DNA of 64,000 nt from Rhytidiadelphus loreus (taxonomy: Eukaryota > Streptophyta > Bryopsida > Hypnales > Hylocomiaceae): contig OX344763.1 in NCBI GenBank assembly GCA_947034895.1, positions 19,995,001 to 20,059,000 on the forward strand, read 5' to 3'. The translations under genes and the position numbers were made by a program. This document shows, one piece after another, positions 1 through 64,000 of the stretch (position 1 is the stretch's first letter; each line of letters starts with the position of its first letter). Under the pieces are notes generated by a model that had not been told where the DNA came from, made no database searches, and saw nothing but the letters and a program-made list of their open reading frames with translations.

Positions 1-169
1 ATCAAATGATTTTTGAGCATCAAATGTCATTATAAAAATAAAAAAATCCTAAAATAATATGAACGTAAAGTACAATCTTTGTGATTGTTACAATTTGTAT
101 TAGAAATATCAAATAAATATTAAATTTTTTATCAATGAGATTTCTAATTTAAATGTACTCAATGCACCA

Positions 170-442
170 ATGGGCAATTTTGTTAAAATGGCGGTATTCC
201 ATGTGTCATTTTGAGACTGTTCGGTTTGAAATATATAATTGTCATTTAAGACAGGTATAGATTTTAGAAATCTTCAATTTTTATAGATTTCATAAATTAA
301 GGATTCGTATAGATTTTAGACCACGTGGTCTAAACCATAAAAGTAACATCTAGAACTAGTGTAGATTTCAAAAATCTAGGAAAGGTATAGATTTTGAAAC
401 ATTTAGGGTGTTTGTACATTTCAGACCACCCAGTCTGAATCA
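170..442. mobile_element. MITE family 1, left part
   Basis: Begins ATGGGCAATTTTGTTAAAATGG, here broken as ATGGGCAATTTTG plus TTAAAATGG, the terminal repeat shared by copies near 3.6, 20.7, 21.0 and 22.9 kb. The body has the family's repeated phrase 'tatagatttNNNaaatct' and the segment 'cagaccacccagtctgaat'. The right terminal repeat is missing, so this copy is truncated. No coding capacity. Confidence 0.6.
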
Positions 443-719
443 GGGTTGCTAGTGTGCGAGCCTGTGAGCCTGTGAGCCCATGAGTGGTTTTTTTTTTTAA
501 ATGTATAGAAGACCTATGACCGTGGATGCAGGGTTTTTTTTTTGGAAAATGCCAATTCATTGTTAAAAATTAAACTTACTTACAAATCTTTTTTCAAATT
601 CTTTATTGCAACTTGCAATTGTACATGATTTTGATTGATATCACACAAAGCCAAACTTGTAAAGCAAATAAATGACACTGAAGATGTAGCCATAAGCCAC
701 ACAAATCCACTCATACTAA

Positions 720-3450
720 AAATCAACAAACAATATAATAACTTACAAGATATGTCAATTTTGTGAGTCTAAGTAGCAGTGCGGAATCCTCATTGGTAGA
801 GGACTCTGAAGTCTCTCTACCCTCAGATGCACTAACATCCACAAAATCTAAAACATTCAAAGCATAAGTTTTTCTATGTTTTTTTGGTTTAGAGCAACCA
901 AACTCCACAAATATTGATGCCAAGTGCTCCGTATAAATTTGCAAATCAAAATACTTCTCAAGACTCAATAGAAACTTTTGTTTTTACATCGTTGCATTTG
1001 TCGACGTCAACCTCTGGCAGCTAAAAAAACACAAGACATATTGTTAAATTCATAAAACAAAAATAATTGTTTATTTATATAAAATTGAAATCTCTAGAAA
1101 CTTATTTATTAGGTTTAGTCTTCCGTGCAAACTTGTGAACAACAATGTTCATTGCATCTGGATCTTGAGATGGCATAACCTCCACTACTCGCTCAAGTGT
1201 CACCTTAATCCACTAGAAGAAACCCGCATTTTAGGTGATGTTTTGTAACTTTTTTAAACGGATTTTAGGTGATGTCCATTGCAACAAGCCCATGTTTTAT
1301 GTCAACATTGATGTTATATTGGACGTATTGTTGACATAAAAACATGGGCTTGTTGCAATGGACGTCACCTAAAATCCGTTTAAAAAAATTACAAAACATC
1401 ACCTAAAATATGGGTTTCTTACAGTGATCGGAGTGGTCCTCTGCATGGGTAAAAAATAGCATTGAAGATGTCCTTGTCTTCTTCTAAAGCTACAATGTGT
1501 CACCCCACACCGCAACAAACGGTAATCGATGCACCTACTACAAACAATCAATTGATTATTTGAATGATAAATATACAAATTACAATTCAGTACAAAAGAG
1601 TTTAAATAAAAAATTACCTGTAGCTGCTATGTAGTCCAAAACCACATCCTCTTCAATAGTTGTCCCTTCTATGAAGAACTGAAAAAACCTTACATTTTTC
1701 TCACGAGGTCCACGCCATGGATCTCTGTCATTCATCAACATCGTCTCTTCCGTTGTGTAGTTTATCAATGTGTCATCAAGTCGAAGGTCGACTTTTGCCT
1801 TTTTCATAGACTTTGTTAAGTTGAAAGCAAAATTTGATTTTCCTCTCTGTCCGAGGTCTTTCACCAAGAGCGTAAACCCAAACTTAAGCGTTTGCAAGTA
1901 TTGAGGAAAAAGCTCATCAAATTTGAATAAAACAATAAGCTTTGTAAAGTATCATCAAATAAATAAGATATTACAAAATTATACCATGTTGAAAGGGTCA
2001 ACGCCCGAAGTCAAGTGCACACGATTGATGTCCAACCATTCTTTTTTCTTCACAATTGGATACAACTCATACAAATCCCACATACAGTCCAACAATGACA
2101 CCCTTCACAATACCACTCCATGAATAAAATACCACTCCATGAATAAAATACCACAGTACACCCGTGGTCATGCAAATGTTTATCTGCAAAATCAAAAGCA
2201 TTCTGAATTGCATTGTATTTCTTATCAACTTTCCACTAAGGCACATGATCAAACAAAAAAGCCACACCCGAGACCGGCAAATTTTCTTGGCAATAAAAAA
2301 AATGAGGTCCACTCCAGGTTGTCGGGTTACTTCACCGCGGTACGTGCAAATCTTTCCAATCAACAATTGCATACAAAATTTTCCAAACAATTGTTCATTA
2401 GCTATACATTACAATCATGCCATTCAAACAAATAATGGACTTTCAAATTTGAAATAGTAAATGAGGATACCTTCTTCAAGAAGTCCATGACCTCCTCGTA
2501 GCATGTCTTCCCTTCTTTGTCTTCGTTCTCTATCATTTCAATGGACATATTAAGGATTAATTCCTCCAACGTGACTTCCTCATTATCACCGATGACAATG
2601 ACCTATGTACCTTGGATGATCATATCTTAAGTGAGCTCTTTGAGTACCACCTTCTTCTAAACTCCAACACATGATCCGGCTTCCATTTGAGACCCTTGAT
2701 CCACCGTTGAAGATGTTGGAACTTGATCACTGCCTTCCAATTTCTTCTTGTCCTTTCCCTTCGCCTTTCCCTCTTTTTCTACCTTTGCCAATTTTGCCAT
2801 ACACTTTGCTTCCTTCTTCTCCTTTGCAACCCAAATCTCAAATTCTTTTCTTTCGTTCTTCTTTTCTGCAATTGTCCTACATGCAATTGCCCTCTATTTT
2901 TGTATGTTACTTAGATCTTTAAACTCTGGAACCTCCAAGTCAATAACACCAAGTCCATCGAAAGACTTGTAAAGCTTTGCCTCTGAGGGTTGAACAAAAG
3001 TCATAGGACAATCCAAGTACCATCCTCCTCCATCTCAAGATCCTCTCGTGTAATGGCGTTTTTTACTAAGAGCTCATGCTTAAAGTACCTATATAGAAAT
3101 AGTTAGAATCATTCAAAATTGTTAGGTTTTGCAATATAAGTAGAAAATTATTTTCAAGACAACATTTGTGTAATGGAAAATTCACTCTATGAATAGATTC
3201 AACCATTGCATAAATCTCCAAAAATTACAACCGACCAATATAAAAAAAATGGCATTCAACAATAAATCAAAAGTTGGAGTACCGTGAAATACCTCAAAAC
3301 CATTGTCGGACCCGATGGTGGTTTTGAAGTATCTCAAAGGACCCCAAATTTTGGTTTTATCAATTCTTCTATAAATAAATCTCTTCAAGAACTTGACAAA
3401 ACATTCTTCAAATTGAATATGCATTTGGAAAGAACATCAGTGAATTAAAT
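720..3450 (-). pseudogene. Decayed DNA methylase-like gene, multi-exon
   Basis: I read this as a broken gene of the N4/N6-type DNA methylase-like fold found in plant repeats. Reading leftward: an N-terminal fragment at 3424-3290 (KIWGPLRYFKTT); an acidic and Lys/Glu-rich stretch at 3060-2470; a fragment at 2390-2000 around 'HDHGCTVVFYSWSG', where such enzymes carry the strand after motif IV; then 1897-1617 with 'VVLDYIAATG', matching motif I (DPFxGSG). A GTAATT donor at about 1616 and a TAG acceptor near 1535 join this in phase to 'HIVALEEDKDIF'. The last exon resumes after the inserted MITE and ends in 'KFARKTKPNK' near 1105. A further Lys-rich piece lies at 968-723. Frameshifts and TGA, TAG and TAA stops are scattered throughout, so it is dead. 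Whether it was a host gene or transposon cargo is unknown; the family resemblance is by eye. Confidence 0.6.
1211..1426. mobile_element. CACTA-type foldback MITE
   Basis: A 216-bp near-perfect hairpin. Ends are CACTAGAAGAAACC and, reversed, CACTGTAAGAAACC, the CACTA/En-Spm terminal signature. The arms run about 95 bp each and differ at only a few positions, with a short loop near 1310. The trinucleotide ATC is duplicated at 1208-1210 and 1427-1429, the expected 3-bp target duplication. It interrupts the last exon of the methylase-like pseudogene; the reading continues on both sides when it is skipped. Confidence 0.9.
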
Positions 3451-3539
3451 AAGAAAAATTGTTGAGCCTTAACAAACGTACTGATAAAGAACTCTTTTAA
3501 CAACAAGGTCTAAACCTTCATAAGTCAAGAAGGCATCTG

Positions 3540-3659
3540 ATTTTAGAAAAGGTATAGATTTTGAAACATCTAAGGTGCTTGTACATTTCAGACCACCTGG
3601 TCTGAATTGTCAAAACTGCCAAAGTAGTGGAATGGTGCCATTTTAACAAAATTGCCCAT
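3540..3659. mobile_element. MITE family 1, right part
   Basis: Holds the family segment 'cagaccacctggtctgaat' and ends with CCATTTTAACAAAATTGCCCAT, here given as CCATTTTAAC plus AAAATTGCCCAT, the reversed terminal repeat of the copy at 170. The left terminus is absent. Confidence 0.6.
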
Positions 3660-6570
3660 ATCATGACAAAGTACTCATTTAATGGGATTTTTCTAAGTTC
3701 TTAGACTCTAAAATCCCAAGGTCATTATGGATAAAAAAAACAATCAAAATTGTTAGTTCTATTGCAAAATTTAAAAAAAAAATTTAATTTTTAATATTTA
3801 ATCATAATTAGGATCCTGATGAACCCATCCTACAAAAGAACATTTACTGCTAAATAAACCAAGAGTCACCAAAATCCAAATATGTTTCTAAAACTTAAGC
3901 AAGCCCTAAGAAAAAATAGATGTAGGTGTGCATTTGTCACTTCCTACAATCTTGAAACTATACAAATGATATTTTTATATGTATCATCAAGATGCTTATT
4001 GCACTCTCTTCAACGTCAACTCTTCAAGGTGTAAAAAATAGGGCACGATTTTGAAAAATCTACCAATTCAACTTTGACTCTTAAATTTTTTTGCATATAA
4101 TTATCAAATATTGTTCTTGAATTTCATCCAGCTTTAATTGCAATTTGCCTTTTATGTGATTAAAAAATGAAAGCTTTCCAACACTCATTAATACTCTTCA
4201 ATCTTTATAGAATTTTTTTTAAATTTAAGGTGATCCTTCCTTCCTTGAATAATTGCTCTTCAAGTTCAAAAAACTCTTGTCACTTTTCTACAATTATTCA
4301 ACAATAATATTATGTCCAAGTTCTTATAGTTGGGATTACTAAGGTAAAACCACCCATTGCTATTCATTTGTTGAAGTCAAAATGAAACCACATTTAGGTG
4401 TTATTTTTGCCTTGTAGACAAATGGAAATCATTAATATTTAAAAAAATGGAAAATGGAAAATAATCATATTTTCTATGATTTTTCAAAATCAAGATTGGA
4501 AGAAACTTTAAGAAACTTCAAAGAATTAATTCCAATAGGTTCATGTTTGAAGCTCTTTAAAAAAGACCCAAAACCAATGAAAACATTCACTAAAAGTTTG
4601 TTACTTTAGCACCATTTGAATATGGACTCTCTTGACTACTAGTCCAAAGCAAACAACCCTCTACAAAGTTTATATTTTTTCTAATGAAATTTAGAGGCCA
4701 TTTAGAGTGAATGGTTTGAGGTCATATTGGTGACACTTCAATAGACACCTATTTGACAAAAATATAGGGCAAACAATATAAAGTATTTCTACCTTATAAA
4801 TACTTTGTATATATAACATCATGCTAGCATTTTACCTTTCCATTGTTTAGTAACAAACTTAGATACAAATTTGCATTGATACCAAAATTAGAAATATAAT
4901 ATTTTAATAAACTTTTATTATTGTCATCAATGATTGAGGTTTTATTGTATTTGTGTCACTAGTTGACCCAAAAGAACAAAAAATATTAGTTGGCAATGAC
5001 AATTGAGAATTTGTAGACCTAGGTTAAATAAAGTAATAACACTTAATTGTAACCCATTTCTATATCCAATCCATACAAATTCTTGCCTAAAATGCATAGT
5101 GGTATAGCCTAGAGACATAACATTTATAACATTAAAATATATAGTTATTTATAACAATTATATTAAGGTGCCAAATAATGCATATTAATAGAATTTGGAA
5201 TCTCCTTTTGACTTCAATCAAAGTGGCTAGGACTAGGTAACATTTGGTCTTCAAATACTCTAGTATTAAGGATATAGAAATAAAATTTGAAATTTTTTAC
5301 GAGGCAAAAAAATGTAAAATCTTGTCCCCTATTGTAGAACAATAAATTGTGTATTTCATGATCTCTCTAATCAAATTTCAGGTGTTTGATTCCAATTATG
5401 AATTCAAAATCTTCAAATTTTTTCATCCAAAGTAAATACAAAATTCTTGCATTTTCCATTGTTAAAATTCCTCAAGATCAAACAAAATTTTAGATAGCCT
5501 TGGCCTTGCTAGCAAGACTCCCAAAAAATTTAGATAGTTGGAGACAAAAAGATCCATTCTTAGCTCATTGACACACTTCTCCACATATGGTAGTCAATAT
5601 TTCACCAAATTATACAACTAACTACATATTCTAAAAGCTATCAATGAAAGAATTCAAAGACAAAAGGTATTAAATTTTTAGGCGTAGGAAATAAATAGAA
5701 GTAATAATAAATAAAAATTAGAAACAATAAATTAAAACCATGATTAGCAAACTATGGAAGTTGTTTTAAACCACCACCAATCAAGTGAAGTACCAATTTA
5801 ATACTAATTTGTTTTCAATCTACAGAGCACTTGCTTGATTTGAGGCACTTTCAAATTCTAAAGAGCAATTTAGAGCCAAAACAATGTAGTTGGATGTTGA
5901 TGAGCATGGCACATTCTTTGGGAATTATAGGTGCAAAATTGTACTTGGTAGGATAAAAGGATGGTAGGACAATTGCTTACATATGAAATTTCAATACAAT
6001 TCTATGTCTTTTCTCAGCTTTTAGAATATGTATTTAGTTTTAAATTCAATAGAGAATTGACTATAGAAAAGGTCCAAGTGAGAAATGGACTTTTTTGTTC
6101 ACATTTCTAGTTTACAATAATAAGAACTTTGTTCAAAAAAATACTTATTTTAGAAAATTCTCAATGTAGCAATACCTTTTTTGATTTGAAATAATTAGTT
6201 TGAGAATGGTAGAATGATGTGTGTAGAACCACTTGGAGTAGAACTTAGATTAAAATCTGTAAATTCCCTTCCCAACTTGTTTCCTTACTTTGTTCTAATT
6301 AGGGCATTTTTTTGGCAAAGTTTTGCTAGACTTTTGTGAGTGTTTCTAACTCCACCCTTAAGTCAAAAGTTGCACACAGGTTCTAGCGGCATATGTTAGT
6401 AAATTGTAAGGGTGAATTGTAAACGTAGTGTTCTTTGGCCTTCCAAGCAATGGACATTTTGTTATGTTGATTTTTACCTAATCTAAGTTCTAATTAAACT
6501 AAAATTCTACCTAGACTAAATCGAAGAATACAATTTACCCTTTCTGAAATGGTAAAGCAAGTTGGATTCT
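3660..6570. repeat. Old dispersed repeat, no genes
   Basis: No coding region seen. The stretch is recognisably related to 27.35-28.95 kb in several places, for example 'cccaaggtcat...' near 3717 versus 27650, 'gcattttacctttcca' near 4830 versus 27355, and 'gaatctccttttgacttc' near 5200 versus 28555. A shorter relative lies at 24.9-25.8 kb. The copies are heavily diverged. Nothing identifies it as an LTR or LINE element. Confidence 0.5.
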
Positions 6571-6789
6571 GATATCCCCAGGGTTGTCATACCGGACAGG
6601 TCGAAGTGATCGGACCGGATGGACGGACGGTCCGGACACTCCGGACACCATTCATTTTTGAAGCCATGGAAATTTTTCAAGTGAAAAGTCGCTTCCAACG
6701 TGGCTGTTCATGTTGGAATCAGGGCACGGACGTGAAAGTCAGGGCGGGGACTTCTTGTCAGGGCGCGGACATGAAGGAGGACAACGAAG

Positions 6790-9700
6790 GGGGGTTGAAC
6801 TTCAGCTTCACATTTGAAATGGACATGGGATTCCTCCTTCCTATGAAGAGGGGGAAACCATTAATGTAGTCAGCCTTTAATTTGAGCTTGGGGAATATTA
6901 ACAAGTCAATGGCTGCATGAAGAGGTCCAACTACTTTTTGAGTTCAAAGACAATTCATGGAAGGATGTGGCTCCTTTCTTGTGCCTCACTTGGCCTTCTT
7001 GGCTTCCCCAAGGACTTGAGAACTAGTTCCCACCTATAAAAAAGTAGATTTCAGAAAATAAAAATTAACTTGTACACTTGCCCAAAAAAAAATGAATTGG
7101 ATGCTAGAAGTTTTTGGATTTCTAACGGAAGACAAGGTACACATTTAAAAAAATTCAAGTTGAAAGATGAATTTTTTTAATTCTCCAAATAGAAACTAAA
7201 AGGGTTCGGAGTTCAAAAAACAAATCAAACACAAGTTATATTTTGTAGACTTCTAATTCGATGGGTTTATTTTTGGTAATAGGGGCTACAAGGGTTTGGA
7301 ATTCACATCATTAATGTATTACAATGTATTCAAATAAAGTTGAAGGGTTTATTTTTGAAAATAGAGGCTACAAGGATTTGGAAAGGAAACAAAATGCAAG
7401 TGGTTTGGAAGTAAGTTCAAGGCTTTAGTCTTGTTACTAGATGCTACAAGGGTTTGGATTTCAAATCAAATAGAAGTTATGTTTTGTTTAGTTATAGTTG
7501 AAGACTTGAAGGCTTTATGGTGTTGGTAAATTGTTGTTGCAAGTATTTAAAATTCAAGTCAAATACAAGTTAAATGTTATGTGCTTGTAGTTCAAGGGCT
7601 TCAAGTTGTAAGTACGGGTTATAAGGGTTTGGAAATCCCTTCAAAAACAAGTTTATAATGCCGCGGAGGTCCCACACTAAACTTTGGTATGAATTTAGTC
7701 ATGGAATTCTTCCTTCCCATAAAGGAAGGAGAACCAATTAATGTAGTCAACCCTTAATTTGAGCATGGGGAATATCTTCAAGTCAATGGCTACATTAAGA
7801 GGTCCAACCACTTTTTGAGTTCAAAGACAACGTATTGAAGCATGTCACTCCCTTCTTGAGGCCAGACTTCAATTTCTTGCCTTCATCAAGCACTTGAGAA
7901 GTAGGACCCATATAAAGTTGGAAACCAAAACAAAATTAGAAAATGAAATTGAACTTCCAAACAAGAAGGACAAAATTTGTATGAAAAAAATCCCAAAGGG
8001 TTTGGAGTCCTAATGAAAGTCAAGGTACATATTTTTTTAAATTTGAGTTCAAGGGTTTATATTTTATTCTTCTAAAGAAAAGGTATTTGTGATTTGTGAT
8101 TTGAAGTTTACAAATCAAACCATTACCAACGTATACTTCTCAAGGTTTTGGTTTAAGTCTTCGTTTTTTCAATACGAAGCTACAAGGTTTCAGATTTAAA
8201 TCAAATACAAATTATAATGCTTTAAAATATGCTTGAAGGTTTTTTTTCCGGAAAAAAAGGCTACAAGGATTTAGGTCTTGAAGACTTTAACAACAAATTT
8301 TTGTAACGGGAAAAATAAAAGGGGTGGGTATTGAAATGAAATATTAGTTAAGTAATTTTTTAATTCAAGGGCAATGGTTTATTTTGCATATGGGGATAGC
8401 AAAGCAGTTTGGGTCTTTGGGAATGAAATGAAGCATTACCCAAATTGTTTATGATTTCAAATATTCAATCATTGGACTCCACCCTTTAATTTGTGTAATG
8501 GGATTCTAAAACTCTAAACTCTAAAGTCTAGGACTTAGGAGGGGTGGGTATTGAAATGAAATACTAGTTAAGTGATTTTTTAATTCAAGGGCAATGGTTT
8601 ATTTTGCGTATGGGGATAGCAAAGCAGTTTGGGTCTTTGGAAATGAAATGAAGCATTACCCAAATTGTTTATGATTTCAAATATTCAATCATTAGACATC
8701 ACCCTTTAATTTGTGTAATGGGATCCTAAAACTCTAAACTCTAAAGTTTAGGACTTAGGAGGGGTGGGTATTGAAATGAAATACTAGTTAAGTGATTTTT
8801 TAATTCATGGTCAACAGTTTATTTAATTATTTTGGGCATGGAATTTTCAAACCCTTAGAGGGAGTTCAAAATTGGCTTGGAGGGAGTTCAAGGAGGGAGT
8901 TGAAGACTTGCTTTAAAATTGGAATTCTGAGTGGACGTCCGCGACCGAATGTCCATGCCCAGGCGTCCCCGCCCTGTCGGGACGTCCACGCCCTATCCAC
9001 ACGTCCATGCCCCTGTCCACATGTTTGTACACTAACCTTCGGAGGAAAAAATATGCAAGAACTCCCTCCACCAACAATGGGGGGGAGTGAAATTGACCTT
9101 TAGATTTGAAATTGGCATGTGATTCTTCCTTCCCATGGAGAGAGGGAAAGTGGGAAACCAATTAATGTAGTCAGCCATTAATTTGAGCTCGGGGAATATC
9201 TTGAAGTCAATGGTTGTATTAAGAGGTCCAACCACTTTTTGAATTGAAAGACAATTCATGGAAGGATGTGTCTCCTTTCATGTATCGCCCTTGTCCTTCT
9301 TTGCTTCTCCAAGGACTTGAGAAATAGTCCCTACACTCAAAAAATGGGATTTCTAGAAAATTAAAACTAACTTACATACTTTCAAGAAAACAAATATAAT
9401 TAGATGCTAGAAATTTTTGGATTCGTAACGGAAAACAAGGTACTCATTTAAAAAAATTCAAGTTGAAGACTTAAAGGATGAATTTTAGAGTTCTCCAAAT
9501 AGAAACTAAAAGGGTTTGGAGTTCCCTAAAAAAATGAAACACAAGTTATATTTTGTAGAGTTCTAATACTTCTCAATTATTTTTGATAATTGGATCTACA
9601 AGGGTTTTGAATTCACATCATTAACGTATTACAATGTATTCAAATGTAGTTTAAGGGTTATTTTTGAAAATGGAGGCTACAAGGATTTGGAAAGGAAACA

Positions 9701-9960
9701 AAATTTTGAAAGCAAGTTAAAGGCTTTGGTCTTGTTACTAGATGCTAAAAGGGTTTGGATTTCAAATCAAAGAGGAGTTATGTTTTGTTTGGTTATGCTT
9801 GAAGGCTTTATGGTATTTGGTAAATTGTTGCTGCAATTATTTAAAATTCAAATCAAATACAAATTAAACGTTATGCGCTTGTACTTCAGGGGCTTCTGTA
9901 ATCAAAGCATGTCAAGGTTGGGTAAGCATGTTCAAAGATAGAATGGAAAATCTTCAATTT
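6790..9960. repeat. Repeated ~0.8-kb blocks inside the hAT element
   Basis: Three related blocks start with 'attaatgtagtca' near 6860, 7738 and 9162 and run through 'gaggtccaac', 'caaggacttgag' and 'ggtttgga' phrases. The first and third are long and closely alike; the middle one is shorter and more diverged. Short GC-rich stretches with GGACGT/ACGTCC words precede the first (6715-6790) and third (8935-9030). The open frames across these blocks have no protein character. Confidence 0.6.
8321..8816. repeat. 220-bp tandem repeat, 2.25 copies
   Basis: Units start with 'ggggtgggtattgaaatga' at 8321, 8541 and 8761, an exact 220-bp period. The first two units differ at only a few bases; the third stops after about 55 bases. 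Confidence 0.9.
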
Positions 9961-11270
9961 AGTTCAACGGTCAATATTTGTAATTAGAAATGACAAGTTA
10001 TATTTTTTGTAATTGGAGGATAAAAATCATGCAGGGGTTTAAGGGTTGTCATCAATTTAAATTTTAAAGTTACTTGGTTTTTGGATTCTAATTCAAACGT
10101 TCAATGCTTCATTTTGGTAACAAGAGTCTAATTATGTTTGGATTTAGGAATAGAAATGAAATACCTCTTCTTTTATTTTTTATTTTTGGTTTTTTTCCCA
10201 AAACAAAGTAGATACTAGAATTGTTTTGGAATAAAATCGAATACAATTTGTTTTCTTTTCGGATTCAAGTTAAATGGTTCCTTTGATAATTGCAATCTAG
10301 ACATCTACTTATGTTTGGAATTCAAGTAAAGTACAATCGATTTTGCACTTGCATAAAAGTTCAATGTTTTGGCCTTTGGAGGTTTGGTAACAGGAATATA
10401 GGATAATACATCAAGTTTTCAACCTCTAAATTCCTACTACAATTTGAATTCACCATAAGCAATGGAACTCTTGAGCACTAATTTTAATTTACATATCTCA
10501 TCATTCTCATGTGCGTTGTTGTACATCCTACCACAGTACCACCTCATATGCATATAAATATATAATGAACTCCCATTTCTACTCTCAAATGCAAAACATG
10601 ATGATACATATTGTTTAGATACATGATGACATGATGACACATTTTTGCTTAGAAGAGCATGTGTGTTTCACGGTTGCTACACATTTCATACATAAAGATA
10701 CGGACATATGGTGAAAATCTTGTAATATGCAATTTGGTCTTTCTTCCATCATGACAGTTGTATGACTTCTATGAATTTATTAATGTGTAGTAAACAAAGT
10801 AACAAACAACTAATTATGTTTGAAATTGATTTTCTAGAGTTTGATATACACAAAAATCTTAGAATCATTCCGTTTTGATCAATGAGTCAAAAATTATGAG
10901 GATTTTTTGTTTGTGGGCAGTTTTGGATTTCCTACTCTAAAATAAACTTTGACATCCTTTATTTTATCTAATTTTCAATATTTTTGGACAAAAATTAAAT
11001 TTTAGGATGTACATACGTTATGACAACATTTCGACCATTGGGATTGGAAATTTTCAATTCCATATTTAAATTGTAAATAATTTAGTATTTTTAATCATTC
11101 TCTACTACCTACTACTATTTTTTTCCTATATGTTGTACTATTCCAAATGATCTGAAATTTTTCAAGCATGTGGCCAACTTGTCTAGGAAAACAAATCCAA
11201 AGAAGCACCACCATTTAGGTCATTTTTTCATAGAAATGTGAGCTTGTGAAGTGCAGCTGCCCTGCTTTTC

Positions 11271-11604
11271 GCATTAGATGAGATTTGCCTATCGGGAAGG
11301 GCCGCGAGTTCCCAAGAAGAAAACTGGACGAAACTGACGAAACTGGACGAAAATCGCCGTTCGCAGGGACTGCTGACCTGGCCGAGCGACTGCCAGGTCG
11401 ACATTTTCAAAAAAATAAAAATAAAAATAAAAATAAATTTAACTTTGTTTTCCATTTTAAGAACTTTAATTTTTTTTTTTTTTTTTTTTTTTAAAAAAAC
11501 ACACCTGTCAGCCGCGTTCGACGGGGCCCGGGGGAACGGACGGGAGAACGGGGCTGGAAACAGGCTGAAACGGCCCTCTAGCCCCCCCGAATCACATCTA
11601 ATGC
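11271..11604. mobile_element. MITE family 2 (GCATTAGATG ends), copy 1
   Basis: Terminal inverted repeat GCATTAGATG at both ends, 334 bp long, nested near the right end of the hAT element. The interior is GC-rich around an (AAAAT)n and poly-T tract and shares the phrases 'gcgagttcc' and 'tggccgag' with copy 2 at 22.1 kb. No clear target duplication. Confidence 0.7.
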
Positions 11605-11920
11605 AAGGTCAAAAAAATGATTATAGTTAATTTGAATGCTTATATCTTGCAATCCACCCGGTGGAAATGTCTGAAATTTTTACCACATGTTTTTAATACT
11701 ATATAATACAACATCCTACAATTAGATATGTCAAAAAAAAAATTCAAAATTTTGGTAGTTGTACTAGAAATGACAGTTTTGGAGAGTTTTGGTGAAGACA
11801 TAGTGACGGTCCTTTAAGGGTTAAAAAAAGTCAACTTAATGTTGACTACATCGGACGGGCGAGACCTCTATCGGACGGGCAAACCGGACGTCCGTCCGGT
11901 ATGACAACCCTGGATATCCC

Positions 11921-12762
11921 TAGTGAAAGTTATGTGTGGATGAAATTCGTACCTAATTCTAACCTATAAACTTCATCCGTCAACTAAAAATAGCAAAATA
12001 ATGTGAAATAAATCTAAATTTCAGGGTTGAAAGGTTAATTAAGTCAACTAATGGAATTTTTAGAGAAAACCTAATTTTGACCTATTTTAGGAATTTTCAT
12101 CCAAATTTAGGTCAAATCTTCATCCACACTTTTGTCCTTCCAAATTAAAGTAATTTTAAAAGTAAAAGGTGGATTTGTAATCTTCAAAAGATTCTCTAAA
12201 AGATTATGGTTTCAAAAGATTCCCTAGTCGTGCCTTGAGAATATTACTAATTGTTCTTTAATTAATCCTAATTCTAAATTATTATTCTAATTTTAGTGAT
12301 TCTTTAGGGTTTTATGGTTTTTATGGGTAAAATGATAAATTATCTTCCTATTAAGGTTAAAAGTAAGAATTTAGGACTTTTAGGTGAAAACTTTTAAATG
12401 AATGAAAATTACCCTTAGTTGGATGGAATTCGTTCTTTTAATAATTTTCAAGGGAATGATGAGAAAAATTAGGTTTTTCCTTTCCCTAATTATTCTAATA
12501 TTTCCTAAGTTCCTAAATTAAATTAGATTCCTTTTGATATTCCTTTGGATGAGATTACTATTTCGTTTTCCAAATTAATTCAAAGTTAATCTAATTATTA
12601 CCTTCACAACTTTAGTTAAATTTTCAAAGGTTTTCTAACAATTTGTAAATTCTAACTAGCTATCAAGTTCCTAATTGTTAATTTTGTTAATTTTAGTTTT
12701 CTAGTCTAATTTAAAGAATGAAAGCAAAAGAAAAGACAAAAGATAAGTTTTGAAAATCATAC
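11921..12762. other. AT-rich spacer
   Basis: AT-rich sequence dense in 'cctaattctaa' and 'ttaggttt' words. I see no coding, repeat or structural feature that I can name. Confidence 0.4.
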
Positions 12763-12834
12763 CTCGGTATCGAGAATGTCGGTGGATCCGTCATCGCAAA
12801 ATACCATCATGATTGTATCCACAAAGTCCTCCAT
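12763..12834 (-). CDS. Possible first coding exon, unidentified
   Basis: An ATG at 12834 opens 24 codons of balanced composition (starts MEDFVDTIMM) ending exactly at a GAG|GTATGA donor. Its base composition is distinctly richer than the AT-rich flanks. No downstream exon could be joined and no family is recognised. It could be a fragment carried by a repeat. Low certainty. Confidence 0.25.
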
Positions 12835-13640
12835 TGTCTTTCATGAATTTGGAAAAAATCTTAGTATTGTTGTTTCTAAAATCTATCTAAAAAGTCCAAG
12901 TTTGTTAGTTTTGGCAATTTTAAACTAATTCTCTGATTTTAGGAAATTAAATTAAATGATAAATTTAATTCATTTTTTCCAAGTTTTCAATGAATAGTAG
13001 TTTTATTCATTTTCCAATTGTTTAATAGTTTTTAGTTTAATATTCCAAAGATATTAGTTGTCTTTTGTTTTTATCTATTTGGCTTATTAGGCCTAATAAA
13101 ACAAATTCCCAAACTACAAACAAACAACTAATTTGGCTTTGGAATCCTAATTAATAACTAAAACCAAATGAAGGAATAGTATTCTAATAAAATAATAAAA
13201 AACAATAAAAAAACAAATCTATCGATGAATAGTAGAAAGAATAACTTGAATAAACAAATCAAAACAATGAGTCAAATGAATAGTTAGATTCTCACCTTAA
13301 TAGTTGTTTAATCTTCTAATTCCTTCACGTGTTGAATTTCTTCCTTCTTATTCTTCTTGTTCTTCAATCCTTCATTTGGTCTTTTGCAATTTGGAGTTGG
13401 CTATGGTGGGGAGAGAATTTGCATAAACGAGAGCGAATGTTAGTTTGAAATCCTTAGTGTTTAAATTTTTACCAAAATTTGTAAAAGAGTTTGGAGCGTG
13501 GCAACAACCGCCTTAGCTTATATTTCGTTTCTCGTGAAATTGCAAGTTGTTAAGGTCAATTTGTCTATGTGGCTATACTTGTTGATGGAATGGAGTTTTT
13601 TTAAAGTTGAACTCCCTCTCCAAGTTCTGGACTCCAACTC
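12835..13640. other. AT-rich spacer
   Basis: AT-rich, no recognised gene or repeat. The 13.3-13.45 kb part has the look of a promoter or leader but nothing confirms it. Confidence 0.3.
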
Positions 13641-14090
13641 CCTGGTTTCAGTTGTCCCGATCAAATTTGGTTCCGCCCCCAGTGCTGGTATTGTCAACAG
13701 TATACGTACCTTCTGGTTCCACGTTCCCCCGTTCCCGCGGTGCGTTCCCCTGTTCCCACGCTCTTTCGTCGGCTTCAGTCTCGCCCTAGTTTCTCCGCTC
13801 CTCCGTGATGCCACGCGGCGCGTCGCAATTGGCCGTCATTTTTGCTTGTTCCCGCGGCGCGTCCCCACGTTCCTACGCGTTCCCGCGGCGAGTTCCCACG
13901 TTTCCTTGGCTCTCCTGTCGGCTTCAGTTTCTTCCTGGCTTCCCCGCTCCTTCGTGCGTCCTTCCTCCGGCTGCTGGCTGTCTCGTCCTTCCTTCGGGCT
14001 GCTGGTTGTTCTGTCCTTCCTTCGGACTACTAGCTAGTCTTTCCTTCCTTCTGGCTATTGGTTGGTCCTTCCTTCCTTCGGGCTGAACGG
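13640..14090. repeat. GC-rich pyrimidine block with short tandem repeats
   Basis: A sharp GC-rich island in AT-rich DNA. It repeats 'gttcccgcggcg' style words at 13730-13900, then about five degenerate copies of a 24-29-bp unit 'gtccttccttcgggctg' at 13959-14085. Several frames stay open because the sequence is GC-rich and repetitive; none has protein character. Confidence 0.6.
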
Positions 14091-14360
14091 AATAACTTAA
14101 AATTTGGAATTTTGATTAAGAAATGAGCTGCTAAACGAAACAAAAGAAATTAAATTTGAGGAAGAGAAAATATAACCAAACTAACTTTTATGGATTTTTT
14201 AAGATGAACAATGGAGTTCTATCAAGCAAATAAACAATGGCAAATATGGAGGTCAAATACCTTCACCACTTGTCCAATGTTGAAAGAGAATTAAAACAAT
14301 GCAAGTTTGGACTTTAAATGCATTTCAACAAAGAATCTTTTTCGCGAATTCTTATTCTTA

Positions 14361-14710
14361 AAGTCAAAGCTTTGCCATACAAGATAATTCTAAGTTTCCA
14401 ATAGTAGATTTTTAACTTTTAAAAGTCAAAGCTCCGCCGTGTAGGGCAATTCAAGAATTAGTATTTTTCACAAAGGTAAATTTTAACCTGAGAAGGTCAA
14501 AGCTCCGGTGTGCGGGAGCAACTCCAGATTTTAACTGCCAAATTAAAGTGTCAAGTACCTATTTCCAGGTTTCAAAGTCAAAGCTCCGCCGTGCGGGAGC
14601 AATCTTAGGAAATAACAGACAAATTAACGTTTCAAGCACCCGTTTCCAGGTTTCAAAGTCAAAGCTCCGCCGTATGGGAGCAACCCCAGGAATAACCAGT
14701 ATCCAAGGAC
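14361..14710. repeat. Imperfect tandem repeat, about 62-81 bp
   Basis: Five units start with 'aagtcaaagctccgccgtg' or variants at 14361, 14423, 14493, 14574 and 14655. The last two share an 81-bp spacing and most of their sequence; earlier units are shorter and more diverged. Confidence 0.75.
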
Positions 14711-14844
14711 TCAAACTATTATTTTGAAACTCAATTCTTAAAAGAAGTACACATGACAGTGTTTAACCGAACATTAAAAACTAATTTCCAAAATTTCAAA
14801 CAAAGTTCTAGTTTAATCACTAAAGGAGGTACACATGACAGTGT

Positions 14845-15427
14845 CTAGGGGAGGACACTCTCACTACATTTGGGGTACCCACGTGTGGCGGTGGAAAAAG
14901 TAAAACATGTAATTCACCTTGAATAAACTATAATTTCATTCTAAAATTTTGAGCTTTGTTTAACAATGACTAAAGGTTTCTATTGACAAAAAATTCAATT
15001 CCAAATAACATAAGATATATTGTCTAGAAAGGGTTGAAAAATGAACTAAAATGGCATGTTCTCCAACTAAAATATTTATAGAGCTCACATGAAGATGACT
15101 ATTGCATCAATATTCAACCAAAATAAACTTTCAATAGAAAGCTATTCTATATAATTTTTTTTTCATTTTTCAAATTTTTTTTCTTATATAATATAGAGGT
15201 GTGAAAGTTATTTTCAGCTTTACAGTGTATCTTTTTTCTTCAAAAATTTATAACTAATTACTATTAGCACAAAAAAATACCAATAATTCAAAACATAAAC
15301 TTCTAAAGTAGTAAAATCTATCCATAATTTTTTTTTTGAAAAAGAAATTAAATTTTAAGGTGTATTACTTGTTTTACTTTTTCCGCCGCACGTAGGTTGC
15401 TAAAACATAGGGAGTGTCCTCCCCGGG
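14845..15427. mobile_element. hAT-like 583-bp MITE, copy 1
   Basis: Ends CTAGGGGAGGACACTC and, reversed, CCCGGGGAGGACACTC. Flanked by an 8-bp target duplication with one mismatch (gacagtgt/aacagtgt, 14837-14844 and 15428-15435). It has the same 583-bp length as the inverted-orientation copy at 39,995 and is nearly identical through the body. Non-coding. Confidence 0.9.
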
Positions 15428-16982
15428 AACAGTGTTTAACCAAACATTAGCAATTATTCAAACCAAACACCCGTTATACAACGAGTTTTGGCACATGGTG
15501 ATGCTCAAAACCTTTTGGCAAAGTCTAGCTTTGCCGCTTTAAAGTTTTAAGTTCACAGACTAGTATCAATTCGCACAAATAGTTGGTTAGTATCAAAAGA
15601 ACAATAAAATCAATTTAGAGTTTGGGAACTACTTCCACAACTTCCAAAATATCAAAGTTTTGGGGCTTGAAGCCTCCAAATTCAAGAAATAAGTTAGTTA
15701 ACACAAATAACACTAGAGTTAGGGGATTTCCTCCACCTAAACTTTTGAAAAGCAAAGTTTTGGGGCTTGAAGCCTCCAAATTCAAACAAGAAAAGAAAAG
15801 AAAGCTTTGAAGGGGCCCTCTGGACCTTCAAAGTACAAGAGAATAGAAGAAAATAGAAGAAAATAGCCAAAACTTGGCTTAAAAAGTGCTCCGACAAGTG
15901 TCGATAGCACGACAAGAGCAACAACAAGAATGGAACAAGAGAATGAGGGCTACGAACAACCTCGAGGAAGGGCCTTATATACTCGCTCCCGCCCCCCCCG
16001 GTAAGTTGTTCGTAATATTATCTTTACTTTCAATCTAGATATTTTGCTAAACTACCTAAACGCGTTTTCTAAATAATCTTTGATTAATGGGAAGGAAGGT
16101 TCTCAAGCGAGTTCCTTCTAGGCCCTACATGGCCTTAGAATCTTTTCCCAAATCAAATATTTGATTTTCCCAAAGATATTTTGAAAACCTACCTAATTAA
16201 CCGAGATATTTTGCATTTTAATCTAGGGTTAGTTCTAAATTGTCTTTCTTTAGTCCAAAAGATGGCTTCTTACGCAAGACAAGTATCTTGGGCAAATCCA
16301 ATCTTTGATTTTACAAGAGATATTTGCAAAATCAACCCAGATTAATCCAAAATTACCTTTTAAAAGTCAAGCTAAGGGCTGACCCTCTCTATCTTTTGAG
16401 GGACAACTCGAAACTGAAAACAAACTACGCCATCGCGTTCAGAAGACCCCAATTAGCCTACAGGACCCCTTACCCCTACCTCTCCAACCGTTTTAAAGTG
16501 CAAATTTGAGTCACAATAACTCATAATAAAAGTTTAAAAGCTAACTTTTGGAGTTTGCGTTTTTTGATGAAACTGTTGGTCTTGGGTGGTTTAGAATATT
16601 CGTGGGAGTAAGAATTGACCCTTGAAACGCTCCATTCGGACACCGCTAGCTCCTGGTACGCCAGTCAACCCGCCGCCAAGTTGTAAATTCTTGTAAAATT
16701 CGCTGTCGGTTCTAATTCTGGTAGTTGAGAATGTTGGAATGTCTTCAAACTTGAAAAGGATCTTTATTGGCACACAAAACACTATCCTAATTTTTAGTGA
16801 GATTTTACCGCAACATTGGTAATTTCTAGGAATTTACGAATGTAATTTTAAGCGGTTGACTTCCTATGGAGTCATCAAGGAGTTTTGTAAAATCCCGAAA
16901 CTTTTGGGCAATCTTCTACAAGATGTCCATCAACTAAGGGCAAAACCAAATCTCCAATAAGAATGCTATTTTTAGCAATTCT
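15428..16982. other. Spacer with a short direct repeat
   Basis: A 32-bp phrase beginning 'aaagttttggggcttgaag' occurs at about 15,654 and 15,752, 98 bp apart. A TATA-like 'ccttatatactcgctcccg' at 15,972 beside a C-tract resembles a promoter or LTR core, but no partner repeat or gene was found. The rest is unremarkable. Confidence 0.35.
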
Positions 16983-17125
16983 TTAATCATTTCCACCCGG
17001 GGGGGAAATTATTCTTGATACCGGGGGAATCTTGGATGATCGGGCTTCTATATGACCTCCTGGCATGCTTTGACCTAGAAAAGCACCTCTCTGTATGTTC
17101 CAATCATCATTTCCTCCATCTTGGT
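16983..17125 (-). CDS. Possible terminal coding exon, unidentified
   Basis: From a CACAG acceptor at 17126, 46 codons run open to TAA at 16983. The end is rich in Gly, Pro and Ser (GAFLGQSMPGG ... SRIISPPGG). The Pro-Pro-Gly-Gly tail recalls small plant microtubule-associated proteins of the SPIRAL1 or HN1 type, but that is a resemblance, not an assignment. No other exon was found; likely a stranded fragment. Confidence 0.25.
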
Positions 17126-17684
17126 CTGTGAATAACTGTATTTCTCAAAATTACCTGCAAACAACAAATCTAACTCTTTCGAGTTGGATTTGGACTGACT
17201 CGGACTAGACTCTAACTTTGAACCAGTTTGTTACATGTATACTTATAGCTGTTGTATTACATGAACAAGACACTATGGCTGGTTAACTCTCAAATTCTCA
17301 CTTCGCTCGGAATTACTGACTTAACTACTTATTTTTACTAAAAAGACCTAAAACTAGTGAAAATGTAACGTCTTACATGTTTCACACATTTAAGGCCATC
17401 ACACCACTTTGGTAGGGACTTCTACCAAAACCCACAATAACTGTATTTTTATATGTTTTTTCCTATTTTTCACTCAAAAATTAACTAAAAATCGCGAAAA
17501 ATAAGTTCAGAGTTCCAAGTGCCAACTTGAGGGCTCACAACTTTCAAAAATCTAACCTCTTTGGCTTTGTTCCTTCCAAAATTGGCCTTCATAGTGAAGC
17601 CAATAGGAGGGACATAGGTCCAAAAGAAAAACCCTAGTCCTAATGTGAAAAATGTTGTCTGGGCTAGTATTTGTACTAGAGGAG
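17126..17684. other. Spacer, nothing recognised
   Basis: AT-rich DNA upstream of the possible exon on the minus strand. No second exon could be joined. Confidence 0.3.
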
Positions 17685-17863
17685 AACCTTTCTAAAGTAA
17701 TAAGGCTAGGATTGGGTTGACTATATTACATTAGAGAGGTTATTATATTAGGGAAGGTCATTGCATTAATGACGTTTGTATGCAACCCAGGCCAAGATTG
17801 GGCAATTGATACTACCATAGAGAGGTTTATTACTTTAGAGAATATTTTTTAGAGAGGTTCTAT
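17685..17863. mobile_element. Small MITE with AGAGAGGTT ends
   Basis: Left end 'agaacctttctaaagtaata' and right end 'ttagagaggttct' are inverted, with internal 'ttagagaggttatta' motifs. Short elements with repeated AGAGAGGTT and AAAGTAATAA motifs are common in plant genomes. No target duplication identified. Confidence 0.4.
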
Positions 17864-19458
17864 TGTATGTGGGTTTTGGTGAAATATCGCAAAATACTGA
17901 CCTCATAACCAAGGCAACACTCAAAGATTTTGTCCAAAATCATGTAGATGAACATTTTGTAGACACTTTAATTTATTGCATTGTCTCATCTTCACCAACT
18001 GAAGGAAAAAGGAAAAAGATTATTTTTAATAAATAGGTGAGATGAAATATTCTAAAGTTGTTGGATGTTAAATTTCAACAAACATATGAAGAGGAATATA
18101 AAAAGCTAATATCATGGTCAAACAAATTGTAGCACAAGTCTTTATAGAAAAGGTCGAAAGGAGCATGGATGTCCATGAATGCAAAGGGTATATAGATACA
18201 TATGTATTTATTACCATTCATTCATAGTAGATTTGGCACTCATATGCCAAATATTTATTTAAAGTGAAATAATAAAGTTTGGCAACATTGAATTTGATTT
18301 ATTGTATTTTAGCAATGTTTGAAAACTTTAACAAAATTACCACATAAGAGGTTCAAATTGGAGACTTTCATGACGTAAGGTCCCCAATGAGTAACCATTA
18401 GAAATTGCCTCAATCTCACATTGAATCCCCATCAACAAACTTACTCATATTAATTGATAGTCTGAGTCCCAAATATTGTTTTCATGAATTATCTTGTAAT
18501 TCGGCACATGATAACAATAATTTTTACATTTTTTTATCTAAAGTCCCAAATTGAATTGATAACTTAATTATAATACTTCTAAAATTGAATGAAAATATGT
18601 AAGGATGACAACGGAACCATTTGTTTAGAAGCAAACGTGACAAATGCAACCATGACACCCTTTAAAAAAAATTCAATACAAGAGATATGTATGTACATAT
18701 CTATTGAAGGTACACATTAGAATTGTCCAAGAACCCATCATACATATGCAAATTGAAAATGCAAGAACACACAATTATGCCACATTTAACTACTTTTGAA
18801 CTTTAGAAAGTTTAGAATTAGTAATGGTCATCGGGAGAAAAAAAACTAGTCATCAAGAGATAATACAAAACATTAAGAGATCTAGGTAAAACATCGGGAG
18901 ATCTATACAAACATCGGGGGATCCCTCGATGTTATTATTTAGAGATCTTTGGATGTTTTGTTTAGAATTCATTGAATAGTCTAGAAGTAGTTAATTATTT
19001 TTCGCATAATTCAAAGCCAATTCAATAGTGATGAATGCTTGACTCCACTTGGCAACCATGGTACTAGTATACAAGCCTAGAAATGTGAGCCTATGAGCCT
19101 TGAGCCTAGGCACATAGGTATTCTACAACTATTGGAGATGTTTATAATATACATACTTATAATATAAACATCCTATAACTATGGAAGGTGCCTATAATAT
19201 AGACACCTATAATATAAATATCCTATAACCATGAAAGGTGCTTATAACATAGACATCTATAATATAATTAGGCACCTATAATATAAACATCATATAACTA
19301 TAGAAGGTGCCTATGACATAGGCTCCTATGCTCATTTGCTCAAAATCTTAAGCTCACATAATAGCAACCGTGTTGGCAACCACACCATTTTAAGCTCCAT
19401 GTAAGGTTGATAACAAACGCCTTATAGATCTATAGCTACAACCAGAGACTCTTTTAGT
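17864..19458. other. AT-rich spacer with a degenerate tandem repeat
   Basis: Mostly featureless. At 19,100-19,330 a degenerate repeat cycles 'aggtgcctataatatagac' and 'cctataactatg' phrases with periods of about 35-70 bp. At 18,830-18,960 short 'catcgggagat' repeats occur. No gene. Confidence 0.4.
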
Positions 19459-19831
19459 CTACAAAACTTTAAGAATAATGGGCATGCCAAACTTTGTTGT
19501 TTGCATCAAAGATTAGATGGGACAAGACTTATATTTTGGAGAAGGCAATAATTGAAACCGCCAAAGTACTATGGTCAACACAATCGTCGCTTCCATGTTT
19601 GGAAAATTGTTTCCAAGGCAAGTCCTTGGATCCAACCCAAAAGGGATAAATGCTTGTAGATATGAGCAAGCTTTTGACACTTTATTGGCAATTCTTCCCG
19701 GATTGAACTCTCCCACGTCAGCTCCCCAATAGACTTTGTCTTGGTGAATGGTTGTCATTGCACATTCGATCATCATGCCCTTCGGCACAAACAATCCTTT
19801 CAACTGCAAATCCTTTATTACCATTCTTGTC
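19459..19831 (-). pseudogene. Cytochrome P450 last-exon remnant, CYP72-clan-like
   Basis: Starts at a TTTCTAG acceptor (19832). Residues in order: 'LFVPKGMMIE', the conserved 'IHQDKVYWG', 'EFNPGRIAN' (the PERF region with R retained), and the heme loop 'FIPFGLDPRTCLGNNF' with its cysteine. This is the C-terminal exon of a microsomal P450, an oxygenase using a heme thiolate. A TAA interrupts the frame at 19513-19515; the same frame then gives the usual tail 'KFGMPIILKVL' and a TAG at 19459. No upstream P450 exon is visible nearby, so it is a stranded fragment. It is the best evidence that the host is a land plant. Confidence 0.8.
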
Positions 19832-20053
19832 CTAGAAATGAGAGGTGGAAATAGTCATAGGGTTTCATTCCATATCATTCATTCATTCCCACCTGCATGT
19901 CATATCCGAAAAGAAACATTAAATGTTAAACTCCATCAATCAATCACTAAAGGAGCAACTCCGAGAAGCTCCAAACTCCCAACCAAACAATTGTTTGTAG
20001 TGTACATAAGAAGGGTTTTAAATACATTGTTTAGATTGAATTTATTTAACTAG

Positions 20054-20168
20054 GTTTCACAAAGTATAAATTAAGTAGGTTAAAGTATAAACCTTTGAAT
20101 ATTTACTCTTCTTTATACTTTGTGAAACTCTTCCTATATTCAAAGGTTTATACTTTTACCTACTTAAT
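20054..20168. repeat. Two interleaved inverted repeats
   Basis: Arm a (20054-20070) pairs perfectly over 17 bp with a' (20112-20128). Arm b (20070-20102) pairs at 32 of 33 positions with b' (20136-20168). The order a-b-a'-b' is interleaved, not nested, so a transcript could form a pseudoknot but not a simple hairpin. No gene is attached. Confidence 0.85.
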
Positions 20169-20695
20169 CTAAAACCTAAACCAAATAATTTGTTCTTCAT
20201 TTCTTATTGTACATCCATGGTGCCATAGACCATAAATAAATACACATAGTTTTAAACATAGCTTGACACATAGTGTGCTTGTTTTATCTTTTAAAATTAA
20301 TTACTCAACTAGTAGTACAACTATTGTACCATCTACAAAAACTACCCATGACTACATTAGAAAAATTAGTATTTTTCCTAAGTTTTGCTAGAACTCATTA
20401 AAATTTGATAATTTTTTCAAAATTTAAATAAAAATTTGTAACGATGAAACCATGACCATCCATCTACATGAAAATGTGATGGATGATATTATGACCTCTT
20501 TGTATTTACTATATAAGATAGAGGATAGGATTGCATCTCCTCTATGCATGTGTCAAAGATTTGAGTAGTAAAATGTTAGGACAATGTAGATTTAAAACGC
20601 AATTGGAAAAGGGACTATAAAGGGTATCCTAAATTTCTGATGCAATCATGAGGTTGAGTGTACTTACCACTTTGAGGTACAACAAAGCACTAATA

Positions 20696-20981
20696 GGAAA
20701 TTTTATAAAAATGTCAGTATTCTGTGTGCCATTTTCAAATTGCTCGGTTTGAACCATAAAATTGACATCTAGGATAGGTGTAGATTTCAAAAATCTAGAA
20801 CTTACATAGATTTCAAACTGCGCGGTCTAAAATCTAAAAGTACCAACTTAAATAGATTTCATACATTTAGGAATGATATAGATTTAAGAAATCTAGGACA
20901 ATTGTACATTTTAAATTGCAAGGTTGAACTATAAAAACTATGAAAGTTGCAAAATTTCACCATTTTAACAAAATTGCCCAT
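20696..20981. mobile_element. MITE family 1, near-complete copy
   Basis: Left end 'ggaaattttataaaaatg' is a diverged version of the family terminus; the right end 'ccattttaacaaaattgccc' is intact. The interior carries the 'gtagatttc...aaatctag' phrases. Confidence 0.65.
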
Positions 20982-21045
20982 GTTGTCTAATGCAACTATG
21001 TAATACACCAAGACATCCAATCTACAAATTTGCATTACTACATGG

Positions 21046-21367
21046 ATGGGCAATTTCATTAAAATGGCAGTATTCCATGTGCCATTTTCAAACCGCTCGA
21101 TCTAAATTGTAAAAGTGACATCTAGGACAGGTATAGATTTTAGAAATCTTTCATTGATATAGATTTTAAAAATCTAGGACTAATATAGATTTCAGACCAA
21201 GCAGATTGAATTCTAAAAACGACATCTAGGACGGATGTAGATTTAAGACATCTAAGAAAGGTATAAATTTCAAACATCTAATATGTTTGTACATTTTAGA
21301 CCACCCAATCTGAACTGCAAAAATTGCCAAATTAGTAGAATGGCGCCATTTTAATGAAATTGCCCAT
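21046..21367. mobile_element. MITE family 1, complete copy
   Basis: Best copy of the family: ATGGGCAATTTC at the left and GAAATTGCCCAT at the right, about 320 bp, with matching 'ttaaaatgg/ccattttaa' inside. It lies 65 bp from the previous copy. Confidence 0.8.
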
Positions 21368-22095
21368 ATGGGTTGATAAAAAAAACTTATAGTGTTTTTT
21401 GCATTTGGAAGTAGCAAATGGAGGTGTTGATGAAGTGTGTGATGCGCCTATATCATTGTACACTAGCTTACAAAGTCCACAAGACCACAACAATGTTGAA
21501 AATCCTAGACTTCAAACAAAGAATCATCTTTATTTTGTATTAGCTAGGAAAGTTAGGCCCTCCTAAGTATCATGTGAAAAAAACATCCATCCTATAATAT
21601 TAATCCCTTTTGTTCTTTCATTTGTCTTGAATTACTTGTCTCATTTAGCAATGTACTTCAAACTTGATGATAAGATTGCAGATAATTTTTTTGTTTTTGA
21701 CATTAATTAATGAAGTGAAGTATAAAAAGTTTACTTTATTACTCAGTTTATTATCCATTTTATAGATAAAAAATATTCTTAAAATTGAGTTTTTTTATAG
21801 CAATTGAAAGTTGACTAGGTTAAAGACCAAATGACATTGAACTTTTCATAGAATCTAAGGTGAAAACACCCATTCCTATATCCATTTGCAAAAAACACCA
21901 GTTCTATTCTTTGTCACAATCGGAGTGATGTTGTTATCATCTGCTATAACTTTTGAAGCACAAGTCCAATGAACATGAAATTTGTTTTTAACATGTCTAA
22001 CTTGATGGTAATCAGACCCCTTATTTTTTAGAAATTAAAAAAAAAATTATATTTAAAAATTATTTTTGTTAATTTGTCACACTTTGAGGTTTAGG
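21368..22095. other. AT-rich spacer
   Basis: No recognised gene or repeat. Confidence 0.3.
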
Positions 22096-22340
22096 CATTA
22101 GATGGGATTTTGCTTCATTAGAGGGATGCGAGTTCCTTGCAGTTTCCAAACTCCTAAAATGCAACCACTTAGCTTATTGACGTGGCCGAGAGATTGCCAT
22201 GCCAATAAATAATTATTTTTTATTTTTTATTTTTTATTTAATATTTTTTAAATGATTTATTTCCAGACAATAGTAGTTGGTTTTGAGCAACGGGAACCAA
22301 CTTGAAATGACCCTCCCGAAGGATTAAATTCTATCTAATG
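22096..22340. mobile_element. MITE family 2, copy 2
   Basis: Ends CATTAGATGGGATT and, reversed, CATTAGATAGAATT; shares 'gcgagttcc' and 'tggccgagagattgcca' with copy 1 at 11.3 kb. A short A/T homopolymer-rich core lies between. Confidence 0.65.
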
Positions 22341-22948
22341 ATTTTTTAGTACATTAGAAGTCAAGATCCATATATAATGATTTAGAACTGAAATTTTTGT
22401 GGTCGATTTGCATAGTAGGAAAGCATGTATTTGCCAAAGGAAATATGAAAATATATTATTTTATGTCCTCCACATGAGTGTAAAAAACACTCCCATTGCA
22501 TACAATTTTTGGACAGTGAAGGTGTTTCTAAGATTATTCTTTTGGTGAAATCTCATCACCATCAACTCTTTCCAAACGGAAAAATTTTAGTTTTAAGAAA
22601 AAATTCTTTTCCTATTTTTTACAAATTAAAATGTCAAAGTACCTATTTTCATGAGATTTTGCACTTTTCTAGTTCTCCTACTTAGAGAATTTTTCTATGC
22701 TTTTCCTTCCTTAAGTACCTTTTTTTGTAAAGGTTTATACATTAGATGTATTTTTCATGTTCTTTAAAAAAAATTAAATTTTTTTTAAAGTACTCCAAAA
22801 GAAGATCATGAATATTGTGTAAATGCTACAAAAACAAGGGGGTGTTTTTGACTTGCAACAACCCTCTTGTATCTTAGATTTCCATTGAATCATCCCTAAA
22901 CTTGCATTAAAATATCCTTAAAAAGTGTCATTAAACTATCTCCATACA

Positions 22949-23215
22949 AGCAATTTTATTAAAATGGCAAAATTTTGCAACTTTGGCAATTTTTACAATT
23001 CTAACTGGATGGTTTGAAATGTGCAATTGTTCTAGATTTCTTAAACCTATATCATTCCTAAATGTCAAAAATCTACACCAGTCCTAGTTTTTTGAAACCT
23101 ATATAAGTCCAAGATTTTTGAAATCTATACCTATCATAGATGTCACTTTTACAATTTAGACTGGGTAGTCTAAAAAGGGCACATAGAATATCACCATTTT
23201 AACAAGATTCTCCAT
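22949..23215. mobile_element. MITE family 1, inverted copy
   Basis: Left 'gcaattttattaaaatggc' and right 'ccattttaacaagattctcc'. The interior runs in the opposite sense to the copies at 20.7 and 21.0 kb, e.g. 'ctagatttcttaaaccta'. Confidence 0.6.
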
Positions 23216-23951
23216 CTATGCTTAATTATGCAATTGGTTGACTTCAAATTTTGTCAAATTTTGATTTCAAATCCATCTATAATTATGATTTCAATGGTCT
23301 AGAACTCTAGAGAGTCTCTACTTTGAAAATTCATAAAAAAATACATGCCATAATTATCTAGAAAACCTTTTTTTTTTAATTCATGATTTTCAATTGCTAA
23401 TACTATAAAAATATTATTTTTAGGGAAAGGTACCTCGAAGTATATTGAATTGCTTATTTTGATACTTCTGGATGCTTCCACCGTATTGAATTCCAAGTTG
23501 TTCTTGAAAAAATCTAAACACAAAGAGAAGGTAAAGTTTCCTTCTCATTAAAGCTTGTTCTTATTTGTATGTCAATGGTACTTTGTCTTTATTGTTACCT
23601 CTAATTTATGATCTTCCTTTTATTGCAATTAATAGTCAAGATAATTCACTTTTTTTGCACTTGAGAGCTTTCATTGCACATTGCGCATTGCACGTTCATT
23701 CAAAATCATCTAATTGTAACAAGCATGAGGTGGAGGGAGTATGGTATATCCACCCATAGTCAACCATTTAAGCAATTCTACACATGTTCTTGAGCACTAT
23801 AAGGTAATGTAAATTTTCTGCCATGTAGGAAGATAGAAATCATGAGGTCAAGAATGGGTGGTTCTACCATACTTGGTTGGACACTCTTGAAGTGAAAATT
23901 ACAAATTCTTTTGCAATTGGTCAATAGTAAGGTTAGTATTATGTCCAAGTT

Positions 23952-24879
23952 TGTACAATGGGTACAATTCATTTACAAATTTTTGGATCTTTCTAAGATT
24001 AGAAGAACTTTGGGAGGCCCATGCGTGCTCAAAAATGGATGGAATTTCGAATTTCGAATTTCATTGGAATCACATTGAAATCTATTTCATCATCATTACA
24101 AACACATATATGTAATTGAAAATCATACAAAGATTGTGATGTTTTCTATACACCATGTACTATCTAGTGTTGCTAACATTTGTGAAAATTACAACTTCTA
24201 TTCAATGATACATATAAGAAATGAACCTTCACAATTGCTTTAGAGATATTTATTCCCATACCACTTGAATTGCTTGTATGATTTCTTGCTTGTTCTTCAC
24301 CCAAATGCAAAAAATCTTTGACTATCCTCCATAGGTTCTTTATAAAATGGTAGATAGTGTATAAGAGGAATCCAGATTATTGTATGATTTTAAATTATTC
24401 ATTTTTTACTTGTTATGAAGTTGAAGTGCACTTCATTGCAATTCCAATGCAATTTGTGGTTTCAAATTTGCTTCATTTTTTAGCATGCTAAAGTAGTCTA
24501 CTCTTAAAGCGACCAATTAAGAGCTGATTGTCATTTCAAGGAAGCTAAACCTTTTGAAACAATTTTAGGTAAATTTTCATAGGATGGAAATAGGAATTGG
24601 AATCTAAACCAAGTTGTTTCATATTTTTTGGACCTTCAAGGAATTAGTTACAAATTTTTGAAGTTGAAACATAGTGGTCACTAACATCGTCCACCTTTTG
24701 AAATGTACATTGCTAGTACATTGAAGAAAGCAAAATGTACCTCTGTATCATGATTGCTTTTAGAGCATGGGCGCTTTTAGAACATACTAGTATACTACCT
24801 TAGAACTTTCTAAAGTTGCTGCACTTTTTAGTGAAAATTGATTGAAAAATTAGTAAATGAACTGTACCCCACTGTACAG
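23952..24879. mobile_element. MITE family 3 (TGTACA ends), copy 1
   Basis: Left end TGTACAATGGGTACAATTC and right end, reversed, TGTACAGTGGGGTACAGTTC; both continue into 'atttac'. About 0.93 kb, non-coding. The flanks 'ccaagttt' and 'actgggattactaag' match an uninterrupted version near 4,318-4,345, which acts as an empty site. Confidence 0.65.
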
Positions 24880-25030
24880 CAACTGGGATTACTAAGAATA
24901 CTTCCTAGTCTAAGAGAGCATCCGTGAGGTCAGCATTTTCACCTTTCCACCGTTCGGTGACCAAGCTATTGACAACAAATGTGTGCTGATGCCAAAGTGA
25001 CAAAGAAATACAATATTTTCACAATGATCT

Positions 25031-25575
25031 AAGGTAAACCAGCCCATGACAGGCAAACCACCCATGACAGACACCTACGACCCCCCCCATTACAGTCATT
25101 TATCAATCTATGAGAGACTTTTTCTGAAAAATGGGGTTAAGATTGCATTGGGCTGATTTGTAGTTGTTATCAAAGCCTTGGGATACAGTCATGAAGTTAT
25201 TAGTAACTGTCATGGACACTTATACCAATCTAGTCTAAATTGGTAGTAAAAAATAGTTTTTTTATTTCTTAATGTCATGTCCATGTTAGAAAGTCTTGTA
25301 GCCATCTTAGAAAATGCTATGACTGTTTTAGGAGGGAAGATGACCATCATGGAAACACTTTTTTGCTGATTCGGGGTAGTCTACAGGCTGTTTTTGGCTT
25401 ACTAGACAGCACACTTCAAAAATTCACAAAAAATTCAGATTTTGTCCAAAAATTAAAATTTCAGTTGCTTTCTTCATTTCTCACATGTGTCTTTGTATGA
25501 AAAAAAAATTGATTATTCTTGCTAATGGCAACAGACCACATCAGGCAATCTGCCTGTCATAGGCTGGTTTACCTT
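25031..25575. mobile_element. MITE family 4 (AAGGTAAACC ends)
   Basis: A 24-bp terminal inverted repeat with one mismatch: AAGGTAAACCAGCC then (C/T)ATGACAGGC. 545 bp, non-coding, with internal 'cat(g)acag' echoes. The related repeat at 27,440 reads across this position without it. Confidence 0.8.
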
Positions 25576-26431
25576 ATTCTCGAATGGCTTCCCTTTGCCC
25601 TTGTTTACAACACCAACAAAAAAGCCACCAACTATAAGGTTGAGAATACGTCTACGTCAAGTAAGGTAACAACACATAAGTTGGGCGCATTTCCATATCC
25701 AAGCCAATCAATTTTAGATACAAGGTACGGTGCATTGTAAAAATTGAAAATCAATTTCATAGTAAGTTATTCATGAGGTGCCAAACTATGCACCCAAAAG
25801 AGGCATATTGGTCCTGGTTTGCAATTATCCCCTCCCTCCTCTTTCAAAAATTGAAAGGCGTTGATTTAAAAAAAAAAATCTCGCCCCCCCTCCTCCGACA
25901 CCATTGATCTTAAAAAAGTTGGGATATAAATATGGATACGGATATTGTATTGATATGGAATACGGGATACAGATTTGGGGGATTGTATTGAATATTGATA
26001 CCAATTGATATACGGATATGAATTGGTATATGGGATATATCACATATTGAATGTCCCAGCCAATGCCACTTCAAATGTACAAATAGGGGGTAGGGTTTGG
26101 ACAAATACTTTGTTTGATCCGGAGGGGTGGGTAATGGAACAAATTAAAATTTAATAAAAAAAAAGCTTTTAAAATGGGAGAGAGGGGTGGAGGTAATGGA
26201 ATGAATTAAAATTTAGTAAAAAAAACTTTTAAAACGGGGGAGTGGGGGGGCTTTTGGGTATATAGAGTGTCACTATACACCCAAAACTATGCCTTTTAAA
26301 TGAATCTTGAATCCCCTTTTGACTTCACATTGCGCATTTCACTTAGAATCATTTGATTGAAAAAAGCATGGGATGGAGTTGACTGGATGCTCTTGAAGTG
26401 CAAATTATGAATTCATCTGCAATAACATCAG
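25576..26431. repeat. Dispersed repeat with GATATG microsatellite
   Basis: 25,576-25,800 continues the old repeat shared with 27.4-27.6 kb. 25,920-26,060 is a degenerate 'gatacggatat' hexamer tract. A related tract with similar flanks ('accattgatcttaaaaaa') lies at 29,280-29,500. No gene. Confidence 0.5.
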
Positions 26432-26850
26432 TAAGGTAGTATGCTCTAAAAGCGCCCATCTTCTTCAAACTGCCCCTATATTTAGGTGGAGAATGGAGAT
26501 GGGGTGATCCTTAAATGGATCACTGTAGCAATTCAATTCATCAACGAAAAAATTATTTTTCTATTGCAACAGCCAATCATTGTCTTTGAAATCGGCAAAT
26601 CTCTTTACAAGTTACTAGTGGACGAATTTTAGGAGGCCTATGGTCACAAATAGGTGCCTATGTTCAGAATCTTTGAAAATTTATAAGTAATTCAAAAATG
26701 CTTGGAAAAATACAGAACCACTTGTGTTAGGTTCCTCATCTATTTTTCTTTCTTTGAAAAATGATCAAAAAATAATTTTGTCTACAGTCAGAAGCCTATG
26801 AAAAATGCGGACCAGCTCTTAAATGGTCACTTTTAGAGCATACTACCTTA
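26432..26850. mobile_element. MITE family 5 (TAAGGTAGTATGC ends), copy 1
   Basis: Ends TAAGGTAGTATGCTCTAAAA and the same reversed, 419 bp. The outermost TA on both sides fits a TA target duplication. Non-coding. Sequence related to its right end also lies inside family 3 near 24,775 and 32,870. Confidence 0.8.
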
Positions 26851-26926
26851 TGTACAAGATTTTTCAACAGTTGGGAATGATTACTAAAAATACTTTGTAC
26901 TCTAAGATAGCATCTATGAGTTAAGG

Positions 26927-27344
26927 TAAGGTAGTATGCTCTAAAAGCACCCCCTTCCTTCAAATCGCCCTTATTTTTAGTTGGAGAATGGAGGTGAGGT
27001 GATCCTTAAATGAATCACTTTAGCAATTGAATGAATCAAGGAAAAATTGCTTTTCTATTGCAAGAGCCAATCATAGTATTTGATTTCTGCACATCTCTTT
27101 ACAAGTTGCAAGTGAATAGATTTGGAGAGACCTTTAGTAAGTTACAAATAGGTTCCTATACTCCAAATCTTTGAAAATTTGTAAGTAATTCAAGAATGCT
27201 TGGAAAAATACAAAACCACTTGTGTTAGGTTCTAAATCTATTTTTCTTTCTCTGAAAAATGATCTAAAAATATTTTTATCCATGAAAACCTATGAAAAAT
27301 ACCAACCAGCCCTTAAATGGTCACTTGTAGAGCATACTACCTTA
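26927..27344. mobile_element. MITE family 5, copy 2
   Basis: 418 bp, same termini as copy 1 and closely alike inside. The flanks ('catctatgagtta' and 'ggcattttcacc') rejoin to a sequence resembling 24,910-24,945, giving an empty-site comparison. Confidence 0.8.
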
Positions 27345-30300
27345 GGCATTTTCACCTCAGTTTCTACCGTTCAGTGAACAAGCTATTGACAAATGTGTGC
27401 TGATGCCAAAGTGAGAAATACAATATTTTCACAATCTATTCTTAAATGTCATCAATGAGGTTTGTGCCACCAACCAAAAAACCAGCAGCAAAGGTTGAGA
27501 ATACTCTAGGTAACATGTAATTTTGACCCATTTCCATACCTGATCCAATCAAATTGGGATACAATCATAATCATGTACATTTCAGAAATTGAAAATTGAT
27601 TTCATGGTTCTTCATAAGATGCCAAATTGTGCATTTAACCCCGAAAGTCCCAAGGCCATTTTTCTATCAAAAATGACTCAAAATTGTCAGTTCTGTTGCA
27701 TTCATCTAAGATTAAAAAATTTAAAATCTGACTATAGGATCTTGTACTTTACTTGTCTTAGATTATGTGGTAAAAAACTCATAAAGTATGACCTTATAGA
27801 TTAGAAGATATTAGCATTCAAATTTTTAAAAATTGTTTTTTTGAAACTGACTAGCCTGCAATTTTAGATGACTTTAATAGCCATTTGCAGAAAAAAATAT
27901 GTACTACAGACTTTTAGTTTTAATTTTTTGGTTTTGAAGAATTGATTTGAAAGTCTAGAATTTTTTTTTGAAAGAAATCACATTAGATTTTTATTCTTTA
28001 AAAAGTTGTTTAGTGAAGGAAGTCTAAGGTTGAAAGAATAACTAAATTGTTTAGTAGCTCTAAGATGGTATTGAAACACTATATAATCCCAATGGTGAGA
28101 TTGTTTTAGAAAGCAGACTTAACCTTGTCAAAAAAACTTGTGAAAAATTGAAAAAATTGCATTCAAAAATTAATCCTATAAGTTATTTTTTCAAGAAGAT
28201 ACTCCAATTGTCCAAAAAATAAGATTGTTCATAACTTTCACATAACAAAATCCAAATGGAATGAATCAAATTTTTTCATGAACATAGGTAAAATTACAAT
28301 CTACAAGATTTTTTTTTTAATTTAAAATTTCTTTTTGAATGAGAAACCACGTTTTGTGTTATAACTTTTGCTCCGGGCACCAATTGAAATTAAAATTATA
28401 TTTTTATAAAGCTAATATGTTTTTCTATCTTCAAAAAAAGTTTCAAAAAATCATGATGACTATTGAGGCCATAGGAGTCTACCCAAAATCCAATTTGTCT
28501 CCTAAAGGAGCCTACTGAAGGGAGAATGGAACTTTAGAGGTTAAAATGAATCTTGAATCTCCTTTCAACTTCTAACAGGTTAGGACCAAGCCACATTTGG
28601 ACTTGGGGTACTTAGGATGTAAAAATTCCAAAATTTTTAGAAGACAAATAAATGTAAAAATCTACCCCCTATTTTGGAATTGTTAATTATATAGCTCGTA
28701 ACTTTCCATAACAAATTTGTAGTCCTTGATTCTAAATATGAATTCAAAAGTTCCAAATTTTATCATGTAGGGCAGATAATAATTTTTTGCATTTTTTTAG
28801 AGTTCAAATTGTACGATTGAGTTGACAAAATTTTAGATAGCCCTTATTTTGCAAGGCCGAGCGCAAGGCCCAAGATAATTTTAGGAAGTTCAATGATGGG
28901 AACTTTGCTCACATTAATACTTATTCAAACAATTTATGGTGCAGGTACCCTCCTTGATTTGGAATAATGTAATTTAGAAAAGTAGAACTACTTGGGGTAG
29001 AACTCGCATTAGATAAAAATATTTAATCCCTAAACGACTAGGCAAGTAGCATTTTTTTGGATCATAGTGACTTTGGTCATCCGTTTACAAATGGAATTTT
29101 CATTTTTTTTCTTAAAAATTTTCAAACAACATGCAGTTGAGGAGTAGCTTTAAGGCACAACAATACTCATAAACTTGACAATTACAATGACAATAAGCCA
29201 AAAAGAGGCATGCAACCCTTTTTCTTGCCACCCACCTTTGGAAAAATCAGCATTCACTGAGTTTAGAAAAAAATTGTACCCCCCTCCCTATGCCATCAAT
29301 CTTCTAAAAAAATCAAAGCCGAACAAACGATCTTGGCCATCCAAATATGGATACAGATATGGATATTAAATATGGATGAAGATATGTATATGAAATATAG
29401 ATACATATATGGGTACATGATATGAAGACATGTATAGATACAAGTACAAGTACAAATATGGGTACAAATACAAAATTCAAATATGGATATATCCCATATT
29501 GATTGCATTGGAAGTTTTTTCTTGGAAATACAAGTAGGGGTGGTGGTAGAGTGCGGAATTAAAACACATAGTAATTTTAATTTAAATGAAACCTTGTGAC
29601 AGTTGAGGGGGATTAAAACACGTAATTAATAATGAAAACTTATTTTGAGCTCATTTGTCACAATTACAATGAACTCAAAAGAGACAAATAAAAAATTTGT
29701 AGTTTCTTTTGGAGCCTAAGCATACCAAGTAGCTAAAAGAAAATCACTTTCTTAAAAAAAAGAAATTTGAAATTGTTTTTTTAGATTTATAACATACGTA
29801 AATAGCTTTGAATCATTCCATTTTGATTAACAAGATGATTGAAAGTTATGAGGAGTTTTAAATTGTGGATAGTTATAGAATCTCTATTCTAAAATAAACT
29901 TTGAAGTCCTTCAGTTAATTCAATTTTTAATATTTTAAAAGTCAAATAAAACAAAATCATAGCATGTAGATTGTTTGTTACAACATTACAACCATTGGAA
30001 AATACATATTTCAACTCCATAACTAAATTCTTGACAATTTAGTATTTTAAATCATTTTCTACTTCTTTCTACTTGTTATTTTTTCAAACATGAATATGAA
30101 ATATTTTTTATTGAATTTTTTATACATATTTCCAAATTATTTCTTCAACATATTGTGGAGAGTTGCAAGTTGTAGGATCTATACATTTTTGGGTTAAATG
30201 TTTGAAAGACAAAACCTAACCATTTAGAAAGAGTTGAAAATACTTCTTTTTGAAATCTAGGCATCACATGTGATCTTGCAATTGGTAAGGTTCCTTATTT

Positions 30301-32133
30301 TGAAATTTTAGGAGGGTGTATTCTAACAAGTTAACTAAAGGATCCTACAATTGAATTTGTTAATGAATAAATAAAAATAAAGATTTTAGCCTTGCTTTGA
30401 AGAGTATTATAATATAATATGACATGACCTTCTTTTTTTACTGATTAATTAATGTCAAAATTGAATTGTAGAAAATGAGTAAGAAGAGTGTTAAAAAATT
30501 CACTAATAAAGGGCCAATGTTGGAAGGATTTTGAATATATTGGTAAATAGAAAGAGAGAATTTACAAGACCTAGAGAACTAAGTTACTTTAGTTTGTTGT
30601 GTCTTCGTAACATTCTCTCTCTCTCTATATATTTATTCAAATGAGTTTGGCTAGTCATCAAAAACAAATAAATGAACCACTACCTTGAACCATTAATAAT
30701 ACAATTAAAACATGTAACAAAGAGCCCACTTCCATGCAACCATGCATATTAAAGAAAATTTTAATAATTAAATTGTTTTCACTTCAATGATAGTCTTAAA
30801 TTTGAAAGGACATGATATTTCATTCATTGTGAATATATGACGATTGATGCAATAATTACATAATTACAAAAGTGAAACCATCTTTAATCCATATATATGT
30901 TAAAAAACCACTCTTTGGATGGAAAAAATAATTTTTTTGTCATAGTAAGGCAAAGGTTAGGTCACACTACATTAGTATTTTGAAGTAGTTTTGGGCCTCT
31001 AAATATGAAAGAACTTTAGACATTAACCTCTAAACGCCCCAAGGGACCAAAAGTGTCTACTCATAGTTTCAAGCTCAATTCAAAATACTCCAACTTTTGC
31101 ATCCAATGTCCAAATTCAATCAAACTTGTTGGAAAATTTGTACTCTTTCTTTTAGTTTGTGTTGTAAAATTTTCAAATCAATCCAAAATGTCTTGATTTT
31201 TGGTAAGTCAATCGAAGTTTAGAGGTTCAATTTGAGCTCACCAAACTGGATTTGATGGCTGCAACCTTGGAGGCTTGTATCTCCTTCATCCAATGTTTGT
31301 TTTCAATAAACTTTGTTGGATTAGAATTCTCTTGAAGTCTAGTTATTGTGGTAAAATTTTCATGTCAATCCAAGTTGTTTTGAATGATTGGCCCAAGCAA
31401 TTCGAAGTTCAAAATCCCAACATTTTTGGATTACAATGAACTTTAGCAACTTGTTTCTTCTTCATACAGTGCCAATTTCCAAAAAAGTTTTTTGAAAAAG
31501 TTTTGCATACTAATCTACTTTATGTGACTAAAATTTCATATCATCCAAGAGGTTATGAGTGACTCAGAAGCATTGAATTTCAAAAGGCCTTGGGCTTTTA
31601 CGGGTTAAACAACCTACCTACAGAGCTACTACTAAGAAATTGTGTTATGTTGCACATGATGGAATGAAGTTGCCTAGGGTAGAAGGTTAATGTAGAGTAA
31701 CTACAATCAAAATTGCAAAATCAGCAATTTAGCATGTTCCCATTATTATATTGAATTTTTTTGGTAGGGTTATCTGGATAGTGAAAAGGGGATTCTAGAT
31801 TCTTTTAGAATGCATGTTTTGCACACTTTATGAATAAACTATGAATTTTCAAAGTGTTGAAAATAGGTGTTCCTAAAAGTGAATGATTATAGAGTATTAT
31901 GAATAGTCTGTAGGAATACATATTAAGCGCAAATCTCTAGCGTACAATTTTAGGTGTAGTTATCCACACACTGTTGCTAGATTATTGATATTTTAAACGA
32001 ATGAAAAGTGATTGGAAAATAAATAAAACTCTATTATTTGGAATAGGCAAAGGCTTCCTCTTTGTACTTTAGTCTAGGTCCTTTCCTTTTTCTTTCTCCT
32101 TTTTGTCCAGCCTTTGGGCTTGGCTCCTTTGTA
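27345..32133. repeat. Old dispersed repeats, no genes
   Basis: 27,345-28,950 is the second copy of the repeat at 3.7-6.3 kb. 29,280-29,500 holds a degenerate 'gatatgg' tract. 29,795-30,075 resembles 10,840-11,150 ('ctctattctaaaataaactt'). 30,615-30,640 is a (CT)n tract. 31,080-31,600 has three weak copies of a ~175-bp unit ('gtaaaattttca' then 'caatccaa'). No coding sequence. Confidence 0.45.
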
Positions 32134-32880
32134 CAGTGGGGTACAATTCATTTACAAATTTTTGGATCCTCCTAAGATTAGGAGAACTTTGGAAGGCCTG
32201 TGTGTACTAAAAAATGAATAGAATTTTGAATTTCAAATTGCGTTGGAATCACAATGAAGTCTAATTTATCATCATTACAAACACACATATGCAATTGAAA
32301 ACCATACAAAGATTGTGATGTTTTCTATACACTATGTACTATCTAGTGTTGCCAACATTTGTGAAAATTACAACTTATATTCAACGATACATATAAGAAA
32401 TGAACCTTTACAATTGCTTTAGAAATACTTATTCCCATACCACTTAAATTTTTTGTATGATTTCTTGCTTGTTCTTCACTTGAATGCAAAAAATCTTTGA
32501 CTATCCTCTATAGGTTCTCTATGAAATGGTAGATAGTGTATAAAAGGAATCCAAATTGTTGTATGATTTTAAATTATTCATTTTTTACTTTTTATGAAGT
32601 TGAAGTGCACTTCATTGCAATTCCAACACAATTTGTAGTTTCAAAATTGGTTCATTTTTAAACATGCTAGAGCTTTCTAAAGTAGGAAGAGAAACCAAGC
32701 TGTTTTATATTTTCTGAACCTTTATGGAATTAGTTATGAACTTTTGAAGTTCAAAGGCAGCAATCACTAAAAGTGACCACCTTCTAAAATGTACACTGTT
32801 GGTACATTGAAAAGAGCAAAACGTACCTTTGTGTCATGATTGCTTTTAGAGCATAGGCACTTTTAGAGCAAACTACCTTA
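32134..32880. mobile_element. MITE family 3, copy 2
   Basis: Starts TGTACAGTGGGGTACAATTC and follows copy 1 (23,952) closely for about 700 bp, but stops at 'gcaaactacctta' without the last ~75 bp and right terminus. Confidence 0.65.
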
Positions 32881-32974
32881 CACAATTCATAGCTAGGTAA
32901 TTCAATTGTGATGATGGCTAGGCTCCACTTGACAACAACAACACCAACATATCGTTCGGTCTACAAAGAAGGCC

Positions 32975-32992
32975 ATATTCATTAAATTGAGA
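32975..32992 (+). repeat. Element B left terminal repeat
   Basis: ATATTCATTAAATTGAGA, compared with ATATTCATTAAAATGGGA in element A. It lies about 0.78 kb past the stop of the DUF7869-like gene, the same distance as in element A (51,863 to 52,640). Confidence 0.6.
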
Positions 32993-33767
32993 CAATGTGG
33001 ATTCTCATTTTAATCATCTTCCTAAATTTAGTATGTAGAAGAGTCCATTAAATTGAGACAATTCAAAAAATTGAGACCATAAACTGCTTGAAGAATAAAG
33101 AATTTGTACAAGTATAAGAAATTGGAGGAAAAAAATAGTAGTGAAGGACGTTGAAAGGAGGGATTTTGGATGGGAAACTAGAACCATTTATAATAAGTGC
33201 TTAACTAAAATATCTAAGTAAATAGTTTGACATATAGTGAGGTAGAGATTTTTGAAATCATCCATGATAGAATACATTTGTACACCTAGCCTGATCAAAA
33301 ACTACAATGTCAAAGTAAAGAATTTGACATATGCTTAGATAGAGAAGTTCATAATTACTTTGTATAGAAAACATTAGTACTCATCGTGTTCCAAAACAAA
33401 TGTCATAGACAATAGAATTCCAATGAAGAACTTACAAAATACACAATACCATACAAGAAATTAAAATAAAAATATATTATATTATACAACATCTATAACA
33501 TCAAATTCTAAAATAATATAAAAAAAGATCAAAACAATGAACTAAAAGAATAAAAAAACTAAATCTATTTCATCTTCTCCACATGTTTTTTTCTAACAAC
33601 TTTTTATTATATTTTTTTTTGCCCTAATCAAAGAAACTATCAACTTCTACAACTCTTTATAATTTATTTTTTTCCATATTTTTTTGTCATCCTCCCTAAA
33701 GTTAAGAAAATAACGTACAAACTCGCAAAACTCCTCATGATTTCCTATGCCTACAAACTATTCATCT
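32993..33767. other. Element B 3' flank, non-coding
   Basis: AT-rich. Holds two further 'attgagac' copies at 33,040-33,085 that look like subterminal binding words; otherwise nothing. Confidence 0.4.
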
Positions 33768-34860
33768 TCACTCCGAAGATACATTATTGCTTTCACCAGA
33801 TACATATGCATCCACCGATGTTTGGATGATAGCAATTTGTGTTTTGGGAATTCTAACTCTTGGATCAGAAGTGCCTTCTTTGAAACGTGGCTTCCAAGCA
33901 GTCATAATGCAGTCTGTATGCGTCCAACTCGGAGAGATAGCCTTATCCTCGCACCAAGAATTCCCTTGTTTTGTGTCCCACCCAGCATATGTTTCTTCAT
34001 TGGTGTGATGAAAAGACGTAGGTGTCCAATATTGAAGTTGAATCGAATTGACATGACCTGGATCTAGATTAGGATTTGTTAGAGCCCGAGCAAGCCAAAA
34101 TGGACGGAGGTCACCGTCAGCGGGGCGCACAACAACTAAGTAACCTGCATATACATCACGGCCAATACGAAATGAAGGAGGTGGACGATCACACCTACGA
34201 CCAACAAAAGGTGCATCTTCTGCAAACTCCTCACGCATTGTACCATCATCTAGGTATTGGTCTTCCACCTCATCAGCAACATGAGAATTTGGCCAAAATC
34301 CATGCTGCAATGTCTCATGTACCACAAGCGGAGCATTGAGAGCACTTCTCACACCTTCCCAATATTTCCGCACCGGCTCATTCTTCCTCCTAAACTCGCC
34401 AGATAAGTCTTGATTTCCCATTGCCCCCCACAATGCAATGTATCCATCTAAACCCTTGCAAATCTCATCAAAGCAACGCATTTGTTGTGGTGGCAAAGGT
34501 AGAGGACTACCCCTTGGTACTTTAGGGTGCCCATCTATTGTCTCCTTCCACAAGCGAATCCCCCCACCCTCTTTCGGCAACCAATCAACATTGGTACAAA
34601 GGATCTTGTACTGCATCAATGGCCACCCATTGGAATCCTTATAAAACTTGAACTGCTGCGCTTGAGAATGACCCTGTAGAGAATCATCGCCTGTATGCAA
34701 GTACTCGTCCACAAATCGCTTAAAATTAGGAACCTCCTCAATGAGATGAGGAATTACGGGTTGTGTTTCACAATCCATGAAAGACTTCATCAACCTTGGA
34801 AGTGTGGGGTAGTCATTCGTCTTCAATTTAGTGCTCCAACGACCAAATAGAGCATCAATG

Positions 34861-34888
34861 TCCTCATGAGTGTGTCCTCATGAGTGTG
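34861..34888. repeat. 14-bp tandem duplication breaking the transposase frame
   Basis: The unit tcctcatgagtgtg occurs twice in a row. The homologue in element A has a single version here, so this is a secondary frameshift. Confidence 0.9.
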
Positions 34889-35442
34889 TCCAACAATGAG
34901 GAAATTGATGTATATCTCTCGAAAAATAGCTCTATAGACAAGAAGAGAACAGAATGCAAAAACCCACCGATTCTTGTTGTCGCTAGAAGCATTGTCAAGC
35001 TGAAGAGTCAATGTTGGAGGAAGAGGTTGAGCTTCCACCAATACTTCAGGGGGGGACCCGAGAGAGTCCGTACAAATCTCTGAACCTATTAACAAAGCCT
35101 CTGTCAGTTCAGAACGCTCTCCTCCTACAAACAATTGACGAGATGAATGCTTCAGTTGGGACTCTAGATCTCGCAATAATTTTGCAATGGACCCAATAGT
35201 ATGGTTGGAGTATGTTGGGAAGATGTCCAAGCCATAGTGTGCATATCGCACATCTCCATGACCATGAGCAATCATGCCTGTAACAGCGACAGGCATCTTC
35301 ATGAAAGAATCATTTCCCTTACTCTTGTGCGAGTAATGAGGGGAAGCAGTCTTTGAGTGATCCATCTTGTCATGGATTATAGTCAAAACCTTGTCAGGAT
35401 ACATCTCAGACATTGAACGGTTTCCATAGTACAAGTCCCTAT

Positions 35443-35452
35443 GCGCCTTTTG
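35443..35452. repeat. Left target-site duplication of element A
   Basis: gcgccttttg here and gcgtttttg at 52,641-52,649 differ by one indel and one C/T change. Read on the minus strand both encode the same point of the interrupted gene (Gln-Lys-Ala-His). This fits a 9-10-bp target duplication that has decayed. Five bases (aacat) separate it from the terminal repeat. Confidence 0.6.
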
Positions 35453-35457
35453 AACAT

Positions 35458-35477
35458 TATATTCATTAAAATGGGAG
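35458..35477 (+). repeat. Element A left terminal inverted repeat
   Basis: TATATTCATTAAAATGGGAG, pairing 19 of 20 bases with the right end. Confidence 0.85.
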
Positions 35478-36175
35478 TTTTCTAGCGAAATGAGAGCTTT
35501 GCAATCACTAGAAATCATAAACTTAAGAGAAGACACTATTAAATATAACTAAATCAGCAATGCAATGATCCATAAAACACATATCAAAGTGCTATATTTA
35601 GAAATTGGAAGCATATATAATAACTCCTTTATATAATATCATCATTGAATTCACAAATTTATAGGATGTATACACTTTCCTTGTCAAAATACATGCATTG
35701 ACTCTTTACATATGTAGACACACTGACACCCCTAAGTTCTAGCACTCCTATTTGTAAGATCCATGACATTTGAATTGAAGTTGTCTAGACTATTACTGGA
35801 AATGGATGAGTGTAATGTATATACGACATCCACAAATATGATAAAGTAGGAAAGAAGGTCTACAAACCAGTTAATTCCACAGTAGAGGCGAACCGAAGGA
35901 AGCAAAAGTACGAGATTCCATAGAAACGATTGCCTGACATGTCCATTGAGAGTGACGCTCAAACATTGCGATGTGTGCAACGCAAGGAGTGAGCATCATT
36001 CTCAATGGCCATGCCGGCAATTGTTTGTATGGATTCTCGTATTTTTGCTTCCTACAGTTCGTCTTCACTATAGAATTAGCTCATTTGAAGGCCTACATGT
36101 CTCTTTCAACGCCTATACATTGATCATCTCTATTACATTTACATCTCTATAATTTCTACTAAGCATAAGTACTTC
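35478..36175. other. Element A left subterminal region
   Basis: About 0.7 kb between the terminus and the phosphatase-like gene. Holds an imperfect inverted repeat around 35,875-36,075 ('agtagaggcgaaccgaagga' facing 'cctacagttcgtcttcacta', plus 'gacattgagagtgacgctc' type echoes). No coding sequence. Confidence 0.4.
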
Positions 36176-38210
36176 CTAACTATGCGACAAACTCCTCAGC
36201 TTCTCCATGGCCTTAAAGATCTCGGGTCCTCGACTATACCCTTTTGCGATTTGCCCGGCCTCGTGAATTCCATCTCTCCGTTGGGCTTTCAACGACCTGC
36301 ACTCCCATGAATCCCACGATGGAGTCGAAGATTGACTACAAGAAGATCCATTGAGAATCCTCTTTAAACTGCCCCCTTGAGACAAAACACGCTTACGCGG
36401 GAGCGACGGACGAATAACAGGGACCGGAACGATTGTCTTGCATGGTACATCCGGAATTACATCCAACACATCCGGAGTGGACGTTAGATAGTTGGCATCC
36501 CCATAGAGCTTCTTTTGCGTCACTCTATCAGACGTACTTGGCGACATGCCAGAAACCTGAAGATCCCTGGAGCGTAGCGGAGATGGGGAACAGGAAACAG
36601 GCAAGCGCGGCTTTTTGTTTGGTGGACTGTCCACCACTCCATCATCGACAGGATTCACAGAAAAGTCCATTGTCGAATTTACAGTGGGTGCCGAGCACAA
36701 GAAGTTCCCGGTACTTAGGATTATGTACTGTCCATAATCCATAATGGAGTCCACGGATGCCTGACATGGAAGTCCATTACCTAATCCCTGAGACGTCGAA
36801 GTACTTGGCACCTGCAACGCAACCATTTGACATTAAAACACACTTCGTCCAAATTCAGAGTAGCTCCAGAAGAGACATCGAAAGCAAAACCTCCAATCAA
36901 GAATGCCCATCCAATCTATGATATGAAGCACATTCCAAGCAACGAAGAAGGTCGTCACGAGCTCAAAACATCATACTCATAACTACTAAATTACGAGTTC
37001 CCACCAACACTATACATCAGCTCGACACGAGTTGAACTGCGTACCTCCCTCAGGTCGCTCTAACTAAAACTAGCTGACCCGCGTACGACCTCCATGAGCT
37101 TGTCATACTCTCGACGACTCCTCTCCTCGCAGAGCATTCGTCGTCCAATTCTCCCATTCTTATCTCCACGGAACGACTTCAGACCCAAGTCGTGGCTGAC
37201 ATGCAAACGCTGAAACCAGGGAAGGAGAACCGCAAGGAGAAATGTGTCCTTCTCGCCATTTCCCCGATTACTCCAGGAATCCGAAAGAATCACATTCTCC
37301 GAACAGTTCATGATATGCTTACGAGGACTGTCATCTATTATGATGGTATTGTCAGATGAGAAATTCCATCGGGAGGCACTGAAAAGCACATCCAAATTCT
37401 TAAGGAATAGGTCCTTATTAGTTCCCGGTTCCTTATAAGAGACTAACCTGCCAACTCTATCTCTGCACTTCACTGTCTTGCACGAGTCTTGTCCAAGAAC
37501 AAGGTAGGGCGGACCTCCGTCCCGAAAGAGGTGAACGCAAATGTCTTCAGTGGTGGACTTTTTCATGGAACTCCACACTGAAACGAAAGCTATCTTTCCT
37601 AACTCCATCAGAAACGTGGAGCAATTGGGCCGGACGTACACCAGCTTTGGTCCCACAATTGCACCAATAGTGGCAGAGTGTGGCTCCGAGCGATGGTTGA
37701 ACTGCCTGACCGAGCCCTTGGACTTCCAATCCTCGCTAATACATAGAATGCCATTGAGGTCCAAGATGACGTTGATCCACTTCTCCACCACCCCAGACCT
37801 CAATGACCGATTCACGCCCTCCAAAGTCCCCATAGGAGCTACACGAGTATCCGATTCCTGGTGAACAAACGGAGGAGTGCAAATCCCATTACGATCGTGA
37901 AATTGGCCCATTGAAAATGCCACGCGAAATCCAAACCGAATGGTCTACCAAAATGACGACTCATATGTAATGGTGCCATGAATTAAAACATAAGAACGCA
38001 CTGTACCTTCCTCCGTGCCGGTATCGTAGACTGGTTCACGTCTTCACAATTTGTTGGGTCATATTCAGGAAGAGGAACATCGACGTCCAAATCTTTGGAC
38101 TCGGCCGGTATCCGATGCAACTCATCGACCATGACACGGTCCGCAGGCGAATCCGGATGAGAGTGTGCAGGAGGAGAATGACAATCCTCAGGATAACATT
38201 GGTGAATCAT
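36176..38210 (-). CDS. FCP1/SCP-like HAD phosphatase-type protein
   Basis: Proposed exons 38,210-38,007, 37,944-37,045 and 36,811-36,176, all joining in phase 0; the first intron is only 62 bp, and the second (234 bp) holds a degenerate palindrome. Exon 2 carries an FCP1-homology domain: 'VILDLNGILC' (about residue 127), 'YVRPNCSTFLMEL', and 'IIIDDSPRKHI' (about 271). Members act on phospho-Ser/Thr of RNA polymerase II tails or other proteins. The nucleophile Asp is kept, but the second Asp of DxDG is Asn, as in some plant relatives, so activity is uncertain. A TAG at 37,060-37,062 lies five codons before the exon 2 donor: either the true end, or an interruption before a basic, Ser/Pro-rich tail. 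The ATG at 38,210 is chosen because upstream bases look like an intron end. It is probably cargo of element A; no copy is visible in B. Confidence 0.6.
37017..37035. promoter_or_regulatory. Element A palindrome, degenerate site
   Basis: TCAGCTCG-ACA-CGAGTTGA inside the second intron of the phosphatase-like gene; one mismatch between arms. Confidence 0.6.
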
Positions 38211-38407
38211 AAAGCCTGCGATATGGGATTCAGTGAAAATATCTCTGTGAGAACTCAATATATTACATGCTCAAATTTGATATGTCCAAAATACAAAATT
38301 GTGCCCAGGACTTTAAGTACTAAGATTGGCACCACTACAAATGGCGGTTCGGAAAACAGAGTACTACATCTACAAGAAACTTTTCAGCTCAAAGTCTACC
38401 ATACATA

Positions 38408-38426
38408 TCAGCTCGAGTCGAGCTGA
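38408..38426. promoter_or_regulatory. Element A palindrome with compensated arms
   Basis: TCAGCTCG-AGT-CGAGCTGA lies between the stop of the ParB/methylase gene and the phosphatase-like gene. Both arms differ from the consensus (CGCG to CTCG, and CGCG to CGAG), so symmetry is kept. Confidence 0.75.
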
Positions 38427-39614
38427 ATCTACAAAAAACAACATCGAGTGATTATTGGGCACAACCTGCTGGTGGATCTCCAGTGGGCTGGGCATCACTT
38501 CCGGCTTCCACCTGGGAAGCATCCGTGGGCAGGTTGTGCCCAACGTCGACGTCCTCTCTCGCGGGTTCTGCTACGTCCTCAGTGTCATCTTGGTGCTTGG
38601 CGTGTTTGTCGTGCCCAACGTCGACGTCCTCTTTCGCGGGCTCTTTTGTGGGCTCTTCTGCGTCCTCAGTGTCATCTTGGTGCTCGGCGGGTTTGTCAGG
38701 GCTGTCCATCGGGGGGGGAGGTTCTGGGATAGGTGTCTCCACAGGTAGAGGCGGAAGAGTCTCCAATGCGCTTGAAGCGTTGGAGACAGATGGTTGCCCA
38801 TGTTCAATCATCGGTAAAGACGGAGAAGCGGGAGGCAACTGTGCCATAGGGTCTATTCCAACCTTCAACATCAGGAGCTGCATCATTTCCCTGTTTTGTA
38901 AGGCCAATTCTCTATTATGCTTGGACTCCTCCCTCATCCATTTCTGGTTGCTCTTGTGCATTTCGGCATTTAACAACCTCTCCTTCGCTTGCTCAGCTCT
39001 CAACTCGGCCATCCTTAATTCGGTCTCTGCTCTCGCAAGCTCAGTTTGCTGTTGCAGGGCTACAAGAGAAGCCGCATTCTGCACTTGAATATTTGCCAAC
39101 TGTTTCACGACACTGGTGATGGTGTCGCGCTTCCTTTTCTTCTGTGGTGGTTGGGATGGAGTAGGAGTTGACGGTATTTGAGCTAAGGGAGGCAACAAGG
39201 ATGAACCAGAGGATCCAGGAACGTCCCCAATTGGACGACTAGTTGGCGTCGGGATTTCATCGATTCCAACATCATCGTCGTAACAATCATCATCGTCATC
39301 ATCATCGGAGGAGGATATATCATCCTCATTGTCAAGAACAATAGGCGTCCGTCTCCTCTGTTCACTCCCTGGCGAATCGTCATTCGATCGTAGCTTCCTC
39401 TTAGACGAAGATGGTGTTGAACTTGGACGTCCACAACCGGGGACACGGTACCCGCTGTCCAGGAAATCAGCTTTGTCCAGAGTCATCGCCTTCAAACATA
39501 TTTCCTCCCACCAGAAGGTTTCCTCCGATGACCCAACAGCAAACACGTCAACACAATTCATCTGCATCGGCTACTTATACTTATTAGAACCTCTCATATA
39601 CTGATGCAGACATA

Positions 39615-39633
39615 TCAGCGCGATTCGAGCTAA
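39615..39633. promoter_or_regulatory. Element A palindrome in intron 3
   Basis: TCAGCGCG-ATT-CGAGCTAA; right arm diverged. Lies in the 175-bp intron 39,736-39,562. Confidence 0.7.
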
Positions 39634-39697
39634 ACCGACAGGACAATATACTACTGTAGATTATAACTTCACTGAGACATTCAAAAGGAATAGCAGA

Positions 39698-39716
39698 TTA
39701 GCGCGACTCGCTCTGA
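39698..39716. promoter_or_regulatory. Second element A palindrome in intron 3
   Basis: TTAGCGCG-ACT-CGCTCTGA, next to the GTATGT donor of the same intron. Confidence 0.7.
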
Positions 39717-39994
39717 TGCGCAGTACAGGCACATACCATTGCTGCGAATGTGAACTTGCCCCCAGTAAATCCAGAGAAGACACACTTTCCAGGATTGCAG
39801 AAGTTTGTCACAAGCCAAAGGTAAAATTCCATCCGCAACTCCGTGTTCTGAATCCGGTACTCCAGTTCACTATAGGCGCGCGCCTTCGTATAGCGAGCAG
39901 TATCCGGACAGTTGAATTCCGATGGAATATCAACAGCATTCTGGTTCGTGGGATTCTACAAAAACATGAGGAACACCTTCTTCGGTGTTTTGGA

Positions 39995-40577
39995 CCCGGG
40001 GAGGACACTCCCTATGTTTTAGCAAACTACGTGCGGCGGAAAAAGTAAAACAAGTAATACACCTTAAAATTTAATTTCTTTTTCAAAAAAAAAATTATGG
40101 ATAGATTTTACTACTTTATAAGTTTATGTTTTGAATTATTGGTATTTTTTTGTGCTAATAGTAATTAGTTATAAATTTTTGAAGAAAAAAGATACACTGT
40201 AAAGCTGAAAATAACTTTCACACCTCTATATTATATAAGAAAAAAAATTTGAAAAATGAAAAAAAAATTATATAGAATAGCTTTCTATTGAAAGTTTATT
40301 TTGGTTGAATATTGATGCAATAGTCATCTTCATGTGAGCTCTATAAATATTTTAGTTGGAGAACATGCCATTTTAGTTCATTTTTCAACCCTTTCTAGAC
40401 AATATATCTTATGTTATTTGGAATTGAATTTTTTGTCAATAGAAACCTTTAGTCATTGTTAAACAAAGCTCAAAATTTTAGAATGAAATTATAGTTTATT
40501 CAAGGTGAATTACATGAATTACTTTTTCCACCGCCGCACGTAGGTACCCTAAATGTAGTGAGAGTGTCCTCCCCTAG
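39995..40577. mobile_element. hAT-like 583-bp MITE, copy 2
   Basis: Opposite orientation to the copy at 14,845 and exactly the same length. Perfect 8-bp target duplication GTTTTGGA at 39,987-39,994 and 40,578-40,585. It is inserted in the ParB/methylase gene of element A, close to a GCAG|GTAAAA donor at about 40,612, so it may lie in a short intron. Confidence 0.95.
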
Positions 40578-41792
40578 GTTTTGGATGCCGCAACATCTCC
40601 TAGTCGATCGATTTTACCTGCCGAGTACACAGAAAAATCTATAGAGAAGGCACTAAGGACCTTGTTTGAATCCACGAAATTTAAAACCTGCGCCTGTTCC
40701 TTCTCGTCTCCACAAATGAATAGCCATGACGGCACTTCCTCGAGTGTTGGGTTCTTCTTCTTCCGCATTGAGGTCATGACTTCTACAAAGTATGGGTTAT
40801 CGACGCTGGAAGTCGGCTTCTTCTCAATCCCCGGAAGCACCCTGAAGTCTATCACCCCCAGCGACATTCGTTTATAGGTCTCTGATGTCCAGGAATTCGC
40901 CGGCCAGTCATTATGATAATCAGTGTTCTCGTTGTAGGGCCGATAGTGTCCCACTGCTGTTGGCTTCTGAAAGTTCTTCTTGTGCTCCAGGAATGCCTTA
41001 AAGAATTGAAACGCCTCCTCAGATAGTTCAGCACACGATTTGTTCTTGGACTTAACTTGCTTAGCCTGGCCAAAGTAGGCCTCACCGGGCCTATCCAATA
41101 GAACGTCCATTGTCGCTCTGGAAAACAGTCGTTCTTGCTTGAATGCCTTCCAGTTCTGAACAATGAGTTCATTCCTTGAGTTCAGAAGACCAAGATCGGG
41201 ATTGATGTGATGGAGCTCTTTCTTCACCAGGTGCTTGCGCTTCCTTCTCTCCGACCATTCCTTTGTTGTGTAGCAGTTGTCAAGCACTGACGAAATTGCT
41301 TTTATCGTCACCTTTGGATAAGAATGATTGCGCTTAGGTCCTGTCTGGTTGAGGATATGGTTTGCCAATTTCCCAAGTTCGTCATGACTGAGGTTTCCCA
41401 AATGCTTGAAGTATTCTCGAGTCAACATGCAGTTGTCTGGATTCCAATCCTGCCGACTGTTGAACTTCTTATCCGTATCAGGATTAATGAGTTCTCCATG
41501 TGCAGCAGCGGAAATAAGCTCGCTCCAAAGCTTGTATACCTCATCCGGCGCAGTGATGAGTTTTAACTCGTTTGTGAGTTTAAGTTTCTCTTCTTTCGCC
41601 TTTGTCTTCGACAGTCTCAGGTTCTTGTTGACATCAATCATTGAGAACCTTACGTAAACTGCCTTCTCAAATGCCTGAGAGAATACAAGGAGTTTATGGT
41701 CAGACATTGGAATGTATCAGCCATAGTTGACCGATACGGAATTTGACGGAATTAAAAAATCAAAACACTACGAACAGAACAGAAGCATCAGT

Positions 41793-41811
41793 TCAGCGCG
41801 ACTCGCGCTGA
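41793..41811. promoter_or_regulatory. Element A palindrome in intron 1
   Basis: Perfect TCAGCGCG-ACT-CGCGCTGA in the 146-bp intron 41,820-41,675. The corresponding intron of element B (63,561-63,764) holds two sites of the B family instead. Confidence 0.9.
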
Positions 41812-43313
41812 TGTACATACCTGAAAGGCATCCTTGTTTCTTTGGTTCTCTACCGTTCTCCTTGTTACAAACACGGTCCCGACAGACACAACCTGTGTGG
41901 GATTGCTTGGTTTGCCCATGGCCTCCTATACTGACCGAGATCCAAGAATGTTTGTCGCCCATGAGGGTTGGGCTGCGACGAAGTGGTTAGTTCGGTTATA
42001 ATAAGCAGAGATACATCGGAGTTTCTCTGCGTCAGTTGACCACACTACAAAACAGTTCCACTTCCGGAAATGTTCTCTTTCGTCAGGATCCACCCCGTTC
42101 TTCTTGTCGAACATGAACTTACTGGCCTCCACGCTGTGCTGACCATTGATAATATAAAATTTCCCGCCTTCAATATCCTTCCAGTCCTTCGGTTTGGAGT
42201 TATATCCAACAAGCATAACACAGAGCGTTTGCTTCGTGCTCTTGTCCGGAATATTGAGAAGCCAGTTCACCTGGTCCTCGATGATGCGATTCTCCTTCGA
42301 ACGAATGTTGAATGTTGCAGGAGGTGTAATCAGCTGCGAGATGTCAATCTCTTTCTTATCATCGACTTTGAAAACATATGCATCTTCGCATGTGGTCCAG
42401 AACTTTTTGTATGTCTCGCTGATGGCCTTGTAATTTGGCTTCTTCTCCGTCGCTCGCGAGTGAGGGACATTGACCATCTCGTCTACATAACTGCCCTCAG
42501 CAATTTCGGAATGCTTAGAGGTCCTGGGGATTGGCCTTTCTGTTGATGGGGATGCAATAATATTCTTGCCTTTCCTCTGCGGTGTTTTATCCGGCGTCCT
42601 CTGAGATCTCCGCTGGCCGCGGCTGGCTCCGGATTCCTGTCCTCTATTGTGCTTTGAGCTTTGACTGACTCCGGCGTGGACAACATCCATCGAAACTGAG
42701 CGTGGCCTATTCATCTCATTTTGCATCTCCAACTTCCCCTTCAACGTGTTGAAGTCGTTAAACAGTGACCGAATTTTTGTGCACAGTCGCTTCCAGGTAA
42801 GTGGTGTCCCATTTGCGTTATGCCACTCCCGGTTGTCCAGTTTTCTCTCTAGCTCTTTCACTTCATCCCGAAAAGGAGTTGGCTCAAGACTTAGGAGTAG
42901 CAGCGTCATATTAAATGGTATAAGAACGCTGTCTATGCATATCGAGAAATGATACTGATCTTTGTTGTCAATACCGGGAATTGTTGTAACGCACTTGATT
43001 CTGACCATGGGATGGGTATCAGATTCGACATCTTTTACTTTCTCCTCAAATGATAGCTGTAGGAAGACTTGTGCATTTCTGAACTTGTATGTGAAACAGA
43101 ACTGATTTTTAAATGGGATCATCATGAAACCCTAGGCTTCTACTCTCTCTGGATCCTTGAATTCCTAGTACTCGCCTTCGATAAGCGAGTCGTCCACATC
43201 TTCGTTGTCGTCTGGGAATTGGACCTCGCACTTCCGGAAGTACATCTCAAGTGCTGCCCTGTGATTCTCCATTCTGTAACCAACACATGGTATTAGAATT
43301 TCTTGTTGTCATT

Positions 43314-44057
43314 TCAGCGCGCTTCGCGCTGATCCGTTCTATGCCTTAGATTTTATTGATGCAAAATAGATGCAGTTTTCAGATATAAATACACAATTGG
43401 ATTCATCTGTTTCCAGTTATGTTTTTTGAACTTACTATGATAGGATATATTTAAGTAAGTATTCAGATTTATTATTTGTTCAGCGTGATGCGCGTTGATA
43501 TGTATTGCTAAGGGTCTCAATGTATTCCGTTGAGGTGTGTAGAGGGCAATTAATTCTTTATTTCATTTATCGGAATATGGGTACCCTTTCAGCGCGACCC
43601 GCGCTGATCTGCTCTTATGGTTTCATAACTATCTATTCAGTTCGATTACTATGTATTTCCAAGGGTCTCAATGTTTTCCTTTATGGTATGTCGAGGGCCG
43701 TGAATTCTTCATTTCATTTATCGGCAGCAGTTCAGCGCGACCCGCGCTGATCTGCTCTAATTAATTTATGACCATCTATTCAGTCCAATTACTTCTACCA
43801 TATACATTTAATTGTTTTCGTATTTTCTTGGTTACGTGTCTTCGGGTACTACATTCTGGTTTTAGAATCAAGTAAGTAGTGTTGATGTAACTTTAGCGCG
43901 ACTCGCGCTGATATGGCATATGGTGGAAATTCATTAAACGGACGATGATTTCTGTGTCTGTCTTTTTAGCGCGACTCGCGCTGAAATGGCATATGGTGGG
44001 AATTCATTAAACGAATTGTAGTTTCTACGTCTGTCAATTTAGCGCGGTTGGCGCTGA
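43314..44057. promoter_or_regulatory. Element A palindrome array, methylase-gene side
   Basis: Seven sites at 43,314, 43,480, 43,589, 43,732, 43,893, 43,966 and 44,039, each 19 bp with 8-bp arms around a 3-bp centre (CTT, ATG, ACC, ACC, ACT, ACT, GTT). Spacing is irregular (73-166 bp). Two sites share a following 30-bp phrase 'atggcatatggtggaattcat'-like, 73 bp apart. The array fills the presumed 5'-leader intron of the ParB/methylase gene. Confidence 0.9.
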
Positions 44058-44094
44058 TCTGCATGGATGCAGGGTTTTATATCATACCATTTCG

Positions 44095-44240
44095 TGATTT
44101 GAATGCGGGGAATTTTAGGGTTTAGGATGTGAAATTTTGGGTACCTGAAAATTTTAGGGTTTGGGTTGTGAACGTACCTGAATACTTTCCGCTGTGCTAC
44201 TCGATGCAAACAGTTTCAGATTGTGGGCAAGGTTTTTTAA
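44095..44240 (-). promoter_or_regulatory. Leader exon and telo-box promoter candidates
   Basis: On the minus strand an untranslated exon ending in 'AGTATTCAG|GTACGT' (donor near 44,178) could splice to the acceptor at 43,274. AAACCCTAAAA motifs near 44,110-44,165 and 44,360 match the plant telo-box, a promoter word of actively transcribed genes. The exact transcription start is unknown. Confidence 0.4.
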
Positions 44241-44739
44241 CCTGCAGGTAATGAAGAATTGAAAGAGTTCAGAAGCGTTCAAAAAATGCTGCACATGGCC
44301 ACATGAATATGCATTCATGCTACAAACTACCTATACTGACTGGCTTCCTTTCCTAGGGTTTTAGGGTTTATGGTTTGACACTACAATGATAGAAGCATGA
44401 AGAAGGATCATACATAGGAACAATGAACAATGAAAACAGGAAAAAACGAAAACAGACCACAATACAAACAGACAACAATGAAACCTAACATAAACAAACA
44501 AAACAAAGAATAATGAAAACTGACAACAATGAGAACTAACCAAAACGAAAACGAAAACAAACAACATCGAAAACAAACAGCAATCACAAAAAATACATCG
44601 AAACCAAGCAGCAACCGAATCAAACAGCAACCAAAGCAAATAACAACATCGAGAACAAACAACAAACGATAAACGAAAACAAACAAAAACGACAAGAACT
44701 AAAAACAATCACAAATGAAAACAAAACAATGAATGGAGG
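44241..44739. other. A/C-rich low-complexity stretch
   Basis: 44,400-44,730 repeats 'gaaaacaaacaacaat' type words with almost no G or T on the plus strand, hence long open frames on the minus strand that are not proteins. Confidence 0.6.
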
Positions 44740-45230
44740 ACCTCACCTGTGAATCCCGCGACTTTGCAGCGCCAGCGGAGGAGCGCCGGAACGAGCAGCG
44801 CGAGGGAGGACAGGAGAAGCGCCGGAACAGCGCGAGGGTTTCGTGTTGGAGGAGGAGCACTGGGAGGAAAAACGAGCAACGCCGGGAGCAGCGCCGGTAG
44901 CGACAACGAGCAGCGCCGGGAGCACGGAGAGAAGGAACAGCGGCCCACCGCTGCGAGGACGAGCAGCAGGGAGAGACGTGCGAGGAGGAGAGGAGGAGTA
45001 GCGCCGGGGGTTTCGAGAGCGACATGCGAGGACAATAGGAGCAGCGCCGGGAGTTTGGGAGCGACGTGCGAGGAGGTTTCGGGAGCAGCGCCGGGGGTTC
45101 GGGAGCGACGTGCGAGGAGGGTTTCGGGAGCAGCGTCGGGGCATGAAGACGACGGGTTTAGGGGTTAGGGGGACCGGCAGTGGGGGGGCGGGCAGTAGGG
45201 GGAGCGGAGGGAAAAAACATTCTCCTAAAC
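44740..45230. repeat. GC-rich purine block in element A core
   Basis: Repeats of 'gcagcgccgggag', 'gacgtgcgaggag' and 'gagcagcgcc'. GC-rich island with a strong G/A strand bias. Element B has a comparable block at 60,180-60,540. Open frames on both strands follow from composition. Confidence 0.6.
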
Positions 45231-45454
45231 CTAAACCTATCAAAGAAAATAACTTCTTCAAAGAATTTTTTTTAAGGAAAATAACTTCAAAGAAATTTTA
45301 AATAAAATAACATCTTCAAAGAAATTTTTTTCTAGCACTTTCAGTGCGAATTTCATTCACAATGTATGATCCAACATCACAAAAAATTTAGCACAATATC
45401 GAAGACAAGATCCTACATTTACATTATCATAAAAAAAATAGACGAAATTTGTAT

Positions 45455-45640
45455 TCCATGATTAGACAAAAATAGCAGAAGTGGTAATTTAGCGTGGATT
45501 TCGCAGAAAAATGGTCTTTGGATTTAAGAATTCCAAAGAAGTTGTATTGCATGATTAGACAAAAATAGCAGAAGTGGTAGTTTAGCGTGGATTTCGCAGA
45601 AAAATGATCTTTGGATTTAAGATTTCCAAAGAATAAAAGT
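45455..45640. repeat. 93-bp tandem repeat, 2 copies
   Basis: Units around 'gattagacaaaaatagcag' at 45,460 and 45,553, nearly identical. Confidence 0.85.
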
Positions 45641-45683
45641 ATTAATATCAATTTACAAATTCCTTCAATATTTTCTAAATAAT

Positions 45684-46262
45684 AAAGGACCGTGCGTTGT
45701 ACTTGAATGTAAAAAAAAATAGAAAGTCATGAAATCCACATTCCAAAATAATGGATAACACGTGGAGCAAGTTGCAATTATTCCCAAAATTTCAAATCCA
45801 AAAAAATATGCTACTGGTGGCCACTTTCAATGACCTTGTTCGTGAAACAAAATACTAATGGGGGAAATTGAAGGACCGTGCGCTGTACTTTAATGTCCAA
45901 AAAAATAGAAAGTCATGAAACCCACGTTCCAAAAGAATGGAAAACACGTGGAGCAAGTTGCAATTATTCCCAAAATTTCAAATCCAAAAAAATATGCTAC
46001 TGGTGGCCACTTTCAATGACCTTGTTCGTGAAACAAAATACTAATGGGGGAAATTGAAGGACCGTGCGCTGTACTTTAATGTCCAAAAAATAGAAAGTCA
46101 TGAAACCCACGTTCCAAAAGAATGGAAAACACGTGGAGCAAGTTGCAATTATTCCCAAAATTTCAAATCCAAAAAAATATGCTACTGGTGGCCACTTTCA
46201 ATGACCTTGTTCGTGAAACAAAATACTAAATAATGGGGGAAATTGAAGGACCGTGCACTGTA
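45684..46262. repeat. ~187-bp tandem repeat, 3 copies
   Basis: Units start 'aaggaccgtgcg' at 45,684, 45,871 and 46,057, with a fourth beginning at 46,246. Units two and three are almost identical; the first is slightly diverged. Confidence 0.9.
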
Positions 46263-46770
46263 CTTTAATGCCTCAAAGAAAATATGAATTCATGATAAAT
46301 TTTATTTTGAATACATTTCACTTTTTGATTTTAATTATTGAATATTGCACATATTTAAACCTATGCATGTTTCTTGAATTACTTCAATCTTACATTTGAA
46401 TAGACATTGAGCGTTTAGAGTATGTGTAAATCATTTTTGATGTCTTTATGGGGATGGAAGATTCTTTGCAGGAAAATTTGTTGCATTTCATGTGAGCATA
46501 AATTCTATGTGTTTATCTAGCTTATGTAGGTATTCTAAATTTTTTTAAACTATGTTGTTTGCATTTGTGATCATGAACTTCTTGATATAAACTACAACAT
46601 ACTATGTATTTTGGATTTGAGGGTTACTAATGGTGCAAAAGAAATACGTACTAGAAAGTTTTAGGTATTTATGACTTTTATAGTTTATTGCGCAAACCAT
46701 TTATGACTTTTATAGGGTAAATGAATTTAAATACAAATTTTGAATTACTTATTTTTTGTACACTTGATGA
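46263..46770. other. AT-rich core spacer
   Basis: No gene or repeat recognised. Confidence 0.3.
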
Positions 46771-47115
46771 AGGACCCTATTCTCGAACCCTGAACTCTGA
46801 ACCCTAAACCCTAAATCCTACAAATCCTGAATCCGAAACCCTAAACCTCCAAAAAAATAGTTCAAAAAGTTAAATTCTTTGAACATTCCATCATTATTCC
46901 TATTGTGAATGGTTCTTTTTCTTTAAATATGAACAGGAAAGGACCCTATTCTCAAACCCTAAACTCTGAACCCTATACCCTAAACCCTACAAATCCTAAA
47001 TCCTAAACCCTGAACCTCCAAAAAAATAGTTCAAAAAGTTAAATTCTTTGAACATTCCATCATTATTCTTATATTGAATGGTTCTTTTTCTTTAAATATG
47101 AAAAGAAAAGGACCC
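46771..47115. repeat. 169-bp tandem repeat with CCCTAAA-like tracts
   Basis: Units start 'aggaccctattct' at 46,771 and 46,940, with a third start at 47,109. Each unit opens with about 70 bp of degenerate plant telomere words (aaccctaaac, gaaccctg). Confidence 0.9.
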
Positions 47116-47330
47116 TATTCTTAGAGCATTTATGACGGAGAAGAAGTTGCAATAAAGTAGGCTTCCTGTCTAAATATATAGATTTTAGAATACTGTGCCT
47201 CTTATAAATTTGATAAGGGACAGGCCGCCGGTAGTTGTCTAATTCGTTAACTAGATATTCTCTCATGAAAAACAAATGACGGTCATTATTATTTGAGGAC
47301 GTTAGATGCTAATTGAAAGGACGTAAAGGT

Positions 47331-47527
47331 ATGAGTAGTGACGCCGCCAATGGTACAAGGCAACAGTACCGTTCAAAAGTCAACCAGCACATTGTAAGGG
47401 AATCCTTAAAAGATTGCTACCCTGAGAATATCCGTGGGGTCAGGTACTCTTGTTACCATTCCATATCGTTTTCTTGGTGTACAGCTGCGCAGACCATCGC
47501 GATTCCGGGGACATCTACATTTAGAAG
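47331..47527 (+). CDS. Possible coding exon, unidentified
   Basis: ATG at 47,331 opens 65 codons (MSSDAANGTRQQYRSKVNQH ...) ending at an AGAAG|GTTAGT donor. Codon use and GC content look coding compared with the flanks, and it lies upstream of the DUF7869-like gene on the same strand. No homology recognised and no in-phase join to 49,011 could be confirmed. Confidence 0.35.
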
Positions 47528-47971
47528 GTTAGTGTTCAAAATCGTAAAATGAGTTCGCGCTCTTTCACTCCCGCCAAGGACTCATCTGTGTGTCGTCACT
47601 ACACCTGCGCACATTTGTTTTCTCTCTTCTCCTCACCTGTGTCTACTTCGGAGTGCATTGCCTTGTTCTTGTGTGTAGTTGATTTGTAGAGTTTTGTTTA
47701 GCGGAGATTTTGTTGTGGTATGTTTCGTGAGCGGGTTGTGACTTTGTCGTTGTTGTAGGCGACGCTGGATTGGATAGTGCTTCCGGATAGTGCTTCCGAT
47801 ATGTCAAACAGACACTTTGTGTACTACAGCATTCCTCATCTATCAAATTTGAGTCTTCATCTTTACTTGTAATTATACCCTTTGATATTTCCATGCAGAG
47901 GAGCTCAATTTTCTTCTGTGGATTTCATGTTTTGATAAGCAGAGCAGTATCCTGGTGCATCAGATCATGAA
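47528..47971. other. Leader-like region
   Basis: Pyrimidine-rich 47,560-47,640 ('ctcccgccaagg', 'tctctcttctcctcac') resembles a plant 5' leader. No coding sequence confirmed. Confidence 0.3.
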
Positions 47972-48082
47972 ATGGCGTCGTCATTGTATAATGTCTTAGC
48001 CGAATTCTCCGCCGTGAATCCCGGGAACGAATTCACAGGGACCATGTTCTTGTTTTCCGGAAATTACGGATCAATTAAGTGA
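47972..48082 (+). CDS. Short reading frame before the palindrome array
   Basis: 36 codons (MASSLYNVLAEFSAVNPG ...) ending TGA. Coding-like composition. Could be a leader peptide or an upstream exon of the transposase gene; a GT at 48,079 gives no productive join to 49,011. Unidentified. Confidence 0.3.
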   Translation: MASSLYNVLAEFSAVNPGNEFTGTMFLFSGNYGSIK

Positions 48083-48093
48083 CGACCAGTCAC

Positions 48094-48896
48094 TTTAGCT
48101 CGATTCGCGCTAAAAACACATGCTTTGAATTAATATATTGGAATAACATGGCATTTCAGCGCGAGTCGCGCTGATGTGGTCGATGATCTAATTTATTACT
48201 TTTGTGTAAGTCTGATTGGCTATATAGTATTCATAATGACTGTGATTATTAATTACTTAATAATTTCAATATATATTCGTTGGAGAACTGATCAGCGCGA
48301 CTCGCGCTGAAATGCATTCGACCAACATATTTATTTAACCAAATGCATAATGATATATTAGCTTAATACACTTCAGCGCGAGTCGCGCTGATGTGATGAA
48401 TGCGTAATATATCTTACAACTAAATGTGTAATGATGTTGACGAACTCGGTGAGAAATATTAATCCACTGATACTTGTCATCGCAGGTACTTAAGTCTCCT
48501 TTTATTCTGTTTCTACGGCCTTCACGCTGATATGATGGAGGATGTGTATGTCATTGTCTTACTACTCAAATAAATAATTGTTTAGAAATTCACCTTCAGT
48601 CAGGGGTCTCTCTTCAGCGTGACTCGCGCTGATGTGTTGTATTTGAACTTATTATTAGGCAGTTCAATTTCTGTTCATTACATTTATTTATGGATTGTGT
48701 TGCCTTCATTACACAAGCATAAAAATATTTGTGATAAGTAATTCAACATCTACAGAAATAATGACGCTGATATCTTCTTTGAGGTCGATTCAGTGCGAGT
48801 CGCGCTGATGTGATGGAGTATTCTCCTTTAGTTGATTATTCTAATTTCGGAGAACTACTTCTGCAAATATCGTCAATTCAGCGCGACTCGCGCTGA
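48094..48896. promoter_or_regulatory. Element A palindrome array, transposase side
   Basis: Seven sites at 48,094, 48,156, 48,292, 48,373, 48,614, 48,790 and 48,878, six of consensus TCAGCGCG-A(C/G)T-CGCGCTGA or one base off, and one (48,094) TTTAGCTCG-ATT-CGCGCTAAA. Half-sites occur near 48,525 and 48,765. The array lies just upstream of the DUF7869-like gene, in its presumed leader intron (acceptor TTGTCTAG at 49,010). Confidence 0.9.
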
Positions 48897-49015
48897 AGTG
48901 CAATTCCCATCACTCAGTGATAAATTTAATGATAGTGTTTCCTTAGTGTTGATGATTCTATAATTATCTGAGTACTATGTTAATATGCATTTTCAAATGT
49001 TCTTGTCTAGGTGAT

Positions 49016-51863
49016 ATGGATTCCGATTCCATCTCTATCGAAAGAATGGATTTGTCGATGAGCGATTCCGAAATTCCTGAGAGGTCCACTGCGCCTACTG
49101 TGCAATGCGAAGGACTACCCCGTCGGCTCTGGAACACGAAGTGTGTCACTCTGTTTAATGATGATGGAACACTTGTTGCAGAGGGGACTTGCCACAGCGT
49201 GAAGTCTGACCTGGTTCTTGGTGCAAATGGTCCTCTTGGCGATACTCATGTAGCAGTGCACATTTCGATGTCTCATTCTGAAGTAGACATTTCGCATGAG
49301 CAGGTGTACTCTTTAATAGCTTGGCCTATTAAGTTAGTCCACTATCGTGGGGCAAGTCTGCATGACCATGAGGCACAGGATAATTTCAACTGCCTACAAG
49401 CGAGTGAGTCTATTAAACCCACCGGCATTAACATCAGCCCGGCCGTATACAAGTATTATGAGGAATCCACCCCGTGAGACGTCCCTCAAATCTAAGGATT
49501 TACTCACTCAACATTCTATCAATGAAGTGTCCAGCAAAGTGTGTTGTAGTCGAAATTGCGTTCAGCCGTTTCCAAGGGAGAAGATTCGAGCCTTTCAGGA
49601 ACGCATGTACAAGAATTCGACATTTAAGCACAGATCATTCATGAAGAGTGACGTGCATAGATCAGTTCATTATGACTCCCGTGGGAGGAAGTTGGTGACG
49701 GTGGAAGAGATTCCTGTGTGCTTGCGAGCGTGGATGCACATTTCTGGAGTTCCGGAAAGCACATTCTACCGCTACCTAACATACATGAGGGACGGACGGG
49801 AAGCAATGGACCATGGTAATTCAGGATTGTTGAAGCCAAGGAAGCACACCAAACAAGCCACTGCTACGTTGAAATGCATATTAGATAAAGAGGCGGATCA
49901 CATGCCACATCGTACTCGAACTATGAAGTCTGGGGAAAAAGTTGTGTCCATGTGTCTTCCTGCTACTTTTCAATGGAAGGGGAAAATGAAGGAAATTAAC
50001 GATGCGAATGCTGCCTTTGGATTGCCCAAGGTTTCAATTTCGAACTTAAGCAAAATCAGATCTTCAAGGTTTTCGGAGTACGAGGTCAAAAAACCGGGGG
50101 ACAATTTTGCTAGGTGTGCTACTTGTGACAAATTACAGAGCCTTAGAAAAGGTGCTCTTGCTGGGTCTCATACTGCTCTCATGTGGTCTCGAAGGTTGGA
50201 CAAACATCTCGCCATTGCTCGTGCTCATAGGGAGTTGTACTATGTGAATCGTTATCGGTCGCATACATGTCCACATGAGTGCCTAACAATTATGCATGAC
50301 AAGATGGATCATTCTAAAACTGCTTGTCCAGTCTTCTCACACAAGACAAAAGATGTGGATGGCCTCTTGAAGTTGCCCGTATCCGTCACTGGCATGATTG
50401 CACATGGTCATGGTGATGTGCGATATGCACATTATGGCTTGGATCTCTTTCCTCACGATTCAAACTACACCATTGGCTCCATGGTGAAGTTATTACGGGA
50501 TTTGGAATTGCCACCAAAGTCTTCTTCTCGACAATTGTTAGTGGGGTCGGGGTCCACAAATTTGTTCAAGGCGGTGTTGAAGGGTGTAGAGATGTGCGAA
50601 GCGTCACTCCCCCCACCGCCTCAGAACTTAGTTCCAGCGATGCCATTGCCACCCATTCTGAATGTGCAGATGGACAATGCTACTGGGGACAACAAGAACA
50701 GATATGTTTTTTGTTTCTGGTCTCTACTTGTCGCTAAAAAGATATTTCGTGAAATATATGTGAACTTCATGATTGTGGGTCATACGCACGACGACATTGA
50801 TGCCTTGTTTGGAAGGTGGAGTATGCAATTGAAAAAGGAGAACTTTCCTACAGTCCCATCACTAATGAAGTCATTCATGGATGTGGAATCCATTCCCACT
50901 ATTCCTCACCTTATAGAAGAAGTGCCTGATTTCAAAGGTTTCATTGCAGGTGCATTTGTGGATGGTGGTGACATTCTTGTTGGACACACGAAGCCACAAC
51001 AAGTAAAGTTTTACTTAGATTCAACGGGGTGTCCAATCATGAAGTACAAACTGTTGTGCACTGATGTTGAATGGTTAGGAGATGATGGTAGAGGAATTAA
51101 GCTGTGGAAAGAAGATGATGAAGGGCAAAGTTTGTAGCCGCGTGGTTCACCAATGCCAGTTCCCTTGAAGGCAATGAGAGGTGTAGAAGAGATTGTGAAA
51201 GGTGTATCTGGATTCATGAAATACTGGGAGAACTTGTGCAATGCGGACGTTACGGGGGAATGTCGGAGGCGCTATGAGCATGTGGTGCACTATTGGAGTG
51301 ATGTGAAGGTAGCTTTGTAGGAACCACTACCTGCATCTACTGTTTTGAGGGATGGATTTTGGCCAACTACTCGTGTTCAAGCAACTCCTGTGGATCATTT
51401 ATGTGAAGATGGTGAGGACCGTGAAGAGTACGCGGAAGATGACGCATACGTTGGGCCATTGAGTGGTCGCCCGCAACCATCTTTCCGTGTGGGTCGGGAT
51501 CTTTTTAAGGGCTATTTTGTTGCAGTTCGGCCCGCTGATGGTGACACTCATCCTGTTTGGATTGCAAGGGCATTGTCTGATCCAAATTGTAATCGGGAGA
51601 AACCGAATTGTATACAGATTCAGTATTACCATCCAACATCAAGAGATCAAGATGTTCAAGACTTTTATACAGGATGGGACAGCGAAACAGGTCTGCGTTG
51701 GAAGGTTGATGAAACCGAGCCACCTCTTTGGGAAAAGACGAATGCTCTTATGACAGCGTGGAGGTCTCAGATTAGAAGAGATACCATTCAATGCGTTATC
51801 AAGATCCCTGCTGCTCAAATTGAAGTCATCAACCAAAGTTTGGCTTCATATACCTCATCTTGA
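49016..51863 (+). pseudogene. Element A DUF7869-like transposase
   Basis: About 950 codons. ATG at 49,016 follows a CTAG acceptor; an homologous ATG starts element B's gene. Order: N-terminal region 'TKCVTLFNDDG'; a possible zinc motif 'VCCSRNCVQPFP'; 'STFYRYL' helix region; 'RCATCDKLQ'; then candidate RNase-H-fold acidic residues in 'MHDKMDHSKTA' (about residue 426), 'QMDNATGDNKNR' (about 552) and 'GHTHDDIDALFGRW' (about 590); C-terminal 'GFWPTTR' and 'SFRVGRD' blocks; TGA at 51,861. The D-x-N-NK and GHTH motifs are those of DUF7869. Lesions: a one-base shift in the CCCC run near 49,471-49,474, and in-frame TAGs at 51,135 and 51,318. Alignment with element B shows equal length across both TAGs, so no introns hide them. 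Transposase role is inferred from the acidic motifs, conservation in two TIR elements and position. Confidence 0.8.
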
Positions 51864-52620
51864 GCACAATGGTTATTGAAGAGATTTTTATAATGTTGCA
51901 ATAGAATGTTTTTATTTTCATTTTTAATGTATATAGTGTGCTTCACATAATTGAGAGTTTGTAGTAGAAGAACAATATTTCCAATTTTTTTTATAGTTTG
52001 CTATTGCTAAACAGTTAAATGGTGTATGTTTTGTCTTTACAAATAAATACATTTTCATATAGTATTAATTCATTTGTCACGTTATTTGTTTACTTGTTTA
52101 TTATCTACATACATTTCATTTGAAATTGTAGTGCAACTAGAAAAAAATAGATAGTGGGTATACCCACTTTTTACTATGTTAACGTGTGAAGCACTTGTCA
52201 CATATTACATAGGGGGCTGATTGGTTGTTAAAACTTCCTTTCCTGCAAAGCTCACTTCGGCTGCAAAGCTCACTTCAAAACACCAATTCATGTATTTTTC
52301 TCTTGTGGTCATACGAATTCAATGAGAATCGAACCCAGACCGCTTCAATGAGAGAAACATCCCTGAACACATTGTGCTTTATGTCGGAGTTAATGACTTG
52401 GTGTTCGGGATATGACATTCTCTTCACTTATACAAATCAGAACACTGATTTACATAGATCGGAATGAACTCTAAGACTCTGAAAACCAATGAACTCTCAT
52501 TTTAATGGAAATTACAATTGCCAAGCCATTCATTTAGTGTTTATCAACTTGAATCGGGTAGACCTCAAATTCGATTAAAAGGTGGCTAAATTGACAATAT
52601 TATTTTGAGAGCGTCCGACT
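51864..52620. other. Element A right subterminal region
   Basis: AT-rich 3' flank. 'ctctcattttaatg' at 52,493-52,506 repeats the inner part of the right terminus, a likely subterminal transposase-binding word. No coding sequence. Confidence 0.45.
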
Positions 52621-52640
52621 CTCTCATTTTAATGAATATA
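52621..52640 (-). repeat. Element A right terminal inverted repeat
   Basis: Reversed it reads TATATTCATTAAAATGAGAG, 19 of 20 matching the left end. The partner target duplication gcgtttttg follows at 52,641-52,649. Confidence 0.85.
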
Positions 52641-53828
52641 GCGTTTTTGCCCCGATAGGTGCACTCTCAATTTGTTAGACCACACGTCTTGCACTCGTGA
52701 ACGTGGAGTGCAAGCACTCTTGAGTTGCCTATATCTATCGCAGGTTCCACAACGAGAAAAACTATCTCCTCTAGCCTTTGGAGCATACTCTGGAAAAGAT
52801 TGACGACGTATGTTGCTCAATCCACTAGCCGAAATATGTTGCAATTGAAGTGAGGAATTGACATTGTTAATCTGTGGCAACTTGTCCTTCCAACGAAATG
52901 TAGACGGTAGGACCATGGAGGGGACTTTCTCCCCAGACTCAAGGGTCCTCGATTTGTGAGGCATCGTGTCCGCTTCATTCTCCACTAACAATCGAAGAGT
53001 TGTTGTTGCTTGCAAAGTGTGTGTCCGAGGTTTTTTCATTCCAAGGTTGCCATGATGCTCCGATTTTTGGTCATCTTTTGCCATCTTCTTGTATCTATAA
53101 AAGGTAGCCTTCGATACTCCATGGATGGCACACCAAGCCACCGAACAAATTTCATGGTTTGCCAAGGTGATCATGTCTCTTCCATTGGAATCAATGTGGG
53201 TTTGCTTGTGCACGTCAAGCAGACGTGACTTGCGCTAGAACACTCCACCGTCAATATGAAGTAGAGACCGAACAGCTTGAATCTGACCACGTGGAAATGG
53301 TTGCAAGCAATTCTTCTGGCAACATTTCATACTAGAAACATCAGCAATTGCTTGCTCTGTGAGGAGGGCTTCTTTCTTCGGGAGATTAGTAGGCTCAGTC
53401 CTCTCCCGTGAGCTTTCATAGGAGCGAACTCCAGTCCGAACACGCCGCCTTGAACCGTTTGAAGAGATTGCAGAATTGAAGAGATGCGTTTGCTCGTGAT
53501 CATAAAAGCTGGCACCATTAAGGTAGACTCTAGATATGTGCCAAGAGTGCATAGACCACATCCACTCCGACGGAACATGTGCCTCACACAAAGACTCTGC
53601 AATTTGAATTGCAACCCGGTCATCACCAAGTGGTTGCCCGTCCATGTCAATGACGAGATCTGCATCAACACTATGACAAATTCCTTTTGCCACCTCTACC
53701 CCCTCTTCATTTTTGAGTGTGACGCATTTGGTATACCAAGAAGCTCGAGGAAATCCCTCGTAGGCTGCGACACCCGGAGGCAAAGTTGGCACTGGAACTA
53801 TAAACTCGTTGGCATCTAAAGTATCCAT
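52641..53828 (-). pseudogene. Element B DUF7869-like transposase, 5' part
   Basis: ATG at 53,828 follows a CGCAG acceptor. Contains 'TKCVTLKNEEG', 'KCCQKNCLQPFPRG', 'ATFYRYKKMAKD' and 'RCGTCDRYRQL', each matching element A's protein in order. It ends at 'VHLSGQK', where element A begins; the sequence resumes at 35,452 with the same residues 'QKAHRD'. One in-frame TAG at 53,235-53,237 aligns with a Lys of element A's protein. So this gene has two strikes besides the insertion: this TAG and the 14-bp duplication in the other half. Confidence 0.8.
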
Positions 53829-53870
53829 TCTGCGCGTGAAAGAACACCAATTAATTCATACTGTTGTGAG

Positions 53871-53889
53871 TATCCTCGAGGCGAGGATA
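53871..53889. promoter_or_regulatory. Element B palindrome near transposase start
   Basis: TATCCTCG-AGG-CGAGGATA, 43 bp upstream of the ATG at 53,828. Confidence 0.85.
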
Positions 53890-54139
53890 AAAAACAAGTA
53901 CGACACATTGACAAAATCAGGGGCAAAGTGACTTCCAGTGGAGGGTAAAATTGTAAACCATTTTGTGATCATGTATACTAATCCATCCACCTAGACTAAT
54001 GAAGTTAAAATGCGACGAATTAGCACAACAGAACCAAAAAACAGAATCTAATCTATCATCTTTGCATTCCTTAGAACAATCAGAATTATATTACTTCATC
54101 TACCAAACACTCTAAACTACGAGTATGAAAAGCAAAAGG

Positions 54140-54158
54140 TATCTTCGATTCGAAGATA
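54140..54158. promoter_or_regulatory. Element B palindrome, TTCG variant
   Basis: TATCTTCG-ATT-CGAAGATA: both arms carry the compensating change (CTCG to TTCG, CGAG to CGAA). Confidence 0.85.
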
Positions 54159-54307
54159 GCAGACGTCAAAGATTGAGAGATTTTATGCATTCCCCCTCAT
54201 TAGACTGTCAGAATGATTATGTATGTAAACTCTGTATATCATCTCGAATGTTAGTGAATGTCTTCCTTTGTCTATGGTTATTATTTACATTCTATGCATT
54301 TGGGATA

Positions 54308-54646
54308 TTATCCTCGGCTCGAGGATAACCTCCATACAAGTGTGTGATTATTCTCTAGTCTACGATAACCTCCATGCATGTCTGTGATTATCCTCGAGCC
54401 GTGGATAATCTCCAACATGTCCGTGACTATCCTCGAACCGAGGATAACCTCCATCCTATCCGTGATTATCCTCGGACCGAGGATAACTTCCATGCATGTG
54501 TGTGATTATCCTCGGACCGAGGATAACCTCCATGCATGTATGTGATTATCCCCTAGACGAGGATATCCAACATGCATGTTTCGGATTATCCTTGAACCGA
54601 AGATAACCTCCATGCATGTTTCGGATTATCCTCGAACCGAAGATAA
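54308..54646. promoter_or_regulatory. Element B 40-bp-phased palindrome array, 9 units
   Basis: Nine palindromes at 54,308, 54,348, 54,388, 54,427, 54,466, 54,506, 54,546, 54,586 and 54,626. Each is 21 bp with 9-bp arms TTATCCTCG/CGAGGATAA and a variable 3-bp centre. Spacers are conserved too ('acctccatgcatgt'), so this is a true tandem array. Several units have decayed arms (54,348 and 54,546). It lies upstream of the transposase gene on its leader side. Confidence 0.95.
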
Positions 54647-54659
54647 CCTCCATGCACGT

Positions 54660-55140
54660 ATGTGTTAGAGAAATTTATAGTTCCGATATTTACGGCGTGA
54701 AAATCGGTTGTTCTTTCTCGAACATAACATACGAAGAACAACACTTGAGACGTGACACTGGAATTCTGAATACGCGATGAATCGGAGGACTAAATAATAC
54801 TGCATGTACCTTTGCTTAAAACTGAGGAGCAAGAACAGGAATCTAGCATTCAGTGAAGAGGGAAGAAGGGAAGTAGAGGAACTTACGACAACCCGTGCGA
54901 AACTAAGCCACCTACTCACATAAACATGTAAATGAATGCAAAAACATAAGTTCAAAGGCCGTGCGGTAGCAATGTCAGCAAGAGGCCGCGGAGGAGGGAA
55001 ATCTGGAAAACACGAGAGAGGGAATGAGGTGCTCGAGGAAGAGAGACGATGCATACACTAGCGGGAGAAAATGAGCGGGAAATTCAACGGCATTTGAGTT
55101 CTTCATGATTTTCTGGACGTAGGGGAGAAGTACTTGCTCG
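54660..55140. other. GC-richer leader-like block
   Basis: Purine-rich plus strand ('gaggaagagagacg', 'ggccgcggaggaggg'). A long minus-strand frame here is Ser/Leu-rich low complexity and not convincing. Possibly promoter or leader of element B's transposase gene. Confidence 0.35.
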
Positions 55141-58100
55141 GATTAGGGGGCCGTTGACATTCGATTCGCCCACATAATGACAACGATGTGGAATATGAAG
55201 GAGCTTTTCATTAATAGAATTGGAATCTGACGTAGCCGATCTTTTTATGATTTAAATAGGGGAATTTATATTTTGTGGAATTCATGGCAGTCACCTTTTT
55301 CCGGAGAATGTGGAAATATTCTTTGAAAGCATAGCGGAATTTAGAATTTGGCAAATTTGGCAATTCATACACCACCCGCCAATCAACCTTCTTTTTAAAA
55401 TAGTTTATTCTTAAGTCTGATTTAGATGAATGTATAGGGGAGGTATCCACACCAATTTGGCACATGGTGGGTCCAATGTGCATTGGCTATAATCAAAATT
55501 GTACCTATTGTAAGCTTTCAATAGGGAATGAAGTTAGGGCTTTAGGGTATAAGGATTAAGGTTTTTAGGGTACCCTCGGGAGGGTGGGTGGGACATCCTT
55601 TTTCAAGGCTGTTCCTACCAAATTTCTACCACATTTTCACCATACATTACAACACTTATCATTTATTAGCAAATAGTTTTCATCCTTCTTCCACACATAC
55701 ACTGACCCTTCATTTATCTTTGAAAAACATTTCTATAGAAGTTTTTGCCAGATTACAATCATGGCATATCTATAATAGCTTCATATTTCTCTATAGTCTT
55801 TTTCTAAATTACAACATATGACCTGCCTATTTTTATGCACACTATATAGCATAATATTAAGCAACCCTAAGTAATTGTTTGATTCTCTAGGTCTTGTATT
55901 TAGCCATCTTGATAATATCCTCAAAGAAGCTATAGCTCTCACCTGTCCCCATGACCCACCACACATCGCAATGTTAGGTTGATCGTAGACGAGGTGTCTA
56001 CAAGCTACAGCAGTTTGTTATCACTGTTTGCTTTGACAACATTACCACAGATTAGCCTAACAAATTCCAAGAGAAACGACAAACACATGTAAAGAAAAAA
56101 CATAAGCCAAGGAAAAAACATATGCAAGGGAAAAAAATCTCTTTCAGAACTTGGGATGCAGCCATATCTGCCTCGAGTACCCCCCAGCAACAGCTTACTG
56201 ATGATACCGTTTATCGACAGAACCTCAGCTTCGGCGACTTGCCACGAAACATACTGCTGCTCCCCTTTTATTCTTTTTCCGAACAAGTGACTCAGCCGGG
56301 GCCACCTCGCCCCCATGTGCCGGCACTCCTTCTGATGACTTAGCCACAGCCCCATACTGTGGCCGTTATTCACCCGTTTTATTTGACTGTATACAGTTTT
56401 TTAACAAATGGTACTTTTTGCTTCAGTTATTAAGTTAATCCCCACTAATCTAGATTGAGGGGTACTTTGTCTGGTATCATTCACGTAAGTTTCTGCTTAG
56501 TACCTCATTTTACCCACTCTTTATCCTTATAGTGAAGGTATGATGGGAGGGAGGGTGGGTCAGATCATGGCTGATGGGTCAAATTATTGACTGGTTATCT
56601 TCACCAAGTCAATATTAGCCTACATATTGGACTACATTATGTAGTCTTAACAAATGATTATCTGTCCATACTTGTGACATTGACTCATTTGTATATATTA
56701 TCCATATGGAACCTATATTTACCCATATTGGATAATATTTAACATTTTTTCTTTTTCTCATTTTTCTCTTTTTTTCTTTACTTTTTCAAAGCTTGTGATC
56801 ACACATAAACTTTTACTTAAAATGACACATTACTCTATGTAACATGTCTATGGGTTTAGGGTTTAGGGTTTAGGGTGTAGGGTGTAAGGTTTTAACAAAG
56901 TCTTGAAGAAATGTAAATTATATGTTCATGAATTCAATATTTTTTATCATTAAGATTTTGCGGATTATATTGACAATTCATATTTGCTTTTGAAATTCCA
57001 TATCCAGAAGTTTAAGGATGTTTCTTATTTAGATTTATAGGTTTTGGGTTTAGGGTTTTCACATTAAAGCACACGATTAAATATAATAGTTTCTATTTTG
57101 AATATTATTAGTTCTAATTAATAAATGATGTCCAAAGTTGTTGACTTTTAAATGACCGTACAATCTCGAATTTAATGTCATGAAAAATATACACAACTTT
57201 GAGTTCCATTATTCAGAATAAAGAATAATGTACAATTGTGAATTTTTTAAGATTCAATTCTATAAAATGTAGTTCTTGTAATAGTTTCTTTTCCAGAATG
57301 TTTTAACACATTCTAAGAAATTTGCATTTATAGAGGAGCACATTGGAAATGAAAGAAGAAACGAAGCCATTGATGTTGTACTTCTTAGAATTGAAATTTT
57401 AATGAGGACAACTAGAGCAGAAACAGAAAATATTGTACGAGTTAAATTATGATAAAAAAATTTGAAAGAATAATGATTCTTCAACATAGTATATTATTCT
57501 GTTCAATTGTTTTTTTAAATTAGAATGATTAAGGGGGAAAACCAAAAGTTTGCACAACAATGTAAAGAAGTACTATAAAAATATTTAAAAAAATCTTTTA
57601 AAAATTAAAAAGAAATAAAAAGCAAATGTTTCAATATTTCAAAAAGAAAGTAGGATACTTGAACTATACAAAGTAGGACCCCTATTTTTACAAGCTTGGT
57701 AACTATATGAAGAGTAAAAAATTTCAAAGACCTTTGTTCTAAGAAGTCATCCTGTCCACTTTCATCACATTCGAATTTCGAAGCTATGATTTGAAGAATA
57801 ATTGGCTTCAAATGGGCCTACTTTGTTAGGACATTGAAATGAATGATGGATTTTGTATTCATTTGCTAACAATCATTATTATTAACTCCATCATGGTTTA
57901 GAGACTTGAACCACTTCAATGTCTCATAAAATTATAATCATTAATATGAGAGTTTCACCTCCTAGAAATGAATGTATTACAACGTATTGCATACTATGAC
58001 TTCGAAATTGTATGAAAATACTATATTCTATAAGTTTGAGAAATTCTTTACATCTTGTATAATTTAAACACATAATTATTCAAAAAATGTAAGTTATGTA

Positions 58101-59120
58101 TCAATGAAAGGCCTATTTTTTAACTACTATGAACAATTTTGAGTGTTGTACTTTTAGAATTGTGTCATGAAAACTTTTCAATAAACAAAATATTATATCA
58201 AAATCATTCTTAATCTTTTTAAAATGGAATTAATTAATAAAACAAGCCAAGAGTACTTTGTACTTTAAAAACTAAACTCAATGCACAACAATCATGGAAT
58301 TTTAATGAAGACAACCGAGTGAAAAAAACGTAGAAGTTTCATTTTTTTTGCCATTCCACCCTGAAACCTATTCCATGAATTGAGAAATAATAGTTCTTCA
58401 AACTACAAAACATGAATACTTCATTTATATTTTTTGTTGTAAAGAACCAAACAACTCGCACCAAATTAATTCACAGAAGAATCATAATTTAAAGTTCAAA
58501 AAATTTTCAACTTCTACATTTTATTTCTTGTCCCAATTAGTGGTTATTCCATACCTTTTTAAATGTTAAATCTTTAAAATATGGTGTTTAGACCTTTAAG
58601 GGTGAGAAGTATCTAAAAAGTAAAAGTTCTTTATAATTTAAAAAAAACAAATTGTAAAATTAAAGAGTTTATTATTTATTATTCTTTTATTAATGACAAT
58701 ACTTTGTATTACATATAGAATTTTAGTGTATGGAATGCCCAAAATGTAATGTAAGCTTTGAATAGAGTATAGAATTTGAAAATTGTGTTTCGGTGCATAA
58801 GTTCTAAAGATGCTTGATTCATTTGAAATTTAAAGTAAATTCCAAAAAGCTCAAAAAACACGTTGGTCATTTAGGGTGTTGAAACCCTAAACAATTTAGA
58901 AATATCATTGATTGAATTCTATTCAAATTTGATTAAATTAGCACATATGAAAAATCCCAATGGATATGGAGTATTTCCCACATTCTTGTGGTATGAAGAG
59001 AAAGTCTACATTCAATCAAAAAATTTGAAACAAATGAATTATGGTGCTGGAAGATATCATACACACTTTGACAATTGTTTGATTTATGTGTTCAATAACT
59101 CTTAGTCCCATTAGAGGGAC
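55141..59120. other. Element B core spacer
   Basis: AT-rich, no gene recognised. Telomere-like 'gggtttagggtttaggg' at 56,855-56,885, with a weaker 'gggtttagggtt' at 57,045. A GC-richer 56,130-56,350 block with an open minus-strand frame (QYVSWQVAEAEV...) has no recognisable family. 'ttttaatgaggacaac' near 57,400 recurs diverged near 58,300. Confidence 0.35.
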
Positions 59121-59124
59121 TCTT

Positions 59125-59695
59125 CAAATTCCTTAACTCCTCAATGACACCAAGGCCATTTCCTTGTCAATGAGTGACAAACAATCTTGCCGTATAGGAC
59201 ACAAATGCAACTATTCATGCTTTAGAATTTGTGTGGAAAGGAAAGATCATGTACAATAGTTTGTTGTGCAATGAGTACTTTTTCATTTTTTTAAGCCAAC
59301 AATACATCTAGTGACACAACAAACGATATCCATGATCATGATTGACCTAGAATTCAAGGATTAATTTTTTTTTTAACTACCAACATTTAGAGAGCCCAAA
59401 TGTCATGAAATATAATCTGTGGTTGTATAGTCAATTCTTTGAAATTGAATGCCACCTCTTTGAATAACTTGTGACCTACAAAAACTTAGTGAAATGAAGT
59501 TCTCTTACATTCTTTAAAGCATAATGACTATAAGGCCATTTTCTAGTCAATTAATGACAAAGAATCTTTATATGTAGAACAAAAATGCAACTATTCATTG
59601 TCCAAAAAGTATGTAGAAAGGGAAGATTATCTACAATAGTTTGTCTTCCTATGTGTATTTTTTAGGGTTTATTTAAACCAACAATTCCCACAGGG
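59125..59695. repeat. Two direct repeats of ~180 bp
   Basis: 59,125-59,310 and 59,505-59,695 share 'aatgcaactattcat', 'ggccatttNNtNgtcaat' and 'acaatagtttgt' phrases in order, about 380 bp apart. Confidence 0.6.
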
Positions 59696-59904
59696 ACAAA
59701 ATAGATGATTTCTGCAGTGACCAATCAATCGTTTAAGGCTTAAGGTCTTAAGGACACCTACGTGTAGAGGGCCCCAAGCTCAAAACTAGGGTTTCGCGAT
59801 GTACATTTGGCAAAATAGGTTTGGGACAGGTAATAGGCTCGGCATGGTAGGTTTAGGGTTTAGAATTGTGGGTTGAGGAAATAGGGTTTAGGGAGCCAGC
59901 AGGC

Positions 59905-60180
59905 TCAAGAATGTACGTTTTGGAGGTTGAAGACTTGGGAACGCAGGTTTGAGAGTTCGAAGACTCATAAACGTAGGTTTAGGAACGTACATTTATGAGG
60001 TTGAAGACTTGGAAACATAGGTTTGGGAGTTTGCAGACTAATGAATGTAGGTTCGGGAGTTCGTAGACTCTTGAACGTAGGTTCGGGAGGTTGCCGGTTC
60101 GGGAACGTAGGTTCGGTCGCAGGTTCGGTCGCAGGTTCAGGCGGTCGAAGGCTCGGGCTCGGTCGCAGGCTTGGGCGGTC
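59905..60180. repeat. Degenerate ~35-bp tandem repeat
   Basis: Cycles of 'gaacgtaggttcgggagttcg' and 'gttgaagacttgg'; the right end shortens to 'ggttcggtcgca' repeats. Confidence 0.65.
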
Positions 60181-60545
60181 ATCTCTCCGGCGCGAGGGTT
60201 CACCATCATTCTGCAGCGCGAGGGTTCAGGGTTCAGCGTTTGCAGCGCAATCTCTCCAGCGCGGGTTTCCAGGGCGGTTGTAGTCTTCTTCCGTGTGTTG
60301 CTTGCAGTGTTGGGAGCTTTAGTGGCGGAACTGATGCAACTTGAGGTGCGGGATGGGAGGTGAAGCGCGGGAGGGGCGTGAGGCACGGGAGGCGCAAGGA
60401 GGCGCAACGCGTGGAGGGGCGAGAGGCGCAGCGCGGGAGGTGCAGCGCGTGCAGCGTAGCTGAAGCAAGAGGAGGCGCGGGAGGCGCGGGAGCTGAAGCA
60501 AGAGGAGGTGAAGGAGCGACATTGGCTGCTGTTTCAAGCAGGGTT
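60180..60545. repeat. GC-rich block in element B core
   Basis: Repeats of 'gcgggaggcgc', 'gcagcgcgag' and 'gaggcgcaa'. Similar in composition and wording to 44,740-45,230 of element A ('gcagcgcgaggg' is in both). Open frames on both strands come from composition. Confidence 0.6.
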
Positions 60546-61197
60546 TAGGGGAATCTGAGCACTTGATTTTTGATAAGAAGAGTTATGTACTTTGATGTGT
60601 TTATTCAATTTGAAATTGCTGTACTTTGTTTTCAACCTTTGTGACTGTTTCTGTTTTCTAGTGTTGTGGTTCTAGAATTCAGGGCAAGGTTCTTGAATCT
60701 GAATTAAGGTTCTTGAATTTTGGTTGTAGTTACTCATGCATTCATTGTGCATGTTCAATGTGAAATTTCAGTTGTTATGTATTCATGAATTCTTCACCTT
60801 CTTGCAATGTGAATGCAAGTGCTACCAGCCTCGGTTTTAGAGTTTGGGTTTGAATTTTTTGATCATTTGTTTCATTTGTTTGTGGATTAGGGTTTAGGGT
60901 GTGTGCAGTATTCATTGAACATTAGAGTGTGTAGAAATTCTATTACATTTTAGAATCTGCTGTAGGAAGTGTGCAAACAATATAATTTGTAGGTGACCAA
61001 GTGTTCAGTTGTAGTATTCTGTTGTTTCCACCCTTGCTTTTGCATTCATTGCGTGATTTCAATTTTGTTTATTGCATATATTAATTGAGTGTTTACTAAA
61101 TTCTATGTCTGTATTCTACGCGTGCCTAGATGATTAGTATTACATTTAGGGTTTTCGTCAAAATTATCATCAGTTATTATTGAGTTACCAACAAAAA
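60546..61197. other. Leader-like region upstream of the element B array
   Basis: T-rich plus strand with 'ggtttagggtgtg' telo-box-like words at 60,893. No coding sequence. Confidence 0.3.
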
Positions 61198-61218
61198 TTA
61201 TCCTCGGTCCGAAGATAA
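61198..61218. promoter_or_regulatory. Element B palindrome, outlying site
   Basis: TTATCCTCG-GTC-CGAAGATAA, one arm with a C-to-T type difference. Confidence 0.8.
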
Positions 61219-61361
61219 TGATCATCGAGTCTAAAATAAACTGTAGTCTATAAAAGCTAAGAACCCACAAGTGTAATGAAAAACACAGCAAGACTAACAA
61301 TTATACTCGGCTAAAAAGTAAAAGCACAAAAAAACACCCATCATTTCAAAAAAAGAAACAA

Positions 61362-61738
61362 TTATCCTCGGCCCGAGGATAACTAACTAACAAGCATGGA
61401 AAAAAGAAAAGAAAATAAAAATAAAAAATTATCCTCGGCCCGAGGATAATTGTCAAACAAACAAACAAACACAAAAATATATTAATTAGAAAACAATTAT
61501 CCTCGGCTCGAGGATAATTGTCCAAAAAAATATAATAACATAAAAACAATTATCCTCGTCCCGAGGATAATTTTTAAAAACAAAAAAATAATATAAATAA
61601 AAAACAATTATCCTCGGCTCGAGGATAATTGTCCAAAAAAATATAATAACTTTAAAACAATTATCCTCGGGCCGAGGATAATTGTTGAAAACAAAAAATA
61701 ATTTAAATAAAAAACAATTATCCTCGGCTCGAGGATAA
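61362..61738. promoter_or_regulatory. Element B palindrome array, methylase-gene side
   Basis: Seven perfect-arm sites at 61,362, 61,429, 61,497, 61,550, 61,608, 61,661 and 61,718, with centres GCC, GCC, GCT, TCC, GCT, GGC and GCT. Spacers are A-rich and 32-47 bp. Flanking 'caa'/'ttg' extends several sites to 12-bp arms. Long minus-strand frames through this array are artefacts of the repeat. Confidence 0.95.
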
Positions 61739-61921
61739 TTGTCAACCAAAAAAATAATACAAAATAATTTTAATTAAAATAAAAAACTATAAGCAACGAA
61801 AATAATATAATGAAATTAGAATACGAATATAATATAATGAAATTAGAATAAGCAACAGTTATACCCCTCTAGAGTATAAAAGCAACAATGTAATGAAAAT
61901 AGAATAAGAGAACGTACAGTA

Positions 61922-62080
61922 TTATCTTCGACCCGAAGATACTGAACTGTAGCATTGACATACAAATAAATTCCATATGTTGATAATTGTTTTATACGAT
62001 TTGAAGCCCAGGACGGTATTATTTAGTCAGATTACATTAGGCAGAACATTTTTCGTTTGTTATCTTCGAGGCGAAGATAA
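61922..62080. promoter_or_regulatory. Two TTCG-type element B palindromes in the leader
   Basis: 61,922 TTATCTTCG-ACC-CGAAGATAC and 62,060 TTATCTTCG-AGG-CGAAGATAA, both upstream of the TACAG acceptor at 62,122 in the presumed leader intron. Confidence 0.9.
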
Positions 62081-62135
62081 AAATCAAATTACAACTCTGA
62101 TTTTCACGATTTGCTATGTACAGATTTATACCAAC

Positions 62136-64000
62136 ATGTCTACGGACTCTGAGTATGATTACTCAGCTACACTACCGTTTCTGGAGCCATTTAGCAAGTG
62201 GGTGGATGAGGAGCCCTTCATAACGGAGATGCCAGAGCTCTACGGCAAGCTCTGGCAATTCAAAGCCGTTGTCGACTCTTGGACATTCGGTGTCAACCAG
62301 TCGAAGGATTACATCTACCTACGTCACCGAGTAAAAGACAGTGGGATTTACGTGAATTGGAACCTCAGTGAGAAGGTCGCTCTCGTAGAGAATCACCAAG
62401 ACAAGTACCTTGTCATCACACTACAAGGGTACGACAACACGGGGAGGGAAACAAAGCATACGCATTCCATTGTCTGCCATGAGGATGACACTATGGGAGT
62501 GTTCAACTTCGACAACCTCATCGCCGACTTGCACTTGGCAAACCATGATACCTTGGCTGAAGACTTCATTTCAAGGTACCACCCCTGGGTCAGAAGGAAC
62601 GCCAAGGCCATGGCGAGGAAAATTGGGTACATGTTCCATAAGCTCACTGAGCACGCCAAGGAACATGTCCAAAAAGGACCTGCCCGAGCGAGTCACGGTC
62701 ATGGTCATCAAAGGCAGGAAACTGCGGCTGAGACCAAATCAGCGTCAGGAGTGCGTGGCCGAACAAGGAGTAGAGGAAGTGGGAGAGGGACCGCCCGCGC
62801 TCAGGCCCAGAAGAGAAAGACCCCGGACACCAGTACTGGCGAGCCGAGTGACAAACGGAGGAAATCTGTAACGGACACTCGTCCAGCAACCGCTGGCAGT
62901 TCAGGCTCTATTCTCACAAATGTGAATCCACGGAAGCCATCAGATAAGAAAGCAATCGAAAAACATGAAGTGGCTGGAGCATATCAATCAGATTTTTGGA
63001 AGGAAAATGGCAAGTGCTTCATTTTTCATCCCCAGATCTTCACCGTAGACATCAAACAATGCTTCCTGGCCAAGGAAAGATATATTATCTGGAAGCTAGA
63101 AATGAGAATGGTGTTTGAGATGAAAGACACCCTCGTTCATCTCGGCTCAGAGCAGCAAAGACAAAAACTTTGCTTGACACCTGTAGATGCCAATAAGAAA
63201 CTTCTGAAGGAGCGTCCGAAGGATTGGGATTCCATCAAGACCGGAGGCTTCTTCATCATCAATGGCCAGCACAGTGTCACTGCAGCCAAAATGCTACAAC
63301 AAGGAGGATGCTGTGAGACTCGGAAGATCGAGTTGCAGACGTGGGAGGCTATAATCGTCTGGACTAGAGACCCAAAACAGCTCATAGCTATTTCAAAATG
63401 GTGCAATGCCTCCAATCACCTCGTTCACAATCAGCCAACGTGGGGGAACCAAATTTCCGCGTGTAGGCAGGTTTGGAAGGAGCTCAAGCGGCCTACCAAC
63501 ATCGAGAATGAGGGATTGGTGAGGCGAAATAAGGCTGTCTTCAACCTTGCAGCATACAAGGTAGGTCCATTTTATCTTCGTGGCGAAGATAAAATGTATA
63601 TGTTCATGATCTAGTTATTTTAATGTACTGCCTCTATAGGGGTTGTTATCTGTAATTTCATGTTCTGTGATCTCTGTCTCAACTATCCTCGGGTCGAGGA
63701 TAATGGTCAGAAGAATGTATGCATTGAGTACTGAGCTTACTTCATTGAATATTTGTCTCGACAGGATTTTGTCGACGCTGTCATGATCCGGTATGGCAGC
63801 ATCAATCCGGACAAGGAGGGAGCACAGGTGAAGCTCGCATCGGATGTCAAGAATGAAATCCAAATTATTACCTTGGCCGATGAGACTTACCAGATGTGGG
63901 AGGAGTTCCTCCAAAAACACATGGAAGGATCACTGATTGATCCTGTGACGCGCAAACCATTCAAAAGCGCAAAGACCTTCAACGAGAAGAATTTCTCATT
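62136..64000 (+). CDS. Element B ParB-type NGQHS protein, truncated by the window
   Basis: Exon 1 62,136-63,560 (475 codons) and exon 2 from 63,765, joined in phase 0 by GTAGGT and GACAG. The intron position matches intron 1 of element A's gene. The ATG follows a splice acceptor at 62,122, and this start puts NGQHS at residue 376, exactly as in element A. Order: N-terminal domain to about 190; basic, low-complexity linker with 'RGRTRSRGSGRG' and 'KRKTPDTS' (nuclear-localisation-like); then the ParB-type region with 'FFIINGQHSVTAAK' and 'CNASNHLVHNQPTWGNQ'. Exon 2 ('DFVDAVMIRYGS') matches 'AFEKAVYVRFSM' in A. The methylase-like half would lie beyond the edge. No stop interrupts it: this is the least damaged gene here. 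A DNA-binding or nuclease-related role is inferred from the fold. Confidence 0.75.
63572..63703. promoter_or_regulatory. Two element B palindromes in intron 1
   Basis: 63,572 TTATCTTCG-TGG-CGAAGATAA and 63,683 CTATCCTCG-GGT-CGAGGATAA, inside the 204-bp intron of the ParB-type gene. Confidence 0.9.

Follow-up and report, generated by a model that had tools for sequence, protein, structure and literature searches.

The question raised by this locus is why two transposons, one lying inside the other, each carry many copies of a short palindrome of their own. The window (the whole stretch of DNA analysed, 64,000 nucleotides from the moss Rhytidiadelphus loreus) contains element A, a 17,193-bp transposon on the forward strand (35453..52645) with the inverted ends AACATTATATTCATTAAAATGGGAG / AACGCTATATTCATTAAAATGAGAG, flanked by a target-site duplication TTTG that was recognized by eye on its left (35449..35452) and right (52646..52649) sides. 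Element A sits within the transposase gene of a second element, B (32969..64000), which begins with the left terminus AAGGCCATATTCATTAAATTGAGAC and is split on both sides of A, a nesting that the first-pass annotation had missed. Element A is mobile: its insertion site is empty in 29 of 30 B loci (within 4 differences) and occupied in just one, the copy in the window. The left terminus of B was present, followed by differing flanks, in 27 of the 30 B loci (for the other three, the search matched elsewhere), and no right end of B was found up to position 71000, 7 kb past the window, allowing up to 3 mismatches.

The transposase gene of A (48977..51863, forward strand; ORFs at about 48977-49474, 49341-51137 and 51321-51863) belongs to DUF7869 (PF25273, E 2.7e-43). 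Divergent from it is a ParB-like gene with two main exon ORFs (40574..43125, reverse strand), colinear with its homologue in B, with homologues among database proteins, and probably with a true start a little upstream of the annotated one. A NIF/CTD-phosphatase-like exon ORF is also present (37060..37944, reverse strand; PF03031, E 9.9e-15), and B has such a part too, beyond the window. The B transposase gene, cut by A, has its 5' half at 52650..53828 (reverse strand; 43-46% identity to the 5' pieces of the A transposase) and its 3' half across A at 33768..35448 (reverse strand; PF25273, E 2.1e-28 and 9.5e-16). The B ParB-like exon-1 ORF (62136..63614, forward strand), whose start was placed by alignment and for which database homologues were found, shares 24% identity with its A counterpart across 413 aligned positions. 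Between A and B, identity is thus 24% for the ParB-like protein and 43-65% for the transposase, and the ParB-like partner is the faster-evolving of the two.

The first-pass annotation had counted 19 sites of TCAGCGCG-NNN-CGCGCTGA in A and 23 of TTATCCTCG-NNN-CGAGGATAA in B. Allowing up to 3 mismatches, we reproduced the 19 A sites (37017-48896), 8 of them exact, against a shuffle mean of 0.02; for B the abundance was borne out, with a count of 21 rather than 23 (53870-63703; 10 exact, shuffle mean 0.04), rising to 25 once 7 kb beyond the window were added. Within the window the A word is absent from B and the B word from A, and in each element the sites are grouped upstream of both divergent genes and occur again between exon ORFs of the ParB-like gene, all as originally described. 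In A, the same search places seven sites upstream of the ParB-like gene (43314..44057), seven upstream of the transposase gene (48095..48896), an exact site in intron 1, between the first two ParB-like exon ORFs (41793..41811), and four between exon ORFs (at 37017, 38408, 39615 and 39698, spanning 37017..39716). Palindromes are found at this intron-1 position in relatives too. In B, nine sites lie upstream of the transposase (53870..54646), eight of these in a 40-bp tandem array, ten upstream and in the leader of the ParB-like gene (61198..62080), seven of these spaced 53-68 bp apart, and two where the exon-1 ORF ends and immediately beyond (63572..63703); the B-word arrays are known from one copy, the window's own. 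The palindromes of A and B are therefore confirmed as an observation. The proposed CG at each inner edge is present in most window sites: among the 19 A sites, C occupies position 7 in 17 and position 12 in 18, with G beside both C positions in all 19, and among the 25 B sites of the window and the next 7 kb, C is found at the two edges in 23 and 25 and G in 24 and 25. Across the wider family, CG edges are no more than a tendency.

The wider family was surveyed at 30 loci (A and 29 relatives), each with three or more own-class sites when 3 mismatches are allowed. These sites lie upstream of the transposase in 30/30 loci, so that the possibility that other members lack them was not borne out. 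In total, 193 own-class sites are located upstream of the main transposase exon, none inside the exon and none in the next 1.5 kb, and a Markov control gave 0.0 (up to 2 mismatches). The lineages carry different words (TCAGCGCG, TCAGGTCG, TTAGCTCG and others). The earlier idea of different words sharing one grammar is supported in part: the words are element-specific and the frame is common while the spelling differs by lineage. Both edges are CG in 13/14 upstream sites of subfamily A, 17/22 of G and 18/20 of T, and in 7/25 of A2, 4/50 of A3 and 0/62 of D, the labels of the last three being partly circular, because the loci were classed after their sites had been seen. The symmetric CG-NNN-CG plan is mostly gone in D, A2 and A3; despite this, the main transposase exon is free of stops in 5 of 12 D loci. 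In the transposase tree A, A2, A3, G and T form one clade each. The words of A, G and B turn up again in other data, and the T word is found only upstream of four transposases.

Could the words have spread simply by neutral tandem duplication, with no cognate protein? Tandem units of 40 bp, 53-68 bp and 73 bp do hold some of the sites. However, the palindromes are also dispersed, and they recur at one intron position across relatives; moreover, arm-to-arm agreement is 0.96 for A, 0.93 for G and 0.86 for T, although only 0.74-0.80 for A2, A3 and D. We consider this origin highly improbable.

An element-encoded binder could also be the transposase itself, with the palindromes serving as accessory transposition sites or as operators of its own promoter. 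The placement upstream of the transposase at every locus agrees with this, and the first 180 residues of transposase exon 2 are on the whole the part that differs most between subfamilies (0.68-0.88, pairs A2-A3 and D-G left out), though the last segment is likewise low (0.74-0.88). The empty 1.5 kb after the main exon, which in A reaches nearly to the element end, speaks against such a role and disfavours the transposase/subterminal-repeat version of the earlier proposal. The A sites closest to the element ends are 1.6 and 3.7 kb away from them (A being the only element whose ParB-side end was seen), and the introns of the partner gene bear sites as well. A point in favour of the transposase comes from a small foldback element described below: an A-type palindrome lies 52 bp inside one of its ends, and the opposite arm holds a decayed counterpart. 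Taken together, binding by the transposase seems somewhat unlikely.

Genome-wide, 50 of 81 sites of the A word were listed. Among these matches, all 37 sites whose centre is not AACC/GGTT have a listed family gene within 15 kb (random expectation 1.2%); the other 13, centred on AACC/GGTT, are all more than 30 kb from any such gene. The concern that the palindromes might abound away from the elements is thus not borne out for the first group. Four of these 13 were inspected and all four lie in the small foldback element, which has similar ends; on the strength of these four, solo copies of the A word, at first a seeming refutation, were set aside. For the G word, 49 of 100 sites listed (of 134) are within 15 kb of a family gene, a figure obtained with incomplete gene lists. 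These distributions bear on a further alternative, in which host transcription factors bind sites recruited as promoters or enhancers and the lineages differ through different host factors. Sites in promoters and introns are typical of enhancers, and CG-rich words would suit methylation-sensitive host factors. Nevertheless, the 37 A sites adjoining family genes count against host factors, and the at least six key pairs in a rigid frame, together with the presence of B's word in distant relatives (see below), fit one evolving cognate protein better. We regard host factors as unlikely binders.

Intron 1 of the ParB-like gene provides a second source of words. Read-through peptides into this intron point to further words in one frame, and for 20 of the 89 ParB-like proteins from databases a CG-centred palindrome in the same position and frame could encode the residues beyond the exon, an enrichment that compares tails with coding bodies, unlike in composition, and in which 8 of 31 tail matches are of other kinds. 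At least six key pairs occur in one rigid frame. The word of B is found again in P0207/P0208 (core identity to B 42-45%) and in P0211/P0212 (46% and 44%); the intron-1 palindrome is absent in 2 of 10 pieces (L070 and L073). With respect to identity to A, four G-word loci have 83-84% in the transposase and 51-52% in the ParB-like protein, a fifth G-word pair has 81% and 52%, and five A2/A3 loci have 84-85% and 64-65%. The word is not determined by identity to A alone, since L072, with a CT key, and L071, with a CG key, are almost equally identical to A in the ParB-like protein (66% and 67%). The word correlates with both proteins because both ride on one element, and no clean recombinant separating the transposase from the ParB-like gene was found.

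We infer, at about even chances, that the palindromes are putative binding sites of an element-encoded protein, with the ParB-like one as the leading candidate, for self-recognition and anti-silencing. Each element encodes, divergently from its transposase, a ParB-like protein with a CTD-phosphatase-like part after it, and the palindromes would be bound by dimers of the element-encoded protein. As the sites lie at both promoters and in the ParB-like introns, this protein could distinguish its own element from other genomic DNA; it may keep that element transcribed or unmethylated, thereby regulating itself. New words might arise by two-base key changes inside the fixed frame, together with the cognate protein.

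ParB-parS systems consist of a palindromic site next to a ParB gene. In the moss elements, too, palindromes neighbour a ParB-like gene, whose proteins share an invariant INGQ and, after it, a near-invariant HSV; but the domain label on which the parS/ParB version of the first-pass annotation depends was not confirmed by profile searches. Scanning a 32-member ParB-like alignment brought up no credible match: Pfam and NCBIfam gave no ParB family, the PDB gave no chain, and PHROGs gave one hit of a single member to a ParB-like family (E 0.11). A true partition system, in which a ParB clamp on parS-like sites segregates an extrachromosomal form, would explain the same neighbourhood, but A is integrated with a target-site duplication, the sites are scattered over promoters and introns, and a general scan of the ORFs gave no ParA among their Pfam matches; such a system, here in a eukaryotic transposon, is very improbable. 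A bolder form of self-recognition by the ParB-like protein, which we consider rather doubtful, is a eukaryotic ParB-like clamp that would load at parS-like palindromes, spread over its own element and keep silencing out, its specificity lying in a two-base key (TCAG-NN-CG) that is re-spelled in a fixed frame to give many mutually blind lineages in one genome.

The En/Spm protein TnpA binds repeated, methylation-sensitive subterminal motifs, and resembles the putative moss binder as an element protein with repeated motifs; the moss sites, in contrast, are at promoters and introns. In its sequence features the putative system also resembles the VANDAL (MULE) elements of Arabidopsis, in which the anti-silencing protein VANC is associated with the nine-base motif YAGTATTAY (PMC5735166). 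According to the parts of that paper available, the short motif is repeated in the element's non-coding DNA, often in tandem, varies between related families and is accompanied by a second protein that evolves faster than the transposase (PMC5735166). A lineage-specific motif repeated in non-coding element DNA was likewise found here; the transposase, however, is another one, the motif is a 19-21-bp CG-containing palindrome, and the moss partner protein has no VANC domain, DUF1985 and DUF287 being absent from the 18 Pfam families matching any of the 32 ParB-like proteins. Should self-recognition by the ParB-like protein be correct, this would be a second case of self-tagging by a private DNA word, this time from a different transposon superfamily and from beyond the flowering plants, and many natural variants in one genome would be a source for learning a protein-DNA code. 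Such word/protein pairs might serve as tools for addressing chromatin and would allow testing how recognition systems shift specificity without losing function.

A 4-bp target-site duplication defines the Sola superfamily. It was found as TTTG at A and, by eye, as TTAT, TTTA, AATT and CTAA at the four foldback elements. The passages seen of PMC3627910 state it for Sola2. A and B are probably giant cut-and-paste transposons with a DUF7869 transposase and a 4-bp duplication, probably Sola1-like, and by analogy giant Sola1 transposons are their likely class. Sola1-1_Ec32, a giant of Ectocarpus, encodes opposite its transposase a ParB-like protein proposed to bind and modify its own element (PMC12477816). 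The Ectocarpus protein adds a DNA methyltransferase domain, whereas the moss elements have the NIF/CTD-phosphatase-like part (PMC12477816, in part), and palindromes are nowhere mentioned in the available text of PMC12477816. Among the matches listed for giant transposons, Sola1 appeared only in that paper; a search for Sola1 and Physcomitrella found only PMC9033089, in the accessible part of which Physcomitrella Sola1 is named in a table. A literature search found no mention of DUF7869, and one on ParB, transposon, moss and transposase returned, by title, only bacterial or unrelated work. Two DUF7869 proteins of Physcomitrium patens, P0004 and P0013, are 70% and 69% identical to the A transposase.

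Element A (35453-52645), whose ends are inverted repeats, interrupts the transposase gene of element B, and TTTG is common to both of its flanks; the insertion site is empty (within 4 differences) in 29 of the 30 fetched B loci, the remaining locus being the window itself. Element B starts at 32969 with AAGGCCATATTCATTAAATTGAGAC, and the same end is present in 27 of the 30 B loci. Both elements carry a DUF7869 transposase gene, from which the exon ORFs of a ParB-like partner gene diverge, followed by a NIF/CTD-phosphatase-like ORF, and this order is colinear in A and B. The phosphatase-like ORF (37060-37944 in A; L065:3226-4035 in B, in a fetched locus) has been kept in both despite far divergence, and in B the profile match spans only positions 3-70 of 160. 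The 407-Mb genome contains many relatives; scoring covered 73 out of 1,932 candidates with the transposase of A, 111 out of 1,564 with that of B and 104 out of 1,016 with the ParB-like exon of A, all of these being lower bounds. Among transposase/ParB-like pairs within 16 kb, 28 of 29 are divergent (strands counted by eye), the exception being C4:1932919.

Using a threshold of at most 3 mismatches, we found 19 sites of the A word at 37017-48896 (shuffle mean 0.02), the number given in the first-pass annotation, and 21 sites of the B word at 53870-63703 (shuffle mean 0.04) in place of the 23 proposed, rising to 25 when the window was extended by 7 kb to the right. The proposed element specificity was confirmed inside the window, neither word having any site in the other element. 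The distribution was then determined in 30 loci (A itself and 29 relatives), with classes assigned after the sites were seen. At the same threshold, the 1.5 kb preceding the match to the main transposase exon holds 193 own-class sites in total and at least three in every one of the 30 loci, so the relatives do not lack such sites; at up to 2 mismatches, the counts are 148 before, 0 in and 0 after the exon (Markov controls 0.0). The other sites of element A fall between the partner-gene ORFs. At up to 3 mismatches, no own-class sites were found in the main transposase exon or in the 1.5 kb after it in these loci; the lack of sites after the exon weakens the reading that the transposase itself binds the palindromes.

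De novo searches upstream of the transposases of the 30 loci identified TCAGCGCG in 2 loci, the variants A2 and A3, with one inner edge altered, in 7, TCAGGTCG in 5 and TTAGCTCG in 4. The remaining class, D, is a decayed TCAGGT type comprising 12 loci (L011-L013, L015-L018, L020, L021, L023, L026 and L033), of which L016, where no word was found de novo, was included owing to weaker sites. In the transposase tree, A, A2, A3, G and T form one clade each and D groups with G; identity between classes is 82-85% for most pairs, 92% for A2-A3 and 96% for D-G. The symmetric CG-NNN-CG plan, put forward as a shared design, occurs commonly in A, G, T and B; it is missing from most A2/A3 sites and from all 62 D sites, and therefore describes a trend within certain lineages rather than a rule for the whole family. 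The D transposases are about 98% alike and their palindromes lack the symmetric inner CG; D is possibly a lineage whose word is being altered or lost.

Genome-wide, exact matches to the A word number 81. As a check on the initial proposal, the positions of the 50 listed sites were compared with those of the listed family genes: 37 have such a gene no more than 15 kb away (random 1.2%); the other 13 have an AACC/GGTT centre and none lies within 30 kb of one. All four of these 13 that were read are inside a foldback element (L001-L004, around 1240-1780) of about 330 bp, one copy being shorter. The ends of this element resemble those of A, it shows 4-bp duplications, and an A-type palindrome sits 52 bp in from one of its ends. 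Exact matches to the G word number 134, against 0 for the reversed pattern; of the 100 that were listed, 49 have a listed family gene no more than 15 kb away.

Database relatives of the ParB-like exon often extend into the region corresponding to intron 1 of A and B. Stretches that a palindrome of 8-3-8 layout with CG at the inner edges could encode numbered 31 in these tails (2,674 aa) and 23 in the bodies (27,674 aa). Twenty of the 31 (in 20 of 89 proteins, some of which have no tail) share one reading frame and begin 28-33 residues beyond a marker; three are TCAGCTCG, further on, and eight are of other kinds. The words at the common place, as deduced from peptides and not from DNA, are TCAGCGCG, TCAGTGCG, TTAGGGCG, TCAGATCG, TTAGATCG, TCAGGTCG, TCAAATCG and TATCCTCG. 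In the B lineage, four in-frame peptide matches, TATCCTCG (twice), TATCGTCG and TATCTTCG, lie close to the ends of three proteins in another set of 13; two additional matches in this set are ambiguous. Every TCAGCGCG/TCAGTGCG protein falls within the clade of A in the ParB-like tree, and the word of B is common to the proteins P0207 and P0208 at 42-45% core identity. The AT and GT keys (the two bases varying inside a fixed frame) each occur in more than one clade, by either common descent or re-use. When ten intron pieces of 75 bases from this genome were read directly as DNA, they showed a palindrome with at least 7/8 arm matches in six and with 6/8 in two more (chance per piece about 0.02 and 0.2, respectively, by hand estimate), and none in the other two.

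From the observed anatomy and evolution of the sites, we infer that the words most likely serve as dimer-binding sites for a protein that the element encodes, probably the ParB-like partner. This protein would mark the promoters and introns of its own element, favouring expression and countering silencing, in the way that VANC does for VANDAL (PMC5735166). An Ectocarpus Sola1 giant has a ParB-like protein for which binding to, and modification of, the element encoding it have been proposed (PMC12477816). Four G-word loci and five A2/A3 loci have similar transposase identities to A (83-84% vs 84-85%), whereas their ParB-like identities are 51-52% and 64-65%, respectively; a fifth G-word pair has 81% and 52%. 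When A is compared with B, the ParB-like exons are 24% identical and the transposases 43-65%. The quicker change of the ParB-like partner fits the VANC pattern, as a resemblance rather than proof of binding. The keys of loci L071 (CG) and L072 (CT) differ at near-equal ParB-like identity to A (67% and 66%). Profile searches of the ParB-like proteins did not recover membership of the ParB family. Named transposase homologues, among the 120 matches listed, are from Physcomitrium or Ceratodon; the named ParB-like homologues are one from Physcomitrium and P0208, labelled uncultured Synechococcales cyanobacterium but presumably a mislabelled plant contig.

CpG observed/expected is 0.86 in element A (35453-52645), which is little depleted, and 0.67 in the B intergenic region, less depleted than the left half of the window (1-32900; 0.44); the higher retention would be accounted for if the elements are young or unmethylated. 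Telomere-like AAACCCT/GGGTTTA repeats lie between the divergent genes in both elements (46770-47121 and 56852-56892), as does a 186-bp tandem repeat in A (45685-46295). Beyond the partner gene of B, an ORF on the minus strand (L065:6386-6958) resembles, by eye, a protein kinase fragment. Two B copies, L037 and L038, are 36 kb apart on contig C5 and have an identical flank after the terminus, which suggests local duplication.
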